Positions 1 through 64,000 of a stretch of DNA of 64,000 bases are shown piece after piece. The number at the start of each line of letters is the position of its first letter. Position 1 is the first letter of the stretch. Source of the DNA: Marinifilum sp. D737 (GTDB lineage: Bacteria > Bacteroidota > Bacteroidia > Bacteroidales > Marinifilaceae); assembly GCF_026672275.1 (NCBI RefSeq), contig NZ_JANQCD010000005.1, forward strand, positions 62,001 through 126,000. Direction: 5' to 3'. The notes under the pieces were generated by a model, which worked only from the letters and a program-made list of their open reading frames with translations, was not told where the DNA came from and searched no databases. The translations under genes were made by a program, and so were the position numbers.

Positions 1-1188
1 TATGAAGTGTATACCGATAAGTATAAGGATATCAATATTGAAATCTATTATCACAAAGGGCACGATTACAATATTGCCGATATGGTTGAAGCGGTGAAAG
101 CTTCGCTTAAATATTATGGCGAAAACTATTCTCCTTACCAGCACAAACAGGTTCGCATTATCGAATTTCCTAGAACTTACGGAACTTTTGCTCAGTCGTT
201 CCCAAATACCATTCCATTCTCCGAAGCCATTGGTTTCATTGCAAAAGAGGATAAGTCGAAAGAGGGAGCCGTAAACTATGCATACCATGTTACCGCTCAC
301 GAAATGGCGCATCAGTGGTGGGCACACCAGGTTATTGGTGCAAATGTTCAGGGAGCAACTTTAATGTCGGAAAGTTTGTCGGAATACTCGGCAATTAAGG
401 TGTTAGAGCAGAAATATCCTAAGAACAAAATCCGCAAGTTCATGAAAGAAGAGCTGAATGGATATTTGAGAGGAAGAGGTTCTGAGCAGGTGAAAGAACA
501 GCCTTTAATGTATAACGAAAATCAACAATACATTCACTACAATAAGGGTGCAATTGCCATGTATGCCATTTCCGATTATATGGGAGAAAACAACTTGAAC
601 CAAGCGCTTAGCGAGTATGTTAGCGATGTTGCTTTCCAGGAGCCTCCATACACTACATCTTTAGAGTTTATTGATGTAATGAAACAACACATGCCTGATA
701 GTATGGACTATGTGATTACTGATATGCTTGAAACCATTACTCTTTTCGATAATAAGGTGGATAGTGCTTACGTATCGAAAACCGAAGATGGTAAGTATAA
801 GGTTGATTTTGTTGTTGAGGCTCAGAAGTACAGGGTGATCAATACCAAGAACGAAGAAAATAAAGAGCTTTCGAGTGACGATTCATCGGTTACCATCTCT
901 ATAAATACAAAGAAAAGAGAGGATGATAAGCAATACATCGATATGAATGATTGGATCGATTTGGCCATTTTTGTTGAAGACGAAAACAAGGAAGAACAAG
1001 AGATTCTATTCAAGAAAGTTCACATTACTGCGAAAGAAAATAAGTTCTCGTTTATTGTTGATAAGAAGCCACATAGTGTTGGTATTGATCCTTATCACAA
1101 ATTAATCGACAGAAAAACAGCAGATAATACTGAGAAGTTTAAGGAGAAGAAAGAGAATTCTTCTGCCAAAGACAAGTCGGTATCATAG
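1..1188 (+). CDS. M1-family zinc aminopeptidase domain, 3' part of a gene cut by the window edge
   Basis: The reading frame is open from base 1, so the 5' part lies outside the window. The zinc site HEMAH is at 298-312, followed by QWWAHQ and a downstream SESLSEY segment that supplies the likely third ligand, as in gluzincin M1 peptidases. The remaining ~290 residues include an Ig-like beta region and the ending VGIDPYHKLIDR, which is typical of Bacteroidota proteins that fuse an ABC-2-type permease to an M1 peptidase domain. That the missing N-terminus is a permease is inference. The last ~25 residues are a charged Lys/Glu/Ser tail. The stop is TAG and a strong terminator follows after about 20 bp. 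The peptidase fold is clear; the substrate is unknown. Confidence 0.85.
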   Translation, partial: YEVYTDKYKDINIEIYYHKGHDYNIADMVEAVKASLKYYGENYSPYQHKQVRIIEFPRTYGTFAQSFPNTIPFSEAIGFIAKEDKSKEGAVNYAYHVTAHEMAHQWWAHQVIGANVQGATLMSESLSEYSAIKVLEQKYPKNKIRKFMKEELNGYLRGRGSEQVKEQPLMYNENQQYIHYNKGAIAMYAISDYMGENNLNQALSEYVSDVAFQEPPYTTSLEFIDVMKQHMPDSMDYVITDMLETITLFDNKVDSAYVSKTEDGKYKVDFVVEAQKYRVINTKNEENKELSSDDSSVTISINTKKREDDKQYIDMNDWIDLAIFVEDENKEEQEILFKKVHITAKENKFSFIVDKKPHSVGIDPYHKLIDRKTADNTEKFKEKKENSSAKDKSVS

Positions 1189-1208
1189 GCTGTAAAAAAT
1201 AAAGTGCT

Positions 1209-1243
1209 TAAAAGCTATTCCGTAAAGGGATAGCTTTTTTTTT
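1209..1243 (+). terminator. Rho-independent terminator after the M1 peptidase gene
   Basis: A hairpin pairs AAAGCTATTCC with GGGATAGCTTT around a short loop and runs into nine T residues. It lies about 20 bp after the TAG stop. Confidence 0.85.
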
Positions 1244-1276
1244 GAAAGTTATATAAGTGTAACTAAAGTAGGTAAC

Positions 1277-1434
1277 GGTACTCTGTACCTATACTTTCAT
1301 TTAATCATTGGATCTATAAATATTCTGGTGCTCCGCACCTCAGGTAATGGTTAATTTTAATTCATGAGTAAAGCAGCAGAGCTGCCTAATATTTATAGTT
1401 TATCATGTAGGTGTATATGCAGGTGCAGAGCACC
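1277..1434. repeat. Cluster of four 13-bp palindromes (REP-like), copy 1
   Basis: Four 5-bp-stem palindromes with 3-base loops occur at 1277-1289 (GGTACtctGTACC), 1327-1339 (GGTGCtccGCACC), 1373-1385 (GCAGCagaGCTGC) and 1422-1434 (GGTGCagaGCACC). Their starts are 46-50 bp apart, and the AT-rich spacers carry recognisable shared words such as GAGTAAAGCAGC. A second copy with the same order lies at 2768-3091 on the other side of the nucleoid-associated protein gene. The block contains no ORF. Confidence 0.8.
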
Positions 1435-1547
1435 GTAAGCTTCATTTTTATTGGTAATTTATGAGGCATTATACCTATAACTGATTGGAGTAATTAATTT
1501 CTACAGCCTCTGCTTTAAGAAATCATTCAATATTTAACGAAAGTGCG

Positions 1548-1555
1548 TATCTTTG
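1548..1555 (+). promoter_or_regulatory. Bacteroidota-type -7 promoter element for the nucleoid-associated protein gene
   Basis: TATCTTTG matches the TAnnTTTG -7 consensus and lies 23 bp before the ATG at 1579. No clear -33 TTG partner is visible. Confidence 0.5.
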
Positions 1556-1578
1556 TCAGGTTCTTAAAATAGTACCAT

Positions 1579-2625
1579 ATGTTTAATTTTGAAGAGATAA
1601 ACCTTGACCGCATTGTAGTTCACAGTGTTGGAAATAAACACCTTGAAGAGGATCTAAAACTTTCTAAATCGGAAATTGATATTGATGATGATGATGTTAG
1701 AGATGTATTGCTAAAGTATTTTCTTTCAGCCTTTAACAAGGAGGAATTCTACCATTTCCAAAACGAGGCCGGCATAAACATGAACGAAGTATACTGTTAT
1801 GCTTCTGAATTTTTTGAGAACAACGAAAGCTTTTACGATCAATCTACCAATATTGCGGTTCATTTGTACGAGAAATCGAACCACCCAAATATTAAAGGAG
1901 GTGAGTTTTACCTGGTTGCCTTTTCGGGATGTGTTGTTGATGGTGAAGTTTGCGATGCATTGGGGATTTTCAAATCGGAAAACAAAGACACTTTTCTAAA
2001 GGTATACCAGAAGAATGAAAACTTTGAATTGGGTTGTGAGAATGGAATCAATATCAAGAAATTAGATAAAGGTTGCCTGATTTTTAATACCGAAAAAGAG
2101 AAAGGCTATAAGGTTTGTATTGTCGATAAGACCAACCCGAACAAAGATGCTTTGTACTGGAAGGAAGATTTCTTGGATTTGAAACTTCGTGAGGATAACT
2201 TTTACCATACTCAGAATTACCTTGATATGTGTAAGGGCTTTATTGGCGATGTGTACAACGATGAGAATGAGGTGGCCAAAGCCGATCAGATTGATTTGAT
2301 GAACAAGTCGATCAACTTTTTTAAGGACAAGAAAGAGTTTAACGAAGACCTGTTTAAGCAAGAAGTAATTGAAGAACCTGAGGTTGCCTCTGCTTTCGAT
2401 GAGTACAAGGAATATTATCAGAACGATAGAGGAACCGCTGTTGAAACTGAATTTGATATTAGCAACGACGCCGTAAAAGGAGAACAGCGCTACTTTAAAC
2501 ATGTGCTAAAACTGGACAAGAACTTTCATGTTTACATTCACGGACAGCGCAAGTTTATTGAGAAAGGTTACGATGCAGCTCGCGATTTGAGCTACTATAA
2601 ACTGTTCTTCCGCGAAGAAAACTAA
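1579..2625 (+). CDS. Nucleoid-associated protein, NdpA/YejK-like family
   Basis: This 348-residue cytoplasmic protein has no signal peptide. It has the NdpA/37kDa nucleoid-associated layout: an N-terminal region (INLDRIVVHSVG), a middle segment (FEEFYHFQNEAG-like) and a C-terminal part ending in LDKNFHVYIHGQRKFIEKGYD. The length agrees with the family. Members bind DNA and are counted among nucleoid proteins, but their precise role in Bacteroidota is unknown. The gene stands alone: a -7 promoter element lies 23 bp upstream, and a hairpin and terminator follow the stop. It is flanked on both sides by REP-like palindrome clusters. Family membership rests on overall sequence pattern, without a database search. 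Confidence 0.8.
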   Translation: MFNFEEINLDRIVVHSVGNKHLEEDLKLSKSEIDIDDDDVRDVLLKYFLSAFNKEEFYHFQNEAGINMNEVYCYASEFFENNESFYDQSTNIAVHLYEKSNHPNIKGGEFYLVAFSGCVVDGEVCDALGIFKSENKDTFLKVYQKNENFELGCENGINIKKLDKGCLIFNTEKEKGYKVCIVDKTNPNKDALYWKEDFLDLKLREDNFYHTQNYLDMCKGFIGDVYNDENEVAKADQIDLMNKSINFFKDKKEFNEDLFKQEVIEEPEVASAFDEYKEYYQNDRGTAVETEFDISNDAVKGEQRYFKHVLKLDKNFHVYIHGQRKFIEKGYDAARDLSYYKLFFREEN

Positions 2626-2629
2626 GTAA

Positions 2630-2649
2630 AGACGCAAGGATTTGCGTCT
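2630..2649. repeat. Palindrome AGACGCAA-loop-TTGCGTCT
   Basis: An 8-bp perfect inverted repeat with a 4-base loop starts 5 bp after the stop codon. It has no T-run. It resembles the palindrome at 6445-6464 (both contain AGAC...GTCT preceded by GTA), so both may belong to a dispersed intergenic palindrome family. Confidence 0.6.
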
Positions 2650-2698
2650 GGATGTGAAAATAAATTGTTTGGTGTAACAATTTGAAAGATATTATTAG

Positions 2699-2728
2699 AA
2701 GCTTTCTCTTTCGGGGGAAGGCTTTTTT
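2699..2728 (+). terminator. Rho-independent terminator after the nucleoid-associated protein gene
   Basis: AAGCTTTCTC pairs with GGGGAAGGCTT, including G-T pairs, and is followed by TTTTTT. It lies about 75 bp after the TAA stop. Confidence 0.7.
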
Positions 2729-2767
2729 CTTTCCATTTAAAATAAAACACCAAATCGGATAGGTATC

Positions 2768-3091
2768 GGTACGCTGTACCTCTACCTTTGTGTCATTACG
2801 ATATGATCTACAAATATTACGGTACTCCGTACCTTTGTAATGTTCAATTCTATTAACCTGAGTTCGATTTAAAATATCCGACACAGAAAATCATCTTCAT
2901 CCAATCTTTACTTTAAAAGCTCTTCAAAATATCCCGATATTCCTTCGGAAATTTGAGATTATTTCTACTCAAAACCAGTGTAAACTGTGACAATATTTTA
3001 AACCGAACTCAGGTTATTAATGGGTAAAGCAGCAGAGCTGCGTAAGCTTTGTAGGTTAATAGTCTATAAGATTAGGAAGGTGCGGAGCACC
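2768..3091. repeat. Cluster of four 13-bp palindromes (REP-like), copy 2, interrupted by an insertion
   Basis: Palindromes lie at 2768-2780 (GGTACgctGTACC), 2821-2833 (GGTACtccGTACC), 3029-3041 (GCAGCagaGCTGC) and 3079-3091 (GGTGCggaGCACC). Order and spacing match copy 1 at 1277-1434, except that the second and third are separated by about 160 extra bases, which correspond to the MITE-like element at 2855-3015. After removing it, the spacing returns to about 50 bp. Confidence 0.8.
2855..3015. mobile_element. MITE-like non-autonomous element, ~161 bp
   Basis: The terminal inverted repeats are AACCTGAGTTCGATTTAAAA at the left and the reverse complement of the same sequence with one change (GATTT to GGTTT) at the right, about 23 bp long. 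An ATT trinucleotide flanks both ends as a possible target duplication. The interior has no ORF. The element sits inside a palindrome cluster whose uninterrupted relative is at 1277-1434. This gives an empty-site comparison and supports real insertion. The IS family that would supply the transposase is not identifiable here. Confidence 0.7.
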
Positions 3092-3274
3092 GTAACTTTT
3101 ATATTTGTTGTTGGAATTCTAAAGTTCGTCGATCTACGTCAATGATCTGCCTATGCACCTTTACCTATTGTAGTTGCAAGTTTAAGCAGTGCTGACGCTA
3201 GTTTATGACTTGTTGCTGGTACTTTAAGGCATTCCGATGGCGGCGCGATCATAAAGAACTGTCGGAATGCTATA

Positions 3275-3557
3275 GGCTAAGGCCGGAATGTCATTGGCTA
3301 AGGTCGGAAGGTCATTGGCTAAGGTCGGAAGGTCATTGGCTAAGGCCGGAAAGTCATTGGCTAAGGCCGGAAGGTCATTGGCTAAGGCCGGAAAGTCATT
3401 GGCTAAGGCCGGAAGGTCATTGGCTAAGGCCGGAAAGTCATTGGCTAAGGCCGGAAAGTCATTGGCTAAGGCCGGAAAGTCATTGGCTAAGGCCGGAAAG
3501 TCATTGGCTAAGGCCGGAAGGTCATTGGCTAAGGCCGGAAGGTCATTGGCTAAGGCC
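3275..3557. repeat. 21-bp tandem repeat array, ~13.5 units
   Basis: The unit is GGCTAAGGCCGGAARGTCATT. Units differ mainly at the R position (A or G), and the first few have GGTC in place of GGCC. Because 21 is divisible by 3, three frames stay open through the array: HWLRPES/G, SLAKAGK/R and, on the minus strand, ALANDFP/LP. An inverted repeat (GGCATTCCGA / TCGGAATGCT) flanks the left edge at about 3229-3270. The array abuts the 3' end of the minus-strand transglutaminase-like gene. Confidence 0.95.
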
Positions 3558-3569
3558 AACAAAAGATAG
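3288..3569 (+). CDS. Candidate repeat-encoded basic protein, 93 residues (coding status uncertain)
   Basis: An ATG at 3288 opens a frame made almost wholly of the heptapeptide SLAKAGK/SLAKAGR and stops at a TAG just past the array. The product would be strongly basic, with a Leu every seven residues, and has no recognised domain. Of the three open frames across the array this is the only one whose start and stop match the array edges. There is no clear ribosome binding site or promoter, and the open frame follows trivially from a stop-free 21-bp unit. I regard it as possible but unproven. Confidence 0.25.
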   Translation: MSLAKVGRSLAKVGRSLAKAGKSLAKAGRSLAKAGKSLAKAGRSLAKAGKSLAKAGKSLAKAGKSLAKAGKSLAKAGRSLAKAGRSLAKANKR

Positions 3570-3580
3570 AAATGGAATAT

Positions 3581-4558
3581 TTACTTCACATGTACCTTGT
3601 AACCAAGTGCTGGTACTCCATCAAAATAGATGATCAACTCATCTTTACCTTTTACATTCGGAAAAATGGTAAAACCAAGCATGTTTCCATTAGGATATGC
3701 CTTTACTTTTTGTCCATACTTCTCTTTCTTAAAATGGTAGGCCACTTTGGTATTGGGTGGTAGGTTTTGCAAAAGAAATTGAAGTCCGGAAGACTTTACA
3801 ATGCTTACAATTCCATTTTGTGGAGCAATCAGCCTTATATTTTTGCCCAAAAAGGCTTTGAAAGGTATGGGCTGAGCCGCAAAGTCGGCATTGCTTTTTA
3901 TTTTACTGGAAAGGAGCCATTTTTTATCATCGGGCAGATGTTTCATGGCAAATTCATCGGGATCAGAGGCGAAGTAAGCCGATGAAAATTCCTTGTTGAA
4001 TTTCATTTTTGAATAATCCACCCATCCGGCAGCCCAGGTGGCATCAATCAATTGCCAGGAACCATTTATCTTTACCGCATTCCATGCGTGATTGGAAGGC
4101 AGGTTTTCCCGGCCTATTTCAGTAATCATTCTACGTGCAGTACCCGAAACAATTTCACATTCGATATTCATGTGGCGACACAAGTTCTGAAATAGGGTAG
4201 AGTAGCCCTCGCACAAAGCCTTGTGTCTTTTTAAAGTTTTTAGGGCCAAATCTTTACGGAATTGTTTCTTTTTGGCTTCCAACTCAGCTTGCGAACGATA
4301 GGAAAAGCGTACTCTTTGAGACTTTCCCAAAGCCTTGGTATCGTAGGCAACATGCAATGCAATCCAGGTATAGGCAGCTCTTGCTTTTTCCAAATCCGTT
4401 GAAAAATCGCGGGTGATTTTAAGGGCAAGCGCTTCGGTAGAAGAAAAGTTGGCAGGATATCCTCCAAGCACCTGATCGACTCTGCTTAAGTCTTGCGCTT
4501 TTGCCGAAGCAAGGGAAAAGAATAGGATAAGGCCCAGTATGTATTTGTATGATCTCAT
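3581..4558 (-). CDS. Secreted transglutaminase-like (papain-fold) protein
   Basis: This ~325-residue exported protein carries a transglutaminase-like core. The catalytic Cys is in KALCEGYSTLFQNLCRH, His in LPSNHAWNAVKI and Asp in WQLIDATWAAGW, the usual Cys-His-Asp order. I prefer the start at 4558 (MRSYKYILGLILF), which gives a signal peptide ending near SAKAQ. An ATG 14 codons upstream would put charged residues before it. The C-terminal ~120 residues form a beta-rich domain. Bacterial members are usually proteases or amidases rather than crosslinkers; the substrate is unknown. The gene stands alone, and its 3' end touches the 21-bp repeat array. Confidence 0.8.
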   Translation of the reverse strand: MRSYKYILGLILFFSLASAKAQDLSRVDQVLGGYPANFSSTEALALKITRDFSTDLEKARAAYTWIALHVAYDTKALGKSQRVRFSYRSQAELEAKKKQFRKDLALKTLKRHKALCEGYSTLFQNLCRHMNIECEIVSGTARRMITEIGRENLPSNHAWNAVKINGSWQLIDATWAAGWVDYSKMKFNKEFSSAYFASDPDEFAMKHLPDDKKWLLSSKIKSNADFAAQPIPFKAFLGKNIRLIAPQNGIVSIVKSSGLQFLLQNLPPNTKVAYHFKKEKYGQKVKAYPNGNMLGFTIFPNVKGKDELIIYFDGVPALGYKVHVK

Positions 4559-5033
4559 ATTTTTCTGCTTTCTGTTTAAAAATATGAAAAAATGGAACAA
4601 GAATCGAGCCCGAAAAGTTAATGAAATCTAAAACCTAATATCGTACCTTTGGCACTTTTTATTATTTTCAATTGGCAACTACCATAATAACATTCCTTCG
4701 GGATATATTAGAGCCTTGTTAAAGGTGATAGTATGGTAGAATATAGTAAGGATAAAATCAAGCCCCGTAGGTGGCGATAATAAAGTTAAAGCAAGTAAGA
4801 AAGGGATATACAATGGTTATTACCAATTTTTTTGGAAGGTAATGTTATGCATAAAAACATTCATGATGAAATGTGAATCACCAATATAAATGTAAGTTTT
4901 CGTGATTGTGGAATTTTGTTATTATGTGAATATGGAACTGGAACTAAATATCAGTTCATCACTGTATTGTCCATTGAATTTTACCACTTTTCTACCTTTC
5001 CTCTATTCAAACTTTTCAAGACTTGCGGAAAAT
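4559..5033. other. Spacer with no convincing gene
   Basis: About 475 bp without a credible ORF; only very short frames (15 codons or fewer after an ATG) are present. A plus-strand TACCTTTG at about 4645 fits the -7 consensus, but no gene follows it. A small untranslated transcript cannot be excluded. Confidence 0.4.
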
Positions 5034-5070
5034 AAAAAAAGCCCACGCTCACGGAAGCTTGAGTATGGGC
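5034..5070 (-). terminator. Terminator after the M14 carboxypeptidase gene
   Basis: GCCCA (5041-5045) pairs with TGGGC (5066-5070), with an inner CTCA/TGAG stem. On the minus strand the hairpin is followed by seven T residues. It lies 40 bp past the stop. Confidence 0.8.
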
Positions 5071-5109
5071 CTTTCGAGTAATATACTTAGAAGTATAGTC
5101 TTTAATATC

Positions 5110-6237
5110 TTATCTTAAGTGATCTACTACCTTCATAATTGGCTGAAGAACTGATTCTCCTAGTAAAATACTACGGTCTGGTGACCAACCACATTCAGGT
5201 TCTGGTAAATCATTATTGTCCTTAAATGGCATTTCGATTGTCAAAGATAAACATTTAAATCGTTCCCCAATGTGTTTTGAGCAGATTGCCAGGTTTCCTT
5301 TGCCAGGTTCGTTTTTCGGATAGCCGTGAGTGTCTTGAAAATCAGGACAAGTAGCCATCCAGGTGTCGATGAAATTTTCTGTTAAATTTTTTAATCTTTC
5401 ATCGAATGATGGAATTCCTTCAATACCAGAAATAAAGTTGTAAGGCAATGCTTCATCGCCATGGATGTCAAGATTCAAATCGCAACCATACTCATCCATT
5501 AGGTTACGAACATGGAATACCTCTGGACTGTCTTCGATGCTAGGCTCTGCCCACTCTCGGTTGTAGTTGAATCCTTTGGTGTTTACACGAAGGTTACCCG
5601 CAATACTACCGTCGATATTCATGTTAGGAACAATGTAGAAAACCGCTTTGTTTAGCAATGTTCTGGCAACAGGATCATCTTCATCCAATAGTTTGCCCAA
5701 TAAGCCTTGCATGAACCATTCTGCCATACTTTCACCAGGATGCTGACGAGCAATTACCCAAATTTTCTTTTTGTTTTCATCTGGCTCACCAACAATTAGC
5801 ATATCAATGTCTTTGCCTTCAACGGTTTTACCAATTGATACCAATTCACATTCCTGCGACATTTGAGCATTGTGAACCAAATCCAAATGCTGCTCATAAG
5901 TGTAAGGAGCGAAGTAAGCATAGTAAACCGAGTTGAATTCTGGTGTATGCTCAATGCTTAACTCTTTACCATCGAAAAAGGTTGGAACTCTAAACCAGTA
6001 CTCACGATCGTAAGAAGCAACCGCATAATACTCCTGGTATCCTTCAGGATAAGAAGCTTCGCTTGCATTCTGAATGGTCATTTTTACAGCTTGTTCCTGC
6101 ATTCCTGTTAAGCGGAAATGGAACCACTGGAAATGTTCTGAGTTTGTATCGTTTGGAATTCGCAACTGAATGTTTTGTGGATCAAGAGCTTCAATCACCT
6201 CTATTTTACCACTATCGAAATTCGATGAAATGTTCAT
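5110..6237 (-). CDS. M14-family zinc carboxypeptidase, cytosolic AGBL-like type
   Basis: This 375-residue protein has no signal peptide. An N-terminal beta domain (to about residue 120) precedes the carboxypeptidase domain, as in the cytosolic carboxypeptidase (Nna1/AGBL) group. Zinc ligands are visible as HPGE in ARQHPGESMAEWF and the later His in LNLDIHGDEALP. The catalytic Glu is probably in LSLTIEMPFKDN. PNMNIDGS and NTKGFNYNREW match the substrate-binding part. The start at 6237 (MNISSNFDS) fits better than an upstream in-frame start preceded by an atypical hydrophobic stretch. It probably trims C-terminal residues of peptides; the natural substrate is unknown. A TATATTTG promoter element lies 26 bp upstream. 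Confidence 0.85.
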   Translation of the reverse strand: MNISSNFDSGKIEVIEALDPQNIQLRIPNDTNSEHFQWFHFRLTGMQEQAVKMTIQNASEASYPEGYQEYYAVASYDREYWFRVPTFFDGKELSIEHTPEFNSVYYAYFAPYTYEQHLDLVHNAQMSQECELVSIGKTVEGKDIDMLIVGEPDENKKKIWVIARQHPGESMAEWFMQGLLGKLLDEDDPVARTLLNKAVFYIVPNMNIDGSIAGNLRVNTKGFNYNREWAEPSIEDSPEVFHVRNLMDEYGCDLNLDIHGDEALPYNFISGIEGIPSFDERLKNLTENFIDTWMATCPDFQDTHGYPKNEPGKGNLAICSKHIGERFKCLSLTIEMPFKDNNDLPEPECGWSPDRSILLGESVLQPIMKVVDHLR

Positions 6238-6263
6238 GTGTGTAAGTTTAAAATTGTGTGATT

Positions 6264-6271
6264 CAAATATA
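6264..6271 (-). promoter_or_regulatory. -7 promoter element for the M14 carboxypeptidase gene
   Basis: On the minus strand this reads TATATTTG, an exact TAnnTTTG match, 26 bp before the ATG at 6237. No convincing -33 element is seen. Confidence 0.5.
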
Positions 6272-6275
6272 ACAA

Positions 6276-6335
6276 TTATCAATTAGCAGTGAACAGTTAT
6301 CAGTGAACAATTAACAGAGAACTGTAAACAGTAAT
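6276..6335. repeat. Degenerate heptad/octad tract (AGTGAACAGTTATC type)
   Basis: Imperfect tandem copies of a 7-8 bp word such as CAGTGAA, CAGTTAT, CAGTGAA, CAATTAA and CAGTAAT fill this stretch upstream of the M14 gene. Similar short-period tracts occur at 34954-35009, 35120-35150, 43974-44036 and 52691-52750. Confidence 0.6.
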
Positions 6336-6444
6336 CAGTATAAAAAAGTTGGGGCAATTCATTCCTTTAAAATTGTTGATAACACATTCTTGTGGATACA
6401 AGGGAATGCTTTGGATTTTCCAATATTGTATGTAATTGGTGTAG

Positions 6445-6464
6445 AGACAGCATTAATGCTGTCT
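6445..6464. repeat. 20-bp perfect palindrome
   Basis: AGACAGCATTAATGCTGTCT is a perfect dyad about 60 bp before the mltG promoter, preceded by GTAG. It could be an operator or a member of a dispersed palindrome family; compare 2630-2649. Confidence 0.65.
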
Positions 6465-6525
6465 TTGCGAAATGTTATAAAAAGATGTAATAATAGAAAC
6501 TATTACAAATGATTTATTTTTCTTT

Positions 6526-6533
6526 TATTTTTG
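6526..6533 (+). promoter_or_regulatory. -7 promoter element for mltG
   Basis: TATTTTTG matches TAnnTTTG and lies 32 bp before the mltG ATG, followed by GCGAAC. No strong -33 TTG lies at the expected distance. Confidence 0.5.
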
Positions 6534-6565
6534 CGAACTTAGCATGTATAATCAAACCCTAAGCA

Positions 6566-7636
6566 ATGATAAATTTTTTGCGATTAAATAACATTCGTTC
6601 TAAAACATTAAGAATATTCCTGATTTCTGTGATGCTGATCTTGATAGTAGCAGGAGTCATTCTCTTTAATCTTTACACCAGAATCTTCTCTTCAAATATC
6701 GACTTAAAAGGAGAGAGCACTGCGTATTTGTATATCCCGGGTTCAGCAAATCAAGAACAGGTAATTGCTTTATTGGAAGAGCAGGAGTGGGTGAAAAATT
6801 CCAACTCTTTAAAATGGGTAATGGACAAGAAGAATTTTTCTCATCACATTCATAGCGGTCGTTATTTGATTAAAGATAAAATGAGCAATAACGATCTGGT
6901 AAATTTACTAAGATCGGGTGTACAGGTTCCCATCCAATTGACCTTTAACAACACCAGAACCCTTGAGGATTTTGCTGGGAAAATTGCCAGGCAAATAGAA
7001 GCTGATTCCGTTAGCTTGTTGACCGCTTTGCGCGATGAGAAGCTGATTGCAAAATATGGTTTTAAACCGGAAACTGTAATTGGTATGTTTATTCCTAATA
7101 CTTACCAGTTGTACTGGGATACCGATAGTCGTGCTTTTATGGACAGGATGTATAAAGAGTATTCGAGATTCTGGAATGCCGATAGATTAAAGAAGGCTGA
7201 AAAGGTTGGGTTATCGCCTGTAGAAGTCAGTACTTTGGCTTCCATTGTTGATGAGGAAACCATTAAGAACGATGAGAAGGCCCGCGTAGCTGGGGTTTAC
7301 ATGAATCGATTGAATCGTAGAATAAAGCTGGATGCCGATCCTACTTTGAAATTTGCTTTGGGTGATTTTAGCATCAAAAGGGTACTGAACAAGCACAAAA
7401 GAATAGATTCTCCTTACAATACTTACAAGTACAGAGGATTGCCTCCGGGACCCATCCGTCAATCTTCCATTTCGGGATTAAATGCGGTACTGAACTATGA
7501 AAAGCACAAGTATATTTATTTCTGTGCCAATCCCGATTTTTCGGGTTATCATGTTTTTGCACGCACACTCCGCGAACACAATCGCAATGCCCGAAAATAT
7601 CAGAATGAGTTGAATCGAAGAAGGATTATGAAGTAG
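6566..7636 (+). CDS. mltG: Endolytic murein transglycosylase MltG
   Basis: This 356-residue protein of the MltG/YceG family cuts nascent glycan strands at the inner membrane and so helps set peptidoglycan chain length. A single N-terminal membrane segment (about residues 16-38) anchors a periplasmic part. A LysM-like subdomain with YIPGSANQEQVIALL is followed by the YceG domain with the catalytic region LASIVDEET, where the Glu is the expected active residue. Further motifs are AGVYMNRLNRRIKLDADPT, SPYNTYKYRGLPPGPI and the C-terminal YIYFCANPDFSGYHVFA. The length is normal. It is followed by a hairpin and the convergent murB gene. Confidence 0.95.
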   Translation: MINFLRLNNIRSKTLRIFLISVMLILIVAGVILFNLYTRIFSSNIDLKGESTAYLYIPGSANQEQVIALLEEQEWVKNSNSLKWVMDKKNFSHHIHSGRYLIKDKMSNNDLVNLLRSGVQVPIQLTFNNTRTLEDFAGKIARQIEADSVSLLTALRDEKLIAKYGFKPETVIGMFIPNTYQLYWDTDSRAFMDRMYKEYSRFWNADRLKKAEKVGLSPVEVSTLASIVDEETIKNDEKARVAGVYMNRLNRRIKLDADPTLKFALGDFSIKRVLNKHKRIDSPYNTYKYRGLPPGPIRQSSISGLNAVLNYEKHKYIYFCANPDFSGYHVFARTLREHNRNARKYQNELNRRRIMK

Positions 7637-7654
7637 GGAATAAATAAAGTCTAC

Positions 7655-7705
7655 AAGTCAAGGGGTGACTAATTTGCATCTTGTACATAGTCATCCCCTG
7701 ACTTA
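7655..7705. repeat. Dispersed 51-bp palindrome, copy 1 (between mltG and murB)
   Basis: AAGTCAAGGGGTGACTA pairs with TAGTCATCCCCTGACTTA around a 17-base loop. A near-identical palindrome is at 55534-55583, including similarities within the loop. Both start 10-20 bp after a plus-strand stop codon. The copies lack the long T-run of a classical terminator, though this hairpin could terminate both converging genes. Confidence 0.8.
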
Positions 7706-7742
7706 TAAAATAAAATATCTTAGCGTTCTTTACGTGAAGTCT

Positions 7743-8756
7743 TTATATGGCATTTACTTCCATTTCCAGCTTCACACCAAACTTAAACATTACCGATTTG
7801 CGAATGTCATTGGCCAGCTTCAAAATGTCGTTGCCATTGGCATTGCCATAGTTTACCAATACCAAAGCCTGATCTTTGTGAACTCCCGCATCGCCAAAGC
7901 GTTTGCCTTTCCAGTCGCATTGCTCAATTAACCAACCGGCAGCCAGTTTGGTTTCCGAATCACTTACTTCGTAGCTTGGCATGTTTTCGTATTGCGCTTT
8001 TAGTTTGTCGGCTTTCTCCTTATCCACAACCGGATTTTTGAAAAAACTACCAGCATTACCCAACTCCTCAGGATCGGGCAACTTGCTTTCGCGGATTTTA
8101 ATAATTACCTCACGAATGTTTTTCAGATTCACTTCCTTATAAGCTTCCAGTTCTTTTTGTATTGCACCGTAATGGATTTTGAAGTCAGCCTTCTTTTTCA
8201 ATCGGAACTGTACATGAGTAATGATGAAGAGGTTCTTGTATTCGTTCTTGAAAACAGAATTGCGGTAACCGAACTCACAGCGTGCATTGCTGAAAATCAC
8301 AGCATCTTTGGATTCGATAGAGATGGCTTCCACATTCTCTATTACTTCTTTTGCCTCAACACCATAAGCACCGATGTTTTGTACTGGAGAAGCACCAATT
8401 TTACCTGGAATCAAGGATAGATTCTCGATGCCATAAAGGTCATTGTTAACTGCCCATCCAACAAATTCATCCCACTCTTCGTTACAACCTACTCGCAACA
8501 ATACCGAATCTTCATCTTCATCAAGCAATTCAATGCCTGTAATGTTTGGATGAAGTACCAAACCATCAAAATCTTCGGTAAAGAGAAGGTTGCTTCCACC
8601 TCCTAAAATAATGTATTGGGTATCTACGATATCATTCTTCTTCAGGAAATCCTGTATTTCTTCTTCGGTTTCGAATTCGAAGAAATATTTGGCTTTAGCC
8701 TCAATGCCGAATGTATTGTGTTTTTTTAGAGAGTAATTTTCTAATAGTTGTGCCAT
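7743..8756 (-). CDS. murB: UDP-N-acetylenolpyruvoylglucosamine reductase MurB
   Basis: This cytoplasmic FAD enzyme reduces UDP-GlcNAc-enolpyruvate to UDP-MurNAc with NADPH. It has 337 residues and starts with LLENYSLKKHNTFG. FAD-binding motifs are IILGGGSNLLF and LIPGKIGASPVQNIGAYG. The proton-donor Ser is in NAGSFFKNPV, and the family end (GDAGVHKDQALVLVN) is present. It lacks the long extra insertions of some type I proteins but keeps the YGYRNSVFK-like segment (FGYRNSVFKNEY). It converges on mltG, so two wall-synthesis genes lie side by side but are not co-transcribed. Confidence 0.96.
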   Translation of the reverse strand: MAQLLENYSLKKHNTFGIEAKAKYFFEFETEEEIQDFLKKNDIVDTQYIILGGGSNLLFTEDFDGLVLHPNITGIELLDEDEDSVLLRVGCNEEWDEFVGWAVNNDLYGIENLSLIPGKIGASPVQNIGAYGVEAKEVIENVEAISIESKDAVIFSNARCEFGYRNSVFKNEYKNLFIITHVQFRLKKKADFKIHYGAIQKELEAYKEVNLKNIREVIIKIRESKLPDPEELGNAGSFFKNPVVDKEKADKLKAQYENMPSYEVSDSETKLAAGWLIEQCDWKGKRFGDAGVHKDQALVLVNYGNANGNDILKLANDIRKSVMFKFGVKLEMEVNAI

Positions 8757-8850
8757 TTAAAAGCAATTAATAATTAGTAATTAATAATTAACAATGGGCA
8801 GAATTGTAAATTATATTATCGCTTGATGTTTTCTTGCTAAGAATGGTGGT

Positions 8851-9879
8851 TTATGCCAATTCTTGTTTTAAAAGATCCACAAAGCCTAGAATGTCTTCTT
8901 TGGTGGTATCAAAAGAACATAGCCAACGTACTTCACCTGCATGTTCATCCCAAATCCAGAAGAAATATTCTTCCTGAAGTTTTTCAATTTTATCTTTAGG
9001 AATCAATGCCCAAATTCCATTGGTTTGTACCTCTTGAGTAATGGTAACCTGTGGAATTTTTTCCACTTCATCTTTAAGAAGTTTGGCCATTGCATTGGCA
9101 TGACGGGCTGTCTTTAACCAAAGTTCATTGGTAAGCATTGCATCGAACTGCGCGCCAATGTATCTCATTTTTGAGCAAAGTTGCATGCTTTGTTTGCGAA
9201 TGTACTTGGCATTCTTCGATAAGTCAGGATTGAAGAAGATCACTGCTTCACCAAGCATCATTCCATTTTTGGTTCCTCCAAAACTTAGCACATCAATTCC
9301 TGCATGGGTAGTAATTTCTTTTACATCAACATCCAAACTAACTACGGCATTTGCCAGTCGAGCACCATCCATATGTACATACATATCATGCTCGTGTGCC
9401 AAATCGCAAATGGCTTTCACCTCTTCAGGTGTGTAAACTGTTCCCAACTCGGTACATTGAGTAATCGAAATTACTTTAGGCTGAGAATGATGTTCGAAAC
9501 CAAAACCATGCAATTGAGGTTTGATTAATTCCGGAGTCAATTTTCCGTTTGGTGTATCGATTGGGATTACTTTGCAACCGGTGAATTTATCAGGAGCACC
9601 ACATTCATCAACTTGAATATGCGCAGTTGCCGGACAAAGAATAGAGTTGTAGGATTGCGTTAAAACCGATAAACCAATTACGTTGGCGCCTGTGCCATTA
9701 AAGGCAAAATAAACATCAATATTCTCACCGAATAAGTGTTTGAATTTCTCAATGGCCGATGCAGTATAGTGATCGCCACCATATGCCATTACATGTCCTT
9801 GGTTCGCTTCGTTTATTGCTTCTAAAACTTCAGGCAGAACACCAGAAAAGTTATCACTTGCAAATCCTCTCTTGTTCAT
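8851..9879 (-). CDS. PLP-dependent threonine aldolase / beta-eliminating lyase family
   Basis: This ~342-residue fold-type I PLP enzyme most resembles low-specificity L-threonine aldolases, which split threonine to glycine and acetaldehyde. The PLP lysine is in SFGGTKNGMMLGEAV. The cofactor-binding Asp/Arg segment is MYVHMDGARLANAVVSL, and the N-terminal MAYGGDHYTASAIEKF and AFNGTGANVIGLS fit the family. The start at 9879 (MNKRGFASDNFSG) is preferred, because an in-frame ATG 20 codons upstream adds residues with no family counterpart. The gene follows a small two-gene group in the same direction with a 78-bp gap, so co-transcription is possible. Confidence 0.88.
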   Translation of the reverse strand: MNKRGFASDNFSGVLPEVLEAINEANQGHVMAYGGDHYTASAIEKFKHLFGENIDVYFAFNGTGANVIGLSVLTQSYNSILCPATAHIQVDECGAPDKFTGCKVIPIDTPNGKLTPELIKPQLHGFGFEHHSQPKVISITQCTELGTVYTPEEVKAICDLAHEHDMYVHMDGARLANAVVSLDVDVKEITTHAGIDVLSFGGTKNGMMLGEAVIFFNPDLSKNAKYIRKQSMQLCSKMRYIGAQFDAMLTNELWLKTARHANAMAKLLKDEVEKIPQVTITQEVQTNGIWALIPKDKIEKLQEEYFFWIWDEHAGEVRWLCSFDTTKEDILGFVDLLKQELA

Positions 9880-9957
9880 TTTGTTTGACTTTTGATTGAA
9901 AACGTAAAAGTAAGTTTTCTTATCAAGAACATCATTCAAAAAAGATAAAAAATGGGA

Positions 9958-10506
9958 CTAATTATTTAGAAGGTTTTTAATTTTATCAATGATTAGCTGG
10001 CTTTTGTGAGACTGGCTTTCCCCCTGATCCATAAATTGGATTTTGCCTTCCTTGTCTAACAAGAAAACATAGCACAATTTCTTGTCTTTTACTCCAAAGT
10101 AGGAGTAATAATCGGAAAGAGGTCCATAGTATGTCATCACATTTTTATGCATGGATGGAACAATTCCCTTTCTCATTCCAGTGTCAATGTAATTGGATAT
10201 CCAGGAATAAAAGTTGCTAATCATGGGGATTTCAATGAACCGGAATTCGTCGTACATGCTGAACTCTTTCAGTACTGGTTTGGTCCAGCTGTCGATTTGT
10301 GGTTGGGTTCCTCTTTTAAAAGCAACAATCAGTAAAGAAACTTTTCCCTTGCAATGATCTGGCAAACTGATTTCCTTGGACGAAAGCAATTCTCCATTCA
10401 TGGTAGGGAATTTATCTCCAATTTCAAGTTTCTTTACCGTTTGGGCACCCAGGTTCGAGCACAAAAAAGCAAAAAGGAATAAAGATGATAATGTGAACTT
10501 TAGCAT
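9958..10506 (-). CDS. Exported thioredoxin-fold-like protein without CxxC, possibly ATP10-like
   Basis: The 182 residues begin with a signal peptide (LSSLFLFAFLCSNLGAQT). The rest reads like an AhpC/thioredoxin-type fold: IGDKFPTMNGELLSS, GKVSLLIVAFKRGTQ and KKLCYVFLLDKEGKIQF. The redox CxxC is absent, replaced by FKRGTQ, so ordinary disulfide chemistry is unlikely. The pattern recalls ATP10-type proteins that have lost the cysteines, but I cannot confirm this. It is 9 bp downstream of a small gene of unknown function, so the two form a pair. Confidence 0.6.
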   Translation of the reverse strand: MLKFTLSSLFLFAFLCSNLGAQTVKKLEIGDKFPTMNGELLSSKEISLPDHCKGKVSLLIVAFKRGTQPQIDSWTKPVLKEFSMYDEFRFIEIPMISNFYSWISNYIDTGMRKGIVPSMHKNVMTYYGPLSDYYSYFGVKDKKLCYVFLLDKEGKIQFMDQGESQSHKSQLIIDKIKNLLNN

Positions 10507-10515
10507 AAAATCGTT

Positions 10516-10845
10516 TTAGCTGTAATAATCCTGCAATAGTTTCATGGTGTTGTTGAGACATTTTTCATGATCTATTTTAGGATCATCTTTTAAATAGGTT
10601 TTAACTGCCTTAACCAGATTTATTATTAATTCATATTCCTTGCTTTTCTTCAGGAAGTTTTCAGGTTTACCAATGTAATTCCCGGGACTATCTTCTACGA
10701 TAGGAGCAATATTGACCCATTTTTTAGTAATTGTAAAAGTAATTTTTGCTTTTGGTTCGATATCAGAACTACCAAGAACAACATCCCCATCACGATTTAG
10801 CTTCCAAAAATAATCTTTGGTATTTTTAAGTAATTTTTCAAGCAT
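10516..10845 (-). CDS. Small cytoplasmic protein of unknown function, 109 residues
   Basis: I do not recognise this gene. It has no signal peptide or membrane segment. The N-terminal half (YFWKLNRDGDVVLGSSDIEP, then ITFTITKKWVNIAPI) looks like a beta-sheet region, and the C-terminal half is helical (KSKEYELIINLVKAVKTYL). It is the first gene of a pair with the exported protein 9 bp downstream. Normal codon use and tight spacing suggest a real gene. Confidence 0.6.
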   Translation of the reverse strand: MLEKLLKNTKDYFWKLNRDGDVVLGSSDIEPKAKITFTITKKWVNIAPIVEDSPGNYIGKPENFLKKSKEYELIINLVKAVKTYLKDDPKIDHEKCLNNTMKLLQDYYS

Positions 10846-10949
10846 AAATAAAAGTTTTAAGAGATTCTACATAAAAATAGTTGAGACTTTTTTAATTTAT
10901 AAAAATTATAGAACTTTTGCCCCTCAATTGATATTTAATTTTTCAATAA

Positions 10950-11822
10950 ATGATTCGAGATATTTCAAGCGGGAAGCTAATGATTGTGTCTGATTTGCAT
11001 GGTAATGGCTATGATTTTAGACAAGTTTTGAAGACCTATCAGCAACTAAAGAAGAAAGGGAAGGCTGATTATCTGGTGTTTTTGGGAGATTTGATACATG
11101 CTTATCCTGGAAAACAGAAAGATGAATCGCTTGAAATGATCGAAGAGTTGATGGACTTAAGAGCCAATCAACCAGATAGTGATGTAATATGCCTGCTTGG
11201 GAACCATGAGTTTGTGCACATTTATCACATTCCTTTGGCGAAAGGTCCTTTGGAGTTTACTTCCTGGTTCGAATATCGAATTCAAAAATGCAGAGAAGTG
11301 GTGATTGAATTCTTGATGAATATGCCGCTGATGTTGCGAACAAAGGGGGGAGTTTTAATAAACCATACGGGAGCTTCGAATCGTTACGGAGCAGATGAGA
11401 AATTCGATTTGAATTACTTGAAGAATTTCAATCATCGAAATGAATTCACGAAGCATATTGAGAGCATTAAAAAGTACGATCCTCAAATTGGTTCGGAATT
11501 TATGCACACCGAAAAGGGAGATTATTTGTGGGATATTTTAATGAATGGAAATGAGAAACAGTACAAGGAGGAGTACGATGTAATGGTGTCTCAAATACTC
11601 GATTTACTGAGCGAGGATAGAAAAGAAAATCCTTTGCAAACTCTGGTGGCTGGTCATATTGGTGTGGATTATGGGGCTGAAATGGTAGGGGAGAAACAGT
11701 TGAGAATTTGTTCAAGCGCAGGTTGCTTGCGCGATCTGGAGAAAAAAATCCTATTGATCTCAGCTGATAAGGAGTATAGCGATTCGGAAGCGCTTTTGAA
11801 TCGATGCTTCGATTTGTTTTAA
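10950..11822 (+). CDS. Calcineurin-like metallophosphoesterase
   Basis: This 290-residue cytoplasmic protein carries the metallophosphoesterase metal-binding motifs: MIVSDLHGNGYDF (D-x-H), LVFLGDLIHAYPG (GD) and ICLLGNHEFVH (GNHE), plus a later VAGHIGVDYG. Members hydrolyse phosphomono- or diesters; some act on protein phosphates or nucleotides. The substrate cannot be read from the sequence. It is divergent from the upstream pair and convergent with the GH97 gene, so it stands alone. Confidence 0.88.
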   Translation: MIRDISSGKLMIVSDLHGNGYDFRQVLKTYQQLKKKGKADYLVFLGDLIHAYPGKQKDESLEMIEELMDLRANQPDSDVICLLGNHEFVHIYHIPLAKGPLEFTSWFEYRIQKCREVVIEFLMNMPLMLRTKGGVLINHTGASNRYGADEKFDLNYLKNFNHRNEFTKHIESIKKYDPQIGSEFMHTEKGDYLWDILMNGNEKQYKEEYDVMVSQILDLLSEDRKENPLQTLVAGHIGVDYGAEMVGEKQLRICSSAGCLRDLEKKILLISADKEYSDSEALLNRCFDLF

Positions 11823-11828
11823 AAGAAA

Positions 11829-11856
11829 ATCCCCATCTCAAAAAGAGGCGGGGATT
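11829..11856. terminator. Hairpin between the converging phosphoesterase and GH97 genes
   Basis: AATCCCC pairs with GGGGATT around an inner CTC/GAG stem. It lies 7 bp after the plus-strand stop and 33 bp after the minus-strand stop, which fits a shared terminator, though no long T-run is present. Confidence 0.65.
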
Positions 11857-11889
11857 CCAGTGGTGAGTTGTCTACCTTTCGATTTGGCA

Positions 11890-13899
11890 TTATTCACCTT
11901 TTGCAATAAAGTGGATTGCAAGTCCTCCACCGGCTGCTAGCCAAGCAGTTAATTTATCTTCACTTGTTACTTCTTTTTCAGATATTTTTATGGAGTAAGG
12001 ATTTGTTTTCCAATCGGCATTTTGCCCATCCTGGTAGCTTACTGCCAGGTATGTTTTACCTGCTTCCAGAAAGCTTAACGGAATGGATACCTCTCTTGCA
12101 GTTTCATTGCTGATGCTACCCAAAAACCAATCGCTGCTATGCCTGTCCTTGCGTGCTATGGAAATGAATTCACCTGGATCTCCCTTCAGGGCGATTGATT
12201 TCTCCCAGTCCACAGGAACCTCTTTTATGAATTGAAAAGCAGGTTGATTTTTGTAATTCTCCACCAAATCGGCAGCCATTTGCACCGGGCTGTAGATTAC
12301 CACATACAAGGCCAGTTGTTTTGCCAGGGTGGTATTTACCCTTTTGTTTGTAATGCCATACTTCTCGTAGGTTAGGCCGAAAATTCCCGGGGTAAAATCC
12401 ATGGGACCAGCCAGCAATCGGGTGAAAGGGAGTATGGTAGTGTGTGCGGGACTGTTGTTTACCGCTGACCATGGAGCATTGAACTCCTGGCCCAGGGCAC
12501 CCTCTCTCGATAAAAAGTTTGGATAGGTACGGCGCAAACCTGTTGGTTTTACTGGCTCGTGTGCGATGATGCAGATCTCATGTTCGGCAGCTTTTTTCAC
12601 TACTCTCTGGTAGTGGTTCACCATCCATTGTCCCTGGTGATACTGCCCATTTTTGATTGGCCCCACATAACCGGTTTTGATATTTTTTACATTGTGCTTG
12701 CTGTAGAATTGCAAAGCAGAATCGAGTTGCGATTCGTAGTTTTCCACATGCCCAGAGGTTTCGTGATGACCAATGATCTGTACCTTTTTCGATTTTCCAT
12801 ATTGGGAAAGCTGTGGCAGATCAAAATCAGGATAGGTTTGGGTATAGGTCCATTCTCCAAATTTTTTCCAGTCGGGATTCCAGCCCTCCACCAGAACTCC
12901 TTCGAACTGGTTGGCCGCAGCAAAGTCGATAATTTCTTTGGTGTTTTTGGTAGTGGCTCCATGTTTCGGACCTGTGAACCAGGTTTGCTGGCCCAGGTGC
13001 ATGCCCCACCAGATGCCCATGTATTTCATGGGTTTTATCCAGCTTGTGTTTGTTAATTTGTTAGGTTCATTCAGGTTGACAATGAGATGAGAATTGATCA
13101 GGTCTACTGCCTTTTCTCCAAGCTGAATGCTTCGCCAAGGCGATTGCAAGGTTTTGTTGGCTTTTACCTTTATGCCGTCGGGCCAGGGAACCAAATTGCA
13201 CTCCAGTGAGAGCGTTTTGTCTTCACTGCGCTTTAAAGTCATGGATGCATAGTCGACCAGGCCTGCTTCATGAATGCTCAGGTAGTAGCCTTTGTCCGTC
13301 TTCATGGTGAAAGGAGTCTGTACCGAGTCTACTTCACTAACTTGTGAAGTTTGGTAAGCTTTCTCGTAGCTGTCGTAATCCACCGGAGTCCACCAGGATT
13401 GATTGTTATCGGCAAGGTTGAATTCTGTAATTTCATCTACAAGGAAAAGGCTGTCTATTCCTTCCTGAGGAGGAATTTGATATCGGAATCCCAGGCCATC
13501 ATCAAACAAACGAAATTGGATTTTCATTTGCAGATGAGGAGCCTGAGTTTGTCGAAAGCTCAGGCACACATTGTTTGATTGTTCCTTAATGAATTGATCT
13601 TCTCCCCATACCGTTTCCCATAGGGTGTCGGTTGTACTGGTTTCAACAGCTTCAAGGGTGTAGTTGTTGGTTTGCTTTAGAATGTTTTGAAAGATCAGTC
13701 CCAGGTGGGAGTTGCGAATCAAAGTATCGCCACTGACAATTAGGTTGTAGAAGGGCTGGCCTTCGTGTTGCCCTACACTTACCATTAGTTTTTGATTAGG
13801 CGAAGTGAGGAGTACTTCCTGTTTTGGATGACATCCATATCCTAGAAATGCAAGTAAGACCAGGGAGGTGAGTAGTTGTTGTAGCTTCGGGCTTTTCAT
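11890..13899 (-). CDS. GH97 glycoside hydrolase, inverting alpha-glucosidase-like lipoprotein
   Basis: This 669-residue lipoprotein (lipobox FLGYGC) has an N-terminal beta-sandwich and a TIM-barrel as in SusB-type GH97. Signature stretches are YMGIWWGMHLGQQTW, IIGHHETSGHVENYE, IKTGYVGPIK and AHEPVKPTGLRRTYPNF followed by REGALGQEF. The Glu residues in HHET, AHEP and GQEF correspond to those used by inverting members, and the TGYVG segment fits that subgroup rather than retaining galactosidases. It would release glucose from alpha-linked non-reducing ends. It is the last gene of the PUL operon, separated from the GH3 gene by a stable hairpin. An alpha-glucosidase among beta-glucan enzymes is noteworthy. 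Confidence 0.9.
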   Translation of the reverse strand: MKSPKLQQLLTSLVLLAFLGYGCHPKQEVLLTSPNQKLMVSVGQHEGQPFYNLIVSGDTLIRNSHLGLIFQNILKQTNNYTLEAVETSTTDTLWETVWGEDQFIKEQSNNVCLSFRQTQAPHLQMKIQFRLFDDGLGFRYQIPPQEGIDSLFLVDEITEFNLADNNQSWWTPVDYDSYEKAYQTSQVSEVDSVQTPFTMKTDKGYYLSIHEAGLVDYASMTLKRSEDKTLSLECNLVPWPDGIKVKANKTLQSPWRSIQLGEKAVDLINSHLIVNLNEPNKLTNTSWIKPMKYMGIWWGMHLGQQTWFTGPKHGATTKNTKEIIDFAAANQFEGVLVEGWNPDWKKFGEWTYTQTYPDFDLPQLSQYGKSKKVQIIGHHETSGHVENYESQLDSALQFYSKHNVKNIKTGYVGPIKNGQYHQGQWMVNHYQRVVKKAAEHEICIIAHEPVKPTGLRRTYPNFLSREGALGQEFNAPWSAVNNSPAHTTILPFTRLLAGPMDFTPGIFGLTYEKYGITNKRVNTTLAKQLALYVVIYSPVQMAADLVENYKNQPAFQFIKEVPVDWEKSIALKGDPGEFISIARKDRHSSDWFLGSISNETAREVSIPLSFLEAGKTYLAVSYQDGQNADWKTNPYSIKISEKEVTSEDKLTAWLAAGGGLAIHFIAKGE

Positions 13900-13923
13900 G
13901 AACGATTCTGTTTGAAATAAAAC

Positions 13924-13943
13924 AGGGGGAATTGCTTCCCCCT
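13924..13943 (-). promoter_or_regulatory. Intercistronic hairpin between GH3 and GH97
   Basis: AGGGGGAA pairs perfectly with TTCCCCCT around TTGC. On the minus strand it is followed by GTTTTATTTC, so it may act as a partial terminator or mRNA-stabilising element inside the operon. Confidence 0.7.
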
Positions 13944-13953
13944 TTGTCGATTT

Positions 13954-16224
13954 TTATTTCTCCGCGATGGGAGCTGTTTGGGTTAATGTGAATTGTGATT
14001 CTTGTACCTCTTGAGAGTTGGTCCCAATGAATACTTTGAAATCACCTTTTTCTACCCCATAGGACATGTCTTTTCTGTAGAAAGCCAGATCTTCAGCAGT
14101 AATGGTGAATTCTACTTCTACACTTTCTCCTTTCGGGATAAATACTTTTTTGAACCCTTTCAATTCTTTCACAGGGCGTGTTACACTACCAACCAAATCC
14201 TGGATGTATAGCTGAACAACCTCTTCACCGTCATATTTGCCAGTGTTGCTTACTTTCACCTTGGCAATAATCTGATCGTTGGCTCCCATTGTTGTTTTGT
14301 CAAGCTCCACAGCAGAATAGTCAAATGTGGTATAACTCAATCCGTAACCAAATGGATAAAGAGGAGAGTTCGGACAATCAAGATATTTGGACGTAAACTT
14401 CTGGTTAGGATCCATAGGACGACCCGTGTGCTTCATATTGTAATAGATTGGAATCTGACCCACGTTTCTTGGGAAAGTAACCGTTAGTTTTGCTGAAGGA
14501 TTGTAATCTCCAAACAAAACATCAGCTACAGCTGGACCTGCCTGAACACCAAGATGCCATGCTTCCACAATTGCCGGAACATTGGCAGCTTCCCAGTCGA
14601 TGGTTAAAGGACGACCATTCATCATCACCATCACTACAGGTTTACCGGTTTTCATGATTTCCTTTACCAATTCAGGTTGAACACCCGGTAATTCAAGGTC
14701 GGTACGACTGGCAGCTTCACCGCTCCAATCATGAGGTTCACCTACCATAAGAACAACAGCATCAGCTTCCTTGGCAGTAGCTACCGCATTGTCGAATCCG
14801 CTACGGTCGTCACCAAACAGTTTACACCCTTCGGCATATAGAATTTCAGTTTTTCTGGAAACCGCTTTTTCAACACCTTCCATTACAGTAACCGCTTTCT
14901 CCCATTTTCCGGCACCCGACCAGGTTCCTACCAAATCGCGTCTGTTCTTAACGTATGGTCCAATAAGAGCCAGTTTCTTGATGTTCTTGTCAAGCGGAAG
15001 AATTTGATCTTCGTTTTTCAACAGAACGATACTTCTCTTTGCCAATTCACGAGATGCCTTAATGAATTCAGGCTTCATTAATGTTTTCTTCGCTCTTTTT
15101 ACATCGCTGTATTTGTAAGGATCTTCGAATAATCCCAGGCGATATTTCATTTTTAGGATCTGACGAACGGCTTCGTTGATACGAGAAGTCAGAACTTTAC
15201 CCTCTTCAACAGAAGTTGGCAAGTAGTCGTTGAAAATACCACTTTGCATGTCCATATCAACACCTGCATTAATGGCTACTTCACCAGCTTCTTTTTCATC
15301 TTTCACATTACCATGTTCAGTCATTTCCATGATAGATGTGTAATCGGTTACCACGAATCCGTCGAAATGCCACTTCTTTCTTAATACATCATCAAGCAGG
15401 TATTCGTTACCCGTACAAGGAGTTCCATCCAATTCATTGAAAGAGGTCATGAAAGTGGCTACACCAGCATTTAAAGCGGCCTTGAATGGAGGCATGTAAG
15501 TGCCCCAAAGCTCACGATTTGAGATGTCTACAGTGTGATAGTCGCGTCCTGCCTGTGCTACGCCGTAAGCAGCATAATGCTTGGCACAGGCCAGCATGGT
15601 GTTGGTTTGGCTCAGGTCATCGCCCTGGAAACCGTGAACACGTGCTTTGGCAATTTCACATCCCAGGAAGATATCTTCCCCGGCACCTTCAGCAATTCGT
15701 CCCCAACGAGGATCACGTGCAATGTCTACCATTGGAGCAAAAGTCCAGTGTAAACCTTCTGATGTTGCCTCGATGGCTGCAATGCGAGCACTTTTTTCGA
15801 TCCATTCAAGATCCCATGAACAGGCTTCAGCCAATGGGATCGGAAAGGTTGTCCAGTGACCGTGAATCACGTCGTATCCGAAAAGCAATGGAATACTTAA
15901 ACGGGTATTCTCCATGTTTTCCTTTTGCAAGCGGTAGGTAAAGTCTGCGCTATAGGCATTAAAGATGGCACCTACTTTTCCTTTTTTCACATCCTCAACG
16001 TAATTGTTGTTGGTGATTGGTCCTGTTATGTCCCAGCTACTTGAGAACAGGGTAAGCTGTCCCAGTTTTTCCTCTAGTGTCATCTTTTGTAAAAGAGAAT
16101 CCACAAAGGCTTCCATTTTAGTCTCTCTCTCCCAGGGAGCCGGTTTTTTGTTGACCTTCGCTGAAAGGGTCAAGGCTCCACTCATCACTAATCCTACTAG
16201 AAGTAATAAAGATTTTAGTCGCAT
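13954..16224 (-). CDS. GH3 beta-glucosidase (BglX-like)
   Basis: This 756-residue protein has a cleavable signal peptide (LLLVGLVMSGALTLSA), so it is probably periplasmic. The order is GH3 N-terminal barrel, (alpha/beta)6 sandwich and C-terminal fibronectin-III-like domain (SNTGKYDGEEVVQLY, VKELKGFKKV). The nucleophile Asp is in DGFVVTDYTSIMEM. The barrel starts with MTLEEKLGQL and has DIARDPRWGRIAEGAGED. Beside GH144-type enzymes its likely job is splitting sophoro-oligosaccharides to glucose, as shown for Bacteroidota GH3 enzymes in beta-1,2-glucan loci; specificity here is inference. Hairpins flank it on both sides in the operon. Confidence 0.93.
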   Translation of the reverse strand: MRLKSLLLLVGLVMSGALTLSAKVNKKPAPWERETKMEAFVDSLLQKMTLEEKLGQLTLFSSSWDITGPITNNNYVEDVKKGKVGAIFNAYSADFTYRLQKENMENTRLSIPLLFGYDVIHGHWTTFPIPLAEACSWDLEWIEKSARIAAIEATSEGLHWTFAPMVDIARDPRWGRIAEGAGEDIFLGCEIAKARVHGFQGDDLSQTNTMLACAKHYAAYGVAQAGRDYHTVDISNRELWGTYMPPFKAALNAGVATFMTSFNELDGTPCTGNEYLLDDVLRKKWHFDGFVVTDYTSIMEMTEHGNVKDEKEAGEVAINAGVDMDMQSGIFNDYLPTSVEEGKVLTSRINEAVRQILKMKYRLGLFEDPYKYSDVKRAKKTLMKPEFIKASRELAKRSIVLLKNEDQILPLDKNIKKLALIGPYVKNRRDLVGTWSGAGKWEKAVTVMEGVEKAVSRKTEILYAEGCKLFGDDRSGFDNAVATAKEADAVVLMVGEPHDWSGEAASRTDLELPGVQPELVKEIMKTGKPVVMVMMNGRPLTIDWEAANVPAIVEAWHLGVQAGPAVADVLFGDYNPSAKLTVTFPRNVGQIPIYYNMKHTGRPMDPNQKFTSKYLDCPNSPLYPFGYGLSYTTFDYSAVELDKTTMGANDQIIAKVKVSNTGKYDGEEVVQLYIQDLVGSVTRPVKELKGFKKVFIPKGESVEVEFTITAEDLAFYRKDMSYGVEKGDFKVFIGTNSQEVQESQFTLTQTAPIAEK

Positions 16225-16261
16225 TTAATTAATAGTTTTATAAATTATTTCATGTTTGAAT

Positions 16262-16284
16262 AAGCGGGGCAAGCCGCCCCGTTT
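16262..16284 (-). promoter_or_regulatory. Intercistronic hairpin between the two-module lipoprotein and GH3
   Basis: AAGCGGGGC pairs with GCCCCGTTT around a 5-base loop. It is GC-rich in an AT-rich setting and lies 37 bp before the GH3 start. Confidence 0.65.
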
Positions 16285-16312
16285 ACTTAGTTTTAAAGTT
16301 GTTTTTCGCTTG

Positions 16313-17383
16313 TTATTCCCAACGGATGTTGTCCAGGTAATACTTGTCTGTTGCACCTCCGTCATTTTTCCCTGCATTGAAGAAGAGAACCACTTTGTTA
16401 TGGTTTTCATTTGCCTGAGAGCTAAAATCAACGGTATACTCAACCCATTCTCCGGTTGTGGTAATATCCATCCAGATTTCATGGGCAGCAGAGGTTCCAC
16501 CTTCCAGTTTGGCAAGGAATTGAACTGCCTTGTCGGAGTGAATCATCAGTTTCAATTTGTTCTTGGTAGAAAGGTCAATGGCTTTTCCATAGTCAACCAA
16601 AAGGAAATCCCAGGCATTTGTTCCGTCATCGTTAAACTCACCAATTTTCTCGCTTTGGTTGATTCCTGATTTGTATAGGTTGTCTATTCCAGCCTCCAGT
16701 TTTCCTGTGAACGTATAGTTGTGCTGACATTCAAAATCAGAGATGATGCTCATGTCTTTTTCTACACCTTCACATGGGTCCACAACTATAGGGAAGTCAT
16801 TTTCAACAAATCGAATGTCATCAATTAGATAGATTTCTTCGCTAGCACCATTATCAGAGCCTGCGTTAAAGAAAAGAACCAGTTTGGTGTTGCCCATGTC
16901 AATGGCTTCTCTAAAGTTAAAGGAACACTCTACCCACTCATTGATTTTTTCAATCTGAAAGTCTTGTTCTACTGTTAAACTTCCGCCTTCCAATTTGGCA
17001 ATCAGGCTTCCTGCTTTGGGAGCAAAAACTTTTATTTTAAGTTGGCTTCGTTCTGTAAGGTTGTATGCAGTACCAAAGTCTACTAAGAGGTTGTCCCATG
17101 CCTGGCTTCCATCATCTATGAATTTACCAACCTTATCAGAATTGTTGATGCCAGATTTGTTGGTGTTGTCAATAGCAGGAGCCTGAGTCTCCTTTGTTGC
17201 ATCTGCACCTATAAAAAAGTTTTGCTGACATTCGAAATCAGAAATAATACTCTCGTCTTTTACTATGTCTGCACAAGGTTCAACAGGTTCAATTATTTCC
17301 TCTTCATCAGAAGAACTGCATGCTATTGTAAATGTGGAAAATATTGCAATAATTAAGCTTAATTGTCTCGTTTTTAAAATCAT
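16313..17383 (-). CDS. Two-module surface lipoprotein, probable glycan-binding protein
   Basis: This 356-residue lipoprotein (lipobox-like FTIACSSSDEEE) has two homologous modules of about 155 residues. Each opens with a D/E-PC segment and SIISDFECQ, continues with KSGIN..SEK-type and AWD.LLVD(F/Y)G segments, and ends with VVLFFNAG and a YLID/YLDNIR strand. This beta-sandwich-like pattern resembles carbohydrate-binding domains often found with glucanases. There are no catalytic motifs. Its place between GH144 and GH3 genes suggests a surface glycan-binding protein that delivers polymer to SusCD. The duplication could give avidity. It is not assigned to a numbered CBM family. Confidence 0.75.
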   Translation of the reverse strand: MILKTRQLSLIIAIFSTFTIACSSSDEEEIIEPVEPCADIVKDESIISDFECQQNFFIGADATKETQAPAIDNTNKSGINNSDKVGKFIDDGSQAWDNLLVDFGTAYNLTERSQLKIKVFAPKAGSLIAKLEGGSLTVEQDFQIEKINEWVECSFNFREAIDMGNTKLVLFFNAGSDNGASEEIYLIDDIRFVENDFPIVVDPCEGVEKDMSIISDFECQHNYTFTGKLEAGIDNLYKSGINQSEKIGEFNDDGTNAWDFLLVDYGKAIDLSTKNKLKLMIHSDKAVQFLAKLEGGTSAAHEIWMDITTTGEWVEYTVDFSSQANENHNKVVLFFNAGKNDGGATDKYYLDNIRWE

Positions 17384-17424
17384 AAGTCAAAATTTTAGGT
17401 TTTGAATTGGGTTAGGGAATCCCT

Positions 17425-17449
17425 GGACAAGAGCATTAAGCTCTTGTCC
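17425..17449 (-). promoter_or_regulatory. Intercistronic hairpin between GH144 and the two-module lipoprotein
   Basis: GGACAAGAGC pairs perfectly with GCTCTTGTCC around a 5-base loop; there is no T-run. Confidence 0.7.
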
Positions 17450-17478
17450 TAAGGAATATACTAACTAATTGAATTGTG

Positions 17479-18807
17479 TTATTTTGTTAGGCTAAGGCCT
17501 GCTTTATCCAAGGCTATACTTATTTCAGGGGTTTTCATAAAAGTATCCCATATGATACCGGAACGGTAATTTTCTATCATTACAACAATTGGTCCCTGAT
17601 CAATGGCCAGGTGTGATTTGGCCACCCATCCTTTACTAATGTTGAATGCATCTTTGAAGCCATACTGACCAAAAAGATTGTATTCATCCATTTTTTCATA
17701 GAAGAACCTCATGGCATCCAGAGTATATTCAGGTGTATAAACAATAGACGAGATGGCTGCAGTAGGGGTGATGGTTCCATTGTCATTATTTGGAGCATGT
17801 GCCATATAACCACCAGGAGTGTCACTTGCGGTTAATCCCCAGCAATTCTCTCCATAATAACTGTAAGTGCTGTGATTACTGATACACCACTGACGGTTCA
17901 AAAGTGTCTGCTTTTTATTTCTTTCAAAGTAAGACGAATAGCCGGCCAATGACATGTGTTGATCCGTGATGTGAGGAGTTAATCCCAAATACGAATAATG
18001 TGTAAAGAATAGAGGTCCTCCATAATCATTACGTTTTGTTGGATCTAATTCTCTAACGTAGTTGTTTCCAATCCATCCTTTTTCATAAACACTTTTGTCT
18101 ATTGGATGAGTAGGTGATGCCAAAGCCAGGATATAAGCAATGTGAGTTTCGTTAAATGAACGCAAAGGGAGGTTCATTTCAAAATGATAGTTAGGAGACC
18201 AATGCCATAGCAGGTATTCTCCCGATTGGGCAAACCAATCCCACTCAACGCCTTCCCACAGTCGGGTAATGGTTGCTCTAAGCTTTTGTTCCTTTTCGGT
18301 TTCTGCATCAAAATACTCTCTGGCAGTCAACATTCCCTGTACCAGGAAGGCTGTTTCTACAAGATCAGCACCATTATCTCTTGGTGAGAAAGGTATGGTT
18401 TCTCCTGTTGTACCACTTAACCAATGAGACCATGCACCATGATAACGAGTCGCTTTATTCTCCAGGAAATCTGTTATTTTGATTAGGCGATCTACAGCTT
18501 GCTGGCGGGTGATATAGTTACGTTCAACACCTGCAACGATAGCCATGATCCCAAAACCGCTTCCTCCGCTTGTTACCGTGTCAGGTTTCTCGTTACTACG
18601 TTCACGAGCCAATCCGGAAATCGGGTGTCCGAAATCCCAAAAGTAGGCAAAGGTTTTCTCTTGAACGATGTCGATAAGTTCTTCATCGGTAAGCTTAGCT
18701 TCAGGCTCTACTTCTTTATCAGGATAAATTTCATCAGAGCTACTGCTCGAACAGCCAATGATCAGGCAAAGTGAGAGTAATAGGTATATTTTGATTAAAT
18801 GTGACAT
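17479..18807 (-). CDS. GH144-type (glycoamylase-fold) beta-1,2-glucanase lipoprotein
   Basis: This 442-residue lipoprotein (LCLIIGCSSSSSD) belongs to the glycoamylase family (PF10091, largely CAZy GH144), an (alpha/alpha)6-barrel. Motifs shared with the paralogue at 29770-31140 are KTFAYFWDF, LVETAFLVQGML, WHWSPNYHF, FNETHIAYILA, FFTHYSYLGL, WGLTASD and AIDQGPIVVMIENYRSG. Characterised bacterial members are endo-beta-1,2-glucanases or sophorose-releasing exo-enzymes. The lipid anchor suggests outer-membrane attachment. It follows SusD in the operon, with a 10-bp-stem hairpin between them. The fold assignment is firm; the exact linkage and endo/exo mode are inference. Confidence 0.85.
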   Translation of the reverse strand: MSHLIKIYLLLSLCLIIGCSSSSSDEIYPDKEVEPEAKLTDEELIDIVQEKTFAYFWDFGHPISGLARERSNEKPDTVTSGGSGFGIMAIVAGVERNYITRQQAVDRLIKITDFLENKATRYHGAWSHWLSGTTGETIPFSPRDNGADLVETAFLVQGMLTAREYFDAETEKEQKLRATITRLWEGVEWDWFAQSGEYLLWHWSPNYHFEMNLPLRSFNETHIAYILALASPTHPIDKSVYEKGWIGNNYVRELDPTKRNDYGGPLFFTHYSYLGLTPHITDQHMSLAGYSSYFERNKKQTLLNRQWCISNHSTYSYYGENCWGLTASDTPGGYMAHAPNNDNGTITPTAAISSIVYTPEYTLDAMRFFYEKMDEYNLFGQYGFKDAFNISKGWVAKSHLAIDQGPIVVMIENYRSGIIWDTFMKTPEISIALDKAGLSLTK

Positions 18808-18834
18808 TGCTTATTTGTTTTAATAGGTAGTTGT

Positions 18835-18860
18835 CTGCAGGAGCTTTAAGGCTCCTGCAG
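18835..18860 (-). promoter_or_regulatory. Intercistronic hairpin between SusD and GH144
   Basis: CTGCAGGAGC pairs perfectly with GCTCCTGCAG around a 6-base loop, 16 bp after the susD-like stop. It is the first of four such hairpins reading down the operon. Confidence 0.75.
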
Positions 18861-18876
18861 AATTTGACCATGAAAT

Positions 18877-20349
18877 TTAGTAACCGTTGTTTTGCTTTAG
18901 CATTCCTTCACTTAATTCTATCTGACGTTGAGGAATTGGGAACACTTCGTGCTTTCCATCTACAAAGTTTTTACCGTGGGCACGCAGGACTTCACCAGCT
19001 CTTCCCTGGCGAACCAAATCGAAGAAACGATCATGTTCCATCCCTAATTCCACTCTTCGCTCGTGCCAGATTTTATTTTTTAGATCATCACCAGTTGCAT
19101 TAGGTAATCCCACTCTTGAACGAACTTTGTTCAAAGACTGTAAAGCCTGACTTGCTTGCCCCAATTCGTTAGCAGCTTCAGCATTAATTAGAAGAACTTC
19201 GGCGTAGCGGAAAATTCGAAGGTTTTTACTGGTTTCCCAATCATTCCCATTGAATGTTTCCTGAGTTTTACTGAAGTAAGCTTTTTCATTGTAACGAGGG
19301 TTTGGTGTTTCTGAGTTGATAACCACTCCATCCCACATGGTTTCAGCAGGGAAAATGATGGTTGCCTCTTTTCTGGGATCTCCGTCTTCATATGCTTTTT
19401 CCAATGATTCAGAAGGAGTGTTGAATCCCCATCCTAGTTGACCACGAACACCCTGACAAACTGCATAGCCCTGAATTCCTTTGTTTGGGTTTGTTCCAGA
19501 AGCCTGCACTTCAAAAATCGACTCTGTACTGTTTTCACCGGACTCTCTCCAGATGGTTGCATAATCGCTTACCAAAGCATATTCTCCTGATTGCATCACT
19601 TCATTGGTTAAGCGTAGTGCTTCACTCCAGTTTTTCTGATACATGTATACTTTTGCAAGGAAGGTTTTTGCAGCTCCTTTGGTAGCACGTCCTAAATCGT
19701 CCATGCTCATTTGGCTTCTTTCCTGAAGATGTGTTACTCCAAATTGCAAATCGGAAATAATCAGCTCATAAATTTCTTCTTTGCTTGCTCTGGTTCTTCC
19801 ATTAGCAAGATCCTCTGGATTACCTGCATCAGGTAGCTTGTCAATTTTAGGAACACCACCAAAACATCTTACAAGTGTCCAATAATAGTATGCTCTTAAA
19901 AATCTTGCTTCACCTTCCAGTCGATTTCTTAAGTTTTCATCGATTTCCAGGTTTGGGATTACATTAAGCGCTTGATTTGCGAAAGAAATACCTCTGTAAT
20001 TAGATCCCCAAATTTCATTAAATGAGATGCTGGAAGCTGTGAAATTAAAATCGTCCAATTCATGTTTGTCTCCACCGGTATCGCCAGGATCACTCCCTTT
20101 ATCGGCATCATCAGAGGTAATACTTGAAACTCCAATCCATGAAAATGTGTGTTGGTCCCAATTCTGTAAATTGCTGTATACGGCATTTACAAGTTCGGTA
20201 GCTGTATTTTCTGAACTTGAGAAATAATCTTCAGGAGTTTGATTTACCTGTGGATCTATCTCAAGAAATTCATCGCTGCACGCTGCGGTCATTAGTAACA
20301 AAATGCTCAGTAGGCATGCAATGGTTATATCTAAAATTTTGTTGTTCAT
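18877..20349 (-). CDS. SusD/RagB-like nutrient-binding lipoprotein
   Basis: This 490-residue lipoprotein (LLLMTAACSDEFLEI) forms the extracellular lid of a SusCD importer. Family features are FLEIDPQVNQTPEDYF at the start, repeated TPR-like helices (EARFLRAYYYWTLVR, AAKTFLAKVYMYQ), RYAEVLLINAEAANELG and the C-terminal LNKVRSRVGL and PIPQRQIEL segments. It lies 39 bp downstream of the SusC gene. No hairpin separates the two, unlike the enzyme genes that follow. Confidence 0.96.
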   Translation of the reverse strand: MNNKILDITIACLLSILLLMTAACSDEFLEIDPQVNQTPEDYFSSSENTATELVNAVYSNLQNWDQHTFSWIGVSSITSDDADKGSDPGDTGGDKHELDDFNFTASSISFNEIWGSNYRGISFANQALNVIPNLEIDENLRNRLEGEARFLRAYYYWTLVRCFGGVPKIDKLPDAGNPEDLANGRTRASKEEIYELIISDLQFGVTHLQERSQMSMDDLGRATKGAAKTFLAKVYMYQKNWSEALRLTNEVMQSGEYALVSDYATIWRESGENSTESIFEVQASGTNPNKGIQGYAVCQGVRGQLGWGFNTPSESLEKAYEDGDPRKEATIIFPAETMWDGVVINSETPNPRYNEKAYFSKTQETFNGNDWETSKNLRIFRYAEVLLINAEAANELGQASQALQSLNKVRSRVGLPNATGDDLKNKIWHERRVELGMEHDRFFDLVRQGRAGEVLRAHGKNFVDGKHEVFPIPQRQIELSEGMLKQNNGY

Positions 20350-20388
20350 TTTTTTTTAGTTTTTCAATGGTTTGACCTTTGTGTCGCA

Positions 20389-23355
20389 TTAAAATGTAAC
20401 ATTAACTCCAAACAGATAAGTAGCTGCAGTTGGATAAGCATTTAGCTCGATACCAGCATCAAGTGCTCCTCCTGGCAATTCAGGAGTATAACCACTGTAC
20501 TTCTGCCAGATCACCGGATTTGTTGCACTCATGTAACATCTCACATTTTTAATTCCTACCGAGTTAACCCATGATTTAGGTAAGGTGTAACCTAGTGTGA
20601 TATTGTTGATTTTGAAATATGAACCAGACTCAACATAGTAAGATGAAGCAATAGGAACACCATTGGAAGCTCTCGGAGTTGTGTTGGATGGATTATCAAC
20701 AGTCCATCTGTTAGCTAAGGATGCTTCTATATTTTCGTTCCCCCATCTTTGGGCTTTTTTTCCGTTGTAAACCTTGTTTCCTGAATTTCCATAGAAATCG
20801 ATTTGAAAATCGAAGTTCTTGTAATTGACCCCGGCATTGAAACCATAATATAGTTTAGGCTGATATGACCCCATGTAAACACGGTCATCATCATTTAAAA
20901 CACCGTCGTTGTTAGTGTCTTTGTATCGGAAATCACCTGGTTTTGCATCAGGTTGAATTTTACCACCATCTTTGTTTACGTATGCATCAACATCGCTTTG
21001 CGACTGGAATATTCCATCGGTTTGGTACACCCAGAAACTACCAATTTCTTCACCTTCTTCGGTTCTGGTTGTTACCTGTCCGTTTCCTAAGCCTCCTGCA
21101 ACAATAGGAAGACCGCTGGCAACATTTTCAATGGTATTTTTGTTGTGTGTAAGGTTTACTCCAAAAGTGAAAGTAAGATCTTCATTTACTTTTTCTCTCC
21201 AGTTTACTGATAATTCGAAACCTTCGTTACGGATGTCAGCCATATTGGTCAAGTAGCTGTTAGCTCCGAAAATCTGATCCAAAGGAGCATCGATTAAAGC
21301 ATCAGAAGTTAATTTGTTGTAGTAATCCAACTCACCAGTAATCTTATTGAAGAATGAGAACTCCAATCCAAGGTCATATTCAGTGGTAACCTCCCATTTC
21401 AATCCAAGGTCTTTGATTCCTTCTATTGTAGTACCATTAACTACGGTTTGAGTTGCCCCAAAAACATACTGTTTGGTAGCCATTGTGTAAAGAAATGCAT
21501 TGGATCCGATGTTGTCATTTCCAAGCTTACCCCAGCTGGCTCTTAGCTTTAAATTATCCAACCAGCTAATGTCCTGCATGAAATTCTCTTCTGAAATTCT
21601 CCAACCTAAACCTACAGAAGGAGAATTTCCCCAACGTTGTTTTTTAGAGATTTTTGAAGAACCATCACGACGCATGGTAGCAGTCAGCAAATATTTATTA
21701 TCATAGGCATAGTTGAAACGACCGATGTATGAGTTTCTGGTATACTTATCACCTCCGTTTCCGTTGGTTGCAGAGGTAACATCTCCTGCATCCAGATACC
21801 AGTATTGAGTTTGTTCCGGAACATCTTGTCTAGATCCACCTAACCAACTGGTCTCGGTTTTTTCTGCAGTGGTTCCTGCCATTAGTTTAAAATCGTGCTT
21901 GTCACCCAATTTGAATTCATAGGTAAGGATATTATCCCAAATCCAGGTTGAATATTCGCCTCGACCAGCAGAAAGTGATGAATGCTCACTTTTTTGGTTA
22001 GGAGATACTTCGTACTTAGGAGTATAGCTTCTATCCTTTGAGTAAGATGCATCAACACTAAATGTAGATTTGAAGCTTAAGTTTTTCATCAGTTCCAGCT
22101 CAGCAAACAAGGATCCTTGAATACGGGTTCCCCAATTGCGGCTATTGTTGTAATGAAGGGTGGCTGCCGGGTTGGCTACATTGTTTTTGATTGTGTATCC
22201 AAAGTCGCCATTTTCATCTTTAACAGGAACTGTTGGTGACTGACGATAAGCATCGGTAAATGTTCCAAAAGGAGCATTATTTGATTTGTATCGGCTAATG
22301 CTAAGGTTATTTCCCAGCTTGATTTTATCAGTAACCTGGTAAGTATTATTCAATCGCATTGATAGCCTGCTGTAATCATTTGTTTTCAGGATTCCCTGAT
22401 CCTCCATATATCCCAGAGAGAAGAAGTAAGTGTTTTTTTCACCTCCTCCGTTAACCGACAGGTTGTGCTCTTGAGTGAATGCCTCTCGAGTAATGGCATC
22501 CAACCAGTTTGTGTTGTATTTGATTTTAGATAAATCGTAAGGTGCTTCCTGGTTGTCGTAAGCTGCAGCTTCGTTTGAATATTCAGCGAATAGCTTGCTG
22601 TTAGCCATCTCAACCTCGTTAATGATTTTGTGTACCCCAACTTTAGAGCTAAAGTTCACTTCCATTTTACCTTTAGATCCGGATTTTGTTGTGATAAGAA
22701 TCACACCATTTGCGGCTCTTACACCATAAATAGCAGCTGAAGAAGCATCTTTAAGGATGTCCACGGAAACAATATCTTCCTGATTGATGTTTCGTACATC
22801 ACCGGTTACAATCCCGTCAACCACGTATAATGGGTCTACACCGGCTTTCATACTACCAATTCCACGGATACGTACCATTGGAGCTGAACCAGGAGCACTT
22901 GAGTTGACAATTTGTACCCCGGCTAATTTCCCTTGTATCGATTGCATAGGAGAAAGAGAACTAACATTTTTTAGTTCATCTCCTTTTACTCCAACGATAG
23001 ATCCGGTGATGTCCTTTTTGGTTTGTACCCCGTATCCAACAACCATGACTTCTTCAAGTCCTGTTGTGGAAGCTTCCAGTATTACGTCGAGTTTAGCCTG
23101 GTTGTTTACAGCAACCTCCTTGCTGATCATACCAACGAAGCTGAAAATTAAGTTTGCATTAGGAGCAACAGAAATGGTGTAGTTGCCATCAATATCGGTT
23201 GTTGTTCCTGTCGTAGTACCTTTTACGACAATACTTACACCAGGTATTCCCATTTCATAATCCTGGGATGTTACTTTTCCTGTTACTGTAAGGTTTTGTG
23301 CCCAGATGGCGCTAGAAAACAGCGTCATAAGGATGATGAGAAGATTTTTTTTCAT
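20389..23355 (-). CDS. SusC-like TonB-dependent outer-membrane transporter
   Basis: This 988-residue transporter has a signal peptide, an N-terminal carboxypeptidase-regulatory-like domain (TGKVTSQDYEMGIPGVSIVV), a TonB-box-like VMVVGYG, the plug (LKNVSSLSPMQSIQGKLAGVQ, DILKDASSAAIYG) and a 22-strand barrel ending in YLFGVNVTF. It imports oligosaccharides captured by SusD using TonB energy. Gene order and tight spacing mark it as the core of the PUL operon. The substrate is inferred from the GH144/GH3 neighbours. Confidence 0.96.
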   Translation of the reverse strand: MKKNLLIILMTLFSSAIWAQNLTVTGKVTSQDYEMGIPGVSIVVKGTTTGTTTDIDGNYTISVAPNANLIFSFVGMISKEVAVNNQAKLDVILEASTTGLEEVMVVGYGVQTKKDITGSIVGVKGDELKNVSSLSPMQSIQGKLAGVQIVNSSAPGSAPMVRIRGIGSMKAGVDPLYVVDGIVTGDVRNINQEDIVSVDILKDASSAAIYGVRAANGVILITTKSGSKGKMEVNFSSKVGVHKIINEVEMANSKLFAEYSNEAAAYDNQEAPYDLSKIKYNTNWLDAITREAFTQEHNLSVNGGGEKNTYFFSLGYMEDQGILKTNDYSRLSMRLNNTYQVTDKIKLGNNLSISRYKSNNAPFGTFTDAYRQSPTVPVKDENGDFGYTIKNNVANPAATLHYNNSRNWGTRIQGSLFAELELMKNLSFKSTFSVDASYSKDRSYTPKYEVSPNQKSEHSSLSAGRGEYSTWIWDNILTYEFKLGDKHDFKLMAGTTAEKTETSWLGGSRQDVPEQTQYWYLDAGDVTSATNGNGGDKYTRNSYIGRFNYAYDNKYLLTATMRRDGSSKISKKQRWGNSPSVGLGWRISEENFMQDISWLDNLKLRASWGKLGNDNIGSNAFLYTMATKQYVFGATQTVVNGTTIEGIKDLGLKWEVTTEYDLGLEFSFFNKITGELDYYNKLTSDALIDAPLDQIFGANSYLTNMADIRNEGFELSVNWREKVNEDLTFTFGVNLTHNKNTIENVASGLPIVAGGLGNGQVTTRTEEGEEIGSFWVYQTDGIFQSQSDVDAYVNKDGGKIQPDAKPGDFRYKDTNNDGVLNDDDRVYMGSYQPKLYYGFNAGVNYKNFDFQIDFYGNSGNKVYNGKKAQRWGNENIEASLANRWTVDNPSNTTPRASNGVPIASSYYVESGSYFKINNITLGYTLPKSWVNSVGIKNVRCYMSATNPVIWQKYSGYTPELPGGALDAGIELNAYPTAATYLFGVNVTF

Positions 23356-23404
23356 TAGGAATTGTTATTTAGTTTGGTTATACTCTAACTGATTCGTTTT
23401 TGTT

Positions 23405-24271
23405 TTAAATGTATAAGGTAATTGGGCTTTCAATTTGAGCGGCCACATCAATCACGTTTACATCTAACTTGGTTTTGGTTATATCCATTTTGATTTCGAA
23501 AGTGTATTTGTGATTGGCAGTCAGTTCAGCGGTTGAAAAAGTTTTATTAATCGTAGGAAGTACGCCTTCAGCATCAACCAAATTGACAACTACCGTGTAA
23601 GTGTCAGTTCCATAATCAGCGATGGTGGTTGCCGGAGGAGTTGTCATTTTCAGATCAGCAATAAAATGTCCTGTGCGAGTTTCTGCAGGAGTATATTTCA
23701 GGTGTTTATCAGCCCATGATGCTTTTACCTCAGCTTCAATTGTTTCATAGCCTGCAGGAATTCCCGCATCACCAGCCTGAATAAAATCAACGTCAATCAA
23801 AACTGTTGTTTGTAGAATAGCAAAAGATAGAGTTGTTACACTGTTTTGTGTAACTGTGAAAGGATTGTAAACACCTTTATAGAAGGGAGTATCCCATCCG
23901 GCACCTCTATAGTCAGAGTTGCCATCTCCATCGATAACTCCAATCCATCCAGAGTCAATGGTAAGATTAAAGTTGTCTCCTGCTGGCATTAAAATTCCTT
24001 CAGCAGGAAAAGTTCCTAGTTTATACGAGCTGTTGTTGTAGTCAGTACCTGTAATAAAGACTCCAAAATCATTGGTTTCCATTCCATACACAGTACTAGC
24101 TTTTGTAGCATTAGATTCTGGTACAACATCCATGGAAACCTGAGGAGTGATTTGTAATGTTCCTGTTGCACTTTCTTCTGTCATGTCATGTTCCGAGCAA
24201 GACGAGAATAGTAAAATAGAAGCTGTAAAAAGACTTGCTATTAATTTACGGGTTTGTGGTAAGGTTTGCAT
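23405..24271 (-). CDS. DUF4493-like surface lipoprotein, first gene of the PUL operon
   Basis: This 288-residue lipoprotein (lipobox LLFSSCSEHD) has the pattern of DUF4493-type proteins: GTLQITPQVSMD near the start, DFGVFITGTDY, a proline-containing WDTPFYKGVYNPFTV and then a beta region ending in MDITKTKLDVNVIDV. Its function is unknown; the family is often found with surface glycan systems. Placement 49 bp upstream of SusC makes it the operon leader, so it may be a surface glycan-binding or adhesive component. The upstream region carries the conserved block shared with the gene at 24909-26249. Confidence 0.6.
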   Translation of the reverse strand: MQTLPQTRKLIASLFTASILLFSSCSEHDMTEESATGTLQITPQVSMDVVPESNATKASTVYGMETNDFGVFITGTDYNNSSYKLGTFPAEGILMPAGDNFNLTIDSGWIGVIDGDGNSDYRGAGWDTPFYKGVYNPFTVTQNSVTTLSFAILQTTVLIDVDFIQAGDAGIPAGYETIEAEVKASWADKHLKYTPAETRTGHFIADLKMTTPPATTIADYGTDTYTVVVNLVDAEGVLPTINKTFSTAELTANHKYTFEIKMDITKTKLDVNVIDVAAQIESPITLYI

Positions 24272-24366
24272 AAATCAAAAATTTTAGTTGAAATAAATAA
24301 TGGGTTAATTCGATTCGTTGCTTTGTTTTTACAGCAACAAATATTGGAGGAATAGAAGGTGAAAAA

Positions 24367-24535
24367 AAAAAAACGACCCAAACTTGAGCCAAACAGCTTT
24401 TAAGTGGGGTGTATTGTGGTTGATAAAGGCTTGTGAAATAGGGCGGTTGTGTGTTGGTGGCGATTCGTGAAAAATGTGTGTAAAATCACCGATGTTGTGG
24501 TAATGTTGTAGGGTGTTTTTTAGTTTAAAACCTTT
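24367..24535 (-). promoter_or_regulatory. PUL operon upstream region A with two conserved blocks
   Basis: Read on the minus strand, the proximal block contains GGCTCAAGTTTGGGTCG followed by a T-run of about 12. The distal block, about 100 bp further upstream (24485-24535), reads AAAAGGTTTTAAACT then CACCCTACAACATTACC. Both blocks and their spacing recur upstream of the gene starting at 26249 (region B, 26429-26600). They probably hold the promoter and regulator binding site. No perfect TAnnTTTG is seen between the proximal block and the start codon; CCAATATTTG is the closest. Confidence 0.5.
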
Positions 24536-24764
24536 TCGATCGCTGTTTTTATCGTGAAGGAAGAAATAGAAAGGCGGCAGTGTTTTACAGAATTATTTGT
24601 GGCAATCAGAATAGATGCTTCCATTATTTCCTGCTTTTTGAAATGTCCAAATTCGACTTTTACAGGTGTAAGGAGAGAGGCTAAGTAAATAGAGGTTGAG
24701 AGAGGAACCGACATAGAGGTTTTCTACTGTCATAAATAAATGACTCCTCTGGTTTTGCTATATG
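24536..24764. other. Spacer upstream of region A, no convincing gene
   Basis: A minus-strand 64-codon frame (24520-24714) overlaps the conserved distal block, has no recognisable features and is probably spurious. Nothing else is supported here. Confidence 0.4.
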
Positions 24765-24806
24765 AAATCAGATTGTAGCAATACTTTCGCTACAATCTGA
24801 TTTTTT
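24765..24806. terminator. Perfect 15-bp-stem hairpin with T-run on the plus strand
   Basis: AAATCAGATTGTAGC pairs perfectly with GCTACAATCTGATTT around a 9-base loop, then TTT. It lies about 100 bp downstream of the minus-strand gene ending at 24909, so it probably ends that transcript. The T-run, however, is better on the plus strand, where no gene precedes it. Confidence 0.7.
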
Positions 24807-24908
24807 CTATTGTATTTAGAATATCTCAAATGGCAGATTATCTCTGCTAAAAAATGTATATCTGCCCTTTTTGATTCTAAATAATTGTTCTTTGGGTTAG
24901 AAGCCTTG

Positions 24909-26249
24909 CTATTGTCCTAAAATAGACGAGTTAAGATTGCAATTTGTATAGAAGAATTGCGCTCCTAAATTGTCGGGAAGTGTGGCAAGTCCGTAAAGCA
25001 TTGTAGAGAAATCTACCGCTTGAATGTAAGAACATCTCAAACTTGTGTTTAAGCGACTGTATCTCCATAGTACTTTTTTGGAAGGGCTTCCTGGAAGACT
25101 GTAAACAGAAGGGCCGTTACCGTTGTCGTAAAGGCTGATCAAGTCGTTCGTGCTTTGTGAATAGATTGGGATAAAACCTGCAATGATATGTGGTGAAACT
25201 ATTTGTTGATTGTTTCTATCTATGGCATTCGCAGAATAACCACCTCCAGGATTTTCTCCAGCTCCTAATCCCCATTCATAACTATTAATTCCGGGAGATA
25301 TTTTGGTCCAAAACAGGGAGTCAGACTTTCGAAAATTGTCGAAATAAGTCATGTAGTCAGAATTATTTTTGAAATAATTGCAATAGTAATAGGTAAATAG
25401 AGGAATAAAGTTAGAGACAAAACTCCCATCAGAAATTAAATCAATTCCCCAGTAATTTTCTGGATGAATAAATGCTGATGAAGGAGAAGCATAATGAGAA
25501 TTCCAATACGTTTGTGACTTTAAATATCCCGCATTGGAAGAATCTACATTTTTCGCGAGCCATGCTACAATCATGTATTCATTATAGGCTCCTGTCGTAG
25601 CACTACCATTTCCGAATTCATCCAATACCATATAGAGTTGTTGTCCATCAGAAGATATGGCTGCTGTGAAATCCATATTGCTTAGTAGTAAATTGATTTT
25701 ATTTACAATAGATGTATTGTTGGAATAGTAATTTTTGCAGAATATCAGTCCCATTGCGAAAATGGCATTGTCAATAGTGCTGTATTCTTCACTCCAGCTG
25801 CCATCTTTAAATCCTGTGTTTACATTAAAATAGCGACGAAATAATCCATTGGTATTTGTTGCGCCATTGTTTTTAAAATTTAGGAATGTGTTTAATGTGG
25901 AAGTGACCAGGGTTTCACTGGTGTTTTCCCAATTAACAGCATCATTTGTTTTTTTATACATTGAATCTGCAATGCAAAGGGAGATTAGGCCTACTCCATT
26001 AGCAGCGATAGAGCCTGGTTTGTTGTATGCATTGTTTAGTGCCAATGCATCAAGGTATACACCATTGGAATTTCGCATTAACTTGATTGCATGATAGCTA
26101 TCTTCAAATAGCTTATTTACTATTGAGTTTGATGATTTTGCTTTTTTAGTCGTAGCTTCTTGGATAGAGAGATCTGTATTGATGTAATCATCCTTTTGGC
26201 ATGAATACAAACAAACCCATACCATTAAAAAAAGAATTGTTTTTTTCAT
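24909..26249 (-). CDS. Diverged glycoamylase-fold (GH144-related) lipoprotein
   Basis: This 446-residue lipoprotein (lipobox VCLYSCQKDD) can be aligned by eye with the two GH144-type proteins here. WGLGAGENPGGGYSA matches WGLTASDTPGGYMAH in position, YNEYMIVAWLA matches FNETHIAYILA, and YSTIDNAIFAMGLIF matches the LVETAFLVQGML segment. Important residues differ: VETAF has become IDNAI, and the terminal IDQGPIV is VDFSTML. It may be a distant beta-1,2-glucanase-clan enzyme with another specificity, or a non-catalytic glycan binder. It is transcribed as a single gene from region B. Confidence 0.55.
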   Translation of the reverse strand: MKKTILFLMVWVCLYSCQKDDYINTDLSIQEATTKKAKSSNSIVNKLFEDSYHAIKLMRNSNGVYLDALALNNAYNKPGSIAANGVGLISLCIADSMYKKTNDAVNWENTSETLVTSTLNTFLNFKNNGATNTNGLFRRYFNVNTGFKDGSWSEEYSTIDNAIFAMGLIFCKNYYSNNTSIVNKINLLLSNMDFTAAISSDGQQLYMVLDEFGNGSATTGAYNEYMIVAWLAKNVDSSNAGYLKSQTYWNSHYASPSSAFIHPENYWGIDLISDGSFVSNFIPLFTYYYCNYFKNNSDYMTYFDNFRKSDSLFWTKISPGINSYEWGLGAGENPGGGYSANAIDRNNQQIVSPHIIAGFIPIYSQSTNDLISLYDNGNGPSVYSLPGSPSKKVLWRYSRLNTSLRCSYIQAVDFSTMLYGLATLPDNLGAQFFYTNCNLNSSILGQ

Positions 26250-26428
26250 CGGTTTTAGTTTTGTAGTTTATAAAATATTTAATTTTCATGCTCTTAGATT
26301 CTATGCCCACATATTGGCATGATGAAAAAGCATGAAATAGCAGAGATCTTACAATTGATTAGTTTCTAGATTCATTATTTGTATTGTGTGCTTGTGGAAG
26401 TAAATATTTCAGGATATGTATAGAAATA

Positions 26429-26600
26429 AAAAAAAAGCACCCCAACTTGAGCTTAACACATGTTAGTGTCCGGGGATGTTGCTCTAACTGTGCAGCATTG
26501 CAAAGGGATTTGCAATGTGAAAAAAAATGGAATAGGTTAAATTCTGAAGGATTGTTGTGTTACTGTTGTGGTGTATTTTTGCGATTAAAAACCTTTTTAG
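26429..26600 (-). promoter_or_regulatory. Divergent upstream region B with the same two conserved blocks
   Basis: Minus-strand reading gives GTTAAGCTCAAGTTGGGGTG followed by about ten T residues (proximal, 26429-26455). At 26548-26600 there is AAAAAGGTTTTTAATCG then ACACCACAACAGTAACAC (distal). Both match region A at 24367-24535 with similar spacing of about 100-125 bp. The distal block overlaps the -33 area of the plus-strand regulator promoter, which would suit autoregulation. Confidence 0.5.
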
Positions 26601-26610
26601 AGTATATTTG
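26576..26610 (+). promoter_or_regulatory. Promoter of the PUL regulator gene
   Basis: TTTTTG (26576-26581) and TATATTTG (26603-26610) match the Bacteroidota -33 TTG and -7 TAnnTTTG elements with a 21-bp spacer, about 116 bp before the ATG at 26727. Confidence 0.55.
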
Positions 26611-26726
26611 GCACTCGGATAAGAAGAAACCTAATATTTAGTTTACGTAGAAAGATATATCTACTATAAAAAGTGACATTGGAAAAACAATATATTGGTT
26701 GTTCTTAATTACTCCAACATTAATAT

Positions 26727-29612
26727 ATGTCTATGAAAACCCGCAATAACCGAATCCTGATACTATTACTGTTTTTTTTATGCTTTTTTGGATTGCATAC
26801 TGGAAAAGCCGGTACCAAACACCTGTTAATGCCATTTGTGAAGAATTTTTCCAAATTGGAATATCACGGGGCAAATCAGAATTGGGATGTTTGTCAGGGA
26901 ATTAATGGTGAAATGTATTTTGCCAATTCAGATGGATTGTTGGAGTATGATGGTGCAAGCTGGAAATTGTATCCTTTGCCAGCCGGACAACTTGTTCGTT
27001 CTGTAACTGTGGATTCTGCCGGACGTGTTTATGTTGGTGCTCATGAAGAGTTTGGGTACTGGAAGAAGAATAAACAGGGACAATTAGAGTATTTTTCATT
27101 GATTGATCTCGTAGAGGTTCATCAGCTTCGAAATCAGGATATCTGGAAGATATGCGTTTGGAATGGCAAGGTTTACTTTCAATCATTTGCCGAAATTTAT
27201 GTGTACGATGGAGAAAAGTTGACGACCATTAATACTCCGGCTAATGTTTTTTCACTCTTCAAAATTAGAGATCGCCTATTGGTTAGTATCCAGCATATGG
27301 GCTTATATGAATTTCAGCAAGATTCATTGGTTGCCTTAAAAGGAACAAACCAGTTAGCACCGAAGACAATTAATATTGCGATCCCCTATGGAGAAAAGGG
27401 CATTCTGCTTGGGACTGAACTTGGAGGTCTGTATAGATACGAAGATGAACAAATGACTCCATGGAAAAATGATGCAGATGAATTTTTGAAGAATTTTCAG
27501 CTTAATAAAGCCGCAACGGTTTCCATAAATGATAAGGAGTATTACCTGTTTGGAACTATAACTCAGGGTTTGGTCGTTCTTGATAAGAATGGTGGAATTT
27601 ATAGCCATATTACTAAAGGTCATGGCTTGCAGAATAATACGATTCTTGGAATTAAGGTAGACCAGTATAATAATTTATGGCTGAGTTTAGATAATGGTAT
27701 CGATTTTATCAACTTGAATTCATCTTTTCGTTACTACCATGACAGAAGCGGAGAGTTAGGTACCGTGTATAGTGCTGCCATATTTAATGAAAAATTGTAT
27801 CTGGGGACAAATCATGGTTTGTATAGTGCCGTTTGGGATGCCAACTTATTGCAGCTAAAGACCGACTTTTCTCTTGTTAAGAACACACAAGGTCAGGTTT
27901 GGAATCTGAAAGTAGTGGATGATGTACTTTTTTGTGGACACAATAATGGAACATTTCTAATTTCTGCAAAAGGTATCAAGCGCATTTCAAATGTTTCGGG
28001 AGGTTGGATTCTAAAAGAAGTTCCCGGAAAGTCGGACATGTTAATCCAGGGAACCTATATTGGCTTGGTTATTTATAAGAAGAGTGGAGGAGTATGGAGA
28101 ATGTCTCACATGGTGAGAAGCTATCATGAGCCAACCGAGTTTCTGGAGTTCGATTATAAAGGAAATCTATGGACCAGTCATGCCTACAAGGGACTGTATA
28201 AGCTTACACTGAATTCAGATTTGAGTGCTGTGCTAAAAAGTGAATACTATAATAAAGAGAACGGACTTCCGGACGATGCAAATATCAATGTCTTCAAGGT
28301 GGATCAGCAGGTGGTTTTTACTACTAAGGGAGAATTGTTTTCATATGATTACAATCAAGAAAAACTTGCCTCTTTTACCAAGCTAAACGATGGTTTGAAA
28401 GATTTTAAGGACGCTCATAAGATTATTTCCATTGATAACAGAAATTATTGGTTCTTTAAAAAGGGGAAATGTGCACGTGTTTTAATGGATCATGGAGAGA
28501 TTCAGAGTATCGATGCCCTGTCTTTTCAATTGTTAAGAGGAAGTACTCTGGATGGCTATGAAAATATTATAGGCCTGGGACGAGGTGATTATTTGATTTG
28601 TCAAGACGCTGGTTTTTCTATTTTTTCATCTCATCAAACCGATAAGGCATTGTCACTGCACAATCATAAAGTGATGTTGCGAAAGATTACCTGCAATTCC
28701 CAGACCTCAAAGTTACATGAAGCATTAGATCTGGACGGGGGAAGTGAAATAGCCAATTCAAAAAATAATATGAGCTTCGAATTCGCACTTCCGGTTTACC
28801 GTTTTGCTAAATTGAATTACCAATGGAAGTTGGAAGATTACGATGTGTTTTGGTCCGACCCTTCGGATCGTACTTTGGTGGATTATTCAAAACTGCCTCA
28901 TGGCAAGTATACATTTAAGGTGAGAGCGACTGACAGTTATGGTAGTGTGTCGAAAATCGCATCTTATTCATTTACCATATTGCCTCCCTGGTATTTGTCA
29001 AGGTTGGCTAAAATCATTTATTGGATTCTGTTTTTTGCCCTTATTGGTGGATTTAGAGTAGTTTACTATTATAAACTCGATAAGCAGAAGAGGAAATATT
29101 ATTTGAAACTTCAGGAGGAGAATGAAGAGAAGATCATTAAGCTAAAGAATGACCATTTAAGGGAGGAAATTGAGAATAAATCGAAAGAGTTGGCCAATTA
29201 TACCATGATGGTGACCAAAAAGAATGAATTGCTCAACCAGTTAAAGGAAGAGTTGGATAAGCTGGGGGCCTATGTGATTGCTGCAGCTGCCAAAAAACGA
29301 GTTGCTGCCATTAATAAATTGATCCAAAGGGGAATTTCCAGTGAGGATGAATGGAAAGTGTTCAATGAGAATTTTGATAAGGCCAATGAAATTTTTCTTC
29401 AAAGTCTGAAGGCTGATTTCCCTGAGCTTACACCCAATGATCTTCGGTTTTGTGCTCTGCTTCGGATGAATATGACTTCTAAGGAAATAGCCAATCTATT
29501 GAACCTTTCACCGCGTAGCGTAGAGGTGAAAAGATACCGCTTGCGTAAAAAACTTAATCTGGAACACGAAGAGAATTTGGTGGAATTTCTGATGGGAATG
29601 AAAAAGGAATAA
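26727..29612 (+). CDS. Membrane-spanning PUL regulator: beta-propeller, Y_Y_Y, coiled coil, LuxR-type HTH
   Basis: This 961-residue protein resembles the sensor half of hybrid two-component systems but has no histidine kinase or receiver. After a signal/anchor segment come two-component-propeller repeats (about residues 40-640, e.g. GLLEYDGASWKLYPL and NLWLSLDNGIDFIN), a Y_Y_Y domain (about 684-754), one membrane helix (about 757-777), a long cytoplasmic coiled coil and a GerE/LuxR-type HTH at the C-terminus (NMTSKEIANLLNLSPRSVEV). It would bind an oligosaccharide outside and control transcription directly. It is divergent from the diverged glycoamylase gene, and shared DNA blocks upstream of that gene and of the operon are its best candidate targets. 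Confidence 0.85.
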   Translation: MSMKTRNNRILILLLFFLCFFGLHTGKAGTKHLLMPFVKNFSKLEYHGANQNWDVCQGINGEMYFANSDGLLEYDGASWKLYPLPAGQLVRSVTVDSAGRVYVGAHEEFGYWKKNKQGQLEYFSLIDLVEVHQLRNQDIWKICVWNGKVYFQSFAEIYVYDGEKLTTINTPANVFSLFKIRDRLLVSIQHMGLYEFQQDSLVALKGTNQLAPKTINIAIPYGEKGILLGTELGGLYRYEDEQMTPWKNDADEFLKNFQLNKAATVSINDKEYYLFGTITQGLVVLDKNGGIYSHITKGHGLQNNTILGIKVDQYNNLWLSLDNGIDFINLNSSFRYYHDRSGELGTVYSAAIFNEKLYLGTNHGLYSAVWDANLLQLKTDFSLVKNTQGQVWNLKVVDDVLFCGHNNGTFLISAKGIKRISNVSGGWILKEVPGKSDMLIQGTYIGLVIYKKSGGVWRMSHMVRSYHEPTEFLEFDYKGNLWTSHAYKGLYKLTLNSDLSAVLKSEYYNKENGLPDDANINVFKVDQQVVFTTKGELFSYDYNQEKLASFTKLNDGLKDFKDAHKIISIDNRNYWFFKKGKCARVLMDHGEIQSIDALSFQLLRGSTLDGYENIIGLGRGDYLICQDAGFSIFSSHQTDKALSLHNHKVMLRKITCNSQTSKLHEALDLDGGSEIANSKNNMSFEFALPVYRFAKLNYQWKLEDYDVFWSDPSDRTLVDYSKLPHGKYTFKVRATDSYGSVSKIASYSFTILPPWYLSRLAKIIYWILFFALIGGFRVVYYYKLDKQKRKYYLKLQEENEEKIIKLKNDHLREEIENKSKELANYTMMVTKKNELLNQLKEELDKLGAYVIAAAAKKRVAAINKLIQRGISSEDEWKVFNENFDKANEIFLQSLKADFPELTPNDLRFCALLRMNMTSKEIANLLNLSPRSVEVKRYRLRKKLNLEHEENLVEFLMGMKKE

Positions 29613-29769
29613 TTTTACTTTTAAATGAAGCATTTGTCTTCTTTTGAACTAAAGCTTGTTGATTTTCATAAGAAATACCTGACTGGAATTGTGTTCAGTT
29701 ATAATCATATGTGTGGTTTTGTTTTTGATATGTCTGCAAAATATATTTTGAATTACTAAAAAAGATGAT

Positions 29770-31140
29770 ATGAATTTATTAGCAAAAAGCAAAGAGTATG
29801 TTAAGAATTTAACTATTTATCTAGTTTTAATTTTTATGATGATCGGTTGTTCTAATAGTAAAATGGAACCTTTTTCTCCTGAAATACCAACAGAGGAGGA
29901 AGAGATTGAAAAAATATCAACGGATGAACTTTTGGACCTGGTTCAAAAGAGAACATTCAATTATTTTTGGGATTTTGCAGAACCTAATAGCGGGTGTGCT
30001 AGAGAACGTTCTCAAGATGATTCGTATGACGGTAATTCACCTCGATTGGTAGCTACAGGTGCTACAGGATTTGGTATATCGTGCTTTCCTGTTGCCGTTA
30101 CAAGAGGATGGATAACACGGGAAGAGGCAATAGGCCGGATGAATAAAATATGTTCTTTCCTGGAGAATTGTGACAGTTATCATGGTGCATACGGGCACTG
30201 GTATTATGGTGATAATGGCCATATCAGACCTTTTTCAGGGCAAGATGATGGAATTGATTTGGTTGAGACTGCTTTTCTTATGCAGGGTATGTTAATCAAC
30301 AGACAATTCTTTAATGGTGAAAATCAGACCGAAATTGATCTTAGGAATCGAATTACTGCACTTTGGGAAGCTGTTGAATGGAATTTCTTCGATTCGGGTG
30401 ATAACATTTTATCATGGCATTGGTCACCAAATCATAATTTTGCTATGGGGCATAAAGTTGGAGGTTGGAATGAGGCTTTGATTGTTTATGTTTTAGCTGC
30501 AGCCTCTCCAACGCATACAATCAATAAAGGAACATATGAAAATGGTTGGTTTGAAAGGGGCGGTAAAATGTATAATAATGGTAGATTTTACGGCATCAAG
30601 TTACCATTGGGAATAGATTATGGTGGGCCAATGTTTTGGTCTCATTATTCATTTATTGGATTAGATCCTAGAAATCTGGAAGATCAATATGCAAATTATT
30701 GGGAACAAGTTACCGCACATGCCCGCATCAACTATGCCTATTGTAAAGCGAATCCTAAGGGGTATGAAGGTTATGGTGGCGATAGCTGGGGGCTGACATC
30801 AAGCGATAATTACTCTGGATATGGAGGTCATCATCCTGGAAATGATGTAGGGGTAATAGCACCTACAGCAGCATTGGCATCATTCCCTTACACCCCTGAG
30901 GAATCGACAAAGGCTTTGGAATATTTCTATTATAAAATGAATCGCAAGCTGTGGGGGACTTATGGTTTTTTTGATGCTTTCTCTGAGCATTACGATTGGT
31001 ATTCTGATGGTTATATTGGTATTGATCAAGGACCAATTGTAGCTATGATAGAAAATTACAGAACTCAATTGCTTTGGAATCTTTTTATGGCCGATCAAGA
31101 AGTTAAAGATGGACTAACAAAATTGGGATTTAGTTTTTAA
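29770..31140 (+). CDS. GH144-type (glycoamylase-fold) beta-1,2-glucanase lipoprotein, second copy
   Basis: This 456-residue lipoprotein (lipobox MMIGCSNSK) parallels the enzyme at 17479-18807 throughout: RTFNYFWDFAEPNSG, DLVETAFLMQGML, WHWSPNHNFAMG, WNEALIVYVLAAASPTH, DYGGPMFWSHYSFIGLDP, WGLTSSDNYSGYG and IDQGPIVAMIENYRTQ. All motifs are intact, so activity is expected. Divergence from the other copy suggests a different mode, for example endo versus sophorose-releasing exo action. It lies 157 bp downstream of the regulator in the same direction and may have its own promoter. Confidence 0.85.
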   Translation: MNLLAKSKEYVKNLTIYLVLIFMMIGCSNSKMEPFSPEIPTEEEEIEKISTDELLDLVQKRTFNYFWDFAEPNSGCARERSQDDSYDGNSPRLVATGATGFGISCFPVAVTRGWITREEAIGRMNKICSFLENCDSYHGAYGHWYYGDNGHIRPFSGQDDGIDLVETAFLMQGMLINRQFFNGENQTEIDLRNRITALWEAVEWNFFDSGDNILSWHWSPNHNFAMGHKVGGWNEALIVYVLAAASPTHTINKGTYENGWFERGGKMYNNGRFYGIKLPLGIDYGGPMFWSHYSFIGLDPRNLEDQYANYWEQVTAHARINYAYCKANPKGYEGYGGDSWGLTSSDNYSGYGGHHPGNDVGVIAPTAALASFPYTPEESTKALEYFYYKMNRKLWGTYGFFDAFSEHYDWYSDGYIGIDQGPIVAMIENYRTQLLWNLFMADQEVKDGLTKLGFSF

Positions 31141-31534
31141 GATAATTATTAAGACTTAATTGTTTCTTGTATAGTTATATATACTCCTTGTAAGTGTATT
31201 CTTATGAGGAGTTTGCTTATAGTTTGAATTCAGCTTCATGATACATGATGCGACATTATCCTTCAATTTTAATATACCCAGCAGCAATTGAGAAGGAACT
31301 ACCTGTTATGCCATTATAAATTAAGTGGGGAACGATTGGTATGAATTATGGTATTTTATTGTTTAATCAGCTCTCCAATTCTAATTTATCTTTAATAGTT
31401 CAATATTGAAAACTCACCTAATGGGTACTATCGAATCAATATGTAATTCGGATTGATTTGAGCAACAATTTTAATATAATTCAGACTTGCCAAATAACAA
31501 ATTCGCATAATTGCAAAAGCCAATTATCCACCTG
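31141..31534. other. Spacer between converging GH144 and AraC genes
   Basis: There is no credible ORF. An imperfect hairpin at about 31184-31220 (ACTCCTTGTAAG / TTATGAGGAGT) may end the GH144 transcript. The rest is AT-rich with nothing recognisable. Confidence 0.4.
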
Positions 31535-32407
31535 TTACTTATCACTTGTAAATTGCCTTCTCTGCTCATTTGGCGCTTGTCCTGTATGAGTCTTAAACTG
31601 CTTGTTAAAATAGGATGGACTATTGAAACCACATTCGTAGGCAATTTGTGCAACGGTTAATTTTCCTTCAGCCAGCAGTTTTTTTGCATAGTTAATCCGC
31701 ATTTCATTTAGGAATTCCGAGAACGTCTTTTGCGTTTTATTCTTAAAGAATCGGCAAAAGGCGGTTTTACTCATATTGGCAATTTTAGCGGCTTCTTCCA
31801 ATTCGATTTTCTGATGAAAGTTCTCACTAACGTATTCGTATATCTTATATAGTTTTTGATTACTACTTTGCTTAAAGGATTCTACGAAACTGTCCGACGC
31901 CAAATATTCCAGATCTTCAGATTGAGCTATTAATTGAAGAATTTGTAATAGAATAATTATCCTTTGTGAATAATCTGAGCTATGTAGATTTTGTAGCAGT
32001 TGGATAATTTTGTACTTGGTACTCCCGTCGATACGAATTCCTTTAAATGAATTGATTAGCATTTCTTTGATTCTTTTCATCTCAGGCAATAAAAAGAATT
32101 CTTTACCAAAACTATCTTCTTTGAAATGGACTACCCATGCAATCACTCTTTCTTCTGATTCTTTGCTATAAAACAAATCATCATTTTTCATGATATGAGG
32201 CGTATTGGGACCAATAAAGATCATGTCACCATCATTAAAATGATCGATACAATCGCCCACCACCAGGGTGCCATGGCTTTTTTCAATGAATATCAATTCA
32301 TACTCTGGATGGTAATGCCAAGGTACTTCAATGTGTGGTAGTACATCAATTTTTGAACGGAATGAATGTTCCCTTTTGACCGAAATTTCTTCTAAAACTA
32401 ATGACAT
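31535..32407 (-). CDS. AraC-family transcriptional regulator with cupin-like sensor domain
   Basis: This 290-residue cytoplasmic protein has an N-terminal cupin-like sugar-sensing part (VPWHYHPEYELIFIEKSHG, GDMIFIGPNTPHIM) and a C-terminal double AraC HTH (ELEEAAKIANMSKTAFCRFF and LTVAQIAYECGFNSPSYFNK). It is divergent from the sugar transporter and ROK kinase genes, which it probably controls; the PUL on the other side is a second possible target. A TATATTTG element lies about 150 bp upstream of the start. Confidence 0.9.
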   Translation of the reverse strand: MSLVLEEISVKREHSFRSKIDVLPHIEVPWHYHPEYELIFIEKSHGTLVVGDCIDHFNDGDMIFIGPNTPHIMKNDDLFYSKESEERVIAWVVHFKEDSFGKEFFLLPEMKRIKEMLINSFKGIRIDGSTKYKIIQLLQNLHSSDYSQRIIILLQILQLIAQSEDLEYLASDSFVESFKQSSNQKLYKIYEYVSENFHQKIELEEAAKIANMSKTAFCRFFKNKTQKTFSEFLNEMRINYAKKLLAEGKLTVAQIAYECGFNSPSYFNKQFKTHTGQAPNEQRRQFTSDK

Positions 32408-32555
32408 GATTGTATTATTTTATCAGTTAAAACAAGCTGTATTTATAAAAACTGCTAATATGTTTTTATTTGGGATGTTGAATTCCCATTTGATACGTAT
32501 TTTCTTAATGGTAATAATGTATTAGCTTATGTAGTGGCTTAGTATAGTGTTGATG

Positions 32556-32563
32556 CAAATATA
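32556..32563 (-). promoter_or_regulatory. -7 promoter element for the AraC regulator gene
   Basis: The minus strand reads TATATTTG followed by CATC, an exact match to TAnnTTTG, leaving a leader of about 140 nt. The -33 element is not clear. Confidence 0.4.
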
Positions 32564-32654
32564 GTACAATTAAATGATAAAATAGTAAAATGCATTTACT
32601 GGAAAATCAAAGAAATTTGTCTTGCAATAACTCAAACGATTGAAATAATAAGAT

Positions 32655-33881
32655 ATGGTATCAATAAGTACAAATATCAGCTCGGAAAAAACCGGTGCTA
32701 AAGGCGGAATGAATTATAAGGGTGCATTGGCATTGTTAACTTCATTATTTTTCATGTGGGGATTTTTAACCTGTATGAATGATATTCTAATTCCTCACTT
32801 AAAAGGATTATTCGATTTATCAATTACGCAGGCAATGCTTGTGCAGTTCACATTTTTTGGAGCTTACTTTTTAATGTCCTTGCCTGCTGGTTGGATTATT
32901 GGAAAGATTGGATATAAAATGGGAATTGTAACAGGATTAACAATAGCAGGTATTGGGGCAGCAATGTTTTTCCCGGCGGCCAATTTCTTATCCTACGGAT
33001 TCTTTTTGTTTGCATTATTTGTTCTTGCATCGGGCATTGTTGTATTGCAGGTGGCTGCAAATCCGTATGTAGCAGAATTGGGTACACCTGAAACTGCATC
33101 GAGTAGATTGAATCTTACTCAGGGATTTAATTCACTAGGAACAACGGTAGCTCCAATTTTTGGTGCCTGGTTAATTCTTGATAATACTGCCACTGATAGT
33201 GTAGGGAAGGCAGAAGCAGTTCAGATGCCTTATGTAGGTTTGGCATTGGCTTTAATCTTAATTGCAGTAATTTTTGCATTTGTAAAGCTTCCTAAAATTC
33301 AGGATGCCGAAGAAGAAAAAGCTGAAGGATCAGCTTGGAAGTTTCGTCATTTGGTTTTAGGAGCAATAGGAATATTCACATATGTTGGAGCCGAGGTTGC
33401 AATCGGTAGTGCTTTGGTGATGTACTTTGGTGATGAGGGCTTACATTTATTTGGTGAAGCCGAAGCAGCCACATATGTTTCTGTATTTTGGGGAGGTGCC
33501 ATGGTAGGCCGATTTATTGGTTCTGTAGTAATGCAAAAAATATCGGCAGCCAAAGTGTTGGCATTTAATTCAGTTATGGTTGTAGCTCTAATTTTAATTA
33601 GTATGATGACAACTGGATATGTTGCGCTATGGAGTATTGTATTGGTTGGATTATTCAACTCAATCATGTTCCCAACTATTTTTACCTTGGCAATTGATGG
33701 ATTAGGTAAACATACCAGTCAGGGATCAGGGATCTTGTGTCTTGCTATAGTAGGTGGAGCAGTTGTTCCAATGATTATGGGTATCTTGGCTGATAGCTTT
33801 GGTCTAGCTAATTCTTTTGTTGTAGCAATTTTGTGTTATGCATATATATTGTATTACGCATTAAAAGGACACAAACATTAG
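32655..33881 (+). CDS. Sugar:proton symporter, FHS-type MFS (glucose/galactose/fucose group)
   Basis: This 408-residue inner-membrane protein has about 12 hydrophobic helices. The start of the first helix ([20 protein letters not shown]) and [19 protein letters not shown] are hallmarks of the fucose-galactose-glucose:H+ symporter family. [15 protein letters not shown] follows, as usual. The next gene, a ROK kinase, begins 30 bp downstream, so uptake and phosphorylation are coupled. Its likely cargo is glucose or a small glucan oligosaccharide from the PUL. Confidence 0.92.
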
Positions 33882-33911
33882 GACATTTATTAATAGAAGA
33901 GAAGTATTGAA

Positions 33912-34862
33912 ATGAAGGAAGTTGCTTTAGGAATAGATATAGGAGGAACCAATACTGTTTTTGGATGTATTGATAGTGAAGGGAATTGTTTGGTTACAGG
34001 CAGCATACCAACACAAAACCATGATGATATTAATAAATACCTTGATGATTTATTCGAACTTGTTCAGATTAAGTTGAAGGAGTACGAGGGTGTTTTAAAT
34101 ATCATTGGAGTTGGAATTGGTGCACCCAATGCAAGTTATTACACAGGTACGATTGAAAATGCTCCGAATTTAAAGTGGAAGGGAAGTGTTCCTTTGGTTG
34201 ATTTGGTTAAAGAGCGTTTGGATGTTCCGGTAATGATTACCAATGATGCCAATGCTGCCGCCATGGGAGAAAAAGTATTTGGTGCAGCAAAGGACATGAA
34301 CAACTTCATGGTAATAACACTTGGTACTGGATTGGGAAGTGGTATTGTGGTAAATGGAGATTTATTATACGGTCATGATGGTTTTGCAGGAGAAGTTGGT
34401 CATATGATTGTTCGCAAGAGTGGACGCGAATGTGGATGTGGAAGAAAAGGCTGTTTGGAAACCTATGTTTCAGCTACCGGAGTAAAGAGATCGGTATATA
34501 AATTATTGGCAAGACATTTAGGTGATAGTGAACTTAGAGATATTCCTTTTAGTGAGCTAACTGCTAAAATGGTTGCCGAAGCAGCTGGTAGAGGAGATTT
34601 GGTAGCAAACGAAACGTTTGCCTATACTGCTCAAATGCTGGGTGAAGTTTTGGCCAATGTAGTAGCGGTTACCAGTCCAAAAGCAATTTTCTTGTTTGGA
34701 GGTCTTGCCAAAGCTGGAGATATCTTGTTTGAACCAGTAAGAGAAACTCTAGAGAAAAATTTAATGCCTATATATAAAGGTAAAATTCAAGTACTGCCTT
34801 CAGGAATTAAGGATAATGCTGCCGTATTGGGGGCTGCTGCCTTGATCTGGAATAAGAAATAA
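33912..34862 (+). CDS. ROK-family sugar kinase, probable glucokinase
   Basis: This 316-residue cytoplasmic kinase has the ATP-binding DIGGTNTVFG, the catalytic Asp in ITNDANAAAMGE, GEVGHMIV and the ROK zinc motif CGCGRKGCLETYVSATG. It has no DNA-binding N-terminus, so it is an enzyme rather than an NagC-type repressor. Its position after a sugar symporter and near a glucan PUL supports glucose phosphorylation. It is followed by a tandem pair of hairpins. Confidence 0.92.
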   Translation: MKEVALGIDIGGTNTVFGCIDSEGNCLVTGSIPTQNHDDINKYLDDLFELVQIKLKEYEGVLNIIGVGIGAPNASYYTGTIENAPNLKWKGSVPLVDLVKERLDVPVMITNDANAAAMGEKVFGAAKDMNNFMVITLGTGLGSGIVVNGDLLYGHDGFAGEVGHMIVRKSGRECGCGRKGCLETYVSATGVKRSVYKLLARHLGDSELRDIPFSELTAKMVAEAAGRGDLVANETFAYTAQMLGEVLANVVAVTSPKAIFLFGGLAKAGDILFEPVRETLEKNLMPIYKGKIQVLPSGIKDNAAVLGAAALIWNKK

Positions 34863-34883
34863 GAATTAAAAGATAATCGATTG

Positions 34884-34940
34884 CCTTCGGAGTTTTTCGA
34901 AGGTACACCCTCCAGCCTGCCTTGTGCAGGCTTTTTTTTT
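34884..34940 (+). terminator. Double hairpin terminator after the ROK kinase gene
   Basis: CCTTCG/CGAAGG (34884-34903) is followed by AGCCTGC/GCAGGCT (34914-34932) and eight further T residues, a strong intrinsic terminator. Confidence 0.9.
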
Positions 34941-34953
34941 GAAAGATATAAAT

Positions 34954-35009
34954 AGTAGAAAAGTGGAAAAGTAGAAAGGTGGAAAAGTAGAAAGGTAGAA
35001 AAGTCAAAG
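34954..35009. repeat. 8-bp tandem repeat, seven units
   Basis: Units AGTAGAAA, AGTGGAAA, AGTAGAAA, GGTGGAAA, AGTAGAAA, GGTAGAAA and AGTCAAAG are consecutive. A second short-period tract (ACTTGAAACTTGCGACTTGC) follows at 35118-35142. Confidence 0.8.
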
Positions 35010-35114
35010 GTCTTCAGCTGTCGAAAATCAGATGCAAGTTTCAATACACAAGTTGTAAGACTCAAAACCCAAAACGCATTCACATCTCCGTTTTTTACCT
35101 TTCACCTTCTGACT

Positions 35115-35273
35115 TTACACTTGAAACTTGCGACTTGCAACTGATCGCTGATTGCCCGTATCAACCAAATCATTTTCATTCTTTTTGGTAATTCTCACTT
35201 CAGGATGCATGTATTTGTAGAATCCTTTTCTACAAAGTGTGGAATCTTTACCACAGGTTTTTGTCATAACCAT
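35115..35273 (-). CDS. Candidate 52-residue small protein, unrecognised
   Basis: An ATG at 35273 opens a frame beginning MVMTKTCGKDSTLCRKGFYK and ending in a TAA. Its last ~9 codons lie inside the short-period repeat tract, so the tail differs in character from the Cys/Lys-rich body. A GGAAG lies 6 bases before the second ATG (35267), a plausible start. The two cysteines and KYMHPEVRITKK look protein-like. I do not recognise a family, and the frame is short, so this is tentative. It would be the only gene in the ~580 bp between the ROK kinase and the coiled-coil lipoprotein. Confidence 0.35.
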   Translation of the reverse strand: MVMTKTCGKDSTLCRKGFYKYMHPEVRITKKNENDLVDTGNQRSVASRKFQV

Positions 35274-35444
35274 CTTCCATATTTTAATGTGCCAAAAAAT
35301 AAAAAAGAGCTAAAGTGTAAGATTATCAGTATTTAAGTGATTTTTGTGATTTTCTTTTGGCATGAAAAATATTTACGGCACAGTATTCTCATATGGTATT
35401 TGTGAATTTGAATTGATGTAAACCTGTTTAAAAAATTAAGAATT

Positions 35445-36314
35445 ATGAGAAAGTTAGTATTTGCATTATTAGTGTTACCATTTTTTACAGCTTGTAACCA
35501 AAAAGAATTAAAACAACTTCGTGAGCAGAATCAACAGTTGACTGTAATGGCTCAAGAGAAAGATTCTACTATCGATGAGTTTGTTGAGTCGTTTGATGTT
35601 ATTGCAGCAAACCTGAATATCATTAAAGAGAAAGAACAGATCATTTCTGTTAATGCCAATGAGAATCCTTCAGTTGGACAGAAAGAACAAATGGTAAATG
35701 ATTTGAACCTGGTTCGTGAGTTGTTGGAAGAAAACAGAGCTAAAATTGAAAGCCTGGACAAGAAGTTGAAGAACAGCTGGTACCAAAACTCGAAACTAAA
35801 GAAATTGGTTGCTGGTTTAAAATCACAAGTTGAAGAGAAAGATGCTTCTATCGCAGCATTATCTGATCAAATTGCTCAATTGAACGTTGAAGTTGAAAAC
35901 TTGAATGGACAAGTAACTGAGTTGAATGGTACTGTTGTAGCATTGAACACCGAGAACGAAAACAAGGCAAAAATTATTGAAGAGCAAACTACTGACTTGA
36001 ATACAGCACACTACGTGATTGGCGATATCAAGGAGTTGAAAATGAAACAAGTGGTTACTAGCGAAGGTGGATTATTAGGAATTGGTTCTACAAACAAATT
36101 GAACCAAAAAATCAATCCGGAAAACTTTAACCAAATTGACATTACCCAAACTACAACAATTCCAGTTTCAGGTAAAAAAGTTAGCCTGGTAACTTCACAC
36201 CCAAGTGATTCTTACAGACTAGAAGGAACAGAAAAAGAGATTGAAGCAATTACAATCTTAAATCCTGAAGAATTCTGGAAAGCTTCAAAATACTTAGTTG
36301 TTGCAGTGAAATAA
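35445..36314 (+). CDS. Coiled-coil lipoprotein, Cbp1-like adhesin family
   Basis: This 289-residue lipoprotein (lipobox FFTACNQ) has a long heptad coiled coil (about residues 20-195, with repeated QIAQLNVEVENLNGQV-like units). A conserved C-terminal globular part follows: TAHYVIGDIKELK, EGGLLGIGSTNKLN, TTHP-like VTSHPSDSYRLEG and FWKASKYLVVAVK. The layout matches a Bacteroidota family named after a collagen-binding glycoprotein, Cbp1; collagen binding should not be assumed here. The coiled coil may span part of the periplasm or project from the surface. The gene is monocistronic with a clear terminator. Confidence 0.75.
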   Translation: MRKLVFALLVLPFFTACNQKELKQLREQNQQLTVMAQEKDSTIDEFVESFDVIAANLNIIKEKEQIISVNANENPSVGQKEQMVNDLNLVRELLEENRAKIESLDKKLKNSWYQNSKLKKLVAGLKSQVEEKDASIAALSDQIAQLNVEVENLNGQVTELNGTVVALNTENENKAKIIEEQTTDLNTAHYVIGDIKELKMKQVVTSEGGLLGIGSTNKLNQKINPENFNQIDITQTTTIPVSGKKVSLVTSHPSDSYRLEGTEKEIEAITILNPEEFWKASKYLVVAVK

Positions 36315-36340
36315 TATAATACAAACAGAGCTTGTATTCA

Positions 36341-36368
36341 AAAGCATCCCAATTAGGGATGCTTTTTT
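36341..36368. terminator. Terminator after the coiled-coil lipoprotein gene
   Basis: AAAGCATCCC pairs with GGGATGCTTT around AATTA, followed by T residues. The A-run on the other side would also serve the converging DoxX-like gene. A second small hairpin (ATACAA/TTGTAT) lies just upstream. Confidence 0.85.
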
Positions 36369-36376
36369 GTTATATC

Positions 36377-36736
36377 CTATCTAAACACTTTTCCATCGTA
36401 TATTCTCGACACTACCAATAATACCATCGCTATTAAGGCCATCATATATTCTCCATCCTGTGCAATAATATGGGCAAAAAAAGCAAGTACAAAATCGAAG
36501 AAAAATCCGGCGTAAGCCCATTCCTTTAATAATTGCGATTTTTTAGATAGTATGGCAATCAATCCTAACAGTTTGGCTACAGCTAAAGGATAAATTACAA
36601 AAGTTGGGAATCCTAATTTCAGAAAAGTTGCACTCACCATTTCGTAATTCATAAAATACATGCCTGCCGACATTAACATTAAGGCAGTAAGTAATCCGGT
36701 TACGGTCCAATAAATAATTTTATTTCGCTTTTCCAT
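36377..36736 (-). CDS. DoxX-like small membrane protein
   Basis: This 119-residue protein has four predicted membrane helices: YWTVTGLLTALMLMSAGMYF, FPTFVIYPLAVAKLLGLIAIL, the WAYAGFFFDFVLAFFAHII region and MALIAMVLLVVSRIY. Pattern and length fit the DoxX-like family. Biochemical function is not established. It stands alone and converges on the coiled-coil lipoprotein gene. Confidence 0.75.
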   Translation of the reverse strand: MEKRNKIIYWTVTGLLTALMLMSAGMYFMNYEMVSATFLKLGFPTFVIYPLAVAKLLGLIAILSKKSQLLKEWAYAGFFFDFVLAFFAHIIAQDGEYMMALIAMVLLVVSRIYDGKVFR

Positions 36737-37124
36737 TGTGTTTTTATTTATACCATTAATATTAAAAAGTTATTTAAGGATAATGCCGATAGATATTTAA
36801 AGAACAATAATAAATGGAATGAAGTTGTTGATCTCCCGATGATTATCGGAATTAAATACGAATCGGTATTAAAATGATTTTAGTTAATGTGAAGATATAA
36901 TTATTGTATTGGATAAAATGTTAAGCAATTGCTAAACTGTAGTAAATGTAAGATGGCCGACAAATAAATTTGATTCATATGTTCTGTTTCATGATAAGCA
37001 AATAAGCTATTTAATAGCGAATCTGTCTGATTTTTCGTAAATTAAAGAGACTCCCTTTATCTATTAAAAATGCAGTAATGCATACTTCTGTTTTGGATTT
37101 TGTTACGGTTTAAAGTTGTTGGAT
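36737..37124. other. Upstream region of citrate synthase
   Basis: About 390 AT-rich bases without a supported gene. TAAATTTG at 36965-36972 fits the -7 consensus on the plus strand but lies 150 bp before the start and lacks a -33 element. Confidence 0.3.
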
Positions 37125-38423
37125 ATGTCCATTTTAAGAAATGAAATTAAGAATAACCTCACTCAATTAAAGGATGAAATAGATCAGATTTTTGCAGGAG
37201 GAAGAGATACTGTTCTTTCCGAAGTTACGGTGGGACAAGTGTATGGTGGAATGAGAGGATTAACAGCATTGGTTTGTAATACTTCCTTTGTTGATCCGTA
37301 CTCGGGGCTTCACATTGGTGATTATACGGTTGAGGAACTTGCCGATAGATTTCCCGAAGAGATATTCTTTTTGTTGTGTACAGGAAAATTGCCGGGGGCA
37401 GATTTTTTGTCGGAGTTTAGGAATGAATTGAATGAAAGAGCTGGTGTACCTCAGTATACCTGGGACATGTTAAGGGTGTTACCAAAGGATACACACCCTA
37501 TGAGCATGTTAAGTTTGGGAATTTTATCGATGGAGCACGAATCGGTATTCAAGAAGAATTATTTAAAAGGCATTACTAAGGCTGATTATTGGAAATATAC
37601 TTTAGAGGATGCTTTAAATGTAATCGCCAAATTACCCGAATTGGCAGCAGGCATTTATAGAATCAGGTTTTGTGATGGTAAACTAATTGCCAGAAATCCA
37701 GAATTGGATTGGGCTGCAAATCTTGCATTAATGCTTGGCTTACCTGGTTCGGGTAAAGAATTCGCATATTTGATGAGACTTTACCTGGTTTTGCATTGCG
37801 ATCATGAAGGTGGTAATGTGAGTGCTTTTACTTCAAGAGTTGTGAATTCGGCATTGTCTGATTTGTATTATGCGATTTCGGCAGGATTAAATGGCTTGGC
37901 TGGTCCGCTTCATGGCTTGGCAAATCAGGAATGTTTACGATTTATATTGGCGATAAAAGAAAAGTGCGGTGATAATGTGAATGAAAATCAGGTGAAACAA
38001 TTTGTATTGGATACTTTGGATGCAGGAAAGGTAATCCCTGGTTATGGTCATGCAGTTTTAAGGGTAACTGATCCAAGATTTAAGGAGTTCATGAATTTTG
38101 GAAAGCAGTATTGTGCAGATGATGTTTGTTACCAGATTGCTGAAAAGCTGTTCCATGTAGTTCCCGATATTCTAAAGACCTACAAAGGAGGAAAGGTAGC
38201 TAATCCATGGCCAAATGTGGATGCGGCTTCAGGATCCTTATTGTATAGGTATGGTTTGAATCAGTTCGATTATTACACAGTTTTATTCGGTGTTTCAAGA
38301 GTTTTAGGTTTTTGTGCACAGAATGTTCTGGCCCAAGGTCTGGGGCAACCCATCATTCGTCCCAAGAGTGTTACCAACAAATGGGTGGCAGAAAAACTAA
38401 TGGAAAATAGGGTGGATTCTTGA
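37125..38423 (+). CDS. gltA: Citrate synthase, mitochondrial-like type
   Basis: This 432-residue enzyme condenses acetyl-CoA and oxaloacetate. Active-site regions are visible: HCDHEGGNVSAF, GLAGPLHGLANQE and PGYGHAVLRVTDPR with its His, and the Asp in PNVDAASGSLLYRYG. GMRGLTALVCNTSFVDPYSG near the start marks the eukaryote-like group rather than the shorter NADH-sensitive enterobacterial type. I place the start at the ATG at 37125; an in-frame TTG three codons earlier is less likely. The gene is single, with a hairpin downstream. Confidence 0.93.
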   Translation: MSILRNEIKNNLTQLKDEIDQIFAGGRDTVLSEVTVGQVYGGMRGLTALVCNTSFVDPYSGLHIGDYTVEELADRFPEEIFFLLCTGKLPGADFLSEFRNELNERAGVPQYTWDMLRVLPKDTHPMSMLSLGILSMEHESVFKKNYLKGITKADYWKYTLEDALNVIAKLPELAAGIYRIRFCDGKLIARNPELDWAANLALMLGLPGSGKEFAYLMRLYLVLHCDHEGGNVSAFTSRVVNSALSDLYYAISAGLNGLAGPLHGLANQECLRFILAIKEKCGDNVNENQVKQFVLDTLDAGKVIPGYGHAVLRVTDPRFKEFMNFGKQYCADDVCYQIAEKLFHVVPDILKTYKGGKVANPWPNVDAASGSLLYRYGLNQFDYYTVLFGVSRVLGFCAQNVLAQGLGQPIIRPKSVTNKWVAEKLMENRVDS

Positions 38424-38451
38424 ATTGATTTCTGTTTATCGATTTAAGCAG

Positions 38452-38484
38452 AAGCGTGCTCCTATTGAGAACTGGAGCATGCTT
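38452..38484 (+). terminator. Hairpin after citrate synthase
   Basis: AAGCGTGCTCC pairs with GGAGCATGCTT with one G-T pair. There is no T-run, so termination may be weak. Confidence 0.5.
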
Positions 38485-38496
38485 AAATTATATATG

Positions 38497-38527
38497 TTTT
38501 GATATGTAAATGGTATAATTATCTTTG
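38497..38527 (+). promoter_or_regulatory. Promoter of the ABC-F gene
   Basis: TTTTG (38497-38501) and TATCTTTG (38520-38527) give -33 and -7 elements with an 18-bp spacer, 22 bp upstream of the ATG. It is among the clearest promoters in the window. Confidence 0.65.
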
Positions 38528-38548
38528 CGGCTTAATAAAACCGAAAAG

Positions 38549-40186
38549 ATGATAACTGTAGATTCATTAGCTGTTGAGTTTGGCGGAACAAGCTTGTTTA
38601 AAGATATTTCATTTGTAATTAATGAGAAGGATAGAATTGCTCTAATGGGAAAAAATGGAGCGGGAAAATCTACACTTCTTAAAATTATTGCAGGAGTTGA
38701 TACACCAACTCGTGGTCGTATTTCAACACCAAAGGATAAGACCATTGCTTACCTTCCTCAGCACTTAATGACATCGAATACCAGAACTGTTTTTGAAGAA
38801 ACTGCTCAGGCTTTTGCTCACATTTTCGAAATGGAGAAGCAGATTGAAGAGATGAATGCTGAGTTGGCTTCCAGAACCGATTTCGAGTCGGAGAGCTATT
38901 ACAAGCTGATTGAAGATGTATCTACTTTAAGTGAGAAATTCTATTCCATCGAAGAAACCAATTACGATTCAGAAGTTGAGAAAACATTAATCGGACTAGG
39001 TTTTGAGCGAGATGATTTTACTCGTCCAACCAGTGAGTTTAGTGGTGGATGGAGAATGAGAATTGAATTGGCAAAGATTCTTCTAAAAAAGCCTGATTTG
39101 ATTCTTTTGGATGAGCCTACCAATCACCTGGATATAGAATCGATTCAATGGTTGGAAGATTTTTTGATTAATTCGGGGAAAGCGGTTATGGTAATCTCGC
39201 ACGACCGTGCTTTTGTCGATCGAATTACATCCAGAACCATTGAAATTACAATGGGCCGTATTTACGATTACAAGGCTTCTTATTCGGAGTACCTGGAATT
39301 GAGAAAGGACAGAAGAGCACATCAACAAAAGGCTTACGATGAGCAACAGAAAATGATTGCTGAAAACAAAGCTTTTATCGAGCGATTTAAGGGGACTTAT
39401 TCAAAAACCTTGCAGGTGCAATCGAGAGTTAAAATGTTGGAAAAACTTGAAATTGTAGAAGTGGATGAGGAAGATACTTCTGCTTTGAGATTGAAGTTTC
39501 CACCATCGCCTCGTTCAGGAAACTACCCGGTAATTATGGAAGAGGTTAGCAAAGCTTACGATGAGCATTTGGTATTTGAAAATGTGAATTTTACATTGGA
39601 AAGAGGAGAGAAGCTTGCCTTTGTAGGTAGAAATGGAGAAGGGAAATCAACTTTGGTAAAGGCAATCATGCAGGAGATTGATCATGGAGGAACCTTAACT
39701 TTGGGACACAATGCCATGATTGGTTATTTTGCGCAAAACCAGGCTTCCCTAATGGATGAGGAATTGACTGTATTCCAAACCATCGATCATGTAGCCAAGG
39801 GCGATATTAGAACTAAAATCAAAGATATTTTGGGCGCTTTCATGTTTGGAGGCGACAATTCAACCAAAAAAGTAAAAGTACTTTCGGGAGGTGAAAAAAC
39901 TCGTTTGGCAATGATTAAACTGTTGCTTGAACCTGTGAACTTGTTAATTCTGGATGAGCCTACCAACCATTTGGATATGAAGACCAAGGACATCTTAAAA
40001 TCGGCCTTGAAAGATTTTGATGGAACCTTAATTCTTGTATCTCACGATCGTGATTTCCTTGATGGTTTGGTGGATAAGGTATATGAATTTGGAAACCAAA
40101 GAGTAAAAGAGCATTTGGGTGATATCAATTCATATCTAACTGCAAAGAAAATGGAGAATTTAAGAGAGTTGGAGCGTAAGAATTAA
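38549..40186 (+). CDS. ABC-F family ATPase (ribosome-associated type)
   Basis: This 545-residue soluble protein has two ABC domains and no membrane segments. Walker A is GKNGAGKST and GRNGEGKST; signatures are EFSGGWRMRIELAKIL and LSGGEKTRLAMIKLL; Walker B segments are LILLDEPTNHLD and LLILDEPTNHLD. A basic interdomain linker (about 250-310) is present. ABC-F proteins act on ribosomes as translation factors or antibiotic-protection factors; this one resembles the housekeeping kind, and no resistance role is evident. I start at the ATG at 38549, because the upstream in-frame codons overlap the promoter. The stop overlaps that of the converging kinase gene by 4 bp. Confidence 0.9.
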   Translation: MITVDSLAVEFGGTSLFKDISFVINEKDRIALMGKNGAGKSTLLKIIAGVDTPTRGRISTPKDKTIAYLPQHLMTSNTRTVFEETAQAFAHIFEMEKQIEEMNAELASRTDFESESYYKLIEDVSTLSEKFYSIEETNYDSEVEKTLIGLGFERDDFTRPTSEFSGGWRMRIELAKILLKKPDLILLDEPTNHLDIESIQWLEDFLINSGKAVMVISHDRAFVDRITSRTIEITMGRIYDYKASYSEYLELRKDRRAHQQKAYDEQQKMIAENKAFIERFKGTYSKTLQVQSRVKMLEKLEIVEVDEEDTSALRLKFPPSPRSGNYPVIMEEVSKAYDEHLVFENVNFTLERGEKLAFVGRNGEGKSTLVKAIMQEIDHGGTLTLGHNAMIGYFAQNQASLMDEELTVFQTIDHVAKGDIRTKIKDILGAFMFGGDNSTKKVKVLSGGEKTRLAMIKLLLEPVNLLILDEPTNHLDMKTKDILKSALKDFDGTLILVSHDRDFLDGLVDKVYEFGNQRVKEHLGDINSYLTAKKMENLRELERKN

Positions 40187-42186
40187 TTCAATTCCTTTGA
40201 CTTGCTCATCTTTGTTTGAATAACACCTGTGAATGGAATGGTGAAAAAGAATGTAGAGCCTAGGTCTATTTCAGATTTTAGGCTCATTGTTCCACCAAGT
40301 AAGTGCACCAAACCTTTGGTAATGCTTAAACCAAGACCATTGCCTTCGCGATATTCATTACGAGTAACCTGGGCAAACCTTTCAAATATCAAGTTGAGTT
40401 GATCTTGTGGAATCCCACAGCCCGTGTCCTTAACGTAGAATTCTAATTCGTCGTACTTTGTATTGTAACCGAATTCAATCTGTCCTTCATCGGTGAATTT
40501 TAATGCATTGCCTAATAAATTGTTACAGATTTGAGTAAATCTTAGTGTATCCGTTTCGATAAGATAATCTTTTGATTCATCCGGGATATATAAATGCAGT
40601 TCAACCGAATTTTCAGACTTTGAATCTAGTGTGTTTCTAAATACACTGCTTATTTCTTTGATTAGGTCATTTACCGATACACTTTCAAACGATACCTTTA
40701 ACTGATTGGATTCAATGTGTGAAATATCGATAATGTCATCAATAATTCTTAGCAATTGCTCACCAGAACTATTGATAATTTTTGAATAGAGTTCTTGTTG
40801 TTTCGAACTAATATTTGGAGTTGAAATTAAATCTGTAAAACCAAGAATGGAATTCAAAGGAGTTCTTATTTCATGACTCATATTCGCAAGAAAGGCTGTT
40901 TTTAGCTGATCACTTTCTTCTGCTTTTTTTCTGGCAATTACCAGTTCCTGTTTGGTTTTACGTAGTTCCGAGATATCATGAATAATTGAAAAAAGAAGTT
41001 TCTTTTCTTCAAATATCATCGCTTCGGAATATACTTCAACATCCCTAAATTCGCCGCTTGCCAGTTTGTGTTTAAAAATATATACCGAACTTGTTTTTGC
41101 AGTTGATTGTAATGCTTTACTTAGATGTTTGGTAGGCAATGTATTAATTTTACCAATTGACATTGATGTTAGTGTTTTGTAATCATAGCCATAAAATTTT
41201 ACTGCAGCAGCATTAGCATCAGTAATCTGTCCGTTTGTTGGATCGATAAGCATCATAATAGATTGATTGTTTCTAAAGATGGCTTTGTATCTTTTTTCGC
41301 TTTCGGATAACTGATAGGTTCTTTTGGCTATTACTTGCTCAAGAGAGTCATTAATTTCTTGTAGTTTGTTTTCTCTTTTTTCAACCTCACATGTATAAAA
41401 ACGAAAGGTTTGAGTTAGATGTTTTTTATAAAAAAGAGCAATTAAAAATGTAATCAGAAGGGTAAGACCAATTAAAACAAGAGTTAAGTTATTTCTTTTA
41501 TGTCCAAGGAGCTCATCGTGTTTTAACTCATTTTCAATTAGTGTATCAATATCATTTAAATAGATTCCTGTAGCAATAATCCAATCATACTTCTTGTATA
41601 GCTTTGCGTAGCTTAGTTTTTGCGAAACTTGGTCTGTTTTGAATTCTTTAAACCAGTAGGTGAAAAACAATTCTCCATACTTTTTCACACCTTGTAATTC
41701 TGTTAAGTAAGGAGTGTTTCCTTTAATATCGGTTGTATGGGTCGAAAGAAATTGACCTTCTGTTTCGGGCAGGTTTGGGTGAACTTCTCGAATGGCATAA
41801 TCATCACCACCTTCATAGTTAATTATTTTATTGATCCAAATGTATCCGGAATCAACCAAGGTATTTTGCCTGATGTGATTTTTGATGTATTTTTTTACCT
41901 GGCTTCTGACATAGGCTGAATCGCCAGGGAATTTATTACTGAAAAACGCTTCTATTTGGTTGATTTCAACAATGGTTCTGTCTACGGCAGTTTTTAAATA
42001 ATCTTTTTTAGCATGTATTATTTGACTCTCTATTTGCTCTATATGTTCTTGATTGATCTGATTGATTTGGCGATTATAGATGAACCAAAAAGAAGTCGTG
42101 AAAATTACAATGATGATAATAAGAGAAAGGAAAAAGCTCTTGGTAATATCTTTAGGGGCAATATCTGATTTTTTTTTTGGATTCAA
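40183..42186 (-). CDS. Orphan sensor histidine kinase with Cache sensor and PAS domain
   Basis: The 667 residues comprise a membrane helix (about 18-38), a periplasmic Cache-type sensor (DSGYIWINKI, VHPNLPETEGQFLS, WFKEFK, YDWIIATGIYLNDID), a second helix (about 228-248), a PAS domain (about 290-410), then HisKA with the phospho-acceptor His in NMSHEIRTPLNSILGFTDL and an HATPase domain (DTGCGIPQDQ, GNGLGLSITKGLVHLLGG). Cache modules of this sort often bind small organic acids or amines. No response regulator lies next to it. The length is normal for this layout. Confidence 0.92.
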   Translation of the reverse strand: MNPKKKSDIAPKDITKSFFLSLIIIIVIFTTSFWFIYNRQINQINQEHIEQIESQIIHAKKDYLKTAVDRTIVEINQIEAFFSNKFPGDSAYVRSQVKKYIKNHIRQNTLVDSGYIWINKIINYEGGDDYAIREVHPNLPETEGQFLSTHTTDIKGNTPYLTELQGVKKYGELFFTYWFKEFKTDQVSQKLSYAKLYKKYDWIIATGIYLNDIDTLIENELKHDELLGHKRNNLTLVLIGLTLLITFLIALFYKKHLTQTFRFYTCEVEKRENKLQEINDSLEQVIAKRTYQLSESEKRYKAIFRNNQSIMMLIDPTNGQITDANAAAVKFYGYDYKTLTSMSIGKINTLPTKHLSKALQSTAKTSSVYIFKHKLASGEFRDVEVYSEAMIFEEKKLLFSIIHDISELRKTKQELVIARKKAEESDQLKTAFLANMSHEIRTPLNSILGFTDLISTPNISSKQQELYSKIINSSGEQLLRIIDDIIDISHIESNQLKVSFESVSVNDLIKEISSVFRNTLDSKSENSVELHLYIPDESKDYLIETDTLRFTQICNNLLGNALKFTDEGQIEFGYNTKYDELEFYVKDTGCGIPQDQLNLIFERFAQVTRNEYREGNGLGLSITKGLVHLLGGTMSLKSEIDLGSTFFFTIPFTGVIQTKMSKSKELN

Positions 42187-42278
42187 TTTGTAGTATAAAA
42201 AGTTTGAAATAAGGGGGCGAAAAATGAATATTAAGTAAATTTAGTAAATGAAGAAATATTTAACAAATTAATTTAAAA

Positions 42279-42313
42279 GCAAAGGCCTTGATAGATTATT
42301 ACCAAGGCCTTTG
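42279..42313 (-). terminator. Terminator after the C69 dipeptidase gene
   Basis: CAAAGGCCTTG and CAAGGCCTTTG form a strong stem. On the minus strand it is followed by CTTTTAA, 24 bp after the stop. Confidence 0.8.
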
Positions 42314-42336
42314 TTATTTCATACTAATTGGAATTA

Positions 42337-43923
42337 TTAGAATTTTTCATCGTATTTGGTCCAGAGTCCATCACCTATTTCCCATGCTTTGTCTACCACT
42401 TCGTTACCCAATTGGATACTTCTTTTGGTTAAAAACTCCTTACGCTTTTTCTTACTCATTTTAGCTGCCTCTTTGTCGATAGCTGCTTGTTCTTCGAAAT
42501 ATTGTTTCTGTAGAGGAACAAAAACTGTATCAACATCATGTCTCATATCACCCCAGCGTTGTGCTGTTAATGTACCTAAACGGTTAAAGGCCCACCATGC
42601 TGATTTACGAGTGTAGCCTGTTCTGCGAGCTTTTACCTTGTAGGATTCGGCCAAATCGGTAGTTCCTGCATAAACAGGAATATAAATGGATGTTGCTACA
42701 TTATCTTGTGCCAGCCAAACAATTCCACCTACTTCATCAGGTAACCAATCTCTACACTGAATAATGGTTGCATACATGGTATACCAGCGAGCGATGGTTC
42801 TTTCGCCAAGTTCGCCCCAACCACCATTAACTCCGAACAAACGGTTCATATCGTAAGGCATAAAAGGATTCGCAAATGGAGAAAGCACCTCTTTACCATC
42901 CTTATTTGCTTGTTTAATGTTTTTTACGAAATTATATGGAGTTCCTTCATAGTAATCCTTGAAGATTTCAACCAACTTGTCCATTGTGATTTTTTCATCA
43001 GGTTGAACTGAGAATGGATAATCTTTGTCGTTGGCATCTAGTTTTAACGAAGGAGCAGCCATCGAAAGTACTCTCCACTCTCTTCTGCGAGAAGCTAATG
43101 ATAATCTGCTTTTAGGAGCATAAGCATAGTTCCATTTAAAAACTTCACCTTCTTTCCACCATCCATTTTCTTTGGCAACAGAATAAATGTTTTTTGATGC
43201 CATAAAATGCTCTTTATCCTTTAGGTTGATTTCTTTAATGGTACTTGCATTTGCGTTTACCGAAATGTGATTGTCAGGTACGCGCTGAGCAACCCAAACT
43301 GCACCTACTTTTCCTTTACCAGGACCAACAACTTCAAAATGCCAAACTTCTTTTTTATCGGCAATGGTCAAACATTCTCCGTAATCTCTCCAACCATATT
43401 TCATTAAAAGCTCATCAGCCAATAGAATTGCTTCTCTTGCAGTTGTACATCTCTCAAGCATTAATTGTTGTAAGCGCTGACAATCGATTAAACATTCTTT
43501 CGAGAACAATTCTTCACGCCCGCCAAAGGTAGATTCTCCAATTGCCAATTGCTTTTCGTTGATACAAGGGTATGCAGTATTAAAAAACTGGTAAGTTTTT
43601 TCAACTTGGTCGATTTCTCCAATCTTTTTGTGCTGGTAAGTAGGCATTGCCAAACTATCGTAAGCCGATCTTTCATACAAAGCAAACTTACTTCCTTTTT
43701 TGTATTTCATAGAAGGAGTAACGTCCATCCATGCACGTGTTCTGTGGCTATCATCTGTGTGCGAAGTGATAACCGATCCGTCAGTGGTGGCCAGTTTTCC
43801 AACCGTTACAGTTGTACATCCTTCCGGTACACCTGCTTTCCAATCCGATTTGTCCTGCGCCATTGTATTTGTCGAAACCAGCAATACAATAGCTAGAAAT
43901 AAATTTCTTAGATAATAATTCAT
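42337..43923 (-). CDS. Secreted C69-family dipeptidase (PepD/U34-like)
   Basis: The 528 residues start with a signal peptide (LFLAIVLLVSTNTMAQ). The mature part begins close to GCTTVTVGKLATTDG, where the Cys is the likely N-terminal nucleophile after processing, as in Ntn hydrolases of family C69. SVITSHTDDSHRTRAW, IGESTFGGREEL and REAILLADELLMKYGW are family features. It would cleave dipeptides in the periplasm. A nine-unit heptamer array lies 50 bp upstream and could vary in copy number. Confidence 0.9.
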   Translation of the reverse strand: MNYYLRNLFLAIVLLVSTNTMAQDKSDWKAGVPEGCTTVTVGKLATTDGSVITSHTDDSHRTRAWMDVTPSMKYKKGSKFALYERSAYDSLAMPTYQHKKIGEIDQVEKTYQFFNTAYPCINEKQLAIGESTFGGREELFSKECLIDCQRLQQLMLERCTTAREAILLADELLMKYGWRDYGECLTIADKKEVWHFEVVGPGKGKVGAVWVAQRVPDNHISVNANASTIKEINLKDKEHFMASKNIYSVAKENGWWKEGEVFKWNYAYAPKSRLSLASRRREWRVLSMAAPSLKLDANDKDYPFSVQPDEKITMDKLVEIFKDYYEGTPYNFVKNIKQANKDGKEVLSPFANPFMPYDMNRLFGVNGGWGELGERTIARWYTMYATIIQCRDWLPDEVGGIVWLAQDNVATSIYIPVYAGTTDLAESYKVKARRTGYTRKSAWWAFNRLGTLTAQRWGDMRHDVDTVFVPLQKQYFEEQAAIDKEAAKMSKKKRKEFLTKRSIQLGNEVVDKAWEIGDGLWTKYDEKF

Positions 43924-43973
43924 GTTTAGTTAGTTGTGTTTTTGTGATCTTGTATTAGAGGATTTAATTTTGT

Positions 43974-44036
43974 GCTAACTGCTAACTGCTAACTGCTAAC
44001 TGCTAACTGCTAACTGCTAACTGCTAACTGCTAACT
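43974..44036. repeat. 7-bp perfect tandem repeat, nine units (GCTAACT)
   Basis: Nine uninterrupted copies of GCTAACT end 3 bp before the stop codon of the S1-domain gene and lie 50 bp upstream of the C69 dipeptidase start. Being perfect, the array is prone to slippage and could change the promoter spacing of the dipeptidase gene. Confidence 0.95.
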
Positions 44037-44038
44037 GT

Positions 44039-44875
44039 TCACTGAACCAGGTAGATTCCAGTATCCTCAATGGTAATTAGCTTTTGTTTGTACAAAAGAC
44101 CAATTGCCTTTTTAAAATTTTTCTTACTCATTTTAAGGGTATAGTAAATGTCTTCCGGCGAACTCTTATCATTCAAAGGAATGAACCCTTCTTCTTCTTT
44201 TAATAAATCAAGTATTTGCTGTCCCGATTTAGGAACCTCGTTTGCATATCCTTGTTGTTGAAGGCTAACATCAATCTTGCCATCGGGACGGATTTTCTTA
44301 ATATATGCCTTTCTTTGATCTCCAATTTTCAGGTGTCCAAAAACTTCGTTTTTGTATACCATTCCCAAGGCATCATCATTAATCAACACCTGGAAACCCA
44401 ATTCACTTCTTTTGCCAATTAATATATCTACTTCGTCTCCTTCCTGATATGAGGTTTCATTGTCTCGTAGAATTCTTTCAATTTTAGCTGTAGCTACAAT
44501 TCTTCCTGTAGCATTATCCAAATAGATGTATACCAGGTACGAAAGATCTACCTGCATTTTATCTCTTTGTTCGCTAAACGGAACAAGCAGATCTTTGGCC
44601 AATCCCCAATCTAAAAATGCACCTACATTGGTTACCGATTTTACTTTTAGAACAGCAAATTCTCCAACAATGGCTTTAGGTTTTAGCGTTGTGGCTATAA
44701 TTCGATCTTCCGAATCTCTATATATAAATACTTTAATTTTGTCGTCAATTTGTGTTTTTGGCGGAACATATTGATTTGGCAGCAAGATCAAAGCTTCATC
44801 TTCGCCTTCTAAAAACACTCCAAAGTCAACCAATTTGGCAACTTTTAATTCTGCATATTGTCCAATAATACTCAC
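44039..44875 (-). CDS. CvfB-like RNA-binding protein with S1 domains
   Basis: This 278-residue cytoplasmic protein has tandem S1-type OB folds (IIGQYAELKVAKLVDFGVFL, GEFAVLKVKSVTNVGAFLDWG, a third around LGFQVLINDDALGMVY) and a C-terminal winged helix (DIYYTLKMSKKNFKKAIGLL). This is the CvfB/YitL layout. Family members bind RNA and affect gene expression, including virulence in Staphylococcus. The start is a GTG at 44875; no ATG fits the family N-terminus. TACTTTTA, a -7-like sequence, lies about 60 bp upstream. Confidence 0.88.
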   Translation of the reverse strand: MSIIGQYAELKVAKLVDFGVFLEGEDEALILLPNQYVPPKTQIDDKIKVFIYRDSEDRIIATTLKPKAIVGEFAVLKVKSVTNVGAFLDWGLAKDLLVPFSEQRDKMQVDLSYLVYIYLDNATGRIVATAKIERILRDNETSYQEGDEVDILIGKRSELGFQVLINDDALGMVYKNEVFGHLKIGDQRKAYIKKIRPDGKIDVSLQQQGYANEVPKSGQQILDLLKEEEGFIPLNDKSSPEDIYYTLKMSKKNFKKAIGLLYKQKLITIEDTGIYLVQ

Positions 44876-45454
44876 GAGGTATATTTTTAATTGATTCCAA
44901 GCTAGAATAGAATCATGAATTGATAATTAACAGCGTAAAAGTAAGCAACTTTTTAAGAATTTACTCGGACAATATTGAAAAGAAAAGATTGGCAGAAATT
45001 TAAAAATACAAAGCTTGGTTTGAACTTGATGTAATTCTTGTTTTTAATTCAAATCGGAAAATCATTCATGTTGTAGAGCATGTTTGCAGAATTCGATAAA
45101 ATAGGAATGGGTATTTTTCTACTTGTTTTAATAAACAGTAAATGAAAATGGTTAAGTAGGAATGTTCTGTGCTTGAACTTACGAAGCTATGCACTATTAT
45201 TGAGTTTTTTCAAAAATGTAAAGTTATGGAGGCAATTTTCGTTATCGATTGCGAATTTTAGTCCTTATTATTAGGGAAAAATATCAGTATTAAACATGAG
45301 TGTTTATACCCATAAAATCAGCTATTGTAGAACATGTACGACTTAATAGAGAAATAATTCCTTATTTAAGAATAGTTTTTATTTTTGATGAGTGATCAAG
45401 AAATCGTGGATTTTGAGATTGATAAAATAACTCTCTCTCGAGTTAATTTGATAT
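44876..45454. other. Divergent spacer between CvfB-like and carboxyltransferase genes
   Basis: About 580 bp without a supported ORF. TATTTTTG at 45380-45387 is a candidate -7 element for the downstream gene, giving a leader of about 60-90 nt. TGTAGAGCATGT (about 45073) and TGTAGAACATGT (about 45329) form an imperfect direct repeat 256 bp apart of unknown meaning. Confidence 0.35.
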
Positions 45455-48400
45455 ATGAATTCAATTAGTCAGGGTATGAAGACAAGGAAATTATTAGTTA
45501 GAGATCTAACATTAAGAGATGGTCAGCAATCTCTTTTTGCAACCAGAATGCCACAGGCAGAGATAGAGAAAGTTTTGCACTTGTATAAAAAGGCGAACTT
45601 TTATGCGATGGAAGTATGGGGTGGTGCGGTACCTGATTCTGTAATGCGTTATTTGAATGAGGATCCTTGGTACCGTTTAGAGTCCATTAAGAAAGAGATT
45701 GGCGATGTTTCCAAACTTACGGCCTTATCTCGTGGACGCAATCTATTCGGATACAGTCCATATCCTGAATCAGTAATTGAAAAGTTTAATACACAAGCTG
45801 TAAAATCAGGATTGGGTATTATGCGTATTTTCGATTGTTTGAACGATATTGAAAATATGAAGTCGACCATTAAGTATGTAAAAGCTGCTGGTGGTATGGC
45901 CGATTGTGCAGTATGTTATACTGTAGACTCTAAATTTCCTGAGAAAAAAGAGGATAGAGACAGACTTACCATTAAGAATCTTCCGGATCAGATCTTTGAC
46001 CTGGAATATTTTGTGAATCTGGCGAAAAAATTGGAGGCTCTTGGAGCGGATATGATTTCCTTGAAAGATATGGCCGGCCTGGCTTCACCTTCTCGTGCGG
46101 GGCAAATTATTCGTCGATTTAAAGAAGAGTTAAGTATTCCGGTTGATTTCCACTCACACTCTACACCAGGCTATGGTTTGGCCTCGGCTTTAACTGCCAT
46201 TATTAATGGTGTGGATGTTATCGATACCAACATCATGAACTTTGCTGGTGGATCCGCAGCTCCTGCATACGAGTTGATTTACCTGTTCTGTCAGAAGTTG
46301 GGCATTGAACTGGATGGAAATCCTGAGGTAGTGGTTGAAATCAACAAAATTTTAAAAGAGATTCGTGCGAATGCTTTGGCTGAGGTGGATAGCTACAAGC
46401 AGTTCCCAATTGAATTTGATATTACAAAAGATAAGCTTCCTGCTGAGATCGATCAACTGTTCGATGAGGCAATAGAATATGCTAAAGCTGATAAAGAGAC
46501 TGAGCTCCTGGATGCTTGTCATGCAATTGAAAAATATTTTAATTTCCCCGCTCCTAACGAAATGGTTAAGAAGGCGGAAATTCCTGGTGGTATGTATACA
46601 AACATGCTGAACCAGTTGAAGGCTTTAGGTTTGGAAACCCTGCTTGAGAGAGTGTTAGAAGTGGTGCCAGTGGTTCGTTTGGACGCAGGTTGTCCACCAT
46701 TGGTAACCCCTTCTTCACAAATTGTAGGCGTACAGGCGGTAAACTGTGTTATCGATGAGAACTCGGGGCGCCCGTTCTATACAAATGTATCCAACCAGTT
46801 TTTTAGCTTGGTAAAAGGAGAGTATGGAACTACTCCAATCGAAATTGCTCCTGAGTTTCGTGAAAAGATCACTGGAAAGCCAGAGAGAGAAGATTATGAT
46901 GTGAGCCATTACCAGGCACCGGAAAATCCAAATCTGCCACAATACGGAAATGTAAAGTTGGCTGTAGACGATAAAGAATACATGCTTTTGGAACTGTTCC
47001 CATTGGTAGCAAAAGGATACTTGGAAGGCAAGCGCAAGGATGAATTCGAAGCCCAAAGAGTAGAAAATCGCAAGAAAATTGCTGCTGAAAGAGCTGCAAT
47101 TAAGAGAACCCGCAAACTGAAGATTCGTGATTTGACATTGCGTGATGGTCAGCAATCACTGTTTGCAACTCGTGTGCCACAACACGAAATTGAAAAGGTT
47201 CTTCCTTTGTATAAAGATGCAAACTTCTACGCACTAGAGGTTTGGGGAGGTGCAATTCCCGATTCGGTAATGCGTTATCTGAACGAAGATCCATGGCATC
47301 GATTGGAATCCATTAAGGAAGTAATTGGTGATGTTTCGCACCTAACTGCATTGTCGCGTGGTAGAAACTTATTTGGTTACTCGCCTTATCCAGAATCGGT
47401 AATCGAAGGCTTTAACAAGAATGCTGTGAAATCAGGCTTGGGTATCATGCGTATCTTCGATTGTTTGAACGATGTGAAGAACATGGAAACTACCATTAAA
47501 TATATGAAAGAGGCAGGAGGTATTGCCGACTGTGCGGTTTGTTATACGGTAGATCCAAAATTCACCAAAAAACAAAGATGGAAAGCCCTTTTATCAGGAA
47601 AGAAATTGCCTAAGAAGATTTTTGATGTAAATTATTTCGTGAACAAGGCCAAGCAAATGGAAGCGCTTGGCGCGGATATGATTACCGTGAAGGACATGGC
47701 AGGCTTGATTCCTCCTTCATTATCGGGTAAGATCGTGAAGCGATTGAAACAAGAGCTTAATGTTCCGATTGATTTTCACACCCATTGTACTCCAGGTTAT
47801 GGTTTAGGTGCTGTATTAATGGCCATAGTGAACGGTGTGGATGTGGTAGATACCTGTATGCTGAACTTTGCAGGAGGTCCTGCTGCTCCATCATTCGAAA
47901 TTATCCAGCTTTTCGCTGATAAATTAGGTTTGGATACGGGAGTGAACCTCGATTCTGTTGTTGCCATTAACAAGGAATTGAAAGGAATCCGTGAAAGAAT
48001 TGCTGAGTTCGATTCTTATAAAATGTTTCCATTAGAGTTTGACATTACTGCAGACTATCTTCCGAAAGAGATTGATGCATTATTCGATAAAGCTATTGAA
48101 TTGGCTAAAGCCGATAAAGAAGAAGAGTTGTTGGCAACCTGTCATGCAATCGAGAAGTACTTTAACTTCCCTGAACCAAATGAGAAAGTGAAAGCTGCAG
48201 AGATTCCAGGAGGTATGTATACCAACATGTTGGCTCAGCTAAAAGCACTTGGTTTGGAAGATTTACTGCCAACCGTATTGGAGAAAGTACCTGAGGTTCG
48301 CGTAGCTGCAGGTTGTCCTCCCTTGGTAACTCCATCTTCACAAATTGTAGGAGTTCAGGCAGTAAACTACGTATTGGATGTGAATAGTGGTAAGGCTCCA

Positions 48401-48916
48401 TATACAAACGTAAACAACCAATTCTTTAATTTGGTAAAAGGAGAGTATGGGGAAACACCAATAGCTATCGATCCGGAATTCCGTCATAAAATTTGTGGAC
48501 AAAGTGAGGCTACCGATTATGATGTAAACAAGTATCAGGCTCCTGAGAATCCAGTCTTACATGAAATGGGAGGAGTAAAGCTTGCCGAAAACGAGAAAGA
48601 TATGTTGCTGTTGGAGTTGTTTCCAACTGTAGCGACTCCATTCCTGAAGAACAGAAAAGCGGATGCTTATTACGAAAAAGTAGCTGTAGAAGAGAATGAA
48701 AAGCAAAGGATTATTGAGGAGAAGAAAGCTGCTTATGCTGCAATTCCAATAGAAGAAAAATATGAAATGTTACTTCGTGGATTGTACAGCTTGGCTGGGG
48801 ATTCTAAACAGGCTACTGGTGAAATCACTCAACCAGAAGAGAAAGAGTCGAAACTTGATATCAAAACCAAAGAAATGCTAACGGCACAAAAGCCAAAAAG
48901 CAGATTAGTAGGATAA
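45455..48916 (+). CDS. Tandem-duplicated pyruvate/oxaloacetate carboxyltransferase (PycB/OadA-like), no biotin domain
   Basis: This 1,153-residue cytoplasmic protein has two full carboxyltransferase units with a 542-residue period. R11 in KTRKLLVRDLTLRDGQQ matches R553 in RKLKIRDLTLRDGQQ. Each unit has the metal site (RDLTLRDGQQS; HSHSTPG or HTHCTPG), the lysine segment (SLKDMAG or TVKDMAG) and the PYC/OADA helical region with PSSQIVGVQAVN. No AMKM biotinyl motif is present, so the carrier must be a separate protein. Family subunits usually carry a single unit of about 450-650 residues. It may form pyruvate or oxaloacetate carboxylase/decarboxylase with partners encoded elsewhere. An alternative ATG at 45476 has CAGGG before it. 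Confidence 0.85.
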   Translation: MNSISQGMKTRKLLVRDLTLRDGQQSLFATRMPQAEIEKVLHLYKKANFYAMEVWGGAVPDSVMRYLNEDPWYRLESIKKEIGDVSKLTALSRGRNLFGYSPYPESVIEKFNTQAVKSGLGIMRIFDCLNDIENMKSTIKYVKAAGGMADCAVCYTVDSKFPEKKEDRDRLTIKNLPDQIFDLEYFVNLAKKLEALGADMISLKDMAGLASPSRAGQIIRRFKEELSIPVDFHSHSTPGYGLASALTAIINGVDVIDTNIMNFAGGSAAPAYELIYLFCQKLGIELDGNPEVVVEINKILKEIRANALAEVDSYKQFPIEFDITKDKLPAEIDQLFDEAIEYAKADKETELLDACHAIEKYFNFPAPNEMVKKAEIPGGMYTNMLNQLKALGLETLLERVLEVVPVVRLDAGCPPLVTPSSQIVGVQAVNCVIDENSGRPFYTNVSNQFFSLVKGEYGTTPIEIAPEFREKITGKPEREDYDVSHYQAPENPNLPQYGNVKLAVDDKEYMLLELFPLVAKGYLEGKRKDEFEAQRVENRKKIAAERAAIKRTRKLKIRDLTLRDGQQSLFATRVPQHEIEKVLPLYKDANFYALEVWGGAIPDSVMRYLNEDPWHRLESIKEVIGDVSHLTALSRGRNLFGYSPYPESVIEGFNKNAVKSGLGIMRIFDCLNDVKNMETTIKYMKEAGGIADCAVCYTVDPKFTKKQRWKALLSGKKLPKKIFDVNYFVNKAKQMEALGADMITVKDMAGLIPPSLSGKIVKRLKQELNVPIDFHTHCTPGYGLGAVLMAIVNGVDVVDTCMLNFAGGPAAPSFEIIQLFADKLGLDTGVNLDSVVAINKELKGIRERIAEFDSYKMFPLEFDITADYLPKEIDALFDKAIELAKADKEEELLATCHAIEKYFNFPEPNEKVKAAEIPGGMYTNMLAQLKALGLEDLLPTVLEKVPEVRVAAGCPPLVTPSSQIVGVQAVNYVLDVNSGKAPYTNVNNQFFNLVKGEYGETPIAIDPEFRHKICGQSEATDYDVNKYQAPENPVLHEMGGVKLAENEKDMLLLELFPTVATPFLKNRKADAYYEKVAVEENEKQRIIEEKKAAYAAIPIEEKYEMLLRGLYSLAGDSKQATGEITQPEEKESKLDIKTKEMLTAQKPKSRLVG

Positions 48917-48946
48917 AGTTTTCTATTATATTTTTTATAAACAACT

Positions 48947-48981
48947 TAAAAGTGCTATTCCTTATGGAGTAGCACTTTTTT
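48947..48981 (+). terminator. Terminator after the tandem carboxyltransferase gene
   Basis: AAAAGTGCTATTCC pairs with GGAGTAGCACTTTT with few mismatches, followed by a T-run; about 30 bp after the stop. Confidence 0.9.
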
Positions 48982-49010
48982 ATTATCCTTATTTTAATGT
49001 TCCAGTCAGG

Positions 49011-49032
49011 GATTTTTAATCGAACTCAGCTT
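49011..49032. repeat. Solo end resembling the terminal repeat of the MITE at 2855-3015
   Basis: GATTTTTAATCGAACTCAGC matches the outward end of the MITE (AAATCGAACTCAGG) with about two differences in 20 positions. No partner end is visible nearby, so it may be a decayed remnant or chance. Confidence 0.35.
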
Positions 49033-49098
49033 ACTACAATCCTTATCGCTTGGTAGTAGTGATAGTAATCAGTATAATAAGTGCTTACTACAGCAATA

Positions 49099-49131
49099 AA
49101 AAGACTGTACCTTATTTAGGATACAGTCCTT
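49099..49131 (-). terminator. Terminator of the ABC exporter operon
   Basis: GGACTGTATCC and GGTACAGTC pair on the minus strand, followed by TTTTTATTG. It lies about 140 bp past the permease stop codon. Confidence 0.7.
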
Positions 49132-49268
49132 TGAAATATCATCAAGTTTGTATTGATTAGATAATGATGAATATTACCACATATTCAAATTGAGTTTTTC
49201 CCTAGAAGGGAAGAAGTCCTAAATATACCTTTCTATTGCTTTTAAACTATATTTCAACCCTTGTCACA

Positions 49269-51701
49269 TTATTCATATTTCAATGCATAAACAGGATCTT
49301 TTCTGGCTGCATTATAGGTTTGCCAACTAACGGTGATGATTGCAATAACAATAGCAATTACTCCTGCCAAGGCAAATATCCACCAGCTTAGATCAATTCG
49401 ATAAGCAAAGCTCTTTAACCAGTCATCGGCAGCATAGAAAGCAATTGGAGATGCAATTACGAAAGCCATAGCTACCCATACAACATACTCGGTGATTAAT
49501 TGCAGCATGATTTCCAAAGAGCTTGCACCATTGGCTTTTCGTATTCCTATTTCTTTGGTTTTGTGTTGTATGCTATAGGATGACAAGGCATACATTCCAA
49601 GTATTGAGAGTAGAATAGAAAGAACAGAAAATAGGGTCAAGGCTTTCATTTCATTGTACTGATTTCGATAAGTTTTGAAATAGCTATCACTTAGAAATTC
49701 ATATTTCATAGGGTGATCCGGATACATCTGACTCCACGTTTCCTGCAAATTCTTAAGCGCTTTAGTGGTGTTGTTTTTATCAATTTTAACCAGAAAAGTA
49801 CTGTTGAAAATTCGCTTTAAACCAATAACTTCTGCTTTTTCTTCCGAGAACATGTCGGCATAATGCAAGTCCTTGATTACGGCAACAATCTCTCCTTGTT
49901 TAAAATAGGTTGGAGATATAAAGTTGTATTTGAACTGTTTCCCTATGGCATCTTGTGGATTTGTAAAGCCCAATTTTTTGGAAGCAGATTCATTTAAAAT
50001 GTATTGTTCTTTAAAATTGCGGTAGGATGGATCAAGATGATTGATGTTTTTGATAGCGGCTTCAGTATTGGGAGAAATGGCCGCACTTTCCCACATGAAG
50101 CTTGAGCCACTTTTAAGATTTAAATCACCCGCCAATGCTTGAATATCAAATAATTTAAAAAATTCATGATCAACAGAATTAATTGAAATTGTGTTGTTAT
50201 CGCTTTTATCTATTCCTTCCATTTCAAATGGATAAACGAAATCAGGTGTTGTACCTGGAGGCATCATAGTTGATGAAATCAGTAGTATTTCGGGATGCTT
50301 TAAAGCCTTTTCTTTGAAAAGATCAAATGTACTGATGGCCGCATATGGAAATTCAGTAATTGTAATAATGGATTCTTTGTCTTTTCCAGGGTGAAAATTC
50401 TTGATCTTTAAAATCTGTTGATTTAAAACAATGGTTAAAACCAAGGCTACAATGGATAGCGTAAATTGGCAAACCAGGGAGATAATGAATTTCTTCGAAC
50501 CTTCTTTTTTCTGATTGCTTAAATTTGAAGAGATCTTTCTGGTGTATAAAGGGAGTAGTGAAATGGCTCCAAATACAACAATAAAGCACATAACAAGAAG
50601 TGTAAACAATACTCCTTCGTTTTTAATGATAAACTTAAATTCTATAAAACGATTAAAAATAAAAGAGAGTACGCTTCCTATGATGATGGATAGAGAGATC
50701 TGTATAATTGATTTCTTAATTTGTGATAGAGAAAGATCTAAGAGGTTTGCACCGTTGATAACTTTAATTTTGAGATTGTTTAAATCGCTATTTAGCTGAA
50801 CCGTAGTCAGGTTAAAATAGTTAATCATTGTGATTAAAAGGATAATAAGAGCACCTGACATTATTACCCAAATGGTTTTTACTGTACCATTTGAACCAAG
50901 CTCATCCTTTTTATGACTTTTTAGATGAATGTCTCGAAGATTCATCAATTTAAAAGTAGGAGAAACCTCTTCTTCGGCAACATTTTCTTTCCAATATTTG
51001 TTTAAAGAAACCTCCAATTGATCAGGTTTTACATCTGGATGTAATAGCAAGTATGTAAAAGCATGTCCGTAGGGATTACGAAGTGTTTCCAGATTGCTTG
51101 AGAGTAACATATCTGGTTGCATGTGCGAATTGGGTGGATAATCATCAAATACACCTTTAAGGGTATAAATTGTTCCACCATTTCGATCAAATTCTCCTTT
51201 TAGAGTTAACTCTTTTCCAATCACATCAATGCTACCAAAATATTTTAATGCAGATTTTTTACTGATTGCGATTTCATTTGGATTATGAAAGAGACCTTCC
51301 TTATTGCCTTTTATCAGTTTAAAATCAAATATTGTAAAGAAAGAATGATCGGTGTAGTAAGAGTTTTCCAATCGAAAGATCTCGTCTTCTACTTTTACAG
51401 TATAATTGAATGGTTTTACCATTAGGACAATCTGCTCTATTCCTGGGAATTTATCGTATAAATCCTTGATGTAATGAGCATTTAAGCTAGCAGTATATAC
51501 ATTGTCTGGGCTTTGCATAAAGCCAACTTTTCCAGGTTTGTCTATGTTAAGACGGTAAATCTGATCTGCTTTAGTATGAAACTTGTCGAACGACAACTCA
51601 TGTTTTATATAGGATGAAGCAAAAAATACACTTGCAAAAGCAATTGAAATTCCAATGATATTAATCGCAGCCCATTTATTTTTTTTTGTTAAAATATTCA
51701 T
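49269..51701 (-). CDS. FtsX/MacB-type ABC transporter permease
   Basis: This 810-residue inner-membrane protein has two FtsX-like halves. An N-terminal helix (INIIGISIAFASVFFASSYI) is followed by a large periplasmic MacB-type domain (YRLNIDKPG, YYTDHSFFTIFDFKLIKGN, ISKKSALKYFG). Then come FtsX helices, a second periplasmic domain and a final helix group (LTLFSVLSILLSILGMYAL, IGIRKANGASSLEIM). It pairs with the ATPase encoded 10 bp upstream. Such Bacteroidota exporters handle envelope stress, lipids or peptides; the cargo is unknown. Confidence 0.93.
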   Translation of the reverse strand: MNILTKKNKWAAINIIGISIAFASVFFASSYIKHELSFDKFHTKADQIYRLNIDKPGKVGFMQSPDNVYTASLNAHYIKDLYDKFPGIEQIVLMVKPFNYTVKVEDEIFRLENSYYTDHSFFTIFDFKLIKGNKEGLFHNPNEIAISKKSALKYFGSIDVIGKELTLKGEFDRNGGTIYTLKGVFDDYPPNSHMQPDMLLSSNLETLRNPYGHAFTYLLLHPDVKPDQLEVSLNKYWKENVAEEEVSPTFKLMNLRDIHLKSHKKDELGSNGTVKTIWVIMSGALIILLITMINYFNLTTVQLNSDLNNLKIKVINGANLLDLSLSQIKKSIIQISLSIIIGSVLSFIFNRFIEFKFIIKNEGVLFTLLVMCFIVVFGAISLLPLYTRKISSNLSNQKKEGSKKFIISLVCQFTLSIVALVLTIVLNQQILKIKNFHPGKDKESIITITEFPYAAISTFDLFKEKALKHPEILLISSTMMPPGTTPDFVYPFEMEGIDKSDNNTISINSVDHEFFKLFDIQALAGDLNLKSGSSFMWESAAISPNTEAAIKNINHLDPSYRNFKEQYILNESASKKLGFTNPQDAIGKQFKYNFISPTYFKQGEIVAVIKDLHYADMFSEEKAEVIGLKRIFNSTFLVKIDKNNTTKALKNLQETWSQMYPDHPMKYEFLSDSYFKTYRNQYNEMKALTLFSVLSILLSILGMYALSSYSIQHKTKEIGIRKANGASSLEIMLQLITEYVVWVAMAFVIASPIAFYAADDWLKSFAYRIDLSWWIFALAGVIAIVIAIITVSWQTYNAARKDPVYALKYE

Positions 51702-51711
51702 AGCTATCTAA

Positions 51712-52410
51712 TTAATATTCAATTTGAGTAAATTCTTTTTTCGTACTTTCCATGGTTACTTCACCATCAAACAATCGGATTACTCGATGTGCAAACTCAG
51801 CATCACGCTCCGAGTGGGTTACCATTACAATGGTGGTTCCCTCGGCATTCAGTTCGCTTAATAAGTTCATTACCTCAAGGCCGGTTTTTGAATCGAGGTT
51901 ACCAGTTGGCTCATCGGCCAATAAAAGTTTTGGGTTGGGTGCAATGGCGCGCGCAATGGCAACTCTTTGTTGTTGTCCTCCTGATAATTGTTGTGGATAG
52001 TGATTTCTTCGATGCCCTATCTTCATTCTGTCCAGCATTTCCAGGACACGTTTTTTCTTCTTGCCTAAATCGTATCGTAAATACTTTAATGGCAATTCTA
52101 CATTTTTATACACACTCAATTCATCAATCAGGTTGAACGATTGAAAAACAAAATTGATATTCCCTTTGCGAAATGTATTGCGCTGTTTTTCCTTAAGGCT
52201 ACTTACCTCATTGTCGCAGAAATGATACTTGCCATGGGTAGGACTATCTAACATTCCCAGAATATTTAAAAGGGTAGACTTCCCACAACCTGATGGTCCC
52301 ATAATGGCTACAAATTCACCTTCTTTTATTTCCAGGTTTACATTATTCAAGGCAGTGGTTTCTACCTCTTCGGTACGAAATACTTTACTTAGGTTTTCTA
52401 CTTTGATCAT
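51712..52410 (-). CDS. ABC transporter ATP-binding protein, LolD/MacB type
   Basis: This 232-residue ATPase has Walker A GPSGCGKST, Q-loop FVFQSFNLIDELSV, signature LSGGQQQRVAIARAIA, Walker B LLLADEPTGNLD and the H-loop VTHSERDAEFAHR. It forms the cytoplasmic motor of the exporter with the FtsX-type permease, 10 bp downstream. A sigma-54-like promoter candidate upstream and an NtrC-type regulator gene on the opposite strand suggest control by that system. Confidence 0.95.
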   Translation of the reverse strand: MIKVENLSKVFRTEEVETTALNNVNLEIKEGEFVAIMGPSGCGKSTLLNILGMLDSPTHGKYHFCDNEVSSLKEKQRNTFRKGNINFVFQSFNLIDELSVYKNVELPLKYLRYDLGKKKKRVLEMLDRMKIGHRRNHYPQQLSGGQQQRVAIARAIAPNPKLLLADEPTGNLDSKTGLEVMNLLSELNAEGTTIVMVTHSERDAEFAHRVIRLFDGEVTMESTKKEFTQIEY

Positions 52411-52492
52411 TTTGTTTTATTAAAGATTCGTAAGTTATATAATTATTATTGTCATGCATAAAAGAATAGAAGTTCTTCCTGCTACAATAGCA

Positions 52493-52509
52493 CTACTATA
52501 GTTGTGCCA
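52493..52509 (-). promoter_or_regulatory. Candidate sigma-54 promoter for the ABC exporter operon
   Basis: On the minus strand, TGGCAC (52504-52509) matches the -24 element exactly. At the correct distance stands TAGTA in place of TTGCW. It lies about 80 bp before the ATPase start. The -12 half is imperfect, so confidence is limited. Confidence 0.35.
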
Positions 52510-52690
52510 TTGGTTCTAATTACTATGTGTAGAGGTGTTTGTGTGAATAAAGCATATTGGACAGGATCTTCCAGCTGTAAAAAATCTTTATTCTTACTGT
52601 ATAGTTTCTTTACATTCTGTTGAGTTGTTGATTGCATTTCTCTACTTTTGGTAATGTTATGCTTGCTTGTGGTAACGAATCAGTCTTTTG

Positions 52691-52750
52691 ATACTTGGTT
52701 CTTGGAATTTGGCATTTAGAGCTTGAGACTTGGAGCTTACAGCTTGAATC
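52691..52750. repeat. Short-period degenerate tract (ACTTGG/AGCTTGA words)
   Basis: Words such as ACTTGGTT, CTTGGAAT, AGCTTGAG, ACTTGGAG, AGCTTACA and AGCTTGAA follow each other with a 7-8 bp period, upstream of the NtrC-type regulator gene. It is similar in style to 35118-35142. Confidence 0.6.
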
Positions 52751-52807
52751 TTTTCAACCAGCAAATTTGCATAACCCAAATAATAACTAAGCCATATTAC
52801 TGAAAGC

Positions 52808-54178
52808 ATGACCAACTCCGGTAAAATCTTAATTGTAGACGATCATAAACGTGTAAGAATTTCTCTTCAAATGCTATTGCAAGATGAGTTCGATACGGTT
52901 AAGGTACTTTCTAATCCTAAAAGTTTACTTGGCGAGTTGCAGGACAATTCATATGACATTGTTCTTTTGGATATGAACTTTTCCGCTGGAGTGAATACGG
53001 GAAACGAAGGCTTGTTTTGGATGAATGAAATCCTAAAGTTTGATCCTGATTTGGGAGTGGTGCTGCTAACAGCATACGGAGATGTAGAATTGGCTGTAAC
53101 AGCCATTAAAAAGGGAGCCACGGATTTTGTGTTGAAGCCATGGGACAACAACAAGTTGATCTCAACTTTGAAATCGGTTTTAAGATTGAGACAATCGAAA
53201 AAGAAGATACAAAAGCTGGAAACCGATAAGCAAGACTTAACCAGAGAGTTGAACCAGAACAAGTCTGAAATGATTGGTAGGTCAAGCGTAATGAAGAATC
53301 TGCGAAAGCTCCTGCAAAAAGTAGCCGTTACCGAGGCAAATGTCTTGGTATTGGGTGAACATGGAACAGGTAAAGAGTTGATTGCACGAGAAATACATCA
53401 GCAATCCAAAAGAAGTAATAAGCCTATGGTTTCGGTGGATATGGGAGCCATGAACGAAAGTCTTTTCGAAAGCGAATTGTTTGGTCATGTGAAGGGAGCC
53501 TTTACCGATGCCAGGGAAGACAGGCAGGGAAGATTTGAATTGGCTTCGGGTGGAACCATTTTTCTGGATGAGATTGGAAATCTATCATTGGCCATGCAGG
53601 CTAAATTGTTGTCGGTCCTACAAAATCGAGAGGTAATTCGCGTTGGCGATCATCAAACAAGGAGTATTGATATTCGTTTGGTGTGCGCTACCAATAAAAA
53701 CCTTCAGGAAATGGTTGCCAAAGGAACTTTTCGTGAAGACCTGCTTTATCGCATCAATACCATTCAGGTTGATGTGCCAGCTTTGCGCGATCGTACTAGT
53801 GATATTGCTCTGCTGGCAGAGTATTTCCTAATGAAGTATGCAACGAAATACGATAAAAGGCCATTGGCCTATACCGATGAAGCTTTGCTTAAGCTGCAAA
53901 ATTACCCGTGGCCGGGAAATGTCCGCGAGTTGCAGCATACTGTTGAAAAGGCGGTAATCCTTTCAGAGGGAAATAGGATTACCAAAGAAGATTTTCTATT
54001 AAAGCAAAATGGAACTCAAACAAGCAAAGTACCACCCAAAAGCTTTGTGGAGATGGAAAAGCAAATGATTCTTGCTGCTATGGAACGACACAAAGGAAAT
54101 CTAACACATATGGCTTTAGAGCTTGGCGTTACCCGCCCAACTCTTTATCACAAAATTAAGAAGTATGATTTACAATAG
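52808..54178 (+). CDS. NtrC-type sigma-54-dependent response regulator
   Basis: This 456-residue regulator has a receiver (phospho-acceptor Asp in IVLLDMNFSAG), an AAA+ domain with Walker A GEHGTGKELIAREI and Walker B GGTIFLDEIGN, and a Fis-type HTH (LTHMALELGVTRPTLYHKIKKY). The sigma-54 contact loop reads GAFTDA in place of the canonical GAFTGA, a variant I believe is common in Bacteroidota regulators. The next gene, the cognate kinase, overlaps its end by 14 bp. A likely target is the divergent ABC exporter operon. Confidence 0.95.
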   Translation: MTNSGKILIVDDHKRVRISLQMLLQDEFDTVKVLSNPKSLLGELQDNSYDIVLLDMNFSAGVNTGNEGLFWMNEILKFDPDLGVVLLTAYGDVELAVTAIKKGATDFVLKPWDNNKLISTLKSVLRLRQSKKKIQKLETDKQDLTRELNQNKSEMIGRSSVMKNLRKLLQKVAVTEANVLVLGEHGTGKELIAREIHQQSKRSNKPMVSVDMGAMNESLFESELFGHVKGAFTDAREDRQGRFELASGGTIFLDEIGNLSLAMQAKLLSVLQNREVIRVGDHQTRSIDIRLVCATNKNLQEMVAKGTFREDLLYRINTIQVDVPALRDRTSDIALLAEYFLMKYATKYDKRPLAYTDEALLKLQNYPWPGNVRELQHTVEKAVILSEGNRITKEDFLLKQNGTQTSKVPPKSFVEMEKQMILAAMERHKGNLTHMALELGVTRPTLYHKIKKYDLQ

Positions 54179-55523
54179 CCTCTTTATTCAGGTTCTGATT
54201 CGACTCAGTAGTATTCTGTTGTTGAGCTTTCTTATGGGATGGATATTTTGGGCTACGGCTTATCCTTACATGGCCTTATTGGTTTTAATGCTTATTTTTT
54301 GGTTAAGTTACCGTTTGGTTCATTATCTGAATACAAGCAATCGCTTGTTGTCGCAATTCTTCCTTTCGGTAAAGAATGAGGATTCAGCATTAAGCTTTCC
54401 TAAAAATATATCGGGCAAGTCCTTTGATGAATTACGCATGGGAATGCAAGAGGTAAATTACATCATAAAAGATTTACGTCTAAAGGCACAGAAAAAGGAG
54501 ATGATAAGCGATGCCATTATTGAACATGCATCTGTAGGTTTGTTATCTTTTAACGAGAATGGCTTGGTGGAGTGCATAAACCAAAGAGGACGTGAGCTTT
54601 TAGATGTGCACAATCTATACAGCATAAAGCCATTGAAAAAATACGATGCAGACTTGTTTGACCTGTTTGAGAAAATGAAGGCAGGAGATACCCGAGTCTA
54701 TCATTTGCAGGTGAAAAATGGAAGTAAATACCTGTTAATTTACTGTACTACAATTAAGCAAGAAAGCAGGGAGTTAAAGCTGTTATCCTTTACGGATATT
54801 AAAAATGAGATGGATGCCCAGGAGTTGGAATCCTGGCAGAAGTTGATTAATGTGCTTAGCCATGAGATTATGAATTCTGTATCTCCTCTTACCTGTTTAT
54901 CTGAAAAACTGGAAAGCAATTACCAGCAAATTGAAACCGGTACGATTCTTACCGAATCGGTTCTTAGCAAAACACGCAACGGACTTCAAGTGATAAAGGA
55001 GCAAGGGCAGGGACTCATGTATTTTGTTGAGGCTTATCGTGAGCTATCGAGAATTCCAAAGCCTAATCCGCAAGCCATTAGCGTATCTCAACTGTTTATG
55101 CATTTGCAAGATTTATTACATATGTATTCCAATGACCAAATACAATATCATTTCAGTATCAGTCCAAAGGATCTTCAATTCTATGCTGATGATGCTCTGG
55201 TGAAACAGGTTTTAATTAACTTGGTTAAGAATGCGCGGCAGGCCATTCACGCTAGTGGGGAAATACATCTGAAAGCAGAGAAAAAACAAGAAGGCCATGT
55301 AGAAATCAGTATTACGGATAATGGTTGTGGTATCTCTGCCGAGGATATGAAAAATATATTCATTCCATTTTTTACTACTAAAGAGGAAGGATCAGGAATC
55401 GGCTTAAGCCTTACGCGCCAAATTATGCGCTTGCACAATGGACACATTAGCATAGAATCAAAAGAAGGAGAGGGAACCAAAGTGAAATTGATTTTCTCAT
55501 CAGCCAAAAGCTATATCAGTTAA
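54165..55523 (+). CDS. Sensor histidine kinase, partner of the NtrC-type regulator
   Basis: The 452 residues, starting at the ATG at 54165 that overlaps the regulator stop, have two closely spaced N-terminal membrane helices (about 6-50), a PAS-like region (about 110-215), a dimerisation segment with the acceptor His in LINVLSHEIMNSVSPL and an ATPase domain (NARQAIHASGEIHL, DNGCGISAEDMKNIF, GSGIGLSLTRQIMRLHNG). It has little extracytoplasmic sequence, so it senses in or at the membrane. An earlier in-frame start exists but lies deep in the upstream gene. Confidence 0.93.
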   Translation: MIYNSLFIQVLIRLSSILLLSFLMGWIFWATAYPYMALLVLMLIFWLSYRLVHYLNTSNRLLSQFFLSVKNEDSALSFPKNISGKSFDELRMGMQEVNYIIKDLRLKAQKKEMISDAIIEHASVGLLSFNENGLVECINQRGRELLDVHNLYSIKPLKKYDADLFDLFEKMKAGDTRVYHLQVKNGSKYLLIYCTTIKQESRELKLLSFTDIKNEMDAQELESWQKLINVLSHEIMNSVSPLTCLSEKLESNYQQIETGTILTESVLSKTRNGLQVIKEQGQGLMYFVEAYRELSRIPKPNPQAISVSQLFMHLQDLLHMYSNDQIQYHFSISPKDLQFYADDALVKQVLINLVKNARQAIHASGEIHLKAEKKQEGHVEISITDNGCGISAEDMKNIFIPFFTTKEEGSGIGLSLTRQIMRLHNGHISIESKEGEGTKVKLIFSSAKSYIS

Positions 55524-55533
55524 AAGTTTCGTC

Positions 55534-55583
55534 AGTCAAGGGGTGACTAATAAGCGTTTTGTAAGTTAGTCACCCCTTGACTT
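55534..55583. repeat. Dispersed palindrome, copy 2 (after the histidine kinase gene)
   Basis: AGTCAAGGGGTGACTAA pairs with TTAGTCACCCCTTGACTTA. It is nearly identical to the palindrome at 7655-7705, 48 kb away, and starts 11 bp after the stop. A degenerate half copy (CAGCCAGCCCTTAACTT) lies at about 55638-55655. Confidence 0.8.
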
Positions 55584-55702
55584 ACAGTGTGAATGATATT
55601 TAACCAGTAAAAGCGTATCTAACAAGCAGCGTATAAATCAGCCAGCCCTTAACTTCCAGAAAATGTGATTATTTTAGTAGTGCACCTCAAAATGTCCTAA
55701 AT

Positions 55703-56101
55703 ATGAGTACAAAAGAAATTAGTTTGTTGCATTATCCCAACAATATCAGTAATTAGAAAAATGATTATTACGCTCAAGTAAGGTATGTAGGTACCATCTC
55801 CAATTAGGATATTACCGATTTGATGATTGCCGAAGGATCGGAATATCATAAAGAGAGTATTATAGACATTCTGAACCGCTGTGATAGAATCAAAATGGAG
55901 AAGTTGGCTGAGGGGTATAAAATCAATACTGAATTATTCCAATCTCACTTAAGTGTTAAAGGCCATTTTAATGCCAGTTCTGGATCTGTTGATCCAGATG
56001 AACATCAGGTTAAACTCAAGTTTTTGGCCACCAAAAGAATGCGAGAGCTACGAAAATTTAAAAATTTAATGGGATACCCTGGTAAAATTAATATCCCTTA
56101 A
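55703..56101 (+). pseudogene. HU-like DNA-binding protein gene with two in-frame amber codons
   Basis: From the ATG at 55703 the frame reads MSTKEISLLHYPNNISN, then TAG (55754-55756), KNDYYAQVRYVGTISN, then TAG (55805-55807), DITDLMIAEGSEYHKESIID and on to a TAA at 56101. The continuous reading resembles Bacteroidota HU-like (HU-HIG/DUF4469-type) proteins, with the helical start and ESLSVKGHF-like beta arm (FQSHLSVKGHFNASSG). Only substitutions to TAG break it; no frameshift is seen. An ATG at 55820 could start a 93-residue remnant. Other genes here end in TAG, so genome-wide amber recoding is unlikely. Confidence 0.65.
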
Positions 56102-56225
56102 AGATTTTTAACCAATTTTAAACCTTATTTCGTCAAACTATTGGTCTGAAGCTAAAACATATACACTATTTAAACCGTATTTAAATAGATAGCAATTCCT
56201 TTTATTCAGCTTTAAACCAAATACC

Positions 56226-57665
56226 ATGTTATACAAAAAGATGAAATGTATTATTGGTAGGTGTTATTTGATACTTGCCATATTGGTTGGCACAGCCATA
56301 TTTACAAGTGCGCAGGAACAATTTATACAAGATTCCATCCCATATGATAATGTACGTGCTGATGAATCAGATGAAATTCAGAGGCAAGAAAAACAGAAAA
56401 AGAATGGCATTCCCATTGGCTTGTTTGCTTACAATAAATGGGTGGATTTAAACGAAAATGAAATCGTTGAGAAGAATGAGTTTTTTGGATTGGGGAAACA
56501 ATCTTATGCCAAAGGAGAGTCCATTAGTGCTTCTTTGTACGATCCGGAAATAAAAGAGGGAACAAACCTGAAGCTTAGAATTTGGGATACGAGTGGAAAC
56601 TTGATTCGAACGGTTCGTAAAAACTATACCACAAAACCTTTGTTTACCTATTCAAATTTCGATGCTTTTCTGCCTGTGGGAGAATATATCATGACAATTA
56701 ATCCAGCAGAATCGGGAAAAACCTATCAAATTAACTTTTTGATAAAGGAGCCAAATGGCAATGCATTTGCGAAAATCAGGAAGAAACTGCTTCCCGAAAG
56801 TTTTCATCTGTTTAAGGAATGGATTGATGAGGATGGAGATATGAAGCTGGATAGTGCAGAGGTGATTGGTTTGGATCAGAAACAGTTTGAGCTTGGGAAA
56901 GTTGATTTTCAAGTTGGATTGAATCTTCCCATGAATGATAAACGAGTGGTTTATCAGATATGGAATTCTACCTATGATATGATTGCAATGAATATTTCCC
57001 GACTGGATAGTTTGCAACATTATACCATGAAAGAAGATACGATTCATCCTGGCAATCAGTTCTTGCGAGTTTTAAAGAATGCACCCGAAGGAGAATATAT
57101 GATTACTGCATCCTTGGATATGAAAGATCCTATACAATATAGAATATTAGTACAAATTGGCGATTCTACGGCCAATATTGTTAAGACTGATGAGGCTATG
57201 GCAGCCCAAACTGATGAAACACCAGAATTGGAAGAGGTAAGCGAAGAGATTCCAGAAACTCCTGCTATGGCAATGAATATTAGTGAGAATGTTGAGAATT
57301 TAGCTCCGGAGTTTACCAAAGGCCAGGAAGGGTTCTTCTTTTTTACTGGTTTTATTGATTTGAATGAAAACAACAAGCAGGAGAGAGAAGAATTTATGGG
57401 AGCCGATCAGGAGTATTATTATTCAGAATCGGAGAATGTGTTTGTTCAGTTTCATTTAAAGCAGTTTGTCAATAGTGAATTGAATTTGAAACTATTTAAT
57501 ACAGAAGATCAGCTGGTTCGTCAACAAATTGGGAATTATACCGAGTCTCCTTTTGTATTTAAAGTATCAATGCCTGATGAGCCTTTAATTCCTGGCGAAT
57601 ACAAATTAATTATGCAACCAGGTGGTTCGGAAATCAAATACCGATTGGAGCTTACAATTAAATAA
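56226..57665 (+). CDS. Secreted triple-repeat protein with EF-hand-like loops
   Basis: I do not recognise a named family. The 479 residues begin with a signal peptide (LAILVGTAIFTSAQ). Three repeats of about 120-150 residues each open with an acidic loop: WVDLNENEIVEKNEF, WIDEDGDMKLDSAEV and FIDLNENNKQEREEF. Each spans 12 residues from Asp to Glu with D/N at positions 1, 3 and 5, as in EF-hand calcium loops. Each loop is followed by a beta-sandwich-like stretch with PxGEYxMTI or PGEYKLIMQP. A linker rich in Glu/Thr/Pro (about 320-355) precedes the last repeat. Calcium-dependent structure is inference. Confidence 0.6.
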   Translation: MLYKKMKCIIGRCYLILAILVGTAIFTSAQEQFIQDSIPYDNVRADESDEIQRQEKQKKNGIPIGLFAYNKWVDLNENEIVEKNEFFGLGKQSYAKGESISASLYDPEIKEGTNLKLRIWDTSGNLIRTVRKNYTTKPLFTYSNFDAFLPVGEYIMTINPAESGKTYQINFLIKEPNGNAFAKIRKKLLPESFHLFKEWIDEDGDMKLDSAEVIGLDQKQFELGKVDFQVGLNLPMNDKRVVYQIWNSTYDMIAMNISRLDSLQHYTMKEDTIHPGNQFLRVLKNAPEGEYMITASLDMKDPIQYRILVQIGDSTANIVKTDEAMAAQTDETPELEEVSEEIPETPAMAMNISENVENLAPEFTKGQEGFFFFTGFIDLNENNKQEREEFMGADQEYYYSESENVFVQFHLKQFVNSELNLKLFNTEDQLVRQQIGNYTESPFVFKVSMPDEPLIPGEYKLIMQPGGSEIKYRLELTIK

Positions 57666-57685
57666 GCTTACATTTATAAAATATA

Positions 57686-57723
57686 AAAACTCCCACTTGG
57701 CATTGTAGCTAAGCGGGAGTTTT
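57686..57723. terminator. Shared terminator between converging genes
   Basis: AAAACTCCC pairs with GGGAGTTTT with an inner CTT/AAG. A and T runs on both sides suit termination in both directions between the triple-repeat gene and the amylase gene. Confidence 0.8.
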
Positions 57724-57753
57724 ACTTGATCTATAAACTATAAAGAAAACTAA

Positions 57754-60700
57754 TTACTTTTTTATCACTTTTTTTGTTAGTCTCGAACCATCTTCCATTT
57801 CGAAAATGAATAAATACATGCCACTGGCTAAGTTGCTAAGATTTATTTCTTCCGATCGATTTGGAGTACCAATTGTTCTTACCATACGACCACTTAAACT
57901 ATAAATCTTAATCTGATCAACCCCTTTTAAATTGGATAGGTATAGAATATCTTTAACAGGATTAGGATACAGCTTAAGCTCTTTTTCCAATATATCATCT
58001 ATGCCTGTAGTAAAAGCGATTACATCAGTATAATTACTATATGCCTTATTTCCCGTAAGTAGATCGCCAGTTTGGGCAACCGGTGTAACTGAAAATCGGA
58101 TGTATTTTCCACCATCGGCATTAAGAAGCGTGTAACTTAAGCTTGTAGCACCCGAAATTTCACTTTCATTTGTGCCTTGCGTATCGTCTGATCTGTACCA
58201 TTGGAATATTGATGTGCCTTCTGCATCATTTTCAGGGTCACTATAGTCATATTTTGCCTCAAGCGTTTCACCTTCGGTTAATATTCCTGTTATTGTTACA
58301 TTACTTGCAACAGGAGCATTTACCAATGAAACAATTTGATCAGTATAAGTAGAATAAACTGTTTTACCCTGAAGTAATTCACCGGTTAGTGCAACAGGAG
58401 TTACTGAGAATCTAATGTATTTGTCTCGGTCGTCGCCAGTAAGCTGATAAGTTTTATTGGTAGCACCACTAATACTTATTTCATTCTTACCATTGGTATC
58501 CTCAGCTCTATACCATCTGTAAACAGATGCACCCTCTGTATCTCCATTTACATCAGAGTAGGTGTATGATGCAGTAAGCGTTTCATTCTCCTTCGCAGTA
58601 CCGGCAATGGTTACATTACTAGCAACAGGTGCTGAAATAACATTAGGTTGAGTCAATTGCTTTGTGGTGTAGATATGATATTCACCAGGCTTAAGGGTAA
58701 TGTTGACATTGGCATCCGTTACATTAAGTTCCTGACCAGAGAAATAATCATACCATGTTCCTGTTTTACTAAAATTAGCAGAAATACTACCTTCCTTGAT
58801 ATCAAAATTACCGATGATACGAACATTCATATCAGCATGATTAATTTCGATACGCTTTAAGGCTTGTGAAGTAATTAAATTAAAATTGTCTGATTCAAAT
58901 GCAGGCTCTTCCTTTTTAATCTTTGCCAAGGCAGAAAATACCTGATATACTTTTTTACGATAAGGATCATCCTGATATTCCCATTTTACGGGTTTTCTTC
59001 CAGTTCTATCATTGTAATTGATAGAGATATCATAACCTAGTTCGCCAAATTGCCAGATCATTTTTGGTCCGGGAATGGTTAAGAAGAAGGCTGCTGCAGT
59101 TTCTATTCTGGAAAGAGCAGTATTCAGACTTCTCACATTGTAGCCATCTAAAGATTTACCTTCATTAAGGTTACGATACATCATGCGTTCTTCATCGTGA
59201 CTTTCCATATAACTTACAAGCTTAGGCCCATCCCAACTTCTGTTTTTCCATGAGGTCCAATTAAAATCGGAACCATTGCCTATGGTTGCTGCACTATAAT
59301 CATGATTGGCATTACCCCAAAGCATAATGCCATGAGCTGCCAGCTCTTTCTCTTCCTCATTATCCGAAAGATGCTCGAAAATAACCACTGCATCTGATTT
59401 TACGGCCCAAATTTCAGTAGACATTCTTTTAAGATTGGCAATACGAGCTGCATCATATCTTCCTCCCCAAGGATCAGAAGAAGCACTATGAACTGTGTTG
59501 GAAAATCCTTTGGTGAAATCAAAACGGAAACCATCAATGTGATACTCTTCCATCCAATACTTGTTGATGCGATCCACAAGGTCCTTAGTTGCCTGGGCTT
59601 CATGATTCAAATCATATCCCCAATGAGCAGCCGTGTTTTCGAAATTATGCTCCTGGTTGTACCATGGATTATTAGCTGTTGGTTTGCTACCATCAAAATA
59701 CATGCGCAGGAATGGCGATTGTCCGTAAGTGTGATTCAACACCATATCCATAAATACGGCAATTCCTCTTTTGTGACATTCATTGACAAAGGCTTTGTAA
59801 TCGTTTTTAGTACCATATGCTTTATCGGGAGCAAAATAAAATGATGGATTGTAACCCCATGAATCATTTCCTTCAAACTCGTTAAATGGCATTAGTTCAA
59901 TTGCATTTACACCTAATCTTTCCAAATAATCTAAAGTATCAGTAACTGTCTTGATATTACCAGCTGCAGTAAAATCTCTTACATGAAGTTCATAAACAAC
60001 CAAGTCTTCCTTTTTAGGCATGGTAAATCCATTATCAGTCCAGCTAAATGCTGTTTGTGCTGTTTGGAATACACTGGCAATTTCGCTTGTTTTTCCTTCC
60101 GGATAATCAATTAGATTAGGGTAGGTTTCGTCAGTAATGTATTTGTCATCCCAAGGATCTGATATTTTATCGGCATATGGATCTGCAATTTTAATGTCTC
60201 CATCAATAAGATATTGGAAAATGTACTCTTTACCAGCTTGAAGGTTATTAATGGTCACCCAGAAGTTATCACCATCCTTTTTCATTTGGTACATGTTATC
60301 AAGTTTCCAATCTGAAAAATCTCCAATGGCATATACATATTCCTTTTGGGGAGCATACAGAACAAGTGTTACTGAGCTATCATCAATATAATTGATACCA
60401 GCAACAACATTGGCAGGCATGCTTTCATTTACAACATCATCGCGAACGAAGAAATTAACTGTAGCTCTAACTTCTTCCGAACCATCAGTAGCAACAGCTA
60501 CCAATTCATGATTACCGGCAACATCGGTATTAATGATTTTACTAATTTCAGTTCCTGTGGTAGTTTCATTTTCAACACCATCCAAAAACAGGCTTAGGTT
60601 TGTACTGGCACTGGACTGTACCGTAACCTGTAAATCTTCATTTTTTTGAATGACTTTGTTGTTGGCAGGAGCAGAGAAGCTAACGTTTAAGCCACCTTCG

Positions 60701-61137
60701 CTCACATCTACAAATATATCAGTTCCGCCATCACCTTTTCCTTCTTTTTGAGTATCCTCAGAACGGAATACGAAAGCCATTTTTAATATTTTTTCTCCAT
60801 CAGCAACAGCATAGTATTCACGAATGCTTGGAGTAATCTTCAATTCCCACTTGTTGTTTTCAAGTGAGGTCAATTTGTACTTGGCACTATTATCTCCCCA
60901 GGTAGGAGCATATTTCCAGTCGGTATCAGAAGTACTTTTGTCGGTAATTACACCTGTGTGAGCATAAACATCTCCAGTGTAATCCTTTAATCCTCCAGTT
61001 CCCAAAGTAGCGTCAAAAGTAATGGTCACTTCATCACTTTCGGTAGGAAAGGCGGGAGAGGTTGTTATGATTTGTGCCTGACTAATGAATGACATTAGCA
61101 GGAATATAAAGGTAAGATATGTATAAAGTTTCTTCAT
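57754..61137 (-). CDS. GH13 alpha-amylase with T9SS C-terminal sorting domain
   Basis: The 1,127 residues comprise a signal peptide (FIFLLMSFISQAQ), two N-terminal beta domains, a CBM48-like domain (about 243-335; IGDFSDWKLDNMYQM), a GH13 barrel (about 370-780), a C-terminal beta domain, two ~95-residue repeats (APVASNVTI...RWYRAEDTNG and FQWYRSDDTQG) and a type IX sorting domain (LYPNPVKDILYLSN...). Catalytic residues are Asp in GFRFDFTKGF (~538), Glu in VVIFEHLSD (~587) and Asp in MESHDEERM (~647). It would degrade starch at the cell surface or outside. It ends the SusE/F group; the SusCD part lies beyond the window. Confidence 0.93.
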   Translation of the reverse strand: MKKLYTYLTFIFLLMSFISQAQIITTSPAFPTESDEVTITFDATLGTGGLKDYTGDVYAHTGVITDKSTSDTDWKYAPTWGDNSAKYKLTSLENNKWELKITPSIREYYAVADGEKILKMAFVFRSEDTQKEGKGDGGTDIFVDVSEGGLNVSFSAPANNKVIQKNEDLQVTVQSSASTNLSLFLDGVENETTTGTEISKIINTDVAGNHELVAVATDGSEEVRATVNFFVRDDVVNESMPANVVAGINYIDDSSVTLVLYAPQKEYVYAIGDFSDWKLDNMYQMKKDGDNFWVTINNLQAGKEYIFQYLIDGDIKIADPYADKISDPWDDKYITDETYPNLIDYPEGKTSEIASVFQTAQTAFSWTDNGFTMPKKEDLVVYELHVRDFTAAGNIKTVTDTLDYLERLGVNAIELMPFNEFEGNDSWGYNPSFYFAPDKAYGTKNDYKAFVNECHKRGIAVFMDMVLNHTYGQSPFLRMYFDGSKPTANNPWYNQEHNFENTAAHWGYDLNHEAQATKDLVDRINKYWMEEYHIDGFRFDFTKGFSNTVHSASSDPWGGRYDAARIANLKRMSTEIWAVKSDAVVIFEHLSDNEEEKELAAHGIMLWGNANHDYSAATIGNGSDFNWTSWKNRSWDGPKLVSYMESHDEERMMYRNLNEGKSLDGYNVRSLNTALSRIETAAAFFLTIPGPKMIWQFGELGYDISINYNDRTGRKPVKWEYQDDPYRKKVYQVFSALAKIKKEEPAFESDNFNLITSQALKRIEINHADMNVRIIGNFDIKEGSISANFSKTGTWYDYFSGQELNVTDANVNITLKPGEYHIYTTKQLTQPNVISAPVASNVTIAGTAKENETLTASYTYSDVNGDTEGASVYRWYRAEDTNGKNEISISGATNKTYQLTGDDRDKYIRFSVTPVALTGELLQGKTVYSTYTDQIVSLVNAPVASNVTITGILTEGETLEAKYDYSDPENDAEGTSIFQWYRSDDTQGTNESEISGATSLSYTLLNADGGKYIRFSVTPVAQTGDLLTGNKAYSNYTDVIAFTTGIDDILEKELKLYPNPVKDILYLSNLKGVDQIKIYSLSGRMVRTIGTPNRSEEINLSNLASGMYLFIFEMEDGSRLTKKVIKK

Positions 61138-61184
61138 AATCAGAACTTTGTATTGATTGAATTCCGTTTGGTTTCAGTATAAAA

Positions 61185-61258
61185 AAATGCAATCAGCAAC
61201 CAGAATAGTTACCAATTGCATTTAATTATTTGAAGCAGGGTAGCCTCATGACTACCCT
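61185..61258 (-). promoter_or_regulatory. Two intercistronic hairpins between SusF-like and amylase genes
   Basis: AAATGCAAT pairs with ATTGCATTT (61185-61223), and AGGGTAG pairs with CTACCCT (61237-61258). They resemble the hairpins of the 11.9-18.9 kb operon and may lower read-through into the amylase gene or protect upstream mRNA. Confidence 0.6.
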
Positions 61259-61275
61259 ACATGCTTATCGTTTTA

Positions 61276-63012
61276 TTAAGGTGTTGTGATCGAACCAGCT
61301 CCAGTTAAGAAGTTAAGAGAGATATTGTCACCTGCAGTAACATTTACTCTATCCTGGTCACCACCAGTTCCTCTGAATTCAATTTTGTCATTAAGAACGA
61401 TGAATTCAGCTTGCCACCAATCACAGTTCAATGTTGGTGCATCAACATACATTCTTAATTCTCCATCATTAGGAACTCCATCAAATTTAATTACTTTATT
61501 GGTATTGTCAACAGTGAAAAGATCAGCAGGATCTCCACCATCCCATCCACCAAACACATTACCCATACCGTAAACCTTAGGCTCGGCAATTTCGATCGTG
61601 TTATTTGCTAAGTCAACAACAACCATGTAATATCCAGCTGTTGCAGGAACAGGAATGTCTGTACCACCTTTGGCGTAAACTCCATTGGTTGCATCACCAT
61701 CTCTACCAAAATCGTTTGACCATGCAGCTTGAGGAGCACATTTGAAGCTTCCTGAACCTTTCATCCAAACAATTTTCCAGAACAATTCAGGATGACTGTT
61801 AACAGGAACAAATTGAAGTTCGTTTTTCCAATCCCAGTTTTCATCATCAGGACCAACTCCATTACCAGTCATGTAAAGTTCAGTAGGAAATACAGGCTTA
61901 GCAACAATTGTAAAAGTACCTGCGTTTAGATCTACAGTAATGTCATATTCAGCATCACCACCATCGAAAGTAATGTTACCATTAGCAGTTTTAGGACCTA
62001 AGATACCAGTGTTACCATTTTCTTGGATGTTACCCCAATCAAGGTCACCCCAGCTTTGTTGGCCAATAAATTTGAATTGAGCACCATCTTTCAATGCTTT
62101 CTCAATAGTATAAACACCTTCGCTTACTTTAGTAAATGCAACAGCATTTTCAGCATCCCAGGTAGGATCGGTAGAATTGTAATCACCTACCATATAAAGG
62201 TTATCGTAATCAAAACCATAAGTAGCCGAACCTACTACATGCGAAGTAATGTTTAGTGAGCTCGATACAAAGTCAGCTTCAACTTTATACCATCCAGTTT
62301 CACCAGTGAATTTGAAGTTTCCAGCATCGTCACCAGCAGCTTCGATATTATCAGATTTTGTTGCGAATTTACCAAAGTTGTAATCATATCCATCACTACC
62401 TTGCTTTTCAGCAAATTTGAATAAACCATCTTTAGTAAGCTTCAAGTATTTGGTGTAAATGTCATTAGCACCATAAGCCTTTAAAGCTTTTGTTACATCT
62501 GATTCAGAAGTAGCCGTTCCATAGATGTAGAATTCTGATGGAATTGGTACATCAAGGTATGGAGTTACTTTCATAGAAACTGCATTCGAGTACAAGCTAT
62601 TTAGATCTTCATTTGCAAAAGCTCTAATTCTGGCTTCTAACTCTACTTTCTTTGCAGGAGGATATCTTCCTGATATCAATTCATTAAGACCTCCTACTGT
62701 GATTGTAGTTGTTGTTGCTGCAATTCTATCAAATTCCAATGGGTTGGCAAATTCATTACCTACAGTATCAATCTGAACGTAATATCTCACTCCAATAGGA
62801 TCTGCGAAAGTAGTTTCAGACCAGGTAAGTTCAACAATGGTTTCACCTTCGTTCTTTTTCATTAGAACCAGGTCGATTTCTTCCGCTAGTTCATTAAGTA
62901 CAGGTGCTGTACCTTGAACTGGTTCTGTTACATCTGGCGTGTCAAAATCATCGTCGCAGGCAACGAATAGAACCGCCAAAAGTGATATAAATAAATATTT
63001 TAAATTTTTCAT
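61276..63012 (-). CDS. SusE/SusF-like starch-binding outer-membrane lipoprotein
   Basis: This 578-residue lipoprotein (lipobox LFVACDDDFD) has an N-terminal SusE-type domain (LDE-like LNELAEEIDLVLMKKNEGETIV, VRYYVQIDTVGNEFANPLEF) and several SusF-type starch-binding modules starting at PSEFYIYG, DNLYMVGD, PTELYMTGNG and KVYGMGNVFGG. Aromatic and acidic residues such as WKIVWMKGSGSFK and WWQAEFIVLN fit binding of helical starch. It follows a SusE-like gene with a 2-bp gap and precedes the amylase. Confidence 0.85.
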   Translation of the reverse strand: MKNLKYLFISLLAVLFVACDDDFDTPDVTEPVQGTAPVLNELAEEIDLVLMKKNEGETIVELTWSETTFADPIGVRYYVQIDTVGNEFANPLEFDRIAATTTTITVGGLNELISGRYPPAKKVELEARIRAFANEDLNSLYSNAVSMKVTPYLDVPIPSEFYIYGTATSESDVTKALKAYGANDIYTKYLKLTKDGLFKFAEKQGSDGYDYNFGKFATKSDNIEAAGDDAGNFKFTGETGWYKVEADFVSSSLNITSHVVGSATYGFDYDNLYMVGDYNSTDPTWDAENAVAFTKVSEGVYTIEKALKDGAQFKFIGQQSWGDLDWGNIQENGNTGILGPKTANGNITFDGGDAEYDITVDLNAGTFTIVAKPVFPTELYMTGNGVGPDDENWDWKNELQFVPVNSHPELFWKIVWMKGSGSFKCAPQAAWSNDFGRDGDATNGVYAKGGTDIPVPATAGYYMVVVDLANNTIEIAEPKVYGMGNVFGGWDGGDPADLFTVDNTNKVIKFDGVPNDGELRMYVDAPTLNCDWWQAEFIVLNDKIEFRGTGGDQDRVNVTAGDNISLNFLTGAGSITTP

Positions 63013-63014
63013 GT

Positions 63015-64000
63015 TTATTCAATTTTACCAGTTTGATTAATAAAGTCAAGCTCTATGGTCTGTTCGCCTGCGTTAACATTAACTCTTTCCTGATCATCAC
63101 CAGCTTCTCTGTAAACAATCTTACCATCAAAGAATAAGAATTCAGCATGCCACCAGTCTCCAATATATGGGTGGGTAACGTGTAATCTAAGTTCTCCAGC
63201 TTGTAAGGATTTTGTTAAGAACATTTTCTTGTTCTCAGCATCTAACTTAAACTTGTTATCATCTACAACAGAACTAGTAGGCCACACATTACCAATGGTA
63301 GGACCTGTAATGTATATGTTAGCAGGTTCTATTAGTAACTTGTTTGTTGCTAAATTAACACCAACGGTATAATAGCCAGCAGTTCCCGGAACAGGAATAT
63401 CTTCACCTCTGTTGTCAGTAGTACCTAATGTGTACTCTCCAGTAGCAGGATCAGCATCTCCAATTTTACCGATTACTCCTTTGTAGTTTTCATCAGAACA
63501 AAGTTTGAAAGTACCATTAGCTTCCATCCAAACAATTGTCCAAGAATCATCTGGTTCACTATGAACTTTATTGAATTTAAGCTTGTTGTTTTGTGCAACA
63601 CGTCCAACACCATCACCAAATAGATAGAATGTTTCAGGAGCAAAAAGAATATCCAGATATGGAGTAGTTGCAAAGCTAACTGGTTCAGAATAAAGAGTGT
63701 CAACTCCTGATAAAGAGTAAGTCATAACTCTTGCAGAAACATTTGCTTCTACATCTACTGGCAATAAAAGAGATTCTGTAAGAAGCTCATTTAATGCTCC
63801 TACTGTGAAAGTAAAAGAATCGTCTGCAGCATCAATATCTAAAGTAACAGGATTTGCAAAATCGTTTGATGTAGCAAATTGAAGCTGATGAGTTGTAACA
63901 ATATCTACACCATATGATGCAGGAGTATATGTTATTTTAATTGATTCAGCTTTAATATCCTTAGAAATGTTCAAAGTAGAACCAAAACCTGTGATGTTAT
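63015..64000 (-). CDS. SusE-like starch-binding protein, 5' end outside the window
   Basis: The frame is open to the window edge; the sequence before the internal TTG codon at 63974 reads NITGFGSTLNISKD, so the true start lies beyond base 64000. Visible are the SusE-type N-terminal region (IKITYTPASYG, LQFATSNDFANPVTLD, VGALNELLTE) and two binding modules (FYLFGDGVGRVAQ, then NIYITGPTIGNVWPT). The WTIVWMEANGTFKL pattern matches the downstream protein. It is probably a surface lipoprotein. Confidence 0.8.
   Translation of the reverse strand, partial: NITGFGSTLNISKDIKAESIKITYTPASYGVDIVTTHQLQFATSNDFANPVTLDIDAADDSFTFTVGALNELLTESLLLPVDVEANVSARVMTYSLSGVDTLYSEPVSFATTPYLDILFAPETFYLFGDGVGRVAQNNKLKFNKVHSEPDDSWTIVWMEANGTFKLCSDENYKGVIGKIGDADPATGEYTLGTTDNRGEDIPVPGTAGYYTVGVNLATNKLLIEPANIYITGPTIGNVWPTSSVVDDNKFKLDAENKKMFLTKSLQAGELRLHVTHPYIGDWWHAEFLFFDGKIVYREAGDDQERVNVNAGEQTIELDFINQTGKIE

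Follow-up and report, generated by a model that had tools for sequence, protein, structure and literature searches.

The 64,000-nucleotide stretch of Marinifilum sp. D737 DNA that we analysed (the window) carries, at positions 11890-31140, one locus whose target is very probably beta-1,2-glucan. It holds a SusCD pair, two GH144 proteins, a GH3, a GH97, a GH194-type protein and a sensor-regulator (Table 1), and with susC adjacent to susD and both accompanied by enzymes and a regulator, it is a SusCD polysaccharide utilization locus (PUL). The beta-1,2-glucan substrate, part of the earlier sequence-only reading, is well supported by the GH144 pair with its conserved acids, the GH194-type glucanase, the GH3 and the recurrence of this core elsewhere. 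The further idea of an alpha-1,6-closed cyclic form does not follow to the same degree; it is a coherent extension that gains some support from the subtype of the GH97. The GH144, GH3 and SusCD core is a common, already-known kind of cluster, and the GH97 and the GH194-type enzyme are the unusual additions to it.

Table 1 Features of the locus and its neighbours, in window positions.
Feature	Positions	Strand	Basis
Predicted GH97 alpha-glucosidase, inverting type, PspAG97A-like (P0002)	11890..13899	-	Pfam GH97 N, catalytic and C domains
GH3 beta-glucosidase, BglX type (P0005)	13954..16224	-	Pfam GH3 N, C and Fn3-like
Lipoprotein-like protein, CBM_4_9-type domain (P0006)	16313..17383	-	PF02018 26.0 bits, cut-off 25.9
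Predicted GH144 beta-1,2-glucanase, lipoprotein-like (P0003)	17479..18807	-	PF10091 236 bits; CpSGL 447 bits
SusD-like glycan-binding lipoprotein (P0008)	18877..20349	-	PF07980, PF14322
SusC-like TonB-dependent transporter (P0009)	20389..23355	-	TIGR04056 923 bits, cut-off 368
Unknown lipoprotein-like protein (P0007), first gene before SusC, same strand	23405..24271	-	
Perfect 13-base inverted repeat, 9-base loop, after GH194-type gene	24767..24801	-	read directly
Putative GH194-type beta-1,2-glucanase, lipoprotein-like (P0001)	24909..26249	-	PgSGL3 (8xuk) match
Sensor-regulator, Reg_prop + Y_Y_Y + LuxR-type HTH (P0010)	26727..29612	+	PF07495, PF07494, PF00196
Second predicted GH144 beta-1,2-glucanase, lipoprotein-like (P0004)	29770..31140	+	PF10091 247 bits; CpSGL 467 bits
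AraC-type regulator, neighbour, membership unsure	31535..32407	-	PF12833
GluP-type glucose/galactose MFS transporter, neighbour, membership unsure	32655..33881	+	TIGR01272 368 bits, cut-off 203
ROK kinase, glucokinase-like, neighbour, membership unsure	33912..34862	+	TIGR00744 239 bits, under cut-off 260

A common beta-1,2-glucan core

Every open reading frame called in the sequence-only reading is intact and lies where it was placed, and Pfam and NCBIfam matches confirm the SusCD pair, the GH3 and two GH144-type proteins in a single locus. To that reading we add P0006, P0007, P0010 and, beyond the end of the range, the three neighbouring genes of Table 1. P0003 and P0004 both match PF10091 (cut-off 27), the only two such matches in the genome, and belong to GH144 by sequence. 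Both resemble CpSGL, the GH144 endo-beta-1,2-glucanase of Chitinophaga pinensis (E 6.4e-133 and 5.9e-139). Residues D144, D148, E151 and E220 of P0003 align with CpSGL D135, D139, E142 and E211, its four functional acids, and D159, D163, E166 and E235 of P0004 align with the P0003 four at equal spacing. Both proteins are predicted to hydrolyse beta-1,2-glucan; in contrast to CpSGL, the present locus has two copies, in genes of divergent orientation. Another GH144, XcSGL, is reported to have acted on beta-1,2-glucan only (PMC12102758).

The GH3 scores 852 bits against NCBIfam BglX (cut-off 666), and its PDB relatives include JMB19063 (812 bits) and 5xxl (763 bits). Our phylum survey covered 112 GH144 loci from 107 of 136 GH144-positive genomes, several of the loci being shortened by contig ends. 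Relatives of the GH3 were present in 68 of these loci, of SusC in 74, of SusD in 73 and of the P0010-type regulator in 42. P0006, a possible surface glycan-binding protein, has relatives in two (L110, L172), and its structure model is too poor to use (mean pLDDT 51.4). P0007 has no Pfam or NCBIfam match above cut-off, and no relative of it was kept in the 112 loci at E 1e-8.

GH144 PULs have been named beta-1,2-glucan PULs and described as frequent (PMC6499787). The Bacteroidota PULs described in the available text of PMC6499787 and PMC8072126 combine SusCD with GH144 and have beta-1,2-glucan as predicted substrate, a Maribacter example having one GH3, two GH144 and susCD. The present locus differs in its added GH194-type glucanase (relatives in 0/112 sampled loci) and inverting GH97 (GH97 in 3/112), and neither a sulfatase nor another polysaccharide-backbone family occurs among the locus proteins scanned. 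A starch-type locus with GH13 and SusE/SusF proteins lies in the same window (57754-63998).

The two additions: a GH194-type protein and a GH97

P0001 had been taken for a third, diverged GH144 relative, a claim that we abandon: it lacks PF10091, matches no Pfam family up to E 1, and shows no meaningful BLASTP similarity to the neighbouring P0004 (E 0.47). Its nearest solved protein is PgSGL3 (8xuk), the GH194 founder from Photobacterium gaetbulicola (H744_1c0222), matched at 194.9 bits (E 2.3e-56) over residues 34-435. Besides PgSGL3, the solved-protein search (E up to 10) gave XcSGL only, the sole GH144 among the matches, at 15.9 bits and E 0.047. We therefore read P0001 as GH194-type by sequence, and as a putative beta-1,2-glucanase. 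D160 and E224 fall in the columns of PgSGL3 chain residues 128 and 194, which are D148 and E214 at a constant offset of 20, so both GH194 catalytic acids are kept. The related claim that all three glucanase-like proteins share one fold stands by homology only, as the structure prediction for P0001 (mean pLDDT 38.5) is too poor to use. PgSGL3 itself is reported to have acted on beta-1,2-glucan only (PMC12102758).

P0001 is rare. It was found at full length in a single genome out of 395 for the phylum and a single one out of 198 for the order, each time the genome analysed here; a further relative, at 64%, is in one Paludibacter MAG, and a genome-contig scan with P0001 as query gave one relative. 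In contrast to PgSGL3, this GH194-type protein stands beside a SusCD system, is lipoprotein-like and has a single named relative (L088).

P0002 carries PF10566 together with both partner domains, and we predict it from sequence to be an inverting-type GH97 alpha-glucosidase. Its nearest solved relative is PspAG97A of Pseudoalteromonas sp. K8 (5hqc/5hq4, 675 bits), followed by FjGH97A (546) and SusB (497). All four inverting-type glutamates (E380, E448, E466, E472) are present, in agreement with the type first assigned to it, and loop-N is absent; PspAG97A shares both features. We take these residues to comprise the general-base glutamates, a calcium-ligand glutamate and the general acid. The changed residue of 5hqb and 8wg1 aligns with E472. 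In contrast, L003, another GH97 of the same genome, lacks equivalents of E380 and E448. The genome has four GH97s, and one of the other three (L006) has loop-N.

PspAG97A is reported to act strongly on alpha-1,6 linkages and on kojibiose, and it also cleaves maltose (PMC10316084). In an enzyme resembling PspAG97A, loss of loop-N is said to make the pocket wider, and PmGH97, likewise lacking loop-N, cleaves dextran without preferring it (PMC13421300). Given the wide specificity of PspAG97A and the dextran behaviour of PmGH97, the subtype leaves an alpha-1,6 target unproven. The available literature placed PspAG97A in no beta-1,2-glucan context. FjDexUL, the dextran locus of Flavobacterium johnsoniae, likewise has a GH97 exo-alpha-glucosidase (FjGH97A) in a SusCD-type PUL, but it encodes GH66, GH31 and GH65, has dextran as substrate, and its FjGH97A has loop-N (PMC10316084).

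The GH97 gene lies 54 bases after the GH3 gene on the same strand. A hairpin sits in the gap and could lower GH97 expression, and past the GH97 stop an inverted repeat with a T-rich stretch behind it can be seen by eye. The repeat after the GH194-type gene is a possible terminator; its 9-base loop exceeds the limits of our hairpin scan, which gave 21 terminator-like hairpins in the region, near the number in shuffled sequence (15.6, sd 4.3). G+C is 45.1% in the GH97 and 43.8% in the GH3, against 35.9-41.3% in the rest of the locus.

GH97 enzymes beside GH144 in other genomes

GH97 occurs in 3 of the 112 sampled GH144 loci, where about 0.93 would be expected from GH97 density, a lower bound because at most three GH97 candidates were scored per genome (in this genome three, against four in a separate scan). 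We rejected the co-location as significant by count (P ~0.07); an enrichment this weak means that co-location alone proves little, and the placement of the GH97 after the GH3, together with its subtype, matters more as evidence. GH97 also directly follows GH3 in two other GH144 loci, with gaps of 70 bases (L151) and 144 bases (L183). Among the matches listed in the order-level survey, judged by eye and reaching E ~3e-55 for GH97, no GH97 outside the window came closer than 20 kb to any full GH144 match; in one genome (G424) a GH97 lies ~18.5 kb from a weak PF10091 match (61.9 bits) in a 1901-residue frame. The locus of the closest SusD found (G103) has a GH2, a GH43 and a sulfatase beside its GH97.

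In the four other loci where a GH97 is linked to GH144, the GH97 has loop-N, and it falls apart from P0002 in our tree, a partial sample of 36 rows (near relatives of P0002, linked GH97s and two others of its genome) in which P0002 sits on a long branch. The GH97s of L119, L151 and L183 form one supported clade. A single clade for all GH144-linked GH97s was rejected: the tree needs three label changes, two of them forced by supported branches, and 0% of 200 bootstrap trees need one. In all but 2 of 500 shuffles the linkage label was less clustered than in the tree. Around the nearest GH97s, where 55 of the 79 partial ORFs were scanned (leaving out L064, L072, L077, L082, L083, L085, L086 and some short ones), the neighbours are mixed, with GH99 in three and a GH31-type N-terminal domain in two, and PF10091 was not among the best 25 of 65 families listed.

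Proposed pathway and competing explanations

The pathway that we infer, in its localisation, its order of steps and its alpha-1,6 role, would begin with the GH144 and GH194-type lipoprotein-like enzymes cutting the glucan chain. SusD, and perhaps also the CBM-like P0006, would bind the pieces and SusC would import them. The GH3 would then take glucose off the non-reducing ends, and the GH97, downstream of the GH3, would remove alpha-linked glucose that would otherwise stop it. The best-fitting source of this block is the one alpha-1,6 linkage by which certain bacterial cyclic beta-1,2-glucans, such as the periplasmic glucan of Cereibacter sphaeroides, are closed. Once an endo-acting enzyme had opened the ring and the GH3 had trimmed the product, its non-reducing end would carry an alpha-1,6-glucosyl residue. 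The exo beta-glucosidase BtBGL is reported not to hydrolyse the alpha-1,6-closed glucan (PMC11228985). We propose this closing bond as the GH97 target tentatively. To the same tentative degree, the locus may be a dedicated system for alpha-1,6-closed cyclic beta-1,2-glucan, in which the ring would be opened and shortened by GH144 together with a GH194-type enzyme acquired by horizontal transfer, a GH97 with a wide pocket would clear the alpha bond stopping the GH3, and GH97 would have been recruited more than once; the recruits would be of PspAG97A type here and of SusB/FjGH97A type in L119, L151 and L183. Our search of the available literature found no locus for this glucan.

It is quite possible, if short of probable, that the locus is a beta-1,2-glucan PUL whose GH97 has a different target: another alpha-glucosyl decoration, or alpha-gluco-oligosaccharides imported along with the glucan. 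The kojibiose and maltose activities of PspAG97A and the lack of preference of PmGH97 for alpha-1,6 chains agree with such a role, as do the enzymes beside GH97 in the G103 locus and a Bacteroides xylanisolvens GH144 PUL with a GH35 reported inactive on beta-1,2-gluco-oligosaccharides (PMC11739564). The position of the GH97 directly after the GH3 speaks against such a role, and the available literature yielded no other alpha-glucosylated beta-1,2-glucan. Less credible is a chance neighbour, a general starch or dextran alpha-glucosidase that landed at the operon end. We consider this unlikely: a co-location rate near chance, the higher G+C of the GH97 and the GH3, the hairpin between the two genes and the starch-type genes in the window would suit it, but those genes are ~44 kb distant, the genome has three other GH97s, one of them with loop-N, and P0002 follows the GH3 closely on the operon strand. 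That the PUL serves a polysaccharide other than bacterial beta-1,2-glucan, with GH144 and GH194-type proteins of new specificity, seems very improbable. It has been proposed that the GH144 substrate has a sulfated relative in marine settings (PMC6499787), but the strict selectivity of XcSGL and PgSGL3, the catalytic acids kept here and the family content of the proteins scanned all speak against it.

The alpha-1,6-closed glucan is reported to be vital for Xanthomonas campestris infection of model plants, and the enzyme making it was published in 2024 (PMC11228985). The available text of that paper and of PMC11842490 names no enzyme removing its alpha bond and does not mention GH97. If the dedicated-system reading is true, the PUL would supply an enzyme set to analyse or remove this glucan, and the periplasmic, virulence-linked glucans of some proteobacteria would be food for other bacteria. 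The glucose released may enter through the neighbouring GluP-type transporter and then be phosphorylated by the ROK kinase; elsewhere, GluP-like proteins lie beside GH144 in 2 and ROK-like proteins in 1 of the 112 loci.

Locus layout and possible transcription units

The host genome comprises 5.08 Mb in 130 contigs; its SusCD systems, together with a Paludibacter relative of one locus protein, point to a member of the Bacteroidota. All of the open reading frames named in the sequence-only reading were found intact, and the claimed locus is real (see table). In the minus-strand run from P0007 to the GH97, adjacent genes are separated by 39-95 bases. The GH194-type gene has its own place upstream of P0007 and may form a transcription unit of its own, since a perfect 13-base inverted repeat and a 637-base gap come after it. 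Two GC-rich hairpins lie on either side of GH3, one of them inside the 54-base GH3-GH97 gap. Inspection by eye shows, downstream of the GH97 stop codon, a short inverted repeat together with T-rich sequence, which is absent from the terminator-scan list. Across the region, terminator-like sites numbered 21 versus 15.6 (sd 4.3) in shuffled sequences, so that no individual site is proof of termination. N-termini were called lipoprotein-like by eye. G+C content is 45.1% in GH97 and 43.8% in GH3 (11890-16224), compared to 35.9-41.3% in the remaining locus genes, and this rise may be a sign of separate acquisition.

The adjoining AraC, GluP and ROK genes may be incidental neighbours, because similar GluP proteins occur near GH144 in only 2 of 112 sampled phylum-level GH144 loci and ROK in 1. 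Close to the window end, a starch-type locus starts (57754-63998), comprising a pair of SusE/SusF-type proteins and a GH13 whose C-terminus carries a sorting domain of a secretion system.

Features of the locus and its surroundings (window coordinates; minus-strand run in transcription order)
Feature	Position	Strand	Remark
GH194-type P0001	24909-26249	-	upstream of P0007
P0007	24271-23405	-	first gene of the run
SusC		-	
SusD		-	
GH144 P0003	17479-18807	-	
CBM_4_9-like P0006	16313-17383	-	
GC-rich hairpin	16261-16285		between P0006 gene and GH3
GH3 P0005	13954-16224	-	
GC-rich hairpin	13924-13943		between GH3 and GH97
GH97 P0002	11890-13899	-	
Sensor-regulator P0010	26727-29612	+	
Second GH144 P0004	29770-31140	+	
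AraC, GluP and ROK genes	31535-34862		next to the locus

Two GH144 enzymes and a rare GH194-type glucanase

P0003 and P0004 share 44% identity, and each carries counterparts of D135, D139, E142 and E211 of the characterised GH144 enzyme CpSGL (numbering as given in the available text of PMC12102758), which bears out their assignment to GH144. The supposed third, diverged GH144 proved to be something else: P0001 matches PgSGL3 (H744_1c0222), described there as the GH194 founder, over residues 34-435, and its D160 and E224 share alignment columns with PgSGL3 D148 and E214. Different-family glucanases in one region have precedent, as the locus tags of PgSGL3 and the GH192 enzyme PgSGL1 are two apart (PMC12102758).

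Of the 395 genomes sampled from the phylum, 136 have PF10091 matches and 21 have P0001 matches of any kind; among the 198 from the order, the numbers are 51 and 13. The only full-length match in either sample is in its own genome. The others cover part of the protein at no more than 28.2 bits (phylum) or 33.1 bits (order), and several lie within GH144 genes (e.g. in genomes G013, G131 and G280). Among named genomes, the sole relative (64%) is in L088, a 14.5-kb stretch of a Paludibacter MAG where none of the other nine of ten locus proteins has a relative. That protein (L088:406-5092) bears a long C-terminal extension whose end resembles a secretion sorting domain, and its gene comes after ECF sigma factor-like and FecR-type partner-like genes rather than a SusCD pair (both by eye).

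In the 112 GH144 loci (113 if L088 is counted), relatives were found of SusC (74), SusD (73), GH3 (68), the regulator (42), GH97 (3) and the CBM-like protein (2), and of the GH194-type protein in none. The available text of PMC6499787 (also PMC10405439 and PMC8072126) presents PULs with GH144 as frequent and aimed at beta-1,2-glucan, and the assignment of this locus as a beta-1,2-glucan PUL of common kind is well supported. Its unusual parts are the GH194-type glucanase, rare among sampled genomes, and a GH97 of the PspAG97A type. A full-text literature search, judged on titles and abstract openings, returned no paper on GH194 in a Bacteroidota PUL and none on alpha-1,6-closed glucan use by a locus combining GH144 and GH97, although 11 papers mention both of these families.

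GH97 subtype and a possible role on alpha-1,6-closed glucan

The locus GH97 carries E380, E448, E466 and E472; in L003, another GH97 encoded by this genome, E380 and E448 have no counterparts. Loop-N, a GH97 loop, is missing in P0002 and likewise in 26 of 29 near GH97s (L059-L087). By contrast, each of the remaining GH144-linked loci (L119, L151, L183 and L203) has a GH97 that keeps the loop; the GH97 of L183 is closest to FjGH97A (840 bits) and that of L151 to SusB (810 bits).

An exo beta-glucosidase is reported not to hydrolyse alpha-1,6-closed beta-1,2-glucohexadecaose (PMC11228985, available text). We infer a sequence in which an endo-glucanase would open the alpha-1,6-closed ring and GH3 would then trim the opened chain from its non-reducing end. 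The old closing bond would become a terminal alpha-1,6-glucosyl group, expected to resist GH3, and an exo-acting, alpha-1,6-capable GH97 would remove it. According to the portions of the sources available, PspAG97A has good activity on alpha-1,6 bonds (PMC10316084) and a loop-N deletion of its kind widens the pocket (PMC13421300); against such a role, PmGH97, which also lacks loop-N, showed no preference for alpha-1,6 chains (PMC13421300). Participation of the locus GH97 in alpha-1,6-closed glucan use is a good testable idea, which we hold tentatively and consider somewhat improbable.

From GH97 density, 0.93 would be expected in the 112 GH144 loci against the 3 observed (L119, L151 and L183; P of 3 or more ~0.07), and the true expectation is higher, since at most three GH97 candidates were scored per genome. 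It is therefore the position and subtype of GH97, rather than its frequency, that make the case for it. In a fourth case, genome G103, GH97 lies ~10 kb past GH144 inside a larger locus (L172 with L203), which holds GH2, GH43, sulfatase, GH97, sugar transporter and esterase-like genes besides GH144 and GH3. Its SusD is the closest found to that of the window (54%), and one of its GH144 proteins reaches 60%. Esterase-like (alpha/beta hydrolase) genes lie between GH144 and GH3 at L172:14048-14839 and L183:11504-12217, and could point to acylated beta-1,2-glucans.
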